Assembly: GCA_036925085.1 (NCBI GenBank)
Contig: JAUPFP010000022.1
Span: 1,422,501-1,486,500 of the forward strand
Direction: 5' to 3'
From: Brachycybe producta
Lineage: Eukaryota; Arthropoda; Diplopoda; Playtdesmida; Andrognathidae
DNA length: 64,000 bases
Shown: positions 1 through 64,000 of the stretch, piece by piece
Layout of the letters: each line of letters begins with the position of its first letter
Numbering within the stretch: the stretch's first letter is position 1
Program-made: the position numbers and the translations under genes
The notes under the pieces: model-generated
Databases searched by the model: none
Seen by the model: the letters and a program-made list of their open reading frames with translations, nothing else
What the model was told of the DNA's origin: nothing

Positions 1-190
1 TTTGGAAAAAGTCGAAATTTCGAGATTTAAAAAAAAAATCTCGCATGTCCTTTACAGGGCTCCGTAACTAACAGCTGGTTTTCGAACTCATTGATTATTT
101 TAGATATTTTGTTTGAAATTTCAGATATTTTGTTTGACATTTTAGATAAAATAAAAAAAAAACTCATGTCCTTTACAGGGCTCCGTAAGG
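1..190. repeat. Fragment of TIR element with CCTTTACAGGGCTCCGTA ends
   Basis: Two same-orientation copies of the terminus CCTTTACAGGGCTCCGTA end near 69 and 188. Between them is sequence resembling the 21-base satellite (ATATTTTGTTTGAAATTTCAG type). The same ends bound the complete element at 2700-3470, so this is a truncated or nested relative. No coding potential is supported. Confidence 0.75.
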
Positions 191-480
191 GGCAGCTGAA
201 ATAAAGGATTGTCAGAAAATTCAACCCCTGTTTTAGTATATTCACAAATTATTCTAGTTTCTAATAATTTTGAATTATATGGATTTGTATACACACCTCT
301 AAAATTACTATTGAGCCACCCACCCACATGATTCTTACATTCTTGTGGGATAAATAAAGTTTAAAAAAACCAAAATGTACTTATTTCAATGTTATGTGTG
401 TATGTGTGTGGGCTTCTTGAACACAGTGGAAATTTCAACCAAATGTTGTGAAACTTGTATGTGTGTGTGTGTCCCACCCC

Positions 481-673
481 TACTGTCAATCTGCGGAATC
501 AGTCAATCTGCATATTTCCTAGGCAATGTGCAAAACAGCCAACCTGCTAATGAATCTGCAAAACTCAATACATTTTTTTTTGGTGTTGAATTTTGCAGAT
601 TCACTAGCAGGTTGGTTGTTTTGCACATTGCCTAGGCAATATGCAGATTGACTGATTCCGCAGATTGACGGTA
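481..673. mobile_element. Palindromic MITE (TGTCAATCTGCGGAATCAG family), copy 1
   Basis: The left arm starts with CTGTCAATCTGCGGAATCAG and runs through CCTAGGCAATGTGCAAAACA. The right arm is its near-perfect reverse complement, ending CTGATTCCGCAGATTGAC. The two arms of about 85 bases flank a T-rich centre. A shorter relative lies at 62088-62195. Reading frames on both strands here are by-products of the palindrome. Confidence 0.85.
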
Positions 674-1259
674 ACTGTATATACATAATCACACCATATA
701 GTTTATACAGTTTGAAACAGCTAGCCAGATGTAACATTTCTATATAAACATATACATTCGCTAACAGAAAAGAAAAGACCGAATTTCCGAAATTCATCCC
801 CCCTTCAAAAATAATACCAAAAAATCTAAACCGCTTTTTCTAGGTTTTTTTTAAACATGGAAAAACTGTCCAAACTGAATTTGTGTATCTATATGGTATG
901 TATCCTGATGTATATCATATGTTCAATGACTTGTATAAGAGAGAGTATAGAACCCCCTTCAATGTTTGGGCTTCTATTTTAACCACTTTTCGCAATATTT
1001 ACATCCATGCTATTATTATTTTTGTTTGTTAAAATAATCACATTGGGGTTTTTTTTTTTGTAAGTATCAAAAAAAACTAACAGATATTTGAGAAATTTAC
1101 ATGTTTTTTTTTTTTGCAGTTTTTTTAATTTTGTGTATTTTTTGAAAATTAAAAGTTGTTTTTTTGTATAATTTCATTTTTAATTTTTTTGTAGTTTCTT
1201 GTGTAATTTCTTGTAAACATTATGTAAAATTTCTTTTAAAAAGATTTATATTTTTTGGT

Positions 1260-2290
1260 GCAATTTATTTATAAACTTTTGGATTTTTCTATGTTCATAT
1301 AGAAAATTCTATTCATTCATATAAAATTTCTATGTTGAAATGTTTCAAACTTTTGTATTTTTTTGTATATTTTTTTGAAAATTTTAGATTTTTATGTTGA
1401 AATGGTTCACACTTTTTTAATAGAAAATCAGTTATTTTTGTATATTTTTTTTTGAGAGAGAAAAAATTGATATATAAAATTCTATTCATTCATATAAAAA
1501 AAATCTTGTAATTTTCTGAAAAACCTTTGAAAATTTTAGATTTTTATGTTGAAATGTTTCATACTTTTATAATTAAAAAATTGTAATTTTTGTGTGAAAG
1601 AAGAAAAAATAATATTTAAAATTTTATTCATTCATATAAAATAAATACTATGTTAAAATATTTTCAAACTTTTATATTAAAAAAATTCTGTACATTTTCT
1701 GTATAATCTTTAAAAAAAATTTATATATTTATGTTGAAATGGTTCATACTTTTTAAATAGAAAATCTATAATTTTTGTATATTTTTTGTTTGAAAAAAAA
1801 AATTGATATGTAAAATTCCATTCATTCTTATAAAATTCTATGTTAAAATATTTTCAAATTTTTGTATTAAAAAAAATCTTAATTTTCTGAAAAACCTTTG
1901 ATAATTTTAGATTTTTACGTTAAAATGTTTTATATTATAGAACAATTGTAATTTTTGTGCATTTTTTTAAGAAGAAAAAATCATAATTAAAATACTATTC
2001 ATTCATATAAAATTCTATGTTAAAATATTTTCAAACTTTTATATTAACAAATCTTGTAATTTTCTGTTTAATCTTTAAAATTTTTATATATTTATATTGA
2101 AATGTTTCATATTTTTATAATAAAAATAGTAATTTTTGTATATTTTTTTGAAGAAAAAAACATTCATACATAGAAATTCTATGTTGAAATGTTTCAAACT
2201 TTTGTATTAAAAATCTTGTAATTTTTTGAAAATTTTATATTTCTATGTTAAAAGTTTAAAACGTTTTCAAACTTTTGTTAAATGTTGTCA
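1260..2290. repeat. Degenerate AT-rich tandem repeat, period about 150-190 bases
   Basis: A landmark of the type TTTTATGTTGAAATGTTTCA recurs near 1390, 1540, 1720, 1910, 2085 and 2235. The sequence between landmarks also recurs (ATTCATTCATATAAAATTCT, then TTGTAATTTTCTGAAAAACC). Spacing varies by tens of bases, so this is an old, diverged array. It is extremely AT-rich and contains no plausible gene. Confidence 0.7.
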
Positions 2291-2699
2291 CAGTGTAAAA
2301 AAATCGTTAAAATCGTTAACATTTATAATATAAGTCCTAAAGTTGTTTTTAAAAATAGAAACCGGCAAAAGTTTTCCCCAAGTATTATTGATATAATATA
2401 TAAAAAATGAATCTAAAAAGAAAATTTCTAAAGATATATTTCAGGAATTTTCCTCATAAATGTGTTTTATGTGTAGCTCCTACATGTGGTGTATGTAAGG
2501 TAGAAGTTCGGTCCAATTTGCACGGTATTTTTTTTAAATTGTGAGGTCCTCTCCTCTCTCAGAGTGAATTTTACGACTGAAACTGTCATCACTACTGGAG
2601 GCGGTTTTTCAACAAAACTTTCAATGGCATAATATCATATATGTGAGTGCAATGGTATTGTACAGTAGGGAAGAAGGGGTGGAGGAATGAGGAGATAAG

Positions 2700-3470
2700 T
2701 ACGGAGCCCTGTAAAAGACATGAGTTTTTTTTTTTAATTTTAAATCTAAAATTCAAAACTATATGACATTACAAAAAAAATATCTGAAATTTCAAATAAA
2801 ATATCTGAAATTTCAAACAAAATATCAGAAATTTCAAACGAAATATCAGAAATTTCAAACAAAATATCAGAAATTTCAAACGAAATATCAGAAATTTCAA
2901 ACAAAATATCTGAAATTTCAAACGAAATATCAGAAATTTCAAACAAAATATCTGAAATTTCAAACGAAATATCTGAAATTTCAAACGAAATATCTGAAAT
3001 TTCAAACGAAATATCTGAAATTTCAAACAAAATATCAGAAATGTCAAACAAAATATCTGAAATGTCAAACAAAATATCTGAAATGTCAAACAAAATATCT
3101 GAAATGTCAAACGAAATATCAGAAATTTCAAACAAAATATCTGAAATGTCAAACGAAATATCAGAAATTTCAAACGAACTATCTGAAATTTCAAATAAAA
3201 TACCTGACATTTCAAACAAAATACCTGAAATTTCAAACAAAATATCTGAAATTTCAAACAAAATATCTGAACTTTCAAACAAAATATCTGAACTTTCAAA
3301 CAAAATATCTGAACTTTCAAACAAAATATCTGAACTTTCAAACAAAATATCTGAACTTTCAAACAAAATAGCTATCTAAAGTATAAACCATAATCATTGA
3401 AATTTCAGATATATTGTTTGCAATTTCAGATAAAATAAAAAAAAACTCATATCCTTTACAGGGCTCCGTA
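2700..3470. mobile_element. TIR element carrying an internal 21-base satellite
   Basis: The left end reads TACGGAGCCCTGTAAAAGAC and the right end is its complement, ATCCTTTACAGGGCTCCGTA. Both ends are followed inward by A/T runs. GATAAG directly abuts both outer ends, a candidate 6-base target duplication. Most of the interior is a 21-base tandem repeat. No transposase is present, so the element is non-autonomous. Confidence 0.8.
2775..3372. repeat. 21-base minisatellite, about 28 copies
   Basis: The unit is AAATATCTGAAATTTCAAAC plus one A. Variants have TCAGAA for TCTGAA, ATGTC or CTTTC for ATTTC, and ACG for ACA. The unit length is divisible by three and lacks stops in several frames, which produces long artificial reading frames on both strands. 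Variants are clustered: ATGTC units lie near 3040-3150 and CTTTC units near 3270-3370, as expected from local unit amplification. Confidence 0.93.
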
Positions 3471-5246
3471 GATAAGGGATGTTTAAAGAAGACAATCCGG
3501 ATCAAAATAGCAGACGACACCGGTCCTTTTTTTAACTATATATTAGTGAACAGGCTAACCAACAGCTGTCTGCAAATTACACACTTTTACATTAGTAACA
3601 TTAACACAAACACAAGGAGGGAAAACACACACACAAGTGTGGAAGTAGTGTGTAAAACCATATAGAAAAATATACACATGGGCTAGTTTTTTTTTTGTTG
3701 GTTTGGTTGGTGGTATATTATAATAGCCACTATTGAAAGAAATTACGGCTTTCAGTGTCTATACCGCTCACTTTGAAATATTTTCTGTCACGTCGTTTAT
3801 GTCACCTTCTTTTTCGTTTAAAAAGAATCTAAAATGTATAACCCCCCCCCCCCCCCCAAAAAAACAGGGGCTGTTACACATTAAATCATATGAGCCACAG
3901 TCGGTGAACTTTTCATTACTTTTTTTTTTGTTAAAAAAAAAAAGAACTGACCGCTTTTGCAATTATAAAGTTTTTGTTTTTTGACAAAAAAAAATTTATG
4001 AAAAAAGTTTTCTTTAAAATTATTTTTGTGAAAGTTTTAAAATGTTTTCTTTAAAAAGACTTTCTAAAAAATATAGAAAAGTTTTAAGTTTTTAAAAAAA
4101 AATTAGAAAAGTTAAAAAAAACGTGAAAGTTTTAAAAAAATCTTTTAGAAACCAAATAAAGAAAAAGAATACAGAAAATTGTATAAACTTTTATTAAAAT
4201 TTTCATCAAAACTTTTATAAAATTTTTTATCAAAAACTTTTATAAAAATTCCAGTTTTAAGAAGACTTTTATGAAAGTTTAAAATGTTTTTTAAAAACTT
4301 TTTAAGAGTTTAAAAAATTATTTTACTAAAGTAAAAAAGGAAGAAAATAGTTCTAAAAATGATTGAACTCTTATTAAATTAATTAATTCTGTTTAATAAA
4401 AATAGTTTTAAAAAACTGGAAGCTATTTGTATAAAAATCCATTTATTTTTAGCATTTTTCATCTTTGTATAAGAGATCAAAGGGTTTCTAGTTGCGCAGC
4501 ATCCCGCTAGGAGGTACTTTATACAACTATTCGCGCGCCATCTAGTTGTTAGGATATAAACTACTATCTACAGTGTTGCCAACAAATAATTTCGTATTTA
4601 ATTCAAATTAAGTCGTCTATTATAAAAATAGATTGACCTGTTTAAAGCTCAAAATTAAAACTAGAATAGAAAAAACTTAAAATTCGTTAATTTTCTAAAA
4701 TAAAATAACATTTTTTAGAACCGATTACAGTTAGACAACTCACAAAAAAGAGTACAGTGGCAACACTGGCTATGCAACGTATGATAAAAATACAGGGCAA
4801 GAGAAAATTTCAATCCGTAAAATATTGAAGCACTATGTGCGAGAGGGGGGGGCCCGGAGGGGCTACATATACTGTAACCTTAAATCATCTAGGAGGTGAA
4901 CCTGAAGGGTAACCAAATATGGCACCATACCACATTAGAAAAGCATATTGCCATATTGGTACACCCCATTGTAACCCAAAACCAGGTATCAAAGCGTGAC
5001 GTAAAGTACCCCCGACCGCCATTTTTTTTTTCTAAACGTAGCGTAACGACAATGAACGAAATGTGGAATTAGCCATTATTTTGTAATAAAAAAACGTTTT
5101 ATCATTAAAAAGGTAAGCAATTTATGCTTCAAAGAATGTTCTTTTGATCGTATTTCACATTTGTGTTTCATAGAGTGGACAAATTGAGTAATTAATTGAG
5201 CGAAAAATTAGATTCGGACCTCGTTTTTAATCGGCATCTAACGAAG
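3471..5246. other. Intergenic AT-rich DNA upstream of RSRC2
   Basis: No gene is supported. The stretch contains a 17-base C run near 3842, A/T-rich low-complexity sequence at about 3980-4440, one GCGCCATCTAG motif near 4535, and a small imperfect inverted repeat near 4900-4980 (AACCAAATATGGCACC against GCCATATTGGTACACC). The RSRC2 promoter should lie in the last few hundred bases, but no clear TATA box was seen. Confidence 0.6.
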
Positions 5247-7910
5247 ATGGGCGACAGAAATTGGAGCGATCGGACAATTGGAGGCTCACAGGAGGTAAAG
5301 TTTACATATTATGATACATTTTAGTGTCTTTTATGATTGTGCAATGCGATAAGATGCAAAAACGCGCCACAAATGCTGCTTCAAAACGTTAAAAAGGTCT
5401 TCTTAAATGAAATATTCAAAAGGGACCTTTCAAAGTGTTAAAAAGACCCAAAAATGAAGTTACAATATGCTTAAAATGCCCAAAAATGCTAAAAGCGGCC
5501 CCAAATATAGTATAAAAAAGCAAGTTAAGCTTCAAAGCGTTAAAATAAAAGCTCAAAGCGAAGCTTCAATTTGCGTAAAAAGCCCCAAAGTGCTAAAAAG
5601 GCCCCAAAGAATTAAACACAAAAACAAATTTAGCTTCAAAGTATTAAAATAAAAGCTCAAAATGAAGCTGTAATATGATTAAAAGCCCCCCAAAAGAGTT
5701 AAGAAATCTCAAGGTACACCTTAAAGCGTTAAAAAAAAGTTCAAAAGAAGCTTTCAAAGCGTTAAGAAAGCTCAAAAGACGCTTTAGTATTAAAAAAAAT
5801 GCCCAAAAGCGCTGAAAACGCAAAAAAAAAAAGAAGAGAAGACGAGAAAACTGACAGTTAATAATGTGTATGAATGTGTAAATCAGCCTTCGTTTGTTGG
5901 CGCCCTTCTTCCTAATTGTACTACTTCGGTCTCGGTCGTATTTACGAGAGGGGGTACGCGGACAAGTACGAAGCTTAAGCCGACAGCAACGCAGATAAAA
6001 CTCAGGTAATAAAGTAAATTTAGAGAAGAAAGAGAGATAATAATAATAAATATAGCATAAATAGGGGGCAAAAAATAAAAAAGCTCAATGTTTTAAATCA
6101 AGAAATGAGAAAAAACATATAAAAGGAAAGACAAGAAACAAGTTTTTCTTGTCTTTCCTTTCAATCCAAATTCCCAATTTTTTTTTTTTGTTATGTTCTT
6201 GTGTTTACTAACAGTTCTGTTTGCATTGTTCCCCCTTGAAAAAGACAAAAACCCATTCTTATAACAGGATAGATCGGTACGAGAACGTAGTTTGGATCGT
6301 GGAGAAGGACATAGAGGAGACGATCGAAGGCAACAACAGGGAAGAAGAGATGACGACGACAAACATCGTACTGCGAGGCAATTCAATAAAAAAAAGTTCT
6401 ATTTTAAATTTTAAGATATCTCTTAAAATAACGAAAAAGAACCTCATTTTTAGGCATTTGTATCATGGATTCGGCGACAGAAGAAGGTCCAGATCCAGAA
6501 GTCCTTCTAACAAGAGAGGAAGTATGAGTCGAGATTACAGAAGACGAGAAAGAGGAGGAGGAGGAGGAGGTGGTGGTGGTGGTGATCATTACAGAAGATC
6601 GAGAAGCCGTAGTCGCGAAAGGCGTCGCAACAGTGTCGAAAAAGATCGTCATCGTACGCGCAGATCAAACAGTCCAAGAGATAGACGTAATAGGTACTCA
6701 CCAAACGGTGTGTGTTTGATAAAACGATGGATCGTAATCGACTTGAAACTCGTTACAGGAAAAGTCGAAGTCGTAGTCGAGACCGTCCGAGATACAGAAA
6801 ACGACCTCAGTCTCACAGTCAGAGTCGTAGTCCCGATTACTGTCGTTCGAGACCTTTGGGAGGAACTCAAAAGACAACCAACAGTTCGGCCACTTCGGCT
6901 GCTCCTCCTAACCAAAACAACGTAGAAGAAGATTCAAAGACTAAAAGCGAAGATTTTAGTAACGAGAAACTGAGTAACTTACCGCTGAAGGATCCGATGC
7001 AATTGATACGAAGTGGACACATCGTAACGGCACAGATGGCCGTTCAACAAACGATGGCTGCGATGAATGCAAGAGCGCAACAGTTAACTGGAGTTCAACT
7101 TCCGAAGTATTACAATCCGGCTGCTGTAAACCCAATGAAGTATGCAGAACAGATGCAGAAACGGAAGCTTCTTTGGCAAAATAAGGAAAAGAAAGAGGTT
7201 GGTTTTTGAAAACATTAACTGAACAATTGATTTTTTCACTTCTTTAACAGATGTTTTAGAGAAAGCTGTTGAATAGAAATGGTGTTAAAGTGTAGACGAC
7301 CCTCGAACTCTGATTATTCTGTCTTTCGGGTGCAAAATAAAGAGAAACTTGAATGTGTTTTAGAAACTAGAAGGGTAGCTCAATCACTTAAGTTTATATT
7401 TTCAAGCTTTTTATGTTAGTTTGACATTTTTTTAATTTGTCTGTAATAAACTTAAGTGATTGAGCTACCCTTCTAGTTTCTAAAACACGTTCAAGTTTCT
7501 CTTTTTATTTATTTAACTTCTGAAAGACAGAATAATCAAGAGTTTGAAGGACGTTTACACTTTAAAACCCCACTTAATGTATTGTATTCTTAATTGTTAA
7601 GACGGTGGCGCCATCTACCAACCACTGGGAAACTACGACCTTCTCTCAGGATCAAGATGGAAAGATGGCAGCGAAATTCAAGAAGCTGATGGGCATTAAA
7701 GAAGAAGGCGTCGGTGGAACGTCCGATACTACGAAAGTGGTAGACTCAGATCCGAATGCACAGGACCACATTCGAAAGCAGGAGGAATTGTTTCGTACTC
7801 TCGACCAGCAGTACGAAGTGGCTCGTATTTCGACTCATACTCAGAGAGGAGTCGGACTCGGATTTTCCTCAAGTGCTCCCATACAGATACCACACATCTT
7901 TCCGAAATAA
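5247..7910 (+). CDS. RSRC2: RSRC2, arginine/serine-rich coiled-coil protein 2
   Basis: Proposed exons are 5247-5294, 6268-6377, 6454-6693, 6759-7197 and 7602-7910, about 381 residues. The nuclear RS-rich protein has an RS/glycine region (SRSRSRSPSNKRG, a Gly run, then RKSRSRSRDRPRY) followed by the conserved C-terminal block: HIVTAQMAVQQTMAAMNARA, YYNPAAVNPMKYAEQMQKRK, KFKKLMGIKEE, THTQRGVGLGFSS. That block is diagnostic of RSRC2, a splicing-associated protein. The last two exons are certain. The 6693/6759 junction (66-base intron) is well supported by phase and sites. Exons 1-2 are weaker: the exon 2 donor would be GC rather than GT, and exon 3 could instead start at 6481. The last intron contains a palindromic MITE. 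Confidence 0.88.
5340..5850. repeat. Degenerate short repeats in RSRC2 intron 1
   Basis: Motifs such as CAAAGCGTTAAAA, GCCCAAAA and GAAGCTTCAA recur every 30-60 bases, for example near 5385, 5430, 5530, 5590, 5725 and 5755. This is a decayed minisatellite in the first intron of the RSRC2 model. The short reading frame across it is low-complexity Lys-rich sequence and is not credible as protein. Confidence 0.6.
7276..7575. mobile_element. Palindromic MITE (CTAGAAGGGTAGCTCAATC family), RSRC2 intron
   Basis: This is the clearest full copy. The left arm runs from GTGTTAAAGTGTAGACG through CTCGAACTCTGATTATTCTG to CTAGAAGGGTAGCTCAATCA. The right arm is its reverse complement and ends near ACGTTTACACTTTAAAAC. 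Arms exceed 130 bases around a T-rich centre. Related full or partial copies lie near 8460-9150, 17610-17890, 18064-18360, 19870-20165, 20890-20930, 22340-22440, 24590-24830, 28010-28310, 37800-37930, 43780-44000, 45050-45430, 48380-48620, 52320-52590 and 54430-54660. Confidence 0.88.
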
Positions 7911-9306
7911 CCTTTAACTTTTTTTCCTCCGCCCATATTTCGTCTTCTGTTATTTGCTGTCATATTATTTCATTCACATCCTCCGATTAACAAACGTTTG
8001 TTTTTGTTTTGATTCCTTAATTGTTTGTAATTAATCTAAACGATACGAATAGAGAATAAAATGTATAAAAATGTAATCGAGCTTTTTCGACTTCCCCATT
8101 CAAGTTATCTTCAATTACCCAAGTATAAATATTGTATTTCTAATAAAAAAGCAAAAAAAAAATGTGTTTTGTTCGTTCGTTTGATGAAATAAAAAGTTGT
8201 TTTCTCCATCATATTTAATTTTGAAAGATTTTTACGTTTAAATTCAAGCAATATATAATTGGTACTTGAACTTTTGACCCCTCTGAGATAGGGGGGTTCC
8301 AATATGGAAAAATTTTGCCACTGAGATTTTTTTTCTTTATGGAACAATTTAAAATCAAAATAAGTAATCAGATGTTTTATTTTTTAAAATTCACTGAAAT
8401 TTTAGAATAAAACAGCTGATTACTTATTTTGATTTTAATAAAACTTCCGATGTTTTCTGAATAATGGATTTTGAAACTGATTATTTTGTAGTTTCACAAT
8501 AGCAACACTAAAGAGAAATTGAAAATGTATTATAAACTAGAACAGTAGCTGATTAACATACATGAAAATGCTTAACTACACTTCTAGTTTTTAAAATCCT
8601 TTTTAATTTCTTTTAATTTTGCTCTTATGAAAGACAGAATAATCAAAGAGTTTGAAAATCAGTTGTTCATAAAATCATTTTAAGTGTAAAGTTTTAAAAG
8701 TGTAAATGCAATTTGAACTCTGGTTATTCTGTATTTCAGGACAATTTAAAATGTTTTTGTTTTTTTAAAAAAAAAACTAGAAGGGTGACTCAATCACTTA
8801 ATGGTATTTGTTCTGCTAATATATTTTAAAATAAGCTTTTTGTGTCAGTTTGGAAATTACTCAAACTTCTAAGTTAAACTTAAACCATGTCGAAAGACAA
8901 AACTTTCTATAGTAAGTCTATGGAGTGTTTTTAAGTTTAACTTTAAGTTTTACTTTGGCTTAAGTAACATTTTAGAATGTGGCCCTGTAAACCTTTTATA
9001 GACAAATGTTTAAAAAATATCATCTGCTTTATACATTAAAAGTTTATTTTAAAAGATATCAATATGAAAATATCCTGATTTCTAGTTTCTAAACACTTTC
9101 AAGTTTCACTTTTGAAAAGTCGAATAATCAAGAGTTCGAGGAGCACCACATACCCTGTAAAACCAGCGATACGAAACATATCACGGTATCGCGCTATAAA
9201 TAATACTTTAAGAGGTACTTGTGCTTTGAATTTATAGTTCATTGCTTTCGTCACTAGAGGCGTTGAACGCAATTTCTAACATGAGCCCGTGACAAATGGG
9301 TGATAC
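7911..9306. other. Intergenic: RSRC2 3' region and decayed MITEs
   Basis: After the RSRC2 stop there is an AATAAA at 8055. A small palindrome lies near 8350-8445 (AATCAAAATAAGTAATCAG with its complement). Several overlapping, diverged copies of the CTAGAAGGGTAGCT-type MITE fill about 8460-9150. No gene is supported. Confidence 0.6.
8055..8060 (+). terminator. Candidate RSRC2 poly(A) signal
   Basis: AATAAA lies about 145 bases after the RSRC2 stop codon. Position and sequence only; the cleavage site is not known. Confidence 0.45.
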
Positions 9307-11536
9307 ATGTCACAGTATAAAGAGGGCCACGGTGCCCTTGAAGAAAAGGGCCTAAGGATGTTTACGATAGCTAACATTCAGGATGGAGACGTTCTGCCTC
9401 ACTCCTTAGTCCTGATAGAAGGCTACATTGAATCTGATTGCGAGAATGAAGTGACAGTTACGAACGACACTTTGGATCATAACGAGAACCGTATTACGAA
9501 GTGGCCCGTATCGAAAAACCGCTTCAAGGCCCTAGTACACCTGAAAAGAGGCAGCAATGTTTTAGCTCTCGAGTGTGGCACTGAATCGAGGCGTTTAACA
9601 CTTAGTTACGAACCTCAGAGAACGGATCACTTTGTACGGCTCCTTTATGTTGTATGCGAAGACGATCCGGAACGTGGGAGGTTTCAGGAGCCACCGGAAT
9701 CTAATCCGGCACGGTTTACTGTCGAGAGCGCGTTGAGAAGAATAGAGTTAGCGGCACGGTTGGTGCAGACTTTCACTGGCGAATGTCTCGTAAGACACGG
9801 TCTACCCAGACGAACATTCTGTTTACAGGAAAGTAGTCGTTCCGTAGTGTGCCGCCTCTTCACATTGCGTTCCGTATCAGTGGTCCAGGCGAGATCCATG
9901 TCCGAACTGGATTTATGGTGCTTGGTACGAGACGAATTGGCTCGCGATCCTGAAATGAATCGTGAAAAAGAGAAGTGCAAGTTTATTGCTTTTCTGTCTT
10001 TCACTCGTTACCATAATCCGTTGTCGATGGAACCGAAAAGCCATCGTGACAAACTGAAACTCACGGAAGGTCACGCTGCACTCGGAGGAGGTCGTTTGGC
10101 CCTCTTGGGTACGGGTTGTCTCCACACTTGGGCTGAAACGATTGCGGAAATCGTGCCTTGTTTTATGGACTGCACAAAAGTTGACACTCTCCATTTACTC
10201 GATGATAGCAGCTATAGGTTTTAGTATAAATTGAATCTCGAATCTTAAAATTTGCATTATTCTGTGTTTCAGGAGCAACAACTACGGAGCAATTGAAAAT
10301 GTGTTAGAAACTAGAAGAATAACTGAAGCACTTAATAGTATTTTTATGTTGATATCTTTCAAAATAAACTTTTTATAAACGAAACTAAAATATAATCCAC
10401 TTAAAGATGGGTAATTATTTTCAAATTGACATAAAAAGTTTTATTTTAAAAGATATATCAACATGAAAATATCAAGTGATTGAGCTACCCTTCTAGTTTC
10501 TAAAACATTTTCAAGTTTCTCATAATTTTGCTTTCCTGAAAGACAACAAGAGTTGGATTAGGGTTTTTTTTTTTGCCCAGCTTAACGAGCTCAAATAATA
10601 ACAGGGGTACATACTGGGGTTGTTATTCAACCACACTGGGAGCGATGTGTCACGAAATGGGACACACTTTCACACTGAAACACACCGATCGTGGTATCAT
10701 GAACCGAGGTTTCGATCAGATCCATCGAGTCTTTGTGCTGAAATCCAAGGGTGACGATCTACAAATGGAACACGAAGATCATGAACATCAGCACTTGGAA
10801 GACCATTTATCCTGTAACGTCGCCTCTTACGAGAATCCTTCCGGTCTGTTCCTCCTCAAAGAAAAACGACTCGTTCCAGCCAGAACCTTTGACGTATCCT
10901 TTCAAAGAGAATCCTTCTTGTCCAAGCTAAAAGTGAAGAAGGGACCATTGCAATCACCAGATGTTCTACAGAAAAACCGTGCCGTAACTCTCGAACATTG
11001 GAACGAAGCATTTTGGGACAGAGCCTCTGCCGTTTGGCTATCTTACCACAAGTAGATTAATCACAATCTAAACTCTTCGGTTAAATAGCTCACTAATCTT
11101 GTTATCTCCACACAGGTGGTTCAACACGGAGGATCCTCGTAACAGTGGACACGGACCACAATTACACGGGTAATAATGTTAACTATCGAAGAATGAGAAA
11201 TTTCTTTCAAAGTGTTATTTCACATCAAAAGGCTCCTAGAACCCTTTTCAATTCATACGTAATTACATCGTAATAAGGGTCGAAGTCCGTTCTCGTCATG
11301 GCCTTCGTATCGTCATTTTGGAAGACACAAATCATGTCTTAGAACATTGGGAATTTCTACAACCTGGTGCCAAACTCACATTCCGATTGCAACCATCCTC
11401 GTCTTCCTTCTTCACACTCGATGGTGGTGATTCGTCATCATTATCATCACCGACCTTAACAGTCAAGGCAATGGATTCATTCGGAAACATTCTCGAAGAG
11501 TCCATCTCGAAGGAAATCCTATTAGGACACCTCTAA
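9307..11536 (+). CDS. Putative zinc metallopeptidase, YIL108W-like family
   Basis: Exons 9307-10217, 10581-11051, 11116-11169 and 11278-11536 join in phase into about 564 residues. The catalytic signature HEMGHTFTLKH (H328, E329, H332, H338) has the metzincin spacing HExxHxxxxxH and is followed by a Met (GIMNRG) that could form a Met-turn. The usual Gly of HExxHxxGxxH is Thr here. The N-terminal block (MFTIANIQDGDVLPHSLVLI), GGGRLALLGTGCLHTWAETI and C-terminal WFNTEDPRNSGHGPQL match my memory of the eukaryotic 'putative peptidase' family of yeast YIL108W (Pfam Metallopep). Substrate unknown. No signal peptide or membrane segment is seen, so it is probably cytosolic. The start is the first in-frame ATG; the conserved Met at 9358 or an upstream exon is possible. 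Intron 1 is almost wholly a MITE. Confidence 0.85.
10236..10560. mobile_element. Palindromic MITE filling intron 1 of the metallopeptidase gene
   Basis: This copy of the CTAGAAGGGTAGCT family has its left arm ending TTAGAAACTAGAAGAATAAC and its right arm starting GATTGAGCTACCCTTCTAG. The 363-base intron (10218-10580) consists almost entirely of this element; only about 20 bases remain on each side. Confidence 0.82.
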
Positions 11537-11567
11537 TTAGTAAACCACATAATTCGAAATTTTTTAT

Positions 11568-11573
11568 AATAAA
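11568..11573 (+). terminator. Candidate poly(A) signal of the metallopeptidase gene
   Basis: AATAAA lies 32 bases after the stop codon, in a T-rich context typical of a 3' end. Confidence 0.5.
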
Positions 11574-12616
11574 TTTTCAGAAAATCGATTTGCATTCTAC
11601 TGAACTAAATTTCAGTTTTTCTTACAAATTTGTATCATTTATCTTCTAAAATAACTAAAAAAAAAAAATTCTTCTTTGAAATGAAGAGTTTTAATAATTT
11701 TTAGTAAAAATGAATTTGCTAGGAATTTTACTTTTAATTCTGTTTCTGAAGGTTCAAAGTGACCTTTAGCTACACACCATTTTACCTGTTGTACATCTTA
11801 TTTGGTGGACCTACGCCCTATAAAGGAGGACATTGCAGATTCCAAACATTCCAACATTTTATAATAAAAAAAATTCTGTTTTATCACAATATCGAATTAC
11901 AGTTTTTATACAGAATTAAAAGTTTAAGATGAGAATTAATAGTTTTGCAAACAATGAAAAATTTCATTCAAATCATTTTCAGAGAAAAATCTATATTTTT
12001 TTAGAAGAAACTTTTTATAGAAACTGAAAGTTTAATTTAAACTATGAGATAACCAAAATAAAAAAATAAGCATTTGATGAGAAGTTTTTTGAAAATTGTC
12101 ATTTTTTTTGCTTTTTTTTTTCCCCTTAAGCTATTTTTTTTCTCAAATTCTCATAAAAAGTTAATTTTAAAAAAAATATCATAATATCGTTTTAAAGTGG
12201 AAACCGTTTAACACGAAATGTAAGGGACCAGAATATTTTCTCATCTGAAATGAATTTCTTGTTTTTTTTTTTATATTATTCCAAAACCATACTTAAGTTC
12301 GCGTTATCCGATTTTTTTTTGGGGGGGGGGGGGGGAGGGTTATTCGTTTTCGTGTTAAATAATTATCATTGCAGGCCATTATTTACTAGTTTATATCTTT
12401 ATTCGTTTGTTTTCAAAACAAACTTTTAAATTAAAACATTTTAGATTTTAACTTCTATCACATGTTTAATTTAAAAGTTAATTTTTGAAAACATTTCATA
12501 ATAATATTTTGAAGTGGAAATCGTTTAACACGAAATGGAAGGAACCAGAATGTTTTTATGTTAAACGAAGCCACCTTAAACATCATTCAAAAGTTCCTTC
12601 TAAAAAAAAACTATAA

Positions 12617-12820
12617 AGCTTGCGGCACACTACATCGGAACGGTCGGAACGAATCGGAATTTTTTTGATAACAAGCATTTCAATGGAGCTTCCCGCATTC
12701 GAAACAACGTGGCGTTTCCTATCCGATTCTAGCTAGTGTGCGAGGCTCCATTGAAATTCTTGTTATAAAAAAAAATTCCGATTCATTCCGTTCCGATCCG
12801 ATGTAGTTTGTGACTTGCTT
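12617..12820. mobile_element. Palindromic MITE (AAGCTTGCGGCACACTACAT type)
   Basis: The left arm AAGCTTGCGGCACACTACAT, with CGGAACGAATCGGAATTTTT, is matched on the right by AAAAATTCCGATTCATTCCG and ATGTAGTTTGTGACTTGCTT. Inner arms also pair (GCATTTCAATGGAGC with GGCTCCATTGAAATTC). Confidence 0.8.
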
Positions 12821-13387
12821 AATAATACTTCCAACGAATCTTAAGTAAATTTACTCAAATTAACCATATCTCAATTAAAATTATTAATTAATAATATTTA
12901 GTTTATATTACAATAATAATTATAACAAAAAAAAAGAAGGGGAATAAACAACAAAACAAGATTCCCATTCATTTTTATAGAATAATAAAAACAGCTAAAA
13001 ATCTTGATAAACATATTAAGAGATCTGAATGTCACATCAAATTTGCATATCCACAAAGATAAAACATATGAAGAAAAACAAAAACGCCCAACTTTATATA
13101 ATATACATATATATTAAATTAGCTACAACACTAATTTTTTTTAATTAAAAGAGAGAATTGATTCGATGTTACGATGTTGAAAAAACCTGCACTTATATTA
13201 GATTTTGTAAGCCACAAAACACTTCTTTCGAGCCAATAATTGTTTTTTTTTATATAAATATGGCTCACAAAATCCATTAATATCATTAATTTATATCATT
13301 TTTTTTTAACAAATTGGAAAAGCAACTTTGAAATGACATTAAAAAAAAATACTGCTAATAATGAAATAATCAAGAAATGAGACCACG

Positions 13388-13918
13388 AAGGTCGGTTTAC
13401 ATTAGGCAACATAAATGTAGTACTGTGTTGTACCACATGTGTTGTGCAACACACAGGCATCTGTAGACAGCTTCAGAATTTCTTTGGCTCCGCCCTTTTA
13501 TGAGCGTCAGACCAAATATCAACCAATTAAAAATAAAAAAGGGCGGGACATGTGACAAACAGACCCAGTAACAAACCAATTAGAAATTGATGACGCTCAT
13601 GAAAGGGGCGGAGCCAAAGAAATTCTGAAGCTGTCTACAGATGCCTGTGTGCAACACATGTGTGGTTTACACTGTGATACACTTGTTACAGCAAGTTGGC
13701 GGCTGAATTTAATCTTGCCAGTGGTCATTATTCATTAATATGCACCCCTTTTTGCAATAATGATGGATCGTGGCTTCCCATTGGCTACAACATTTTCTCC
13801 AGCCACAAAAAGTTGAACAGAAGTTTCTACAACACATAAAACGCGGTTAGAGTGTGGTGGGGTTTTAGTGTACCACATTTTTATAACACCACTTTGTTGC
13901 CTACTGTAAACCCACCTT
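13388..13918. mobile_element. TIR element interrupted by a second MITE
   Basis: The outer ends are AAGGTCGGTTTACATTAGGC and its complement GCCTACTGTAAACCCACCTT. The interior contains TGTACCACAT-type subrepeats. A 196-base element of another family is inserted at 13453-13648 with a perfect 9-base duplication of host sequence, which dates the outer element as older. Confidence 0.82.
13453..13648. mobile_element. Mutator-like MITE, nested, 9-base target duplication
   Basis: Termini are ACAGGCATCTGTAGACAGCT and its complement ending CAGATGCCTGT. GTGCAACAC occurs immediately on both sides (13444-13452 and 13649-13657). Arms contain GGCTCCGCCC boxes. A sister copy is at 26195-26390. Confidence 0.88.
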
Positions 13919-14700
13919 AAGACACACTACTACAAAAATAAAATAACAAATTCGGAAACCCATCGAACGTCAAGCACATATTTCGAAGAGTGACACGACA
14001 CGAAGACGGTTACGATTTCAAGTGTCGTGATAGAAATAAATGCAAAAACAAACCCAGGGCGACAACGAATATATATCACGTAACCAAATGGCACTGTAAA
14101 CCCGACATGGACACAAAACACGCACGATAGTCACGAGAGAGTGAAATAGAAAGAAACTATATACTGTTGCATAAAGTTGACCAAAAAAAAAAATAAACTT
14201 CGATCGATAATAAATGCGACCGCGTGTGTGCGAGAATTAAGAGAAAAAAATGTGGACACAACGAAAGAAGATAAATATCTGAATGGCGAAAAACACGTTA
14301 AGAAGTAGTCGTTACGCTGCGCTCTTTATAATGCGTAAGGTGCAGTCTTGAGTGAAAGACTGAAAAATATATACATAAACTAAAGGTTCACGGCACGGAA
14401 ATTTTGGATTTCGAGAATTTAAACTCGATAACACCTGAAAATCAGCTCAAAAAGCCAAATGTTGTCAAAGCGAATTGCTCCTAGTCATACTGTATATGGT
14501 TGTCATTTAAAAGTCGAAATCGTTCTTTAAAAAAAAACGTTTTCTTAAGTCTTTACGAAAGAAACAAGATTAAAGCGACACAAACTCGAGAACGAAAAGA
14601 CAAAATTCTGAAGCACGTTATTATTTACAAGAAGAGAACCCCACAACGTACCGTTCATTCGTAGCACGAGAAAGATCCGTCTCCTGGAATTTTTTTTTTT

Positions 14701-17700
14701 TTAGATCTTGGCGTTTGTACCGGGTCTCGGCGAAATTCCTCTAGGCCTCAGAACTCCTTCGGTCGGACCCTGTGCCGTCATAGGATAAGACGTTGTCCTC
14801 TTTGCCGATCGTCTCCTTCTTAAACCAGTGTATTGTCCTGGTAATCCAAAACAACCTCTCGGTAGGACCATTCGAGCGTTGCCCTGAGCAGATCTAGAAC
14901 CACCGTGGGCCGTAAGATCACTCAGATGAGCCGCATATCCATCGCTGAGGATCTTTTTAAGAATGAAATAATCATTACGAATGAGTTTTATTTCATTTCC
15001 GTCCTCCTTCTCTCCGTATATCGTTGCAATCCAACCTGAGCCTGAGCGTGCTGCTTTTTAGATGCTTTTCCTACAATGAAAATCTGCTCGGTTTTGAGTC
15101 CTATCGATGTGTACATTGAAATGTCCTTGCTCGATCCATAAGCAGCATGGATTACAACATCAGCCTAAAAACAAGACAGAAAAAAAAGTTGTCAAATATC
15201 GGTTATCAAAATCTATCGCAAGGTGGTTCAGTTTTTCATTTATTTATTAAAAGAAAAAAATTAATTAAAATCACATTTTTGTGATTCAACTTAATTTAGA
15301 ATTGATTTTCTTTCTGCTAAACTCAAATTGTCTTTGATTTCATTTGATTTTCACCGGATTTTTTTCTAGTTTAATTCAAATTAAAACAAACATTTTACAT
15401 TAAAATAAGATTATTATTTAAAGAGGATTTTCTTAATTTAAATTGGATTTTCTTAATTAAAATCAGAATGTTTCAATTTAATTAGATTTTAAATCGGATT
15501 TTATTAATTAAAATTGGATTTTCTTCATTAAAGGCAGTTGTTTTTATTTAAATTTTATTTAAATTGTATTTTCTTAATTAAAATCAGAATTTTTCAAATT
15601 TAATTTGATTTAAATTGGATTTTCTTTATTCAAATCAGATTTTTCTAATTTAATTTGATTTCAATGAGTTTTTTATGTTAATCTGATTTTTATTTTATGA
15701 TTGAAATCAAATTTTTTCTATATTTTTCATTTTAAATTATTGTCTTTGTATTTATTACGACAAATTACAATAACTACATTAACGGCCGATTCTGTCAACT
15801 ATTAAGTCAACGATCATTTGAGACCCACGTATACCGTAGACATTATGACTCTGACTTAACTTTTGATACAAACGGCTGCAAAATTAAGTGAAGAGTGAAA
15901 GTAAAAAAAAAAAAAAGTTTAAGAACAAAATGAAAAATTTCTTTTGAAAGCCAGTTTTAGAAAAAAACTGGTGGGAGAAAAACCAAAAAAAAAAATTATA
16001 AAATGAGAAATAAAATCAGAAAAGAGAAGAAAATCACGTTAATTTAAGTGACACTGATCTATCTAAAAAGAAAGCACGAAACGTACGTCGTGAACGAGAT
16101 GTCTGAGGTAATCGGCCTTATGACGTAAAGGATCAGTGCAGAAACCATCGACAAACGAAACAAGTCCATGAGGAAAGTTATGCTGAGCCAGCCAGCAAAC
16201 CACCTTTTGTTGTTGCATGTCTGGGCGACCCGTAACGTAAATGATCAAATAACCTAACTCCTGCCAATGTCTGCGTAACAAAGCCAAAAAAAAACACTTA
16301 AAAACATAAGAGACAACACTTATGAAATTGTCGAAAGGGAGCTTGAGACCTAGCGACATCCACGGCACCGGCTCGTACTTTAGGATCTCTTCCAGTGACA
16401 GAAACACTGGCTGTGAACGAACCGTCTATACTGAATACAACACATTCCGTTTTCGGTGGTACAACAACAAGATGAAAGTCGACCGAAGTGTGATCGCCTC
16501 TAAAAAAAAAACAAGCAAAACCACATCGTAATCAATTTAAGTCTCTTCTTCTTGGATCCACGTCCCGCACAGAGCCGGGACGGTCAGTGATGATGATGAT
16601 GATGATGAGAAGCTAGGCTACCCTGCCTAACATCAACTCCGCAAACAAAGAGATTCGAAACCGAGACCCTCAGCACCACAAGCGGAGGCTATCTCCACTG
16701 TGCTACCGAGGCGTCGGCCATTTTAAGGTACGTAAACAACTTAATAAATAAAACAGACCTAACAACCATTTTAACTGGATACATTCCGTATCCCATGGAT
16801 TTGTTTTCTGGTATCGTGTAAGTTAGACGTCCGCTCTTGTCCGTCACTTCTGTACTAAAATACGACCATTCTCCATTCGGTGGATCCTTCATGATGTGAA
16901 CGTCAACCTAATTTTCCAAACGAACAATCATCATCATCAGAAATCTCTCCACTACGACAACTAATGAAACAAATACAAAGCAATCGAACCTTTTCACCCG
17001 TTAGCGCAACCATATCCAAAGGTCCGTACATGAACCTAGCTGTCAACACCTGAGGTGCATTCTCGCAAACGATGACGTCATTTGCTCTATGATTGGCGTT
17101 CACATTCTAAACGAAAACACCATAACATTAGCAGGAACGAAGAGAACGCTTCTCAGCTAAAACTAAGAAAAACCTACATTTACCTTGAGTTTAACTGATG
17201 TCCGCTTCTTCATCCACTTCTCTCGTGGTTGAGCCGGACTAAAAACGTTACACTCTTTGTCGGTATCGCCTTGAAGTGTTCCAACATCGGCACGAGTGAG
17301 CTTAGGATTAATTTAATAAAAAAATAACTCCCATTAATGATAAAAAAGGACGTGGTCCTCTTCGCTATTCGACAAACCTGTCGTAAAATGAATGCGATAA
17401 CGTCCGACGATTCCCAGTAACTTGCATGAAAAAGATGCGGCAGAGCATTCAATGGGAAATTGTTTAACCCTTCTGGACAGTAAAGGGCGTAATCGAGTCG
17501 TTTTGTTCCCCACCATTTTTGAGTCACTTTGCACGAATAAAAAATACGCACGAGAGGGTGAAAAAATGTCATACAGAGATTTTAACAAAGTTTACAAACA
17601 GTTCGACTCGTCACAGACTTTCAGAAGAGCAACATTAAGGAGAAACGAAACTATTTTAGAAACTAGAACTCGTAGCTGAATCACTGAATATATAATTTTT

Positions 17701-20700
17701 CATGTTGTAAATTTCAAAATACAAACTTTTAATAGACATAAAAATATCATCTGTTTAAAGTTGAGGCATTTTTAAACTTACGTAAAAAGCTTATTTTGAA
17801 AGATATCAATATTAAAATACTCTGAAGAGATTGAGTTACCCTTCTAGTTTCTAAAACACTTCAGTTCCTCTTAATTTTGCTGTTGAAAACAGATTAGCCA
17901 CATCTTAAAAACAGCTTAATGGAATCAGTTTAACATTAAATCTAAACGACTAGAATATTTCATCATGTTTATACTATTCTAAGACACCAAACCGAAAATA
18001 TATTTTGTCTTATCCTATTTTTTCGTTTAACATAAAATGGAAGGAACAGAAATATTTTTATAGTAAGGTGTTTTTCTCTCGAACTGTGACTATTCTGTCT
18101 TTCACGAGCCAAATGAAGAAAAACTTGAAACATGTTGATATCTTTCAAAATAAGCTTTTTATTTGTGTTTGAAAATAAGCCAACTTTAAGCTAACAAACG
18201 CTTAGGAGACGCTATTTTTAAACTTTTTCCTATAAAAAGTTTATTTTTGAAAGATATCAACATGAAAATACTCTTAAGTGATGAGCAACCCTTCTACTTT
18301 CTAAAATACTTTCTAGTTTCTCTTCATTTTTGATCTTCTGTAAGACAGAATAATCAAAAAATCAGCTGTTCAGAAAACCATATTAAAATAAATTTTGTGT
18401 TAAAAGAAACAATCATCTTAAGAGACCAAAGCGAAAGTATATTTTATATCATCGGACTTTTCGTGTTTTTCGTTTTCGTGTTAAACAGTTTGCACTGTAA
18501 AAGCAAAAATTATGGAGACGTACGGGCACTGATAGTATAAAGAGGAACGCTTTCGACCACACCAGACATTACGCTTTGCATGCTAGCCTCGGACATCCTT
18601 CTAAGGTTAAAGTTCGGAGTCGTCGATCCGACTAAAGCCATCTCGGCAAATAACGGAGAATTGCTTTGTATACATTCCACTGTAACCAATTTAAAACACG
18701 TTAAAAATATTTATCGTAATTTTCTCGATAAACACAAACGAGGAAATGATAAAACTAACAAAGATGACACGGAAGACCATCTCCGAGTGGATACTTTGCG
18801 TAACGAGCTACTTTGACCGGCTGCAGCGATGCAAAACGAGCACTAACGAGAGGTTCAATCCTAGCTGCTAAAGGATCCATTGGATGGAAAAGATTATAGA
18901 CCTGATTACAAATGGGACGAGCAGGAGCCGCTGGTAATTCGACCAAAAAAAAAAAAAAAACGCAAACATAAATAAATTAATAATAGTAACGATAACAAAC
19001 GCTGCATAAAAATGATGATCTCAACTGTTTTTATCATCAAACGAGTGAATCTTTCGGAATGCAATCACCATTCCCAGTGGTGATCCAAACATGAAGAAAT
19101 CGCTGACGTCGAAGTCGAATTTTGTAACGTGAGATTGTTCACTCGAACATGAACTTCGACGTCGAAACGGAGGAGCCGAAAGATGAGCATCTCCGTGTTC
19201 TCGACCACTCGAAGACGAAGAGTGAAGAGGATGCGAATGCGAATGTTGATCTTCACTCTTCGGAAGGTCGGAAATACCAGAATTATAACTTCCATCACTG
19301 ATTGATATCAATGGATTATGTTTTGGAACAGGACCGGGACTCAACGGTTCTGCTTCCGGAATACTACTCTCGCTTCCGAAACGACCGAAATGATTTGGAC
19401 GACAAAGCGCATCGTAAGCGATGATTGAACCCACGCTGTCGGCTAATAAAACAACCTATAAAAATCACGTTTATTAGCGATTTAAGATATTTGATGAATG
19501 TTAATTTTCGAAATTTCGCCAGTTTAAAACCACTTTAAATCCGATTTTAAATAAATTTAAATAAAACCTACCTGGCCATTAAATCCGATTCCATACTCCG
19601 TCCTGAGAAACTCGTGGTAAGATTGATTCGTCAACTGGATAACGCGAGAGACAACTTCGTAATACTCCGCAGATGAAGTGGCAAACAGAGGAATGGCTCC
19701 GATGGGAAGGAAGTCGTGAGTTCCAGTTGCAGCTGCTGGATAACTTCCATCGAGGTTCGACGAAGATGCAGCCGTTGCATCGAAACTATACGGATTCAAA
19801 CTGTAACAAATTATAAGATACATTAAAATCAAATTAAATTAAATAACTCTGACTCCTCAGTGTTTTTGAAAAGAGCTTTAAATAAAAATTTGGAAGTGTT
19901 TTAGAAACTAGAACGGTTTCTGAATCACTTAATAGTATTTCATGTTCGAAATCTTTAAAAATAAACGTTTTATAGTTTTTTAGGACATTTCAAAGTAACA
20001 TAAAAAGCTTACTTTAAAAGATATCAACATGAAAATACCATTAAGTGATTGAGCCACTTTCAAATTTCTCTTAATTTTCTTCTCAAAAAATTCAAGGGGC
20101 TTTTATACATTAAAACCAGATTAATTTTGCTTCTGTAACGCAGAATAACCAAGAGTTCTATTCCAAATGTTTATCTTTCATTCACGTATTTTGCAAATCT
20201 TTTATTATAAAGTGTCTTAAATCTTGTCCTACTGCAAAACACGCACCTCGAAAGAACGCCGAGAGCCTCCAGACAAATCTGTGGGCAAGAAACAAGCCGT
20301 ATTGCCACATGTCCACACAAGCTCGGATAATGTTGACGTGCGACCGTTTCGAACGAAGCCTTAAAGGTAGAAACGTCCGCCTTCTTGATGGCAAGATCAG
20401 CCGTCATGTCCAGTACACTGCCAGCGTGTAGAACCAGAACAAGAACGTTCGTCGGACAAGGGTGATGAGCTGGAGACAATGTGGGCGAACAAGGTAAAGA
20501 CATGTCGATGCTACAGCTGCCCATGGCTGGAAGTGTCCGACAATGACTCTGTTCCGTCGTCATCCTTTGAATGAAAGTCGGTTTAAAAATACTGTCTAAA
20601 AGTAAACACAAAAAAAATTAGCAACGTTATTTGCAAACACAAAGAGGACACACTTATCAAACACTACCATCTTTGTAGAATTCAGAGTTTGGAGAAGCGT

Positions 20701-23700
20701 TTTCGTCCTCCGTAATGAACTCTAGCGAACTCCACTTCGTCAGTGTCGATCGATCATCCATTTCTTCTGTCATCGACAACAACAAAATCTTGTCAGAATA
20801 CCAATTCCGATGTCAAATTGTGTGAATTAACACATTACGACATACATTAACAAAAAAAACCTTGTTCACGATTACCAGATTTTTAGAAAGCAACATTAAG
20901 AAAAAAATGTTAAGTGTTAAAAACTAGAACAGTAACAATAACTCCAAAATAAATACATTATGCCAGTTTCTGTGACTAATTTCAATCATTTTTTGTTTTG
21001 CTTTGTATAACTTTTGTAATATTTTCCCTTTTCTAACTCTCAAATTAATTTCTGGGAAAAATCACCCTAAATATAAAACGGTTCCTTATTAGAGCTGCGA
21101 ATAATGTTTAAACATAACTCTTCCACTTGATGAGCGAAGCAAGCGAGACATTTTTGTTATAAATTATATTCCATTTAAATCAAATTAATTTCCATTATTC
21201 CAAATATATTCCATTAGACTATGGAATTCTCTTCTAGTATCTAGTTCTTTGTTAGGACGATTTCAATTTAACAATGATGTCTTATTTTGGTTAAATGATA
21301 ATCATTTGTGATTGGGAGCTAATCTTCCCCTTGTCACATGTCTTTCGAACTGATTGCAGGCGTACTGAGTTGAATATGAAAATTTTAAATTTTTTTTATA
21401 GCATTTGATGTTGCTTTTTCAAATTGCAGTAAAAATTTTAATTTTTTTTACAATTTTATATGGTAAGTCATCAACTTACACGGATTCCGAGCCCCGTATC
21501 GATTGGCTCTGTAATAGCATTTGACTTACGCAGCTTTTCAACTTACACAGAAACCCCCGGAAATCAAGAAGGACTTAATGTAAAAAAAAGAATTCTTCGA
21601 CTTTACATGATTTTTTGACAAAAATGACTATTGTTCATGACTTCCCCTTATACAACTTAACCGAACCCTGACTACGGGTCGGTATAAGCTCTGTAATGTC
21701 TTGCTTATGAAACACAAAAATAGTCAAACAGTTAAATTCCAATAGTTCGCTTTCATTTTCATGGAAATGACTGCTTAGAAAATCGCCTTAAAATCGTGAA
21801 CAAGTGCTATTAATAGCATACAACAATAACAAACACAATACGGAACGGAACGAAAACACACCGAAGATACTTACCGGGAACGTATGTCAAAGAACACGTC
21901 CCTAATCGAAATAAAATAAACAAAACAAAAAAATACAATCGCTCTAATCATGCAAATTAATTTCTACGTCTATAAGGCAAAAATAAATTAAACAAAAGTT
22001 TTCTCGATCCGTATTTTTTTTTTGCAAGACAAACAAGTGAAAACGAAATATTCAGAAAAAAGGCAATGAAAGATACAAACCCTCGCAGTCGAAGAACTCG
22101 TCATCTGAACTTGAATCGGAGTGACGAACACAACTTCCCATCCTCCAGTTGGCCAACTGAAGATCGAAACTCTTATTCGAATTGCAACCTACAAAATTTA
22201 TCACAAAAAAGTCAAAAGACGTATTTTGTATTCGTATATTCGTATTCGTATTTTGTACAATTGAATTGAAATGAAAAAAATGAATTCATTTCCATTCGTT
22301 TTTCGAAAACAATTTCAAGTCAAAGTTAATTTCGCCTTTGAAAAAACAGAATAACAAGAGTTCGACGGGCGTTTACACTTTAAAATCAATTTTAAGAAGA
22401 ATTATTTAAGCAATTTCGTTTACTCTTCTAGTTTCAAAGATATCCTTTTTCGAAATCCTTTCTTTTTTACAAAAAAAAAACTTCACAAGAAACAAAATAA
22501 CTTCAGTCTTAAGTTTGAACTAAGAAAATACGAAGGCACCAACCTGGAGAATGTAGTCCTGCACGAGAACTACTCCGTGACCATAGTCTCTGTCGAGTTG
22601 CCTCGTGTACACTCGATTCCAGATGCTGATTGCTTCCAAGGACTAAATCCTTGGGTTTGTTAGGTTTTGGAGAAGCGGCCGGCGACCAAGACGACGACAG
22701 TCGAGAGGATTCGTTGTCACCCGTTTCTACTCTAAGCTCTCTGTTGTCCGTCTCTTTCGCAGCCTTCGCCTCCTCTTCCACCGATCGATTAACGTCGGTG
22801 GTGGATTGAGACGTTACCGTCGTCAAACTTTCCGAGGCCATCTTCTTGGCCAGTGCCTCTTGAGTTTCTTTCTCCAGTCGTCGGATGTCGTCCATCGTGA
22901 GTCCGAACCATTCGTCCTGCCAGGCCCATGCCTGACGGTGAGCTCTCAACATGGTTTTCCTTAATGCTGAAAAATGGTATTCGTCATTTACGGGCAAGAG
23001 GATTTTACAACTCAGTCTCTTAAACCGATTCGCAACGTTTTAATAATTTCTTTACAATTATCTTACTTGTATTGTTTTCAAACACAAGAAGAAATAAACT
23101 CAAAATCTTAGAAATTTTTTTTTACCGATTAGCAGCCGCTTAGCCTCTAATTTGGCGATGGTACAACTTTATCGCCTTATTTCCGGCCTTTGCTTGAAGG
23201 CTAGCGGCTCCTAATCGAAAGAATACTCAAAATATTTTTGAGTTTTATCTTTTAATGCGTTTAATTTGAAGTCGATACAACTTTTTCGCCTAATTTCGCG
23301 CTTTTGTTTGAAGGCTAGCGGCTCCTAATCGAAAGAATGCTCAAAATATTTTTGAGTTTTATCTTTTAAGCGTTTAATTTGAAGTCGATACAACTTTTTC
23401 GACTAATTTCGCGCTTTTGTTTGAAGGCTAGCGGCTCCTAATCGAAAGAATGCTCAAAATATTTTTGAGTTTTATCTTTTAATGCGTTTAATTTGAAGTC
23501 GATACAACTTTTTCGCCTAATTTCGCGCTTTTGCTTGAAGGCTAGTGGCTCCTAATCGAAAGAATGCTCAAAATATTTTGAGTTTTATCTTCTAATGCAC
23601 TTAATTTGAAGTCGATACAAAAAAAACGCCTCGAAAACTGAAATGACCACAAGATTACAAAAGCACGTTTTTTTTTCAGCACTTGTGATAAAATCCTTCA

Positions 23701-26700
23701 TGACCATTATGGCTGATCGTTCGTGCCAAAACGACCGAATTATGAATATTTATTGATTGATTTTTTCAATAAAAAACACTGGTTGGAGGCTAAAACTCTA
23801 GTTGACAACTGAAAGTAAACAGACATCTAGTCTTTAACCAGTCTTTTTGACAGTTGCCCGTAATGATGATGATGATGATGATTACTTCACGATTAGCCCT
23901 TGGGCCACAAATTGAGAAAAGCTTTCTTGATTGATATTATAAAATTGCATAATATAAAAATCAGAGCCCTAATTACGAATATTCACAATTAAATTGTAGA
24001 TAACCTTCTACCATTTTGCCATGAACGGCAAGCCATAGTAGTCACGAAAGATTCGATCCAAAGTACAGAAAAACCACGTCTAAAGACGACACTAACCGAC
24101 ATCGTGAATGAACTTCTCAATTTTGCTCTGCATTCCCCAGTATTTAAATTCAACTCGACACAGTTTATAGGCACACATAATAGCAGCACCCTTGGTGGAC
24201 TCAGTTGGCGTAGTCACACTACTACTACCACCGGACTTCCTCTCTCTGTACGCCAGCCAGTGTTCTTCTTGCCAATTCTCTCCTAGAGGTCCACGTCCCG
24301 TCTTCTCGGACGAGTAAATCCTCGGATCTTCTTCCGGCTTATAGTCGGCTCCGTACAGTTGGTCCTTCACAACGTCAATCACATCTGAATTTGAACAGCA
24401 AGACAACAAAAAAGTAAAAATGTAAACGTTTTTTTTTTGGTCCAAAACGTAAATTGACCGCCGTTAAAATATGTAATTTTTTCCTTATCAAATTGCGATG
24501 AGATTTTTTAAATAAAGATAATAATTATGAAAATTATCTACTATCAAAATTTACTCTTCTAGTTTTAAAATCAATCAGCAAAAGAAAACCTTAAGCATGT
24601 TTTCGAAACTAGAAGGGTTGTAATTTTTCAAAATAAACTTTTTATTTGAGTTTGAAAATGATCCAACTTTAAGCAGATGATTATTTTTTTTAATTTTTGT
24701 CTTTAAAAAAAGTTTATTTTAAAAGATATCAAAAACATGAAAATAGCCATAAATGATATTAAGCTACCCTTCCAGTTTCTATAACAGTTTGAAGTTTTTT
24801 CTTCTTCTGAAAGATCCCTCTGAAGGACTGCGATGGGACAATGTCATCAAAAGAATTCAAAAATCAGCTGTTCGTAAAACTTAAAAAGAGAAGAATAAAA
24901 GAACTAACCGACAACTCGACTGCGAACCTCGTTCGATGAGAGTTGGAAAACGTTTTCTTGAGTTCCACAGTCGTCATGATACTTTGTTTCTATCTCCAAG
25001 TAGAACTTCTCTACGAACGGACAAGTGTACCGTGTCTTCGTGTAAGGATAAGCATTCCATGCCTTTTCCTCGACGATAAGGGCCGATTTAGGCAGAAGGG
25101 CCTTGAACCAACCTGTTTTTTTTTAATAAAATGCAAATAAAACTAGTAGAAAATCTCTCTCTTTCCTCTTCTATCTCTCTCTCTCTCTCCCTCTCTCCAA
25201 GAATATTCAGCTAGATTAGCTCAGATTTCTATAGTTGCAGCTTATTAAGGCCATGTCACACCAGAGGTAACATTACTGAAAACACGCTTTATTAGCAATG
25301 TCGGCCTATAAAATGTTACTAACTGTTATTATAAGATTGTTAAAAGTTTGTAGAAATGTTAATAATATTTTGCTATTAACTTTTGTCATTAACATTCTCT
25401 TTCAGCATATGCTATAGTAATCAGCATTATTATAAAGCAATTGCAATTATGCTTTGTTTGTTTTTTTTTTAATAAAAAAAGGCCGGTTAGAGGCTAGATC
25501 TCTGATTACTATCAGTTGTCAACTAGACAGTTCTAGCCTCTAACACGTGTTTTTGATTGAACAAAAACCAATAATTGTTGGTTGATCTAAACGCGGGATT
25601 GTTACTTCACAATTGGCTCTTGGGCCACAGATTGAGAAACATTAATTTGCTTGGATATTGCATAAAAAGCCCAAGCTATACTGATGGCCATAAGCTAACT
25701 TTAAGGGGCCAGTTCTAGTTCCTAGCTGCCACACTTGCTCTAATGTGGTGAGTGGAAAACGCCTTTTTCTATAATTAACAAACGATCAAAACACTTTCGA
25801 CAGTTATTTTTATAGAAACAATTTGTCATATTGGACCGCCAGCTAAACCCATCGGTCAGTTTAGTCAATTTACGAATTATACAGGGGGTCATGTTATGAA
25901 TAACGCGATTCGCGTTCACCATGTAAAGAGTGAACTGTAGCCGAGAACAAGCACAGATCGCATACCGAATGCAAGATATGCGAAACTAAAGATTATCTTT
26001 TTCGAATTTATCCAGACTGGGCCACACTCTTGACGGAGCGTGGCCCACAAACGAAATACAAAATTTCAGATCATCTTATGCATATTATGATATTAGTAAA
26101 TTTTCAGATTGACTTTTTATTTCATACAAATATAATTGAACGTACCATCAATAGTATATTTTATTAGAATTAATTACAAATGATGCCTTTGGCTACAGGC
26201 ATCTGTAGACAGCTTCGGAATTTCTTTGGCTCCGCCCTTTTATAAAGCGTCAGACCAAATATCAACCGTTTAGAAATAAAAAGGGTGGAGCGTGTGACAT
26301 CAAACCCAGTAACAAACCAATTAGAAATTGATGACGCTCATAAAAGGGCGCAGCAGCAAAGAACTTCTGAAGCTGTCTACAGATGCCTGTCCTTTAGATG
26401 ACGTTCCGTGAATTCCTGACAGGCAATTAGAAATCGGGACGAGCAGAATTTGGCTCCGCCCTTTTTAGGACGAACGCAACTTCTAATTGGTTGGTTATGT
26501 AGTTTGACGTCACATGCTCCGCCCTTTTCAACATCGAACCACACAAAGAACCAATTAGAAGTGGCCGGTCGTCATAAAAAGGGCGGGGCCAACTTCTGCT
26601 CGTCCCAATTTCTAATTGCCTTTGAATTCTTGTGGCCACGACGCGAGGGAACTCCTTTTTTGTAACGATCTGTTTGGTAATAATCGTTTTATGACAGTTT

Positions 26701-29700
26701 TAAAACGCCGATATACAGCAAAAACGAAAAATCGGCGTTTTAATATTTTGTCTTTCAGAAATAAAATTCAGGTGGCTTTATAAATATTTATTTTATTTTT
26801 GAAATTCTAAGCGCACCCAGTGGCATAGCTAGTGACCCGCTGCCACTGCGACAGTGGGCGCAGGAGGTTTCAAGGGCGCAATGTTTTAAGCCAGGGGTCA
26901 ACAACCAAGTCATAGCTACGCCACTGCGTGCACCAACCGACAGTGCATAAAAGAAGTTGACATATTGTGTACCCTGAGAATGTAGAGCTGACGTATCTTA
27001 TTATTGACGTATAATAGGAATATAGCCTAACGGCGGGAGGGCACTTATTAGAGAGTGCAAAAAAAAGTTAAATGTTCGGCGCACTGGCGCCTGGTTTGTG
27101 GTTAACGGTTTGTGGTTAAAATCGAAACCACGTTTTTGAACCCATCAACTTATAACGTGCGCATGGCTTTAATACTATATGAAAATTAAGGATGGGCCAT
27201 TCGAATCCGGCAAATCTTGACAAATATTCAAGATTCGAAAACTCGAATCTTCGCGCGTTATTCGTATTTCGAATCTTTCGGATCCTAACCTAAAAAAACT
27301 GTTAAAAAATTTGGTAAAATTAGTTTTAATCCATTGACGTCCAATAGAACCGTTCACTAACAAAAAAAACCCGGCGATTGTTTCAATTTCGGTGGTGGTT
27401 ATCCGGATCCACCACTGGATCACCTTGTGGCGACCCCCTAAGTGAAGCCACACTTGTTTTTTATTATTATTAATTTAATATTTAATATTATTTCATTTAT
27501 TTGTATCTTCTTAATGAATAATAGAGGATTCTTATATATGAAGGATTCGAGAGATTCGATATTCGGGAGATTCGAGAACCTTTTACAATTCGGATTCGAG
27601 AAATTTTAGAATTCGTCTCACCTTAAATAAAAATGAATAATAGTAAATAATAAAAGATTAAACCTGGAAGGTGACTTCCGACGTGAAACATCTTGTGGGT
27701 GTATTGTCCATCTCCTCCTGGTCCATCAGTGTAAGGTTCATTGACAAGAATCTCAACTCCACTTCCGGCTCCTTTACTCTCCTCTCGGCTCTTTTTCTAT
27801 ATTTTGAAAGAGAAGAAAGTGGGAAAGAGGGGGGGGGGGGGGTGAACAAACATGAAAATCCACTCTCTCTCTCTTTCTGAAATCATATGCAGGTTTTAGA
27901 GAGAAAAAAATAAATCACTTAAAAGGTTTTTCAATAAAATAGAAAAAGAATCCGATGTTCGTAAAGAAGCCATTTTTTTTGCAAAAATATGCAAATAAAG
28001 AGAACGTTCTGAATTTTAGAAGAGTAATATTAAGAAACTAGAAGAGTAACTGAAACACCTGAGAGAGTATCTTCAATGTTTGATATGTTTAAAAATAAAC
28101 ATTTTATGGGTATCGATTTTTGTTTCTAACTTCAATTAGGACCACTGAAAACTGAAAACTGAAAAAGAAAAATTTGTTTGATAAGGACCCCCCCCCCCTC
28201 CCCCCCAAAAAATAAAATAGGCCTATCGATCATTTTCAAAATATTATTTTTAAAGATAATCAACATTAAAAATGTCCATAACTGATTTTAGTTACTCTTC
28301 TAGTTTATATTTTCGAATCTTATTCATACAGTAAAAACCTCATGACAATTTCGAGAATTTCATTTCAACTGAACCGGAAGTGCAGGAACGGAAATGTCGG
28401 ATGCAGAACATTCCCAATGAAGTCCGCTGTGTGTAATCTATCTCTCTGGAACCCTGTGACGTTGTGTCAGTGGTAACCGTTATACCTTTTAACAGGCATT
28501 TAGAAATCGGGACGAACACAACTTGGCTCCGCCTTTGTTATGACTGGCAACTTCTAATTGGTTGGTTATGTAGTCTGACGTCACATGCTCCGCCCCTTTT
28601 CGACGTCGAACCACACAACAAACCAATTAGAAGTTGCCGGTCGTCACAAAAAGGGCGGAGCCAACTTGTGTTCATCCCGATTTCTAAATGCCTGTTACCT
28701 TTTACACTGCTAGATGGTGTTTGTAACGGCACTAATGCTGTGTCAGTGGTAACTATTATAAACTTTAAGAGGCTGCATCACAAAATTACTTCCGCAAAGA
28801 GCGCTAGCATCGTTTTTCTATTGAGCCCATAGACCCAATGTTAAAGAAAAAACGTTAATTTTTTAAATTAAACAACAATGGCGGCAATATGTTTATTTTT
28901 CATATTTAAAGTTGTCCAATTTTGATAGTTCAAAGTGCAATGTGCACCTTAAATATATGCTGATAGAGTGATAGAATGACAAAAAAATTGGTAAGTGTGG
29001 TTCTATTTTTAAAAACTATTTCAAAATCGTGAATTTCTAACTCTTATGTTAAACTCCATTGAGTACGCGATCGTAAGCAAAAAAACATCTATTAAAATGT
29101 TGGTAAAAAATACGTAAAAATAATTTTAAAAAACCACAATTAAACCACAGTGAAGCCAAACCATTGGCGCACGTGCTGATTTTTTTCTGGTTTTTTAAAA
29201 TTATTTTTACGAGCATTTCAATGGATGTTTTTTTTTTGCTTACGAGCGCGTACTCAATGGAGTTTAACATAAAAGTTAGAAATTCGCCATTTTGAAATAG
29301 TTTTTTAAAAATAGAACCGCACTTACCAATTTTTTGTCATTCTATCACTCGATCAGCACATATTTAAGGTGCACATTGCACTTTGAACCATCAAAATTAG
29401 ACAACATTAAATATGAAAAATAAACATATTGCCGACGCGACTGTTGTTTATTTTAAAAATTAACATTTTTTTCTTTAACATTGATTCTATGGGCTCAATA
29501 GAAAAACGATGCTAGCGCTCTATGTGGAGATTTTTCGAATTAATTTTGTGGTGTAGCCTCTTAACCGCTAGATGGTGTGTGGCATACATGTGTTACGTCA
29601 TAGAACGGACAATATCCACTATTCATATAGGTTCCCCCTATTCTAAAATCCCCGTCTTATGGCCCGGTATGCTTACCGCAATCATGTAGAGTTGTGCTAT

Positions 29701-29754
29701 TCTGTACTCGCTGACAGTCAGCGGAAGTGCAATTCTGTACTCCTTAACCAACAT
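14701..29754 (-). CDS. PITPNM: PITPNM / rdgB / Nir membrane-associated phosphatidylinositol transfer protein
   Basis: Twenty exons in transcript order: 29677-29754, 27664-27796, 24909-25112, 24097-24384, 22544-22966, 22081-22188, 20668-20766, 20247-20595, 19572-19800, 19026-19455, 18769-18930, 18524-18679, 17378-17526, 17184-17300, 16990-17106, 16759-16907, 16350-16499, 16087-16270, 15036-15164, 14701-14952. All phases agree; about 1301 residues, close to vertebrate PITPNM1/2. Domains: PI-transfer domain ~1-255 (MLVKEYRI start, [20 protein letters not shown]); FFAT motif DEFFDCEE ~405, which binds VAP at the ER; DDHD region ~640-1000 ([32 protein letters not shown]); LNS2 ~1015-1215 ([24 protein letters not shown]). 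Family role: PI/phosphatidic acid exchange at ER-plasma membrane contacts during PLC signalling. Vertebrate paralogue assignment is not possible. Oddity: FFAT position 5 is Cys, usually Ala. The 19026 donor is weak. Confidence 0.97.
16551..16720 (-). mobile_element. tRNA-derived SINE in a PITPNM intron
   Basis: On the minus strand the element begins near 16720 with GCCTCGGTAGCACAGTGGAG. It contains an A-box-like TAGCACAGTGG (16695-16705) and a B-box-like GGTTTCGAATC (16652-16662), spaced as in a tRNA promoter. The body ends in a CAT trinucleotide run (near 16590) and a short hairpin GTCCCGGCTCTGTGCGGGAC. It does not fold as an intact tRNA and continues into a non-tRNA tail, hence a SINE rather than a tRNA gene. 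Confidence 0.75.
18064..18375. mobile_element. Palindromic MITE (CTAGAAGGGTAGCT family), PITPNM intron
   Basis: This diverged copy has left end CGAACTGTGACTATTCTGTC and right arm GATGAGCAACCCTTCTACTTTC followed by AAGACAGAATAATCAA. A neighbouring copy at about 17610-17890 occupies the same 17527-18523 intron, so two insertions make up most of that intron. Confidence 0.75.
19869..20165. mobile_element. Palindromic MITE (CTAGAAGGGTAGCT family), PITPNM intron 19801-20246
   Basis: Left arm GTGTTTTAGAAACTAGAACG, centre AAAATAAACGTTTTATAG with its complement, right arm CCATTAAGTGATTGAGCCAC, then a diverged end with CAGAATAACCAAGAGTTC. It nearly fills the intron. Confidence 0.75.
23110..23640. repeat. 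Tandem repeat, period about 114-117 bases, four copies
   Basis: The unit spans GATACAACTTTTTCGCC, then GCTAGCGGCTCCTAATCG, then AAAATATTTTTGAGTTTTAT. Units begin near 23155, 23272, 23385 and 23502, and a truncated fifth begins near 23615. The first unit is preceded by CCGATTAGCAGCCGCTTAGC, the complement of the unit's end. A TIR element has therefore been expanded tandemly. Related single elements with TTCGATTAGCAGC-type ends lie at 33797-33915 and 57492-57592. The array is inside the PITPNM intron 22967-24096. Confidence 0.85.
24588..24830. mobile_element. Palindromic MITE (CTAGAAGGGTAGCT family), PITPNM intron 24385-24908
   Basis: Left arm AGCATGTTTTCGAAACTAGA, right arm AGCTACCCTTCCAGTTTCTA. 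The central TTTTTATTTGAGTTTGAAAA region matches other copies. Confidence 0.72.
25480..25655. mobile_element. Palindromic element with GGTTAGAGGCTAGA / TCTAGCCTCTAAC arms
   Basis: GGTTAGAGGCTAGATCTCTG pairs with CAGTTCTAGCCTCTAAC and is followed by CACAATTGGCTCTTGGGCCACAGATTGAGAAAC-like sequence. A second, more complete copy lies at 44706-44950, where the left end TTTCTCAATCTGTGGCCCAA is also present. A relative is near 23775-23925. Confidence 0.75.
26195..26390. mobile_element. Mutator-like MITE, sister of 13453-13648
   Basis: Same termini (ACAGGCATCTGTAGACAGCT and complement) and the same GGCTCCGCCC arms. Flanks CCTTTGGCT and CCTTTAGAT agree at 7 of 9 bases, consistent with an aged 9-base duplication. 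It lies in the PITPNM intron 25113-27663. Confidence 0.82.
26419..26623. mobile_element. Mutator-like MITE, ACAGGCAATTAGAAATCG type
   Basis: The left end ACAGGCAATTAGAAATCG faces the right end CAATTTCTAATTGCC. Arms carry GGCTCCGCCCTTTT and ACTTCTAATTGGTT. Flanks GAATTCCTG and GAATTCTTG match at 8 of 9. Reading frames on both strands across it are palindrome artefacts. Confidence 0.83.
28492..28695. mobile_element. Mutator-like MITE with perfect 9-base target duplication
   Basis: This is a sister of 26419-26623. Left end ACAGGCATTTAGAAATCGGG, right end CCGATTTCTAAATGCCTGT. TACCTTTTA is present exactly at 28483-28491 and 28696-28704. The left end of a further copy begins at about 63954 and is cut by the window edge. 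Confidence 0.88.
28765..29564. mobile_element. 800-base foldback element bounded by TTAA
   Basis: Two arms of about 390 bases are inverted copies. Left features GAGGCTGCATCACAAAATTA, CTAGCATCGTTTTTCTATTG and GTGCAATGTGCACCTTAAAT recur as complements on the right, ending TAATTTTGTGGTGTAGCCTC. TTAA lies directly outside each end (28765-28768, 29561-29564), a TTAA-type target duplication as in piggyBac or Kolobok elements. The class assignment is inference. The element lies in the first PITPNM intron; no transposase frame is present. Confidence 0.85.
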
Positions 29755-32700
29755 TTTGTTGTTCTTTTTTTTAGACTCACAACACGAAGAAGAAGAACAG
29801 AAAATGATGATGATGATTATAATAAGTTTAAAACGTTCCTCTCCATTACGCCTTTTCTCGAGGAGTTGTTGGACACTAACCAGTGGTCATCTTTAGCCTC
29901 AAACATCGTCCCAAATGAATAAACCTTTAATAAAAAAAACGACAAACAACTTTGATTTTTTTTTTCTGATGACAATATGACAGTTTTTTCTCTCTCAAAA
30001 TTAGAACTAAGTGAAGATCCTGTTGATGAAGGAAATAAAACAAAAACACCAAATTGGAAATAAATGTCTCTACTGGGAAATTTCATCCATCTCATTCTCT
30101 TTCTATCTCTCTACATTCCTTTTATCTTTTTCTCCTTATATCTAACTTTCTGTATCTCTTGTCTGTCTCTATGTCTGTCTTCCTTTAAGGTACAAATTCA
30201 AGAAGAAAACTTACCACTGAAACTTCAACTTGAACCCTCTGTGATCAAGGTTTCATCATTAAAAAAAAACCCCAGTTTTATTTCTCTTAAACATAAGTTT
30301 TTCTACATTACAAACCTTGTTCCGAGGATTCAAGTTGAAGTTCGTATACCAGGTTATCTTTATTAATTAGAGGTTAACTCATTATAACTATCTGCTCTTT
30401 AATTACAGTACATGTCGAGCGTCGATTATCAGAACCGTCAATTTTTTTTTACTTATTCTTATGGAAATATTATTTATGGAAATAAAAAACAAATTATTTA
30501 CAATCGTTTTTTTCTTACTTTTGTCCCCATTTTTAATGGGAGTTCGATTATATTAACTTTTGATTATCGAAACTTTGCAATGTCCGACATTAATTCCGAT
30601 AATTCACGTTCTATTGTGTATCTCTCAAACAAACTCTCATTTTCTTACAAACACTCTTAATTAATACCTTGTACACACACATGAGTTAAATGAATTCAAA
30701 TTAAAGGTGTTTAGGTGAATTATACGGAATCCAGTTAAGGACATGAACACCAAATAAAAATTGACTTTAATTATTAATATTTTAAAATTGAAATACTAAA
30801 TCAATATTTTAATGTCAATAGTTTATATATTTTATTTTAAGTATTAACTCAATATTTTCAGATTATTAACTGAATAAATTGAATTCGATATATTGTTTGT
30901 TTGTCCTTCACAGGGCTCTGTAGAACACATTTATTATTTAAATGCATTTAAATTATCAGGTGTGTACAAGGTATAAGGTACAAATTTAACAAGAAAACTT
31001 ACCACTGAAACTTCAACTTAAACCCTCTGCAATCAAGGTTCCATCATAAGAAAATCCCTGTTTTTATTTAGTTACTCTTTAAAAAAAATATGTTTTTTTC
31101 GACGTTGAAACATTGGTTTTGAAGGATTCAAGTTGAAGTTTAAATATCCAAATTTCACCTTTATCAATTATACAATATGTCTGATTTAATAATATCCAAC
31201 TATCTTTCTCTGTATCTCTCAGCACTTTCTCTCTTTTCTTTATAAACTCTCTAAACAATAATAACTCGCAAGAAACAATAAAAACAAGACAAAAGGATGG
31301 AAGGAGGTGGGGAGGGAAGGGTGTATCCCATTTAAAATAATGAATTGCACTTAACAATAGCTTTTCTCCTTTCATCATCATCATCATCGACATTTCATTA
31401 AATTCACTCGAATGGAACATAATAATTTAAAGAACTGAAACTGAAGGCCGCCATTTCACAAGAACACCTGTTAATTACAATTTCTAACATTCCACAGATA
31501 AAAATCTAAGAAAAAAACACACGCAAACAAGCAGAAATTTAAATAACACAAAAAGAAACCTAAAAAAAAACACATATAGACATTAAAAACCAAAGCATAG
31601 AAACCCATTGAACACCATATAAAGAGAGGCACTTTTTTTAAAGAACACACAAAATAGCTTACCTATTTCCATAGAAAATCCTATTAAATCACGTGAAAAA
31701 TACATGCACAACACACCTGAATCCCTGTTTTTTCTTGCTCTCTCTCACTGTTAATCCTCTGCTAATTAACAAGTAAACATATGCTATTCTAATTCCCTTA
31801 TATTATTTATGTATAAAACAGCAACAGATCATCAGTCAATGGATGGATGAAAACTGTGCAGAGATAGAGAGAAAGAGAGAGCAATAAACAGCAGAAGAAG
31901 CGGATCCAAACATCATCATCAATACAAATCCCATAGAACCCATTATTAATATCAATGGTCATTGCCGCTATGCAGTTGTCATGGTAACAAACAGACGCCG
32001 AGAAGGAAAAAGAAATATTATGTGACATCACGGCTTGTTTTTGATGCCACGTATGACTAGGTCTGAAGTGTACTAATGTGGCATTTCTTTTATATGAACC
32101 AAACAAAACAAGCTAAAGGAGACACCATCTTTGTTCAACCAACTGAGATTATTTACACGGTTTCTTCAGCTTCAAAAATAAAAACCGAGACATAAAGCGG
32201 ATTGTCTATGCTCTCTTTTTCTAACCCATTCGAGGATGCTGTTGTGTTTTGGCAATTACGTTTGCTACGCATGCGCATGATGAAATTGGCAAGAAGGAAA
32301 TATATAGTTAATAAAGGATCGTTCATTTTTATGCAGGAAACGCTTTCCCAGCCAAATACCCAGAATCACGATATAGCGCTGCTAGAAAGTTACGGAACCA
32401 TTTTTTTTTTTTACAAACCCCTTAAAGTGTGGCAAACACTGATAGCACTCCATTCACATTGGAATTAAGAGCAGCCCTCCCCAACCAAGTAGCTCAAGAA
32501 CCATTGGTCAAATCAAAACAGTGGGCGAGGCTACGTATGACGTCACCAACGTAGCCTTATGATATTTATCCACCATTAAATGACAAATACAACCATCATT
32601 CCGCATACGGTTCTATGTATGTGATGTCACAAATGTGACCAATCTAGTAAACCCATACATGAAACCCTCAAAATATGAATCCCGCCACCCACTCATTCAG

Positions 32701-33189
32701 CGTTTGCACCAAGGTTACATCAATTTCTAGAAAGCGGGGGGGGGGAGGGGGCGATATACGTCATTGTTTCAGTCACCAACCGTATCTACCCTCTTAACTC
32801 ATAATGTAAGCAACCAATCTACCTTTGACATTTAAAAAACCCAGAAGCGATCGCTGCGACACACAACGACTAAATAATGCCCTATTCCACAAATAGCATA
32901 AAAAATACAGAGTGCAGGTTATGGTGGTGAAGATTCTATAATTATATAGTATTCTCATGTGAAGAAGAATCATGGCGCCATCTATTGCCAGTTATAAGAA
33001 AAACTGTAGGTTGATATTTTATGACTATTGTATAACATCTCCTTAGTTAAAAATTAATCGACAATTAATAGATGGCGCCACTGATCTTTTTCACAGTATA
33101 ATACAGAAGGGGCACGACACAGAAGAAAATCACGTACGATATTGTCTTAACAATATAAGATTCACAGCAGAGCATAATGGGTGAAGTGT

Positions 33190-33640
33190 GCATTTCCAAA
33201 ACGTTGTATATGCCAAAATTTAAATTTTTCAGGAGATAGAAAAAAACAAATATTCTACTAAACTAATTACGTTAAAGGCATAAAATATTGTAATACAATT
33301 TAAAGGAAGCTAACAAATAAAAAGAATGTTTTAAAAATTATTAATCTGTATTAGAATATTTAAAAAAAATGTTCAGTTCCAAAACGTTGTAAATGCCAAC
33401 AAACAGCAACATATGCTGACAAGTTGTCACTATATAGTGACATTGTTGGCATTTACAACGTGACTATAATCAGTATAAAGTGACTGGGCATGTTGTCAGT
33501 TGAATTGCTATTGGCTGTTACAACGTTATGACTTACACAATAAAATTCCACTTCGTTTTTTTACCGCTAGGAACAGCATTTTTGTGACAAGTAAATTCCT
33601 CTGCAGAAAAGCATGGCGTTTACAACGTTTTGGAATCAGT
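33190..33640. mobile_element. TIR element with TTCCAAAACGTTGTAAATGCC repeats
   Basis: Outer ends TTCCAAAACGTTGTATATGC (33194) and GCGTTTACAACGTTTTGGAA (to 33635) are inverted. An inner pair, AAAACGTTGTAAATGCCAAC near 33378 and TGTTGGCATTTACAACGTG near 33445, repeats the same sequence, giving four related segments in one 450-base element. Confidence 0.78.
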
Positions 33641-35032
33641 TGAAAATTCTGAAAATCCTCTTGCAAAATACAGTAAAACGGCTTTTGTCGTATTTTATGA
33701 TATTCACCTCCACTTCATGTCGCCCCCTGATAATACCATAAGTTCATACTTAGACCGCAACAAGGTCTAAGGTTCATAACAGTCTCCTGCATTATTTCGA
33801 TTAGCAGCCGCTATAGCCTCCAAAGAAAAGCTGCAGAGTTAAAATAGCTTGCACCGAAGACGAGAAATAACCTGTAGCTTCTGCATAGAGGTTAAGCGTC
33901 TGCTAATCAAAAGAATTTCCCAGGATCCTTGCAAATCCTATAAAAAAAATAACATCCGGGGATTGTTTTTAATAAGAATATAGTCGTAATAAAAAAACGT
34001 GACAAAAATACTGAAAATTCTTCAAGGGCAAGAAAATCGTACAAACGAGTTAAGCATATTTTCATGCAACAAAAAAATATACTTTTAACAGCATAAATTC
34101 ACGTGCACACAAGAGGTCTAAATGTCAAGAGCGATACAAACATGACGTCATCGACAAGTATGCAGGGAGACTAATTACTCTCTCCATTGAAACAAATACC
34201 TAAAACTCACCCAAAGAATTTTTCTTACATTATGTCAAAAGAAGCGACAATGGCTGTTGTCTTTATCACCAGACAAGTAAAACTGACGATGATAAACGAG
34301 CAAAAGAAAAACAATTAGCCGAAAAAAAAAGACAAACCACCGCCAATAAAACTAAGAACCGGAAATTACATTACGTAACAAACGATGCGGAAATGTCACT
34401 GCTTAGTTTTGCCGCTAGATGACAGCACCAATCAAATCAACCAGAAAAGCGTCGTCTGCTATAAACCTGAAAAATATTCTTAGTTTCAGTCTGAAGCGTC
34501 TATAATTTTATCAGTAAATAATAAATAACTTATATTGTTACAAATATTAATAATAAAAATGGGTTGTAAGTTGAAACACCGAAATTATGCTAAATTACAA
34601 AAAGGTTTTTCGTACTTTTCAATAAAAGTTCATCGATTCAACGTTTTATTCAATAAAATTTATTTAAAATTTATCAATAAAATTGTATTTTTTTGTACTA
34701 GTTTTTTTTTTATATCAGAAAATAAAGCCATTATCAGCGATATCGACTTTATTTAAAAATTGCTGTTGTTATAGGGACAAACGACAAATAAACAGACAAA
34801 ACTGTCAATAAAAGGAAGTCCTTTACTTTCTTTTGTAACTTTTTAGAGCAATTAGAGCTCACAAATACAAATAGACTATCACGAGATTAGAGCCAACACC
34901 AATCTCTCTAAAAACTCTAAGATGAATTATTTTGGAGCACATGGAGCGATCAACTGTCAATAGAACTCTACGAATACAATACTACTCCGTTTGCACCGTA
35001 CACATAAACAATAATGACGTTACATACAGCAG

Positions 35033-35040
35033 TGACGTCA
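35033..35040 (+). promoter_or_regulatory. CRE-like palindrome upstream of MVP
   Basis: TGACGTCA, a consensus CREB/ATF site, lies about 115 bases upstream of the TATA-like box and 160 upstream of the MVP start codon. Function is inferred from sequence alone. Confidence 0.4.
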
Positions 35041-35148
35041 TTATCTTCTCCGCCCCTTTTCTAGGAAAAAAAAAAAATAATAATTTCTCCTACTTCTGCT
35101 TCAGTCACATTGCGCCACTTTGTGTAAGAAGACTCTAGTGTACGAGAT

Positions 35149-35156
35149 TATATAAA
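35149..35156 (+). promoter_or_regulatory. TATA-like box of MVP
   Basis: TATATAAA lies about 40 bases before the ATG at 35194. If used, transcription would begin close to 35180 and the 5' UTR would be only a few bases to tens of bases. Confidence 0.45.
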
Positions 35157-35193
35157 TCCACCGTGTTTATCATTAATAACCACAGATAGGAAA

Positions 35194-38100
35194 ATGACGA
35201 CTGTTTCGAAAAAATCGTCGCCGAGTTTCGGCGTTAACAGCGACGATGCAATCTTTCGCATACCGCCTTATTACTATTTACACGTATTGGATCAGACGAC
35301 TAACGTGACAAGAGTAGAAATTGGACCAAAAACATACATTAGACAAGACAATGAACGGTAATTTACTATTAATTTAAGTGACAATTAAAAAAAACTTACT
35401 AAGAAATGACAGGTAGTTAAACACGCCTTCGTCACTAGCTGCCGCAGCGCCATCTATTGGCTTTATAAGCATTTAATGATGTTACTTATTGTTGCGTCAT
35501 CTATTGACAAAAGTAGTGACTACTATAATTAATGGCGCAAAATACGAACTTGGAAAATAAACTCATCAAAGCGCCATCTATTGAGAACTGGAACAATTAA
35601 TTGATTAATGCCGCTAAATTCAAATGTAATTTTTTTTTTATCTCTTTGAATGCAGAGTTATTCATGGACCGGAAAAGATGCTCATCATTCCTCCTCGCCA
35701 TTATTGCATCGTCGAGAACCCGATCGTCAGAGACGAAGCAAAGAAGCCCCTTTGCGATGCGATCGGACAGGTGAAACTGCGACATGCTGACAAAGAAGTA
35801 CGACTGGAACAGGAACCCTTTCCACTTTATCCGGGAGAGTTCATCACTGTGGTATAAACTGCTTTCTCCTTCGAAACGATGAGATGTAAAACCGATCTTC
35901 TGAATATGTCCTCCTTTTTTTAATAACAGAAAGTGACACCGCTTCAGATCGTCCCACCGAACTCTGCTATACGATTGACGGCTCTCAGAGACTTTGTCGA
36001 TGGGAACGGTACTCAAAGGATCGCAGGAGACGAATGGTTGTTCGAAGGACCGGGTAAAGTTGTTTAGAAAGAAGCATTTAAAAAAAAAACCGGAAGCGTC
36101 ATTCTCACGTCACTATCTCTCTGAATGTTAGGTACTTACATCCCACGTATCGAAGTTCAGGTGGCTGAAATGGTGAGAGCAACGATCCTGCAAGCGAACC
36201 AGGCACTGAAACTACGAGCACGAATGAATACTAAAGATCGTGATGGTCACGATAGAGTGACGGGCGAAGAATGGCTTGTAAAAAGAGTCGGTGCTTACTT
36301 GCCGGGAGCTTTCGAGGAAGTTCTTCACATAGTTGACGCTTACGTACTGACCGAGAAGGAAGCGGTCCACGTTAAGGCTACTAAAACGTCTACCGATGGC
36401 TTCGGAGTGACTCGCAAGAACGGAGAAGAATGGTTGGTCACGTTCAGCGACACCGAGACTTACGTTCCGGACGTATACGAACAAGTTGTTGGAGTTGTTC
36501 CGATCACAACGCTTTCGAATAGACAGTACTGTGTGATCTTAGATCCGGTCGGACCGGACGGCAAACCACAACTGGGACAAAAGAAACTAGTGAAGGTGAG
36601 GATAAAAGGGGGCAAGAGAGAAAACTAAGGAAGTCTTCAAACGACTTACATCCATGGGATGCGGACGTTTTTTTGTTTTGTTTCTTAGGGCGAGAAATCC
36701 TTTTTTCTTAATCCAAGCGAAAAGTTGGAACGAGGAATTCAAAATGTCTACGTCTTGAGTGAAAACGAAGGTCTCATTCTTAGAGCAAGCGAAGCTTTTA
36801 CGGATACAACTGAAAAAGAGGTCAAAATTAAGGTGGCTGAATAGATATTTATTAAACTTATGTTTTGTCTTCAGCCTATTGTACACAAACCGGGAGACAG
36901 ATGGATGATCCGTGGACCGGTCGAATACGTGCCACCAGTCGAAGTGGAAGTTGCCACAAAACGCGTCGCGATTCCTCTCGACTTGACCGAAGGAATCTAC
37001 GTTAGAGATATAAAGAAAGGACGAGTACGGAAACATCACGAAGAGTGCAACATCGTTCGGAAAACAAAGTTCAACAGTTTTCTCTCTGTATTTTGTTTTA
37101 GGTGAGAGCTGTGATTGGTGAAACTTACATGCTGGATCAAGATGAGGAACTTTGGCAGAAGGATTTACCGGAAGAGGTCGAGAAGCTGATCTGTGCCGGA
37201 AAAGATCCATTGTCGAATCGTGCCGAACTGTACGCCAAGTCGCAGACACCGAGCGAAGTTCGGAAGAGAGACAAGACTAAACTGGTAACGTTTAGAGTGC
37301 CACATAATGCAGCAGTTCAAGTTTACGACTACAAAGATAAGAAAGCAAGGTAAGATAAAAATAAAATCTCTATCGTCCTGTTTTACGATGTTTCGACGGT
37401 GATTTCTTTCATTTCTTTTCGTCAAATCAAGAGTCGTATTCGGTCCAGATCTGGTTATGTTGGGTCCAGACGAGCAATTTACTCAATTGAGCCTGTCGGG
37501 AGGCAAACCTAAACGACCATTTGCAATTAAGGCTCTCTGCCTCTTATTGGGACCAGATTTCTGTACTGACGTCATTATCGTCGAGACGGCCGATCACGCT
37601 CGCCTTCAGATGCAACTTTCCTACAATTGGCACTTTGACGTCGGAGCCAAAACTGACGAAGATGCTGCTAAACTCTTTAGCATTCCAGACTTTGTCGGTG
37701 ACGCTTGCAAGGCAGTTGCATCTAGAATCCGTGGTGCCGTTGCGAGTGTTCAGTTTGATGATTTCCACAAGGTGAAAAACGAAACACGTTAAAACTTTTT
37801 AAGAACAGCTGATTTTCGAACTCTTGGTTATTCTGTCTGGTTCAGAAGCAAAAATGACAAGAAGCTAAAACACATTCAAGTTTCTCTTCATTTTTTTACC
37901 TGAAAGATAGAATAACCAAAGGCAACAATTTACACTTTCAAAGCACCGAAATTTAATTTGATTGAATTTCACGTTACGAAACGCTTTTACAGAATTCGGC
38001 TCGAATCATCAGAGCCTCTGTTTTCGGCTTAGACGATAAACAGAAAGTGCGTCAAGAGTTTAAGTTTCTGCAGAATAACTTGGTCGTGACAAGCATCGAT

Positions 38101-38999
38101 ATCCAAAGTGTTGAACCGGTGGACCAACGAACTCGAGATTCCTTGCAAAAGTCGGTTCAGTTGGCCATCGAAATCACGACCAATTCTCAGGAAGCAGCTG
38201 CTCGTCATGAGGCTCAGAGAGTTGAACAGCAAGCGAAAGGACGACTTGAGAGACAACGAATCAGCGACGAGGCGGAAGCAGAAAAGTCTCGAAAGGAACT
38301 TCTCGAGTTACAAGCGGCCAGTGCAGCCGTCGAAAGTTGTGGCCAGGTGTGCACACGAGAACGATACCGTTGATACAATTCGAGACTGTTCATTTTCTTG
38401 TTTGCGTTTATTTTATATAGTCGACTGCAGAAGCGAAATCCAGATCTGAAGCAGCTCGTATCGAGGGAGAAGCCGCCGTTCAACAGGCCAAACTCAAAGC
38501 GGAAGCCACGTCTATTGAAGCGGTCCGTTTACCCAATCACATTCGTTTTGAAACAGTAAAAACCTTATCGACTTCTTTTGCAGGAGTCCGAATTAGATCG
38601 TCTGAACAAAGCAAGAGAAGCTGAACTGAAGTATGTCGGAGAGCAAAACGAACTTGAAATACAAAAGACCAGAGAACTGGCGACTATCGAGGTCGGAAAA
38701 TTCAAGGAATTCGTTTCTTCTCTCGGACCAGACACGATCCGAGCCATTGCCGTTGCTGGACCCGACCAACAGGTGACACTTCAGACCAAAAGAAATCTTT
38801 CTTTTAGAACTGAAACGAAAAACCTAAAATTCGATTTGTTTTTACGTTTAAAAAATTATAGGTTAAGTTGTTGCAATCGCTCGGTCTTCAGTCGACACTC
38901 ATTACCGACGGAAAGACACCTCTAAACTTGTTCAACACCGCGCTCGGGTTCCTGGGTAAAAAATTACCTCGTGTTGATGAATATGACGAAGATACATAA
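35194..38999 (+). CDS. MVP: Major vault protein (MVP)
   Basis: Twelve exons, all in phase: 35194-35357, 35656-35851, 35930-36053, 36132-36595, 36689-36832, 36875-37024, 37102-37349, 37432-37771, 37993-38346, 38421-38522, 38584-38772, 38862-38999. The product is about 870 residues (human about 890). MVP is the main shell subunit of the vault ribonucleoprotein; 78 copies assemble in rat vaults. Seen in order: N-terminal [20 protein letters not shown] and [14 protein letters not shown]; repeated MVP modules ([51 protein letters not shown]); the shoulder region ([40 protein letters not shown]); and a long charged cap helix (~640-780) rich in Ala/Glu/Arg. Intron 8 (37772-37992) carries a MITE fragment. 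The gene starts head-to-head with PITPNM and ends tail-to-tail with CIT. Confidence 0.97.
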
Positions 39000-40334
39000 A
39001 CGCACTTCATAATAACCAAAGCTGGGAATTTAAGGAAACAAAAAAACAACCAAATTCTTGAGGAATTCGTGATTTAAATATATCGGGAACAAAAAAAATG
39101 TCGAGATTTACATAATAGCCTTGAATATAAATCATATTTGTTTATTTCATAAATTGTTTCATAACGTTTCCTTATATTATTTTTAGTTTTTAAGGCCCAA
39201 TTCACATCAAGCTGACAAAACACAAACAAAGCAGAAAAACTCGGTGTTTCAAGACAAATTGGCGATAATTCTAAAACATTTATGGGACTTTTTGTGTTTT
39301 GTTTTGTCTGCAATTTCACAAACTATTACATTTCCTGCCTCAAGTCGGTAAACATCAGAAGGTTTTTGTTTTGTCTCGGTGCTACGCAACATTTTGTCAA
39401 CTCTTGTTTGTATAGTGTGGACAGACAGGCTGATAGTTAAAGCAATAAACTACAGAAACAAAAACAAAACCCATATTTGTTGTGGTTCTGTCTTGAGTAC
39501 TGCTGCTGACAGTTGTTTCAGTTTTGTTTTGTTTTCAGAATGTGCTTTTTTTCTGGCGTTTTTGTTTTTGTCTTGAACTCATATTGCACTTTTGTCAGCT
39601 TGACGGGGATCAGACTTAAAAGATATTAAAGTTGGGTATATTATAGCTGATGTAATTAATGAAATCAAAAAATTTAAACTGAAAAATAGTATTAAAAAAG
39701 TGTAAAATTGGAAAAGTAAAAGCTTTTTTCCCCCCAACAAAATCGGGATTTTAATTTTGAGCACAATTAACTTAATTAGAAGCGAAATGCACTCATACCT
39801 CGCTCTATACGACACATGTTTATACGGCATTTGCGCTATAACGTGCAGGCTTTTTAAATTATAGCTCAGGGCAAAATTTTTCGATATACAGACCAAAAAA
39901 TCGGGAAACTACCATACATACGTGCAATTTGCCATGTTGTCGCTTATGGTGAAAATAAATGATTCGTTATACGTTTCCTAATTTTCCAGCTACTTGGCTC
40001 ATAAAATTCATATTCTCAGTTGATTTCGAATACCTGGTTTTATTATGCTAAAAAATTATTAAACAAAATGTTGTATTATTGTGAAATGTATATTACATGT
40101 GTGTATGTGTATTGTAATTGGGTAAACAAAAATAAAATACTTAATAGATGAAGAAAAAAGAAATCTCGAAATAAACGAGTTTTGAATTATGCAAATTGTG
40201 TGTCGCTATAAAAATTTATAATATAATTAAGAATTGTTAAAATTAAATTTGATTTTGAGACTAGAGGGGAGAGAAAAAGATGGGGGGTGGAAGGGTGGGG
40301 TCAAAAACAAATTTAGAAATGATAAGATGGAAAA
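39000..40334. other. Convergent spacer between MVP and CIT
   Basis: No gene. The main feature is a TIR element at about 39193-39615. The remainder is AT-rich and should contain both 3' UTRs. Confidence 0.6.
39193..39615. mobile_element. TIR element with CATCAAGCTGACAAAA ends
   Basis: The left end has CACATCAAGCTGACAAAACA; the right end is the complement CACTTTTGTCAGCTTGACGG. The interior is rich in TTTTGTTTTGTCT / CAAACAAAAC-type repeats, including CTGACAGTTGTTTCAGTTTT and a TCTGCAATTTCAC stretch. Confidence 0.72.
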
Positions 40335-43300
40335 TTAAACCTCCGATTCACGATGGTTATCGTCGCCGCCATCGTTGTCGTCCTGTTGAAGGGCTTCCAT
40401 TACGGATGATGAGAAAGAAAACTGCAAATCTCCTTCCGAGTTACTCGATTCCGATTCTACAGCTTCCATTATTTCACTGTGGCGACACAAAAAAAAATGC
40501 AAAACATTTAACTGAGACAAAGTAAAGTGAAATTTCATCATCAAATATTACTGTGAAGAGAAATTTTATGAGGAAAAATAATATAATGCAAATTATGAGA
40601 AAATTTAGGAAATTTTGTGATAAACAGCTTAAATAACCGACAATTGTTTTTTTTTGCTTCATAAATTGTCGAAATTTTGAACGTTTTGGGGGATAAAATT
40701 TGTATTTTTGTTCAAATTTACAAAAAATTTAAAAAAATTTGTAATTTTCGTTTAAACTTCTGGATATTTGTAATTTTTTTCAATTTTCTGTACATTTTGT
40801 ACATTTGCCCAAAAAAAAATTGGTATTTTTTCGTCGAATTTCTAGAAATTTGATATTTTTGTTTTAAATTTCTAAAAATGTATTCATTTATAAATGTTGA
40901 AATTTCTACATTAATATCATATTTTGTCCAAGTTTTTTAATTTTTTCATTAAAATTTACAAAAAAATATTTTTTTTTTGTTAAAATGCTTAGAAAAAAGT
41001 ACAAAATGGTACATTTTTTGCTAAAATTTGCAAAAAGTTGGTCATTTTTTTTGTCAACATTCACGAAATTTTAATTTTTTTCTTTCTAAAAAAATTCTGT
41101 TCAAAAGTTGAACTTTCTATAAATTTCATATTTTGTCTCTTGTGTTATAATTTTATAATTATTTTTTTGTGACTATGACTATCCTCTACAAGATATTGGT
41201 GGGAAAATAATTGTTTTTCCTATCATTTTCCCTAGAAATATTGAACGAACATACTTTCCATCACTCTTTGAAGCCTTTCTCTTAATAGACGTTTCGCCAT
41301 TGAAAGAGAAGATATTCGCTTGTCCGTCTTTGACGACAGCTACGACCATCGTCCCGGAGTCCGTGCTCGGACCGAGATAGCGAGGACTCGACACATTCAC
41401 AAAGGTCTGCACCGAGAAGCTGTCAAACGTAAACAATACAAACGAATGACACATATTTCTACAGAAACTACACAAAAAAGAGACCAGAACTATCAGACCA
41501 TTTCTCTTTATGAACGATAATTTCGCAAACTTCGATGCTGTAGAAATGAACGACGTAAAGATACGGCCAACGGAAAACTACAAAAGACGACGAAAATGAG
41601 TACAATCTTTGGTTCAGAATTGGAAATAAATATCTGACCAAACTTAAGTGGCAAACGAGACCACTTCATGTCCCTCTTTCTCGATCTCTGTCCGAAAGCG
41701 TTAACAAAAATGCCGAATTCTAAAGAAACGAATAAATATTAATCAAAGTCGGCATACCGAAAATTACGTAAGTTGAACAAACCATAAAAGCAGAGAAGAT
41801 ATTCCTCTTCGATTCCGTTTGGAGACACTTGAAAGATGGCCATTGGAAAACTATGAATCTCTGGTGCTCCGTGTACAGCATGAGCCAAAGAAGGATCGGA
41901 ATCGTCAAGAAAATCTGCAACGAAAAAAAGGAAAACCACTTCCGCGTTACCACCAGTAAAATATGAAATTTGGAAAGTTTGAAACGACCTTCCACAACAA
42001 AATTTCTGAGATCGATTTCGTAGAACTTATCCGTTCCAACAATCACGGAGTTATCGGTGAAAAGGACACAACTACACGATTCCGAACATGCCAGCTCCTT
42101 GATGAGAAAAAAACCATTAACAAATTGGCAACCAAGCGTTCAGGTTTCGAATAAAATATTTAATTAACTTTAAAAAAAATATGCAGGCATTTTACAAATT
42201 ATAATAAACAAACCTTTCGGATGCAGAATGTTTTCATTACGGCATTCCACTTAAGCAAAATTACTCTGTTGGTCGTCGCAGCACACAGAAAAGTGCTATC
42301 TTCCCTAACAGAAGCCACGAAAAGGTGGCAAGAGTTAACGGAATCCACCAAATGAAGCATGGTAAGTTGAGAGGCAGCAAACGTTGCACTGCCATCTACC
42401 AGTGAGCGCACGTCGGAAAGCCTCATCCAATTCAGCTGACGTTCGTTACCTAAAGCACAAAATGGCAATCGAAAAGTAACGAGAGAAAAAAAAAAAGCCC
42501 AACAGAACCACCAACCACAAATGAGGATCAAAATTCCAATTGAATCCTCAACGGACATCTGATAGACGCCACCAAAAATTGTTATGTGACGTTTCGGGTT
42601 CAAACCTTGTTCCTCTAACAAGTCGACAATATAAAGACCGTCGTCGGAGCCACACAAAACGGTCTAAAGAAGGTTGTATAACAAACGAATTTTAAACACG
42701 AAAAAAAAAAAACAAACGTCTAGACGACTAGATGATGAGAGATTAGCATTAACTCACGTCTTGATCTATATAAGCAATGCAGTTGAGATCAACGTTGGCT
42801 CCATCTTCGATCGAGAACAACAACGAGCCAAAAGATTCCTTTAAATTAAAGAACCCAAAATGTCGTCATTTCCAATTTAGTAAATAAATTTATATGAATG
42901 AAAAATAAATATCTCAAGATTCTAACCTTTTCACGACAATAATGAGAAAAAAACAAAATAAAATACCTCCTCGACCGTGTCCGAAGCGCAATTTGCTTTC
43001 AACGTCCTCTCGAGAGCAGCAACCCACTGAAGCTTGTCCTGAAAGTTGTCCGCCATAAAATAGACGCACCTGGAAACAAAACAACAATTGCACACAAGTG
43101 GGCAAATTGGTCAGAAATCGAACTTCTCGATCTCACCGCCCAGGAAAACAGGTCGTCAGAGGACGTGTGGTCACTTTGAAGATGTACGGCAGATCACTCT
43201 TTGCTGTTGCGGCCATTTCAGTGGCCAATACAGCTTCGGTCACTTTACAAGTTCCGTCCAAAGGACAGAGTTGTAAAGTGTCTGTCGGTCTGGTATTTGA

Positions 43301-46300
43301 AACGATCTTATCCGTGTCGTACAGATAAAGAGTTGTGCCTTCGAGCCTCACGAAATGTCGTCCCCATCCTTGAATTCCATTTCTGTTCGTTCGTTATTTA
43401 AAAAAAATTGGTCTCAATAAATATTTTATTAAGTGTGGATGTTACGGAAATTTGATTTAAATCACATTTTTAGAATCTAAGACTTAAATTATAATTATTT
43501 TCAAGAATTTAAAAGTGGGATAAACAAATATATGAAAAATTTAAAGAGGCTAAAACAATTTTTCATGCTAAGAGCTTTAAAATAAACTTTTCATGACCGA
43601 AAAGCGATAAATGTTTCCCTTTTCTTTCAAAACTGATGTCCAAAAAACTTGATTTATGAAATTTTCAAAAAGACACAAAAAACTTACAGTAAAGCAACAT
43701 AAAAATTACAAAATTCAATTTCTCCGTCAATTCATTGCCAATATATTTTGTGATTTAAGTTTTCAGGTGCCAACTTTATTGAAAAATTAGAAGTGCCATG
43801 TCAATTAATAGTACTTTCATGTTGTTCTCTTTCAAAATACATTTTTTATAGACAAATAATCAAAAATATTGCCTGCTTAAAGTTTAATCCCTTTAAAACT
43901 GACATAAAAAAGCATATTTTAAAGATATCAACATGAAAGTAACCTTACGTGTCTAAGCTACCATTCTAGTTTCTAAAACAGATTCAAGTATCTCTTAGTT
44001 TTGCTCCTGAAAAAAAATTTCTCGTCGAAAAAGATTATAAAAAGTTTGTATTTTTTTTTTAACCTCGGCATCTTGAGCCAACCCTCCAAAGATCCCTGAG
44101 AGTTCGCATTGGAGTCCTTGTTTCCATTAGAAATGGTCACTTCCTTTCCCTTTCTGTACCTCATCGAGTGTCGAAAATGTTGCATAAGATCATACGGAAG
44201 ATTACACGCGTTCGGTAGAGACGAAGCGCACTTAGGATGCGCACATATGCGACACTCTTTTTAAAAAACAAAAAACAAAAAACAAAAACAATCGGTTCGT
44301 GATATACCAATTCCTTTCAAATAATTTCAAACAATTCCAACCTTGGCATCTCGAAATATTACGACCAAAATGGATGCTATCTAAGCAAGCAGCACATTTG
44401 GTCGGATGCATGTTAAGTCCCGTTTGAAACCGATGAGGAATACGATGTTGCATCCGCTCGCTAGAAGGCTTCGGAATCCCTCTTTCGGAACTGGTAAAAA
44501 TAGAAGCAAAAAAGCGCTGAAAGATTGATCTTAAGCAAGAAAAGAAAGCAAAACATTATACGGTGGTCTATCGGGACTCTCTTGAAGTCCGGGCGATTTA
44601 GCCAAGATGTTTAACATGTCTTTCGATTGATCGTTGCCGTGTTTTGAAACTGTAAACAACGAGAAATTAAAGAATTATTACTAGGACTCGGAATTTTATG
44701 CAAAATCATGCAAGTGTTTCTCAATCTGTGGCCCAAGTGCCCAATTGTGAAGAGCAACTACAATTATGTTTTTTTCTAATCAAAAAGGCTGGTTAGAGGC
44801 TAGATCGCTGATTACTATCAGTAATCAATTAATAGTTCTAGCCTCTAACAAGTGCTTTTGACTGGGAAAAAACCCATAATTGTTGGTTGATTGAAACAGG
44901 AATGTTATTTAAGTATTGGCCCTTGGGCCACAGATTGAGAAACCTTTGTTTGATATTTTGCATAAAAATCCGAGCCTTAGTTATTAAAGATCACATTCAT
45001 TTCAAAAATTCACTTGAACACTGAATACTTTTAAGTTTTGAAAACAACTTTTTTTTAGAAACTAGAAGAATAAATGAATCGTTTAAATAAGTCTCACCGT
45101 TATTGTTTTTAAAATTAACTTTTCATGACCTGTCTGAAAATGACAAAAATTTCATTTTTTAAAATATTATTCGAAAAACCTATTAATTGATTCATTTACA
45201 ACTCTAGTTTCTAAAATACTCAAGTTTCTTCACTTAAACTCAAGTTATTCCGTCTTTCAGAAGCAAAATTAGGATAAACATGAACATGTTTTAGAAATTG
45301 GAAGGCTAGCTCTCAAATTACTTTATGTTATCATTTAAGTTTTTTTGTCTGTGAAAAGTTTATTTTGAAAGATATCAACATGAAAACACAATTAAGTGAT
45401 TCAGCTACCTTTCTAGTTTCTGAAACACTTTCAGTTTCTTCTTAAAGTTGTTTCTGAAACATAAAATAAATAAGCAAACGTTTCGAACGAATGACAGTAA
45501 AACATTACACTCGAGAATGGCATCTTTATGACGACCGATTGTGTACGAAGTTTTGTGCACACCCTTGTTAAAGGTCGGACTCAGTTGCAGCTGTTGATCC
45601 GAAGACGAAGCTCCGCTCCTTCCAAACAACTTTTCTGTCAAAGTCTAAACATAAACACAAATGAAACCGAATTCTAGGACGAGATTATAACCAAAATCAA
45701 CCTTCTTCTTCTTCTGCATTGCTTCCGTTTTGATCTGCAAGAAGTTAATCAACTTCGACTGCTGAGAGATCGTCTCCTCCATCTTTACACGTTCGATATT
45801 GTGTCCGATCCGTATTTCTTGAATTGTATTCTCCAAATCGACGTTTCTTTCCTTAGCGGCCGTGCATTTCTCGATGGCCTCCTCGAGTCCTCGTGATAGC
45901 TTAAAATTTGTATCTTTCAAAGAATGGATCTGAGTGATGAGTTGAGCCGCTTCCTCTTTGATTCGAACGACCTCCTCGTTTAGTTTATCTGCCTTCAGTC
46001 GAGAAGCCATCACTTCGTTCTTATCCGCAACCAACTCGTTCTCAAGCTGAACCACTTGCTCTGTCAACGCCGCCACCATGGAACGATATTCGTTCTTTTG
46101 TTCGAGAACACCCTGCAGTTCAGAATCGCGTATAACTTCTGCTATCTCGGACCTACGAACGAGATCGGCCGCTTCCATTTTGCTGGCTTCCATCCTAGAT
46201 TTCTCCGAAACAGCAGCGTTGTTGGCAGCTTTCACCTCCTCTCTCATACTAACAATCGTCTTCTGAAGAACACCTAATTCTTCTTTGAGCCGCGCTTCTT

Positions 46301-49300
46301 CTACCTCGTTAACCTCGACAAGTGTCTCGTAATCTTTCAACTGTCCGTCCATAGTGGTGCACACCTGTTTCATCGTGTCTAGATTCTAAGAAAAACAGCC
46401 CAAAAACAACGTTAGCAAAAAACCCTAATTGAGAGCGTTCGACACTCCGGATTTGCAAGTGGTCTAGATTCTCGCTACCTTTAGTACCTTAAACCACGGG
46501 TTCTTAGCCTTTTTATGATTGCCAAGGCTCAAAGGGTTTTTTATTTTATACAATTTTGAAGGCTAATTTGCTAGATCCATGTTAAAGACCATTGACCTTA
46601 AAAACGCCCATTTTGCTAGCCACTTTTCGGCTTTTTTTCCAATCTTTTAGCTTTAAGAAAAATTAGGTTTATTCCTTAATATGTTCTTCAGGTAAATAAC
46701 GTATAACGTTTCGATTAGTTGCTATAGCCATTTGACCAACTTTGAAACCGCACGTGCAACTCTGGAGTGTTTCCGAGCTTTTAAATGCAAAAACCTTTTG
46801 GAGGACGTCTCGTTCCATTTTAAGCTTCTTATAGTCGGAATGCAATTGATCTTCTTGCGTGTGAGCTCGTCGCTTGTCCTCTTCAGCAGCACGTACCTGT
46901 TCTTCGAGATTCTAAATAAAAGACAACGTACCAATGTACATCATAATAAAAAATATTCAAAGAATTATTTAAAAGTAAACCTTAAGATGTTTCTCCGCTT
47001 GTTTGGCCAACCCTTCAGCCACTCCAAGCTTTGTTTGTATGTCTTTCAACTCCTGAAAACCAACATAATAATCCCAATAAATAAGCAAGTAAAAAATCAT
47101 CAATTTTAGAGCTCGTTTTTACATGGCAGGTTGACTGCAGAGCGTTAACCTTTTCCGTAAGCCTGATTTTCTCTCTCTAATACCGAAAATAACTTTCATT
47201 AGAAAAATCATAACTACGGCAAATGGTAAAATGCGTTTTTCAATAAAAAAAAACCAGTTAGAGGCTACAGTTCTTGTAAAAGCAAAAACAGTTTTAAATG
47301 TTAGGTGGACCCTCTAGCCACTGAATTCCTGACTCTAAACATGTTCTTTGAAAAAGGCATCATAACAAATGAAACGAAACATCTTCCTCCTGTTCAAACC
47401 TCCCAATCGGATTCCTTTTTCTCGAAGGTTTTCGATTTTATCTCTAGTTCCCTCTTTACAGAAGTGACTTCGCTCTTCAGAGATGACAACTCCGTTTCTA
47501 ACTTCTTTCTATCTTCTTCGCATTTAGACTCTTTCTCATGAAACCCAGCTAATTGCTCGGAAACACTTTTCAGTTCCCGATTTGCGATTCGATTATCGAT
47601 CTTGGCGTCCCTCAGTTCTCTTTCCTTCTGCAAATTTCAATTCGTGTTTTAATAGAAACCTTGGAAATATAATTAACTTCAGTTTCCGTCGATTCTAAAC
47701 CTTAAAAAGTTCTGTGTGAAGTTGACGAGTAGCTTCTTTTTCTTTGGAGTTCGCTTCGCGGCATTTTTCAAGTTGTGCTTCGAGTTTTGCAACCTGTGCT
47801 TCGAAGCAAACCTTTCCATCGACGTGATCGTGAATCTGGTCCGATTCGACTTTCCCTCGTTCTAGTTTTTTAAGACCGTCTTCGAGTCTGCCGACTACAG
47901 CACGCAATTCTTCCACTGTCTGCGTCTTATCGCTGTCGCTATCACGAGCAGTCATCAGGTTATCTTGAAGACAAGCGTTTTCATCTTTAAGACGTTGAAG
48001 TTCAGCTTCCTGCTCCTGATTAACAGAAAAAAACGATCTTACTACAGCTGTTAAGAAAAATCGAACTTGACGTAACCGTACTTGAAGCTTTGCCACGAGT
48101 TTCGATTTCCTGAAACTCTGTCGAGTTGATGGTCTGTTGTCGTTCTCTCCAAGATCGTGCATCCTCATCAACTCTTGCAAGTGTTGCTGAACGCATTCTT
48201 GATGGCTTGAGGTCGCCTCTTCGAGCCTTCCCTTCAGCAACTCCACCTGTTCGTTATTAAGCATGAGATCGGTTGTCATGTCGGCTAATTTGTCGCTTGC
48301 AATGTCGAGAGCATCCTATGTTGACGATCGAAACATAAAAAATAAATAAAATGAATTGCAGTTTTACGTTGTTATATTTCAAAATAAACTATTTAGACAA
48401 AAATTCTAAAAAACAAATTGTCCGCTTTCAAACTGATATAAAAGCTTTTTTCTGAAATATATCAAACATGAAAATAGCCTTAAGTGACTAAGCTGCCCTT
48501 CTAGTTTCAAAACCCATTAAGTTTTTCTTAATTTTGCCCCTGAAAAAGAAAAAATAACCAGAGTTCCAAGGGCGTTTGTACTTTTAAAGCCAAATTAAGT
48601 GATTCGTTTACTCTTCTAGTTACTTTCTTCTCCTTTTTAAGGAACTTCGAAACAATTCCGAAAACCAACTTCAAAACCATCTTAAAAGAATTTTTACGAT
48701 CATATCTTTCAAAATGAACTTTTAAAACGATTTCTACTTCTTCGTTTTCGCTTTTTACTTCATTTTTGATAATATCCAAAAGGTTAAAGTTTAGTAATTC
48801 TCATACTATTATGAAATTTAAAAAATATTAGCATAACCATTATACTAACTCTTGTAGTTTCTAAAACAATTTCAAATTATTTTTGAAAGTCGTTAGCATA
48901 AAACACAGTGTAATTACAATTGAAACCGTTTAACACGGAAATGGGAGCGAGCAGAATATTTTTTCATGTTAAAAAAATTTTTATGTTCTCCTAAGGAACA
49001 GACTAAAAACAAATATTGTTGTTATCCGTGTTCAGTCAAGTTTTATTTAACAATCTGACATTAAAGTTAGCTGTAAAAAAACACTCCTAAAGCGATTACA
49101 GAAAATAAAATCAAAAAGTTCTGTCACAAACCTTTGTATCATTTAAATCCATTCTTAATCTGTTCTCGTTACGCGCGTTCTCATTTCTAGCCTCCAAGAG
49201 GGCATCTTCAAGAGTTTTCAGTTTCTGCTGTTGTTCGTTCGCCTTTTCGGTCAGTGCAGAAAGCCGAGACTCAAGAGAAACCTTTTCGGCCTTCACTTCT

Positions 49301-51837
49301 TCCAGTTGCCCCTCGGCGAACGCCAGTTGCTGACGAACGACTTCCATCTGCAATGCGTCTCCGGTGCTCGATCTACGTAACTACGAACGAAACAACATTC
49401 AAACAACCGTTAAAACCCTCCGAGAATCGATGTCTACCTTGTCCTTATAGTGTTGAACTTTAACACTTGCGTTCTCGGACATCTTCAAAGCGGAAGATAA
49501 CTCGTTCTTCAACGTGAGGGTCATCAACTTGGCCTCTCGATATTTGCTTTCAAGTTCACGAAGAAACTCCTTCAAACTGTCGTTTTCCTGCCTAGTGAAT
49601 AAAAATATATGACAGAATGTGAGACAAAACCGCATCGTAGAAAAAACGATAAATTTTAAGTTCGAACTTGAGTTGATCGAGCTTCAGTTTTTCTGCATTC
49701 TTCCATTTCTCTTTGACTCCCTCCAGTAATTGCAAAGCATCTTTTTCCATCTTAAGTCGTTCTGCACGTTCTAACTCGATTAGACGTCTCAGACTCTGTT
49801 TGCCAATGAAAATTAATTGTGAAAACAAGAGACAATTTCGACATGAAACAAGCCGTTTAACGTACAGCTGCTTCTCCTTTTGCCGTCATCAGATCCTTGC
49901 AGAGTCTCTCGCACTCTCTCTCAGCGAGCAACTTTGTCTTTTCCTGCTCTTTAACCTGTAGAGTTGCCTTCGCCAACTCCGCACGACTTCTGCAGTCTTG
50001 TTTCTCGTAACATTCGATTCGCTTTCGCAGCTCTTTGATCTCTTCCTTCTTGGCCTGAAGTTGGCTCTCGAGGTTAATTACCGACTTCTGAGACGGAGAA
50101 CGCAGAATAGAGCTTTAAAAAAAAACTGTTAGTAAGAACCGATGCTAAACGATCTGTCTTTTATTCAAAAACCATCAAATACCAATCTGTTGATATTTCG
50201 GCATATTTTGTATGCGTGAATCCGATGAACGGAAGATTCTTTCCCGAGAATACTCCAGATTTAGAAACACTTGGTATTTCAACTTTAGGAGCGATGATCT
50301 CGTACTCTTCGAAGTTGGATGTGTCGTCTTGGCCAATTACGATTGGAACGAAAGGCGGAACAGCTTCATTACAGGAGAACAAAAAAAAATTACGTCAAAA
50401 ATTCTAAAAAAAATATAATTAATTAATTTAAAGCGCCGTTCGACGACGTCAAAACTAACAATCTCTTATTCCTTCCCAATTGATAGTCTCAAAAAAACTA
50501 TGTCTGCATATCTGCTCATAATCGAATCTACGAATGGTTTCGGAAAGAAGACCAGCGATAAGTTCCTTCGCCATATCAGACACTTCGAAACCAGAATCGT
50601 ATTTCAGTGTTTTCTGTAAAAATTAAAAACGGAAGAGAGCTGATCAAAACGAAAACCCATTAAGATGATCGGCACCGATAGAAACGAATAATGAAGGTTA
50701 CATTATGATTCATGATGTTGCTGTAAGTCACTAGAACCTTTTCATCGCTGAACGGAGTCTTGCCGCAAAGCATTTCGTAAGCGACAATTCCGAGAGACCA
50801 CCAATCACACGATCGTCCGTACGATCCCTTCTTTCCTTCGATCGAAGCCAAGACTTCGGGAGCTATGTAGTCGGGCGTTCCGACTGGCATCTTACTAGAA
50901 ACCGTGTCATACTTCGACAGTTTTGCGGCCGAACCAAAATCTGCCAGTTTGACGTGTCCGGTACGATCAATCAGAATGTTATCTGGCTTAATGTCTCTGA
51001 AAACGATAAAAAGTCAGCCAAAACGGTTACTACGGCTTCTGAATTTGTCGCGTCGTTGCTCACCTGTGGACGTAACCCATTCCATGAAGAGCGTGTATAC
51101 CGAGAGCGATCTCGGCCAAGTAGAATCGCGCCATATCTTCAGAAAATACGTTATCATAACGATCCAAAAGTGACAAGAGATCACCTCCAGGATGAAATTC
51201 CATAACGAAATAAAGATTTGCCGTATCCTGAAATGCGTATTGAAGTTGCGTAATCCAAGGACTGTTTGCTTTCGCCATTATGTCTCTCTCTTCGTCGTAG
51301 AACGCGACCTAAGGCGACAAAAAAACGAGTTACGATAAAGCTGTTTTTGCAGCTCGACGTTTCGTGTTTTAAGTTACGTTCTGTTGCGAAAGTGTGTCCG
51401 TTTTACGTAAAACTTTCATTGCGTAAACGTTTCCCGTCTGTTTCTCTCGAACAACCTGAACGTCACCGAAATGACCTCTCCCAATCACTTTCTTGACTTC
51501 AAAGTCACCGACGTTTACTCTCATCTTCTTTAATGTCGTCATTACTGTACGAACTGAAAATAAATAAGTTTATTTTGTAGGTCAGTATCATCTGATAAGA
51601 TTCGAACAATAAATTGATACATTTCTCTACGAAAACCGCAACGTTCTTGTCTTTTTTTATGGATTCCTGTTGTGTTTCTTCATAGAGGACAAAAAGCGCG
51701 TCCAGAAGAGCTTCTTTTGTAAGAAATTGTTGTTGATTAGGAAGCATTGTTGATGATTTACCGACAAACAGCTGATTTAAACGAACAGATCGAGCTGAAA
51801 TCGATTCCGACGTCAAAGGGATTTCATTTGCCGCCAT
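40335..51837 (-). CDS. CIT: Citron Rho-interacting kinase (CIT / sticky)
   Basis: Exons in transcript order: 51621-51837, 51378-51553, 51064-51308, 50702-50996, 50460-50613, 50183-50363, 49866-50112, 49668-49795, 49438-49591, 49132-49380, 48082-48315, 47701-48015, 47400-47627, 47123-47176, 46981-47052, 46795-46911, 45702-46385, 45509-45644, 44562-44649, 44342-44490, 44064-44256, 43137-43382, 42967-43069, 42758-42838, 42516-42663, 42214-42449, 41989-42097, 41783-41914, 41639-41719, 41516-41577, 41255-41406, 40335-40476. In phase; about 1935 residues (human about 2027). AGC kinase ~95-360 with [32 protein letters not shown] and APEVL, so probably active. Coiled coil ~430-1250; C1 ~1345-1393 with all Cys/His ligands; PH ~1425-1550; citron homology domain ~1555-1885. 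Family role: midbody organisation and abscission in cytokinesis, downstream of Rho. Triple CCAAT boxes lie upstream. Least certain sites: donors of exons 1, 18 and 30. Confidence 0.97.
43780..44010. mobile_element. Palindromic MITE fragment in CIT intron 43383-44063
   Basis: AGTACTTTCATGTTGTTCTCTTTC and TTTTTATAGAC on the left pair with AAAGATATCAACATGAAAGT on the right, followed by AGCTACCATTCTAGTTTCTA. It belongs to the CTAGAAGGGTAGCT family; further copies lie in CIT introns at 45050-45430 and 48380-48620. Confidence 0.7.
44706..44950. mobile_element. TIR element with TTTCTCAATCTGTGGCCCAA ends, CIT intron
   Basis: The left end TTTCTCAATCTGTGGCCCAA (44717) and right end TTGGGCCACAGATTGAGAAA (to about 44943) are perfect complements. 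Inner arms GGTTAGAGGCTAGATCG and AGTTCTAGCCTCTAAC also pair. A second copy lies at 25480-25655. Confidence 0.83.
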
Positions 51838-52082
51838 ATTTTTCAATTTCGCGATTCAACAAGCAAAACAAAAATAACTTTTAAAAAACCTTTTTTTTAA
51901 AACGTTAAGTCAATAGATAGACAGTCATAAATATGTAATATAACGTTATCCATTCAAATGAAGACTGCTTTTGACATTTCTAAATTATAAAACCGAAAAA
52001 TCTGACAAAATTCAGAACAAAAAACATCAAAGACGCCGTTTATGTCAGTAAACACAATGAACAAATTTCAAATAAAACAACC

Positions 52083-52168
52083 GTTTGAATATTCCGCTCT
52101 CTGATTGGTCAAACAGTAGATTCCGTTCTTCTGATTGGTCAAAAAGTAGATTCCTTTCTTTTGATTGG
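52083..52168 (-). promoter_or_regulatory. Three CCAAT boxes and a CHR-like site upstream of CIT
   Basis: GATTGG (CCAAT on the gene strand) occurs at 52103-52108, 52133-52138 and 52163-52168, exactly 30 bases apart, inside a repeated 30-base unit TCTGATTGGTCAAA-AGTAGATTCC. TTTGAA, a CHR-like hexamer, lies 15 bases nearer the gene at 52083-52088. Clustered CCAAT boxes with CHR are the known NF-Y/DREAM arrangement of G2/M genes. The distance to the CIT start codon is about 250-330 bases. Confidence 0.5.
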
Positions 52169-52669
52169 ATAAATAATCTAATATGACAAACCTATTTCAT
52201 GACGTCATGTAAATAGTATATGGTAACTAGCCGCCGCTGAAAAAAAAATTAATGACTAATAAGTGAAAATCTACGGAAGCGCGGAAGGATCAAAATATCT
52301 TAAATTAAAAAGTTGTTGAGTGTATAAAGTGAATGTGAACTTTAAAATTAAAAGTTTGTTAGAAATTATAGTAATTGAATTTGCTAAAAGTATTTTAATT
52401 ACGATATCTTTCAAAATAAATTTTTTATCGCAGTTTGAAAATGATACAATTGTTATTAACTTTCAGTGAAAATAGTTTTTAAATTATCATAAAAGTTTAT
52501 TTTTAGATATGCAAAATCATAAAAAATACTTTAAGCACACTCAACTATTATTCCAGTTTCTAAAAAACTTTAAATTTTTCTGATGAGTTGCTTTTTAAAA
52601 AAGTTTACACAAATTACGTAATTCTTTACATGGACTGTTTTAAAGAATCAACCCTCAGTGCTATGGCAA

Positions 52670-52711
52670 TGACGTCACGTTTATTTATATAAATTTATAC
52701 ACGTGACGTCA
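52670..52711. promoter_or_regulatory. Perfect inverted CRE repeat around a TATA-like core
   Basis: TGACGTCACGT at 52670-52680 and its exact complement ACGTGACGTCA at 52701-52711 flank a 20-base AT-only spacer containing TATATAAA. An E-box CACGTG lies at 52700. The site is about 290 bases upstream of TXNDC17 and 830 upstream of CIT, so either gene could use it; function is not shown. Confidence 0.4.
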
Positions 52712-53000
52712 TAGTGATTTCAACAGAATATGATTAATAAGGCAAAAAAATTATACCTTTCATAATAAAGAAAAGGTTGTTTAGAGGATAGAATTCTCTC
52801 CACTTAGCACGAGTTCTTTTTAATTTTAGCCTCCAACCAGTCTTTCTATTGAAACTGCATATTTTTTTTGCTGTCGGTTCTTTAAAGATAAAGCTGTTGA
52901 GGGCTTAACAGGTTTCCGTATCAGATTCCAAAGTTCAGACGACGTGAAAACTTAAAAACCGCCTGTTTTCTATCAATTTTCTTGCATTTTTCAATCGAAA

Positions 53001-53592
53001 ATGATTCAGAAATTGCATGCAAAAGGTTTCGACGAGTGCATTAAACTAATATCGAGCCAAGCGAAACCAGGAATCACTTTGTTTCTATTATTTTCTGGCT
53101 CAAAAGACGCTAATGGTCAAAGCTGGTGTCCAGATTGTGTCAAAGGCACATATTACATTCTAGCCATAAATGTCACGCGTAATGTATAAACCTTAATTAT
53201 GGTTCACATTTATTTCTCCTAGCTGAACCAGTTGTTGAAAAAGCTCTCGAATCCGCACCCGAAGATGCAGTTTTCATTGAGGTCGAAGTTGGAGAACGAT
53301 CCTAGTAATAAAATATCTGAATTGAGACCACAAAAAAGTGAGATAAAAAGTTAAAAAAGTAGCGTTTTTCTTTTAACAGTTGGAAAGATCAAAACAATCC
53401 ATTCCGTACCGATTCTCGATTTAATCTTAAGTGCGTACCGACGTTGATCAAATACGGAACTGTACGTAAACCGACGTAATGACTTTCGTACCGACTGAAT
53501 CGCTTACGTTCTTTTCGTTTCAGCCGCAACGTCTTGAAGAAGAACAGCTTTCTGACCTGGATACCGTTAAGATGTTGTTCGAAGACTCTTAA
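53001..53592 (+). CDS. TXNDC17: Thioredoxin domain-containing protein 17 (TRP14)
   Basis: Exons 53001-53145, 53223-53304, 53380-53461 and 53524-53592 give about 125 residues (human 123). A single thioredoxin fold with the diagnostic active site WCPDC (W42, C43, C46) within SGSKDANGQSWCPDCVK, then EPVVEKALESAP, VGERSYWKDQNNPFR and the cis-Pro segment CVPTLIKYGT. TRP14 is a cytosolic disulfide reductase served by thioredoxin reductase and reduces cystine and small protein targets. The exon 1 donor that preserves CVK-AEPVV is GC (53146), not GT; the alternative GT within TTGTGTC would delete the second active-site Cys. Other junctions are GT-AG. Divergent from CIT; convergent with ACADS. Confidence 0.93.
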
Positions 53593-53618
53593 AACTAATT
53601 TCTCAAATGTTAAACAAA

Positions 53619-53624
53619 TTTATT
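53619..53624 (-). terminator. Candidate ACADS poly(A) signal inside the TXNDC17 3' end
   Basis: TTTATT on the plus strand reads AATAAA for ACADS, 83 bases past its stop. It lies upstream of the TXNDC17 signal at 53660, implying overlapping transcripts. Confidence 0.45.
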
Positions 53625-53659
53625 TCTGTATTACCTTCGTTATAATTCCATTTTGTATT

Positions 53660-53665
53660 AATAAA
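53660..53665 (+). terminator. Candidate TXNDC17 poly(A) signal
   Basis: AATAAA lies 68 bases after the TXNDC17 stop codon and 42 bases before the ACADS stop codon on the opposite strand. Confidence 0.55.
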
Positions 53666-53706
53666 GATTAATAGTTAAAAATCATATTTTTGTTTTAGTT
53701 CTAAAC

Positions 53707-56105
53707 CTAATTTAGGTTATATTCTTTAATAAGATTGTTCGCAATTACGAGCCGTTGGATTTCGTTCGTTCCCTCGTAGATTTCGGTAATTCGAGCGTCG
53801 CGATAATATCTTTCGGCCGGCATATCGCTCACGTAACCCATTCCACCCAGTATCTGTATAGCCTGGTTAAACATTTAAAATGCAAAATAGTACAGACAAT
53901 TATAAAAGATTATTGGGTTTGAAGCTTACTTGATGTGCAGCAAATGTTGCGGCCTCCGAAGCGACCAATTTAGCCATCGCAGCTTCCTTAATAAATTACA
54001 TATTCGAAGCAAATTACAGAAGTTATAATTGAAGAAAGAAATATCAAAAATACTTTTGTAAAGGGTTTATGTGCGTCTTTGAGCAAAGCTGCTTTCCAAG
54101 TGAGAAGCCGAGCAGATTCCAACCTCGTTTCCATATCAGCCAACTTCATCTGTGCATAAAAACATATTCAGTGTCAACGTTTCTGACGTTTTAGTTGTGA
54201 AAGAAACATATTTCAAACACCTGAATTGTTTGCATTTTCAAAATAGGTGATCCAAAAGCTATCCTTTTAGCAGCATAGTCAATTGCACAGTCGATGGAAG
54301 CCTTAAAAACACATTTTTGAAAAAATATTGTTCATAACAAACCTGAATAACAGCGAAGAACACTTTTGAGAGAATTTCAGGCTTTCTTTAAACAAAAAAT
54401 GCGTTTTAGAGGCAACGTATGAAAGTATAGCAAGATTTATTTGAAACTAGAAGAGTAAACAAAGGCGCATAAATCATTTTCATCAAGATAACCATTTTTA
54501 TTTTCATAAAATGACTTTTTTAAAGCCGCCCTAAAAAGTGTATTTTCAAAGTCTAGTGTCAAATAAATATTGTGTTTCTTCGTTATTTTTGTGTTGAAAA
54601 ACGAAAATTAAATTAAATTATTTCGTCTTTACAATTTTTCTTTACTCTTCTAGTTTAAAATTGCTTCAGAACAGCGTTTTCCTTGTAGGTTTACAAAATG
54701 GCCAATACAAACGAAACGATTTCCCTTTTAAGAAAAAAAAAAGAAGAGAACAACCTTTGCAATGCCAAGACCCTGAGAAGCGATTCCGATACGTCCTCCA
54801 TCAAGAGTAGACTACATTTAAAAACACACACAAACGCAATTTAATAAAAAAAGCCTGTTGAAACAATTAAAAATCACTGAAGACCATTGCTATTTTGAAA
54901 CCGAATCCCGGTTCGCCAAGAAGATTCTCTTTTGGAATACGACAGTCTTCAAAGATCACGTTGGACGTCGACGACGCTCTTATTCCCAACTTGTCTTCCT
55001 TTTTACCAAGCGACAAACCGGGAGAATCTCTCAAAACGATAAAAGCACTGATACCCTTAAAAAAAATACAAATAAACCGATATATCATAATATTTTATCA
55101 CATTAAAATTATTTGTTTAACCACCTTGTGTTTCTTTTGCTTGTCAGTTGTCGCAAACACGACAAATCCTCCAGCCTCGTGAGCATTCGTAATCCAAGCT
55201 TTTGTTCCATTCAACACCCACTCGTTACCCACCAATTTAGCCGTTGTAGAGGCCGCTCCAGCATCGCTTCCGTTTCCAGGTTCGCTTAGAGCAAACGATC
55301 CAATTATGCTTCCGTCCGTGAACGGCCTTAGATGTTTTTCCTTCTGCTCTTTCGTTCCATACTTCGAAATGGGCCAAAGGTAAAGAGACTACAAAAGAAC
55401 GATAGTTAATTAGATTAAAGAAAACAGACTCTAGTTGCACATACATTATGTGCAGACATGATGGTCCCAGTTGCAGCACAACCTCTACTTATTTCCTCCA
55501 TAGCGACGCTGTAAGCAAGATTGTCCAAACCGGGTCCTCCTTCGGACTCGGGTAAAGCAATCGCCATAAGACCCATTTCACCCATTTTCTTCACCTGAAA
55601 CAGAAAAAATGCAATTGAAAATAATTGTGTCTATTTGTATTTCGCTAAAACGCAGAAATTTGCAGAAAAATAAAATAAATTTATGTAGACATATGCAATT
55701 AATTTGCAGACAACTAAAATAAACTACATGAATCTGCAAAAAAACTGCGATTTAGTGATTCGATTCCTTTTCTATGCACTTGTTCTGCTGGAAATCGATG
55801 GTTTCGATCGTTTTCAGCTGCCACGGGCTTTAGTTCCTTCTCGACGAAATCTCTGCACGATTTACGTAACATTTCATGTTCCTCTGGTAACTGACCCAAA
55901 GACGAGATCGTCCTAAGTCCAAACCCTTTGAGAAAATTCACTTCATGATTATGCCTAAATAATTCATCTAAAATACGATCAAAGAAAGCAAATTGCATCA
56001 AAAATTAACATAAAATTAAAAAAAAAATAAACAAAAAACTGAATTACTAAGCGTACAACATCCACGGCGAACTAGAAACATCATAGCCGGTTTTGTCATT
56101 GCCAT
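53707..56105 (-). CDS. ACADS: Short-chain acyl-CoA dehydrogenase, mitochondrial
   Basis: Ten exons in transcript order: 56057-56105, 55780-55925, 55445-55594, 55125-55388, 54885-55055, 54755-54811, 54221-54301, 54054-54149, 53930-53986, 53707-53862. All join in phase to about 408 residues (human 412). A basic, hydrophobic N-terminus without acidic residues ([15 protein letters not shown]) suits a mitochondrial presequence. Family signatures: [30 protein letters not shown] (flavin/substrate loop), [42 protein letters not shown], and [17 protein letters not shown] with the catalytic-base Glu of YEGT present. It catalyses the first, FAD-dependent step of beta-oxidation on C4-C6 acyl-CoA and passes electrons to ETF. 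Short-chain rather than another ACAD type is judged from overall match to ACADS. An element of the common MITE family sits in intron 54302-54754. Confidence 0.97.
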
Positions 56106-57098
56106 TTTCTAACAAAAAAAACTTCGGAACTAGAAATTCCAAACTAGGAAAATAAGTAAAACAAGTAATCGGCAATGAAACAGCTGTGATACACATAACT
56201 ACAATCTAACCCAGATGTTATCGATATTTAAACTAGAAAAACCAATATAATTGGTTCAAATTACAGTCAGATTCGTGTATTCTTATACAAAGGAAAATAC
56301 ATTTGTTGTTATTGGCTAAATTTTATTTGCAGCCGTAAATAACAATACAATAGAGAAATAATTTCAACAGTGATTGGCTTTTTAAATCTTCACGCTAGTA
56401 TAGAGAAATTTCATTCGAAGCTTATTGGTTGTTCATAATTTGCGGCCATTACAAATCAATTTAAGAAGGAAAATATCTCAAATATAATTGGCCTGATTTT
56501 TATTTTTTTTTTGTCGCGATTTTAGTCGATTTACAAAAAGTATCGATAAATATTTTGCATCGATTTAGATCGAATGTTTAGTTCAACTACAACCAAGATA
56601 AACGACATAGAAGAAAATCAAGTACGAGATTCACTAAGATTCATAACATTGAGAATGTAAGGCAAGCCGTATTACTTTTCATCCGCATTTTAATTTATAC
56701 CCAGAATATAACTGAATTATTGAAATCCAATAAAACGCGAATAAAAAGTAAAACGCCTTGCCATACTGTACGAGATTCACCTTTCTGTATCGTGCCCCTT
56801 GATTTGCGTCTTCCAGGAGGAACGACATGGGAGAGTTAAATCTCGTATGATGTGGCAAGCTTTTTTTATTTTTTAATCCTCGTTTTACTGGATTAAAAGA
56901 TTGTAATTTTACTCCTGGGCATCTAATGAACCGTGGATAAAAAGTCGAATGGCTTTCCATGTATGTGTTCTGCTGTGAATCTTTGTGAATCTCGTATGTG
57001 ATTTTCTTCGATGTCGGCCCCCTTGGCATCTCCTCCTCGTGTTTCCGTTTTGCTATTTGTTTTACTCTTTCAGGTGTTTCTTTTGCGAATTTACAGAC
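56106..57098. other. Bidirectional promoter region of ACADS and CCDC86
   Basis: A 993-base divergent spacer. Four ATTGG (inverted CCAAT) motifs lie at about 56311, 56373, 56424 and 56487. The CCDC86-proximal half is taken up by a TIR element (56603-57016). No coding exon seen. Confidence 0.55.
56603..57016. mobile_element. TIR element with CGACATAGAAGAAAATC ends
   Basis: The left end CGACATAGAAGAAAATCAAG with TACGAGATTCACTAAGATTC faces the right end GAATCTTTGTGAATCTCGTA with GATTTTCTTCGATGTCG. Partial relatives occur near 33110-33175 and 62215-62315. It lies 82 bases upstream of the CCDC86 start codon. Confidence 0.8.
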
Positions 57099-57948
57099 AT
57101 GACTGAAACAGAAAATAATGAAACAACAAAAGCGACAAAAAACATACCACTGGGTAGACCTAAATCTGGAAGAGTTTGGAAAAATAGAACTCGAAAGCGG
57201 TTAAATATGAAGCCTTAAACTCTGTGTTCCATATCGTTGAAACTCATGAACGTTACCTTTTTTTTTTTTTTTGACAGGTTTTCATCAATGAAACAAGACA
57301 CACCATTCAACACGTCCTGGGAGGATAAAATGAAGCTGAAAAAAGAACTGAAATTGGTTAAGGACCGAGAAAACGAGATGAAAACAGCCAGAAAAGAATT
57401 TCTAGAAGTTCGTCCATTGAAATTACAGTGGAAACCACTTAACACGAAATGGAAGAGACTGGATTATTTTTCTAGAGGGGGGGAATTCTTTCAATTAGCA
57501 GCTGCTTAGTCTCTTTTGCGCCTTCGATGCAACCTATATAACGACTCTCTATAGCCTTAGTTTGGAAGCTAGCAGATTCTAATTGAAAGAATGAATATTT
57601 TTCGTGTTAGAAGGGACCGAACCGTAAATATATTTCATGTTATCCGTTTTCGTGCTAAATAGTTTTCATTGTATTTGAATTATCTCGTGTGTTTTTGTTT
57701 GTTTACGTTAATTTATTTCAATGTCTTATTCACAAAAAAAAGGCTAAGAGGAAACGTCAAGAGGAGAATCAACGGAGAAGAGCTGAAAATTCAAAGAAAG
57801 CTGAAATTGTTCAAGTTGTAAGTTGGAGACAAAGTCAAAAGTTACCTTTTCGCAGTAATAAAGAATTTCTATTGTTTTTCAGATCAAGAACACGGCAAAG
57901 ATGCGTCGTATGAATAAAAAACAGCTAAAGAATATAGAAAAGCGTTAA
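57099..57948 (+). CDS. CCDC86: CCDC86 / Cgr1-family rRNA-processing protein
   Basis: Exons 57099-57199, 57278-57407, 57743-57817 and 57883-57948 give about 123 residues. The protein is almost wholly the Cgr1 domain: GRPKSGRVWKNRTRKRFSSM, then SWEDKMKLKKELKLVKDREN, KRQEENQRRRAENSKKAEIV and the basic tail MRRMNKKQLKNIEKR. Cgr1/CCDC86 proteins are nucleolar and take part in 60S pre-ribosome assembly (established for yeast Cgr1). Human CCDC86 has a long N-terminal extension that is absent here, so this resembles the short fungal form. The third intron (57408-57742) holds a TIR element at 57492-57592. AATAAA follows the stop at once (57952). Confidence 0.93.
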
Positions 57949-58827
57949 AACAATAAAGAAAACAAAAACCTTTTAAGTGGTTTATGAGTCACTTTTCTTA
58001 CTTTTATAATTCAAGTAAAAATCAAAATCAATCAATGATAATTTTAAAAGTTTGTTATAAATTAGAACAGTAGACAAATTTACTGAAAAATATTTTTAAG
58101 ATATTTTTTTTAAAAAATTAAAACTATGTATGGTAAATTTAAAGTAAAATATGACATAACTGTTTAAAACTAGTTTCTGTCGTTAAGAAAAACTGGAAAC
58201 TAGTTTAGAAACTAGAGGGATAGCTTAATCACTTAAGAGCATTTTCATGTGTGTGATATCATTTAAAATAAGCTTTTTATGTTATTTTGAAAACGTCCTT
58301 GCCTATAAAAAGTTTATTATAAAAGATACCCAACATGAAAATACTATAAAATGATTCAGCTGCTGTTCTAGTTTCTAATACACTTTCAATTTATTTTTAG
58401 TATTGCTCTTCTCAAAGGCAGAATAATCAGAATTATAAAATCAACTGTTCATGAAGCATTTAACAAGAGAGGAGGCGGTAGAAACGAGATATTGCTTCGC
58501 ATGAATTATGTATATTTATGCAAATTATTTTTGTTTGCGTTTTCTATCAATAGATGGTGTTACAATCGCTCTTGGTCGTTCTCAAGGTCACCGCTAATGG
58601 CGAGGTTTTTTTTTTTTCCTCCTCCTCCTCCTCCCTCCTCATTCTGTTTTTTTATGATGACGTCAATGATATGAGAGGCCCACAACAAGTTTATTTTTAC
58701 GTCGTTGCTGATGGCGAACAAGGTTTGACTAGAAAGGAGAAAGAAAAAAAAGGGTTTTTTTCGTGTGGAAATGTTACGCGACAACCTACAAATTAACTGT
58801 TACGATTCATTTATTTGACAAATTCTG
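57949..58827. other. Spacer between CCDC86 and Mondo
   Basis: AATAAA at 57952 ends CCDC86. A palindromic MITE of the CTAGAAGGGTAGCT family occupies about 58040-58440 (left AACTAGAGGGATAGCTTAATCAC, right ATGATTCAGCTGCTGTTCTAG). A CT-rich tract lies at about 58600-58640 and one TAGATGGTGT motif at 58551. The Mondo promoter and 5' UTR must lie here; they cannot be delimited. Confidence 0.55.
57952..57957 (+). terminator. Candidate CCDC86 poly(A) signal
   Basis: AATAAA starts four bases after the CCDC86 stop codon; the 3' UTR would be very short. Confidence 0.5.
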
Positions 58828-59327
58828 ATGTTGGGAAGCGTAAGACCGCGTCTATGTGCATTTAATATGACTCAGGGTGATGAAAACGGTGGTGGTAACG
58901 ATGCGACTTTACTAGTGTCGTCGTCTGATCTTTTGGATTATAACGAGGCTCAGCGTCGACAACAAGGTCCTCTTCCAAGAATGCGTCGAATGAGCGCCTC
59001 AATGATGGACGATGAATGTAGTTCATCATCTTGTAATCGTGAAACGATACACAGTGGTCATTTTATGGTGAGCGACATTGACGACACTGAGCCTCAAGAC
59101 GATGATGAAGACGACGACGTTGTTTCTGTTCCCGTTTCTGACGGTGGAGATGATCGTAACGAAGGGAGGAAACAGTTGTTGCCAAATAGTAGATCGGGAT
59201 ATGATTTCGAAGGAACTGCCATCAAAGAGACAGCTAATACTTATAATTTTGGACCCAGAAGTAGTAAATCTGTGTCTATTGACGCAACACTCACAAAACT
59301 CTTTCGTTGCATGACATTAGCTTATAG
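58828..59327 (+). CDS. MLXIP: Mondo (MLXIP/MLXIPL, ChREBP) N-terminal exon, partial
   Basis: A single exon of about 166 residues ends TTATAG at a GT donor (59328, phase 2). IHSGHFMVSD (~74-83) matches Mondo conserved region 1, and FGPRSSKSVSIDATLTKLFRCMTLAY (split here as FGPRSSKSV and SIDATLTKLFRCMTLAY, ~141-166) matches region 2, which holds the CRM1 nuclear export signal. Mondo proteins are bHLH-ZIP factors that pair with Mlx and sense glucose-6-phosphate; these regions belong to their low-glucose inhibitory module. The acidic linker (DDDEDDD, ~91-97) is typical. The next expected exon (region 3, SPKWKNFKG-like) was not found before 64000, so the intron exceeds 4.6 kb. A second in-frame ATG at 58867 is an alternative start. 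Whether the bHLH part exists cannot be seen. Confidence 0.85.
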
Positions 59328-61712
59328 GTAGGTTTTTTTCTTCTTCTTCTTCGAGCTTATTTACGTCCATCTTGTGTACTTTGATCAGATTAAAATCCAT
59401 AGTTTTGTGTTTGCTTAGTGCTGCGAGTCGCTTCGATCGAATAAACGATCGGTTTCTATAATTGAAATCTAGTTGGCGCTTGTGTATTTTGTGTCTCGTT
59501 TGATCGTTTAAACGATCGTATTGCTTATTTGTTTCCGGATTGTGCAAAATGGTCGAGTAAAAGATCGACTGTTATTTTTCATATGACTGGCAATTTTTTT
59601 TTACTGTCCTCCCCTCCCCTCTGCCCCCCTTGAACCTGTGTGCTAATTTCAGTTTATGAATTTTGATATTATTCTAGTTTTAAAAACGTCCTTTTAAATA
59701 TGACCGTGGCCTTATTTTGTTGAACATAATAAAATATTGAAAACAATGAAATTAGCGGTCAGAAACCTTAAAAAAAACCTCCTCCCTCATGTTTCTCTCC
59801 ACCAGTGGCACGTGGCTTTCTACCCTTGAAGATTTCACAATGACCTTTAACCTCTTTTCTTTTCTAAACTGAAAAATGAGGGATCTTGAGCTTAACGATC
59901 GATATGTATCGATATCGCGTATGTTCTTCCCACCCTTCTCTAAAATATTTCATATTTCTATTGTAGATTTCCCCATTCTTTTTCGCAATTATTATTTAAA
60001 TTTAATATTTTTTTTTAAGTGTTTAGGTTTTTAAAGTGACGTAACACAGTTATGTCATTCAACGATTTATTCATCATTGTGACGTCATAATGTTGGATAA
60101 ATCGATAAAATGAATAGGCTTAGTCGATGACAACATGTCTACAGATAAACATATATTGATGTGACGTCACTTGTTAGTCAGCTGTTTGGAGTAACCGATG
60201 AGTTTTAAAACGTACTAACTTTGATTGCATAGAATAGGTATTTCAAAATTTATATTTGAAGGATTAGAATTTGGATTTATTTAGCTAAATCCTACTGTCT
60301 TATCCTTTTTCAAGCCCCCCTTTTTTCTGATTATGGTGACCCTAATGAACCTTGAAGCCATTTCGAAATGAATTGACCCTTATCTTTTTGGTATATCAGC
60401 TTTTTTTTTTCAATCAGGATGAAACTTAATCATAATTAAAGATATTTGTGCTCGTGTGAGCTTCTTCAAAAGTGCTCAATTAATTACGCTCCTCCCTCCT
60501 CCACTTTACTTGCAATCAATCAAATATTAATGACAGTGGAGGCGGAGCTGAATCAACGCATTAACCAATCAGATTACAGGAAGATCTCATAAGCACCCCC
60601 TTTAGTAGCAATAAATCATAAATGATAATGAGGGCAGAGCTACAATAATCGATAAGCCAATCAGCATCGAGGTAGCAATATTATCATTATTAACTCCTCC
60701 TCCGCCTCTTCAATTTTGATAACACAAATTGCAATGATTAAGGGGCGTGGTTTATTTATCATAACAAAATCCTATAAACAGGAAAAAATACTTTTTTTTT
60801 CCTGTTTCTGAATTAAAAATGCAATTATTAAGTCAACTAAGTCACCCAAATTCTTCAAGATTTAGGCAGAATTTCATTCTGTGTTTATTGCGTAATGGGT
60901 CTAGACAATTAATTTAGTTAATGATATAACTGCACTGCGAGGTCATAGTATATACATAAAGAGTTTCGCATGATTAAAACTCTTGTAATAATATACTTTT
61001 GACAAATAGGGCATGGCTAATAAAAAGCCATTGACATGACTAAGAGGGTGAACCAATATGGCGTCTAATTCAACATATTAAACAGCCTTCTGTCTCAAAA
61101 GTGTTAACATGTCACTAAGCCTCGCGCGGATTTTACTGTCTTTATTTGATTGACAGGTGGTTTTACGTCATAAGTCTCTTTATTCATGAAAATAGGTGGA
61201 GCTTTAATATTTTTCTTCTCAAAAATGTTTACATAATATACATAAGAATAGAAAACTCAAGGAAAAAACTTTTAAAAGAATTTTCAAACCATGGCTTTAA
61301 AAAAAGTAAATTTAGAAAGCAAAAATTGTTGCCAAAAAATAAAGTCATCAATCAGAAAATGTTTTCTTTTTTAAAAGTAGTAATTAAAGTGTAAAGTAAA
61401 CATTGAAAATGATATATATAAATAAAGAAAAAGAGAAATTTTTTAATATTTTTCTATAACTGAGTTGTCTGTTTACACAAGTCTAGCCGCCTGCTGTTAT
61501 TTTTTTTATATAATCCGCATTAAAATCAATCAAACTCGTATCCCCCACCTGTTAAACAATCGTCCATTCAATGTGTACAAGTGTGAAGGGCGTGTCATTT
61601 GCTCACAAGTTTCGCCCACCTTATAGATCTATTAACATGAATGAAGCTCAAAGGCGACGACACAGGGGGGAGAATCTCGTAATGAAAATCCAAAATTGAA
61701 TCGAATTCTGAA

Positions 61713-62064
61713 TAAAGCCTTGTTTACACGGTGGCGATAGTTCTATCGTCAGAGTAGCTGTCATGAAAGTTGTGATAGTTCACTCTCACGATAGCAACTG
61801 TCTACACGTCTTGAAGTAACGTGATATGTCTGTCACATGACAAGTGTGACGTCTACTTCATAGATATCATTGAGTCAACAACAGTGTTGCCTCTCTCTCC
61901 CTCCAGAAGCCAAATTTCCCCACAAAGTGGATATTTCCCTACAAGCAGTCACACAACAACTATTATTATCGCGACAGTACTATCAACTATCTAGCTAAAC
62001 AAGATAGTGTGTTAGTGCTATCGCGACAGTGCAATAGTGACTATCATCGTGAAAACGGGGCTTA
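61713..62064. mobile_element. TIR element rich in CGATAG/CTATCG repeats
   Basis: The left end TAAAGCCTTGTTTACACGGT and right end CACTATCGT-type CGTGAAAACGGGGCTTA are inverted. The interior contains many CTATCG, CGATAG and TATCGCGACAGT words, giving several internal hairpins. Confidence 0.75.
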
Positions 62065-62087
62065 AATTATAGTCGATATGTTACTGT

Positions 62088-62195
62088 ACTGTCAATCTGC
62101 AGAATCAGTCAATCTGCAATTACTAGTGAATCTGCAAAATTCAATACATTTTAGGTGTTTAGTTTTGCAGATTGACTGATTCCGCAGATTGACAG
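62088..62195. mobile_element. Palindromic MITE (TGTCAATCTGC family), deleted copy
   Basis: TGTCAATCTGCAGAATCAG on the left and CTGATTCCGCAGATTGACAG on the right match the family at 481-673. The block with CCTAGGCAATGTGCAAAACA is missing, so the element is about 85 bases shorter. Confidence 0.82.
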
Positions 62196-62819
62196 TAACA
62201 GATATATAATAAAATGGGGGATAAACAGTGAATCGGCTTGCCATAATATTATGTAGCGCTCTGTACACGCTATGAATGTCGTACATGATTTTGTCTTCTA
62301 TGTCGTCCCCCTTTGATGAAACTAGTAAAGAGAAAACATGGGCGGATCCTTGCAATAAAGAGCGCGCGACCAATGAACGGAAGCCTTCATTGTCATTAGA
62401 ATACGTAACTCCTCCCACTCACGTGAACCCCTTTTTTATCCATCAAGGATAGTTTTCGGTTCTTGTTGTGAATCTTCTGTTATGTCACACCAGCTGCTAT
62501 AGTGTGACGTCATAATTGAATCCAACTTAATAACAAAGTTAATTTCCTTTACTTCAAGAAAAGCAGAAAAACAGAACCCATACATAAAACACGAAATTCT
62601 CATTAATAAATTACATTAAAGAGTAAAAACATGATTGGTCAATGGCCTTTTTTTCTCACGGGGGGTGGCTCTCCAAGTGGAATTCGAAAATAAAACTTTT
62701 TCTTTACAAGTTTCAACTCTTAAGAACCTTTTTAGAGGCTATATTTTTCGTAGTTAACATTAAATTAGTCTAGTTTTTTTTTTTATAAATTTTAACCTCT
62801 AACGTGTCTTTTTCGTTCT

Positions 62820-63600
62820 TTTTCGTTCGTCCAAAGTTTGTTAGAAACTAGAATAGTAGGCGAATAAGCTAAAAAAAGGGCCTACTTTTAATGTTGATGG
62901 CTTTGAAAAATAAATTTTTTTAGGATCGATTGATATACTATGATAGCAAATTTGACATTTTTGGCGCCAATTCTCACTTCAAATTGGCGCCAATAGGTGA
63001 TTGAGAATTTGAAAAAGCTTTCAGACAAAAGTTCAAAGTTTCTTAGAAACTAGAATTGTAAAAAATTATCCTAAAAGTCTTTTTAATAATGGCACACATC
63101 TTGAAAAATAAACTTTTTATGAAAGTTTATCAAATTTGACATTCTTGGCGCCAACTTTGAACTATTTTCAATACTTCAAAATGGCGCCAATCGGTGAACG
63201 AAAAAGCTGTCAGGCAAAGTTCAAAATTTCTTAGAAACTAGAATTGTAAAAAATTATCCTAAAAGTCTTTTTAATAATGGCACATCTTGAAAAATAAACA
63301 TTTTTTATGAAAGTTTAACAATTTTGACATTCTTGGCGCCAACTTTGAACTAGTTTTCAATACTTCAAATTGGCGCCAATCGGTGATTGAAAACTTGAAA
63401 AAACTTCCATACAAAATTTCAAAGTTTCTTAGAAACTAGAATTTTAACGATTATGCTAAAAGTATTTTTTTTTTATTAATGACACATTTTGAAAAAATAA
63501 CTTTTTATGACAATTTATTAAAATTTGACATTTTTGGCGCCAACATTGAAAACGTCAAAATTTAAATTATTTACAAATACTTTTTAGCAAATTCAAGTGC
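62820..63600. repeat. Tandem repeat, period about 190 bases, with TTGGCGCCAA palindromes
   Basis: TTAGAAACTAGAATTGTAAA-type starts recur near 62840, 63043, 63229 and 63424. Each unit also contains AAAAATAAACTTTTTATGA and one or two TTGGCGCCAA-like palindromes (near 62964, 62985, 63147, 63181, 63334, 63370, 63533; another at 63691). The TTAGAAACTAGAA start links it to the CTAGAAGGGTAGCT MITE family. Confidence 0.82.
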
Positions 63601-63953
63601 TATTTTCTAGTTTTCAGTTTTCTATTTTTGTAGATACTTTAAAAAAAAAACTTACATTTTTTTTAAAAAAAAATACCAAATTTTATATTTTTGGCGCCAA
63701 TTTGAAGAGAGAAAAAAAAGTCATAAAAACTTTTTATTTTTAAAGATGACGTCATTAGAATTTCTCACCCAAAAGCAATGGGTGAATTTTATTATTATGC
63801 GTTTCCCTTTTTTTTTTATAAACTCTGAATAAAAGACAGAAAAACAACAAAATTTTTGGAACTTTCTAATTTTAGCCGCTGCGATAAAATGTGTGTCCAA
63901 TGTTCCAATAAAACTTGAAGGATACTGAAACCGTAATGCCGCATATTAAGACA

Positions 63954-64000
63954 GGCAATTAGAAATCGGTACAAACAGAAGTTTTCTCCGATCTTTTTAT
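63954..64000. mobile_element. Left end of a Mutator-like MITE, cut by the window edge
   Basis: ACAGGCAATTAGAAATCGGT matches the left ends at 26419 and 28492. The right end is outside the window. Confidence 0.7.

What the first reader, a model, noticed from the sequence alone, without database searches (positions are those of the whole stretch)
5247..59327. Conserved linkage block matching human 12q24 and its paralogous regions
RSRC2, PITPNM, CIT, ACADS and Mondo lie together here. From memory, human RSRC2, PITPNM2, CIT, ACADS and MLXIP are all at 12q24.23-q24.31. CCDC86 and PITPNM1 map to 11q12-13, and TXNDC17 and PITPNM3 to 17p13. Eight of nine genes thus fit a few paralogous human regions, as expected if the window keeps part of a pre-duplication chromosome segment in about 54 kb.
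Basis: partly seen in the sequence, partly recalled or inferred. Interest (0 to 1): 0.75.

Follow-up and report, generated by a model that had tools for sequence, protein, structure and literature searches.

The report
Ancient animal gene neighbourhood, still linked
Nine ordinary genes packed into 54 kb of an unidentified animal genome are relatives of genes that mostly still sit close together on human chromosome 12, or on sister regions made by ancient vertebrate genome doublings, so the stretch looks like a surviving piece of an old animal chromosome.

Summary
By symbol these regions share paralogues such as BCL7A/B/C, ORAI1/3, SETD1A/B. CCDC86 (11q12.2) fits loosely; I recall no human orthologue of the peptidase. 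Five of eight families within 60 genes by chance: 3 of 30,000,000 draws. Shared descent from a pre-duplication linkage group is likely. Whether the tightness exceeds ordinary linkage-group conservation is open: P 0.00025 to 0.53 by assumed group size. Species unknown; no other invertebrate genome was searchable. A good example of a known phenomenon.

The parts
5247..7910 (+). RSRC2 orthologue, 5 modelled exons, 371 aa (one intron GC-AG)
   Evidence: model; Pfam SMAP E 6.7e-15; RS-rich N-terminus; no PDB relative at E 1
9358..11536 (+). Metallopeptidase of Pfam PF12044, 4 modelled exons, 547 aa, HEMGH motif
   Evidence: Pfam Metallopep E 1.7e-82
14701..29754 (-). PITPNM (membrane-associated PI transfer protein), 15 modelled exons; start at 29754, stop near 14701
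   Evidence: Pfam IP_trans 3e-112, DDHD, PITM1-3, LNS2_PITM1-3; PDB PITPNM1 E 3.6e-105
35194..38999 (+). MVP (major vault protein), 11 modelled exons, 832 aa; not named in the finding
   Evidence: Pfam vault repeats + shoulder; PDB MVP up to 1127 bits
41101..51837 (-). CIT (citron kinase), about 23 exons: kinase, coiled coil, C1, PH, CNH (weak); the last 16-bp exon and a 1-base intron of the model are artefacts
   Evidence: Pfam, no PBD hit at E 0.01; 371 bits vs a recalled human CIT fragment against 310 for MRCK alpha
53001..53592 (+). TXNDC17, 4 exons; the first donor and the junction residue are uncertain (GT at 53178, or perhaps a GC donor near 53144)
   Evidence: Pfam TXD17-like_Trx 2e-45; PDB TXNDC17 E 8.6e-43, both on a hand-joined sequence
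53707..55998 (-). ACADS, 8 modelled exons, 397 aa; 114 bp between its stop and that of TXNDC17
   Evidence: Pfam; 563.6 bits vs 1jqi short-chain enzyme, 269.6 vs 2jif short/branched-chain enzyme
57099..57948 (+). CCDC86 (Cgr1-like), exons 57099-57199, 57278-57407, 57743-57817, 57883-57948
   Evidence: one of several joins that stay open; CCDC86 in PDB 8fl0, E 3.1e-25 with a hand-joined C-terminus
58828..59331 (+). Mondo (MLXIP/MLXIPL orthologue), first exon only; the true exon end is probably just before the in-frame stop
   Evidence: 62 bits vs a recalled human MLXIP fragment; no Pfam hit; no later exon recognised to 64000
7329..58410 (.). About 240-bp foldback repeat family scattered through introns and gaps of the block (reference copy 10283-10534)
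   Evidence: copies in RSRC2, metallopeptidase, PITPNM and CIT introns and between CCDC86 and Mondo

Best explanation
The block is a segment of an ancestral animal linkage group whose genes have stayed linked in this lineage. In vertebrates the same group was copied by two genome doublings into regions now at human 12q24, 11q13, 16p11.2 and 7q11/17p13, and each gene survived in one or more copies: CIT, ACADS, MLXIP, RSRC2 and PITPNM2 at 12q24; MVP at 16p11.2; PITPNM1 at 11q13; MLXIPL, PITPNM3 and TXNDC17 on the 7q11/17p13 copy. No product of the block as such is implied: linkage persists because intra-chromosomal shuffling is slow and exchange between chromosomes is rare. Shown: the genes, their order and strands here, the human and turkey co-location, and shared paralogue symbols between the regions. 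Inferred: shared descent, the pre-duplication state, and slow mixing as the cause. The band names 11q13, 7q11 and human 17p13 for TXNDC17 are recalled.
For: Gene identities. Five families in one human interval of 122 printed genes, 90 protein-coding and 60 from CIT to PITPNM2 by my count; salmon chr24 keeps mlxip, rsrc2 and pitpnm2 in 350 kb. MVP in a 16p11.2 list that also holds BCL7C, ORAI3, SETD1A and COX6A2, paralogues by symbol of 12q24 genes; a second chromosome 16 list agrees for MVP, BCL7C, ORAI3, SETD1A. The chromosome 11 list holds PITPNM1, CDK2AP2, CABP2/4, and CORO1B and TBC1D10C against 16p11.2's CORO1A and TBC1D10B. The turkey chr21 list holds MLXIPL, BCL7B, HIP1, STX1A, PITPNM3 and TXNDC17. 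Random placement: 3 of 30,000,000 draws. One repeat family runs through the block, against a chimeric assembly. Precedent: linkage groups with scrambled order, ten of 17 in four vertebrate copies (PMC7269912, passages).
Against: CCDC86 (11q12.2) is several Mb from the chromosome 11 list (its exact coordinate is recalled). The metallopeptidase has no human place to test. Mondo is known from one exon. The regions were grouped after the fact from four gene lists by symbol, with no control for symbol sharing and no trees. The turkey paper's main text names none of CIT, ACADS, CCDC86, MVP, ORAI or CORO1. No second invertebrate genome could be searched, and the species is unknown.
Confidence: 0.85

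Rival explanations
1. Sub-chromosomal conservation: the genes stayed close, not merely on one chromosome, perhaps because shared or interleaved regulatory sequence penalises breaks.
For: Five families within 60 human protein-coding genes; given one linkage group of 2400, 1200 or 800 descendant human genes this is P 0.00025, 0.0042 or 0.018. The five keep human order up to one block swap (rotation; 10 of 120 orders; 3 shared adjacencies, reached by 18 of 120).
Against: With 400 or 250 descendant genes P is 0.17 or 0.53. The order result is not significant. Relative orientations differ from those I recall in human. No non-coding element was tested.
Confidence: 0.3
2. Coincidence plus selective memory: unrelated neighbours whose human cousins happen to lie near 12q24.
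For: The finding was picked from many windows, and the regions were joined after the fact.
Against: 3 of 30,000,000 random draws reach five of eight within 60 genes (a run of 300,000 gave 1); even 2,000 windows tried would leave about 2e-4. Most human positions are now from printed lists.
Confidence: 0.03
3. Assembly artefact or contamination joining unrelated pieces, or vertebrate DNA.
For: Repeat arrays lie near both ends of the window.
Against: The same foldback repeat lies in introns and gaps across 7.3-58.4 kb; 34 of 65 modelled introns above 30 bp are under 100 bp; single compact PITPNM and Mondo are unlike vertebrates (general knowledge).
Confidence: 0.03
4. A co-transcribed or functionally coupled cluster (operon-like).
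For: Short gaps: 114 bp between the TXNDC17 and ACADS stops, about 0.9-1.5 kb between several other coding regions.
Against: Strands alternate (+ + - + - + - + +), so at most neighbouring pairs could be co-transcribed (RSRC2 with the peptidase, CCDC86 with Mondo); the functions look unrelated.
Confidence: 0.02

Closest known systems
Ancestral chordate/bilaterian linkage groups (CLGs, ALGs) of Simakov et al. 2020 (PMC7269912; abstract and passages seen)
   Same: Genes linked in an invertebrate genome map to a small set of paralogous vertebrate regions; order is scrambled.
   Different: There linkage is at whole-chromosome scale; here nine genes lie in 54 kb. Which CLG this is was not found in the passages seen.
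2R paralogon 12q24 / 11q13 / 16p11.2 / 7q11-17p13
   Same: The window's gene families are members or neighbours of its paralogue sets (PITPNM1/2/3, MLXIP/MLXIPL; BCL7A/B/C, ORAI1/3, SETD1A/B as markers).
   Different: The window holds one copy of each family, as before duplication.
Metazoan microsynteny blocks / genomic regulatory blocks (recalled, no paper read)
   Same: Few genes kept near each other over very long times.
   Different: Those keep order, orientation or regulatory elements; none of that is shown here.

Membership tests
Pre-2R segment of a vertebrate paralogon | Families map to several vertebrate regions that share paralogues with each other | tested here: met
   Four printed gene lists share 1 to 4 families per comparison by symbol stem (B3GNT discounted), plus MLXIP/MLXIPL and HIP1R/HIP1 by eye. 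Symbols only: no trees, no control
Pre-2R segment of a vertebrate paralogon | Single copy of each family in the segment | tested here: met
   One PITPNM and one Mondo in the window; copy number elsewhere in the genome not testable
Pre-2R segment of a vertebrate paralogon | All placeable families fall in the set | tested here: inconclusive
   7 of 8 fit; CCDC86 at 11q12.2 only loosely; the peptidase is not placeable (recalled)
Bilaterian/chordate linkage group | Orthologues on one chromosome in amphioxus, scallop and other slow-evolving animals | not testable with these tools
   No such genomes reachable; the Simakov passages seen give no gene-level map
Microsynteny block under constraint | Conserved gene order | tested here: inconclusive
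   Five genes are a rotation of human order, 10 of 120; 3 adjacencies, 18 of 120
Microsynteny block under constraint | Proximity beyond chromosome-level linkage | tested here: inconclusive
   P 0.00025 to 0.53 depending on assumed linkage-group size
Operon-like cluster | Same strand, short gaps | tested here: not met
   Alternating strands

The most novel reading that the evidence does not exclude
The block is a sub-chromosomal neighbourhood that predates the bilaterian or even the metazoan radiation and has resisted internal shuffling in both this lineage and vertebrates (RSRC2-PITPNM and CIT-ACADS-Mondo as two order-preserving halves), implying a constraint on breaking it that acts below the level of the chromosome.
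Probability: 0.25. Interest if true: 0.65.

Novelty: new member of a known kind. Interest (0 to 1): 0.42.

Why it matters
It is a compact case in which a 54-kb stretch of one animal predicts the membership of a vertebrate paralogon: MVP, TXNDC17 and RSRC2, single genes in human, would belong with the PITPNM and Mondo duplicates. It gives a ready nine-gene probe for asking whether linkage conservation is only chromosomal or also local. In print: three full-text searches that name these genes with synteny or paralogon words (1, 6 and 12 papers, all listed) showed no paper on this linkage by title or abstract. Wider paralogon and linkage-group searches were seen only in part: 20 of 319, 20 of 35 and 15 of 25 papers. 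Supplements and most subscription papers were out of reach.

Tried and rejected
Rfam at gathering scores and tRNA scan: 0 matches. Species from repeat contamination: one exact 23-base pattern from the foldback repeat, 0 hits in genome contigs and in viral contigs. Extra genes: Pfam on 10 open frames (4 in PITPNM introns, 3 between PITPNM and MVP, 2 right of Mondo, 1 between ACADS and CCDC86) gave nothing at a curated cut-off, best E 0.0097; the left flank and the gaps at 11.5-14.7 and 39-41 kb were not put to Pfam, and the gap frames pooled were only looked at. The gene finder without forced boundaries joined some genes across gaps but gave no credible tenth gene. CIT C-terminus against PDB was weak: mrck-1 E 1.4e-6. 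Operon reading rejected on strand pattern. A recalled DOI for Lamb's 2021 paralogon paper is not held. Two opened papers held nothing useful, nor did a second look in the turkey paper. Searches were for gene positions. A first random-draw run gave 1 of 300,000; the larger run with another seed gave 3 of 30,000,000. The B3GNT1/B3GNT4 stem match is discounted (name only, recalled).
Full report
What is in the window. The 64-kb window is animal-type nuclear DNA: spliced genes, no own genome held, no tRNA or Rfam match. Stop-to-stop frames gave anchors for a small semi-supervised gene finder. Nine genes came out, in order: RSRC2 + 5247-7910; PF12044 metallopeptidase + 9358-11536; PITPNM - 14701-29754; MVP + 35194-38999; CIT - 41101-51837; TXNDC17 + 53001-53592; ACADS - 53707-55998; CCDC86 + 57099-57948 (corrected); Mondo + 58828-59331, first exon only. 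The models have small faults: one 1-base intron and one 16-base last exon in CIT, and an uncertain donor in TXNDC17. Of 65 modelled introns above 30 bp, 34 are under 100 bp.

Pfam gives SMAP (RSRC2), Metallopep, five MVP families, TXD17-like thioredoxin, acyl-CoA dehydrogenase N/M/C, protein kinase + C1 + PH with CNH below its cut-off and no PBD hit, and IP_trans + DDHD + PITM1-3 + LNS2_PITM1-3. Cgr1 for CCDC86 was below cut-off with a faulty model; with the exon chain joined by hand, CCDC86 in the PDB matches at E 3e-25. ACADS scores 564 bits against a short-chain acyl-CoA dehydrogenase (1jqi) and 270 against the short/branched-chain one (2jif), the next mitochondrial paralogue listed; bacterial enzymes reach 380. 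Mondo has no Pfam match and rests on similarity to a recalled MLXIP fragment, 62 BLAST bits in a two-sequence comparison; a motif scan recognised no later exon between 59.3 and 64 kb. RSRC2 found no PDB relative.

Human positions, from print rather than memory. A case report of a 6.6-Mb deletion at 12q24.23-q24.31 lists 122 genes in order (PMC11867633, passages): CIT, ACADS, a slot printed 'MLIP' after BCL7A (MLXIP), a slot printed 'RSRG2' after ZCCHC8 (RSRC2), and PITPNM2. By my count 90 of the 122 are protein-coding and 60 lie from CIT to PITPNM2. CCDC86 is given as 11q12.2 (PMC3052188, passage) and PITPNM3 as 17p13.2 (PMC6360383, passage). MVP lies in a 16p11.2 list, hg19 28.85-31.71 Mb (PMC10137620, passage). 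PITPNM1 lies in a chromosome 11 list, 65.48-68.85 Mb, 11q13 as I recall (PMC9352006, passage). In turkey one 2.2-Mb interval of chromosome 21 lists MLXIPL, BCL7B, HIP1, STX1A, PITPNM3, KIAA0753, MED31 and TXNDC17 (PMC8470100, passage). Salmon chromosome 24 lists mlxip, rsrc2 and pitpnm2 in 350 kb (PMC7896726, passage). That TXNDC17 is at human 17p13 and MLXIPL at 7q11 is recalled.

The regions look paralogous to each other. By symbol stem the lists share BCL7A/BCL7C, ORAI1/ORAI3, SETD1B/SETD1A and COX6A1/COX6A2 (12q24 with 16p11.2); PITPNM2/1, CDK2AP1/2 and CABP1/2/4 (12q24 with chromosome 11); CORO1A/B and TBC1D10B/C (16p11.2 with chromosome 11); BCL7A/B and PITPNM2/3 (12q24 with turkey 21), plus MLXIP/MLXIPL and HIP1R/HIP1 by eye; BCL7C/B and STX1B/A (16p11.2 with turkey 21); PITPNM1/3 (chromosome 11 with turkey 21). 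This is by name only; no trees and no control for name sharing were run. Of eight families that I place in human, seven fit; CCDC86 fits only at arm level; I recall no human orthologue of the metallopeptidase and could not test it.

Chance. Dropping eight families (11 human copies) at random among 20,000 genes, five or more fell within 60 consecutive genes in 3 of 30,000,000 draws; a smaller earlier run gave 1 of 300,000 and an analytic estimate 8e-8. The window was chosen for its oddity, but even a few thousand windows leave this small. The harder null is that all eight already belong to one ancestral linkage group. Then the probability is 0.00025, 0.0042, 0.018, 0.17 or 0.53 for 2400, 1200, 800, 400 or 250 descendant human genes. 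I do not know the right number, so proximity beyond chromosome linkage is not established. The five 12q24 genes here run RSRC2, PITPNM, CIT, ACADS, Mondo; human runs CIT, ACADS, MLXIP, RSRC2, PITPNM2: one block swap, a rotation that 10 of 120 orders would give (reflections counted), with 3 shared adjacencies reached by 18 of 120. Suggestive only.

Not an artefact. A foldback repeat of about 240 bp (reference 10283-10534) recurs from 7.3 to 58.4 kb, in introns of RSRC2, the peptidase, PITPNM and CIT and between CCDC86 and Mondo, so the block reads as one genome. Strands alternate, so it is no operon.

Reading. Simakov et al. describe 17 chordate linkage groups, gene order largely scrambled inside them, ten of the 17 in four vertebrate copies and the rest in three (PMC7269912, abstract and passages). 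The window looks like a piece of one such group before duplication. Which group it is, and whether other invertebrates agree, could not be tested. Three searches naming these genes listed no paper on this linkage; wider ones were seen in part. I rate it a well-supported new example of a known phenomenon, with an open and testable question about local constraint.

Noticed in passing
35194-38999: A complete major vault protein gene that the finding did not name; it matters because its human place, 16p11.2, fits the same paralogon.
   Followed up: yes
7329-58410: Family of about 240-bp near-palindromic (foldback, MITE-like) repeats in introns and gaps. One 23-base stretch of it, exact in the copies at 7454 and 10474, was not found in two contig collections.
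   Followed up: partly
1498-3370: AT-rich arrays near the left edge: a 177-bp unit in 3.7 copies and a 21-bp unit in 29 copies, the latter open on both strands.
   Followed up: no
62976-63550: 188-bp tandem repeat, 2.9 copies, near the right edge.
   Followed up: no
28791-29528: Nested inverted repeats, arms 80-105 nt at 87-95% complementarity, in the intron between the first two modelled PITPNM exons.
   Followed up: no
23162-23620: 114-bp unit in four copies (95% matches) inside a PITPNM intron.
   Followed up: no
53592-53707: TXNDC17 and ACADS converge with 114 bp between their stop codons.
   Followed up: no
9358-11536: A PF12044 metallopeptidase gene, a family I recall as missing from vertebrates (not tested).
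   Followed up: no
6378-6453 and near 53144: A GC-AG intron in the RSRC2 model and perhaps one in TXNDC17.
   Followed up: partly
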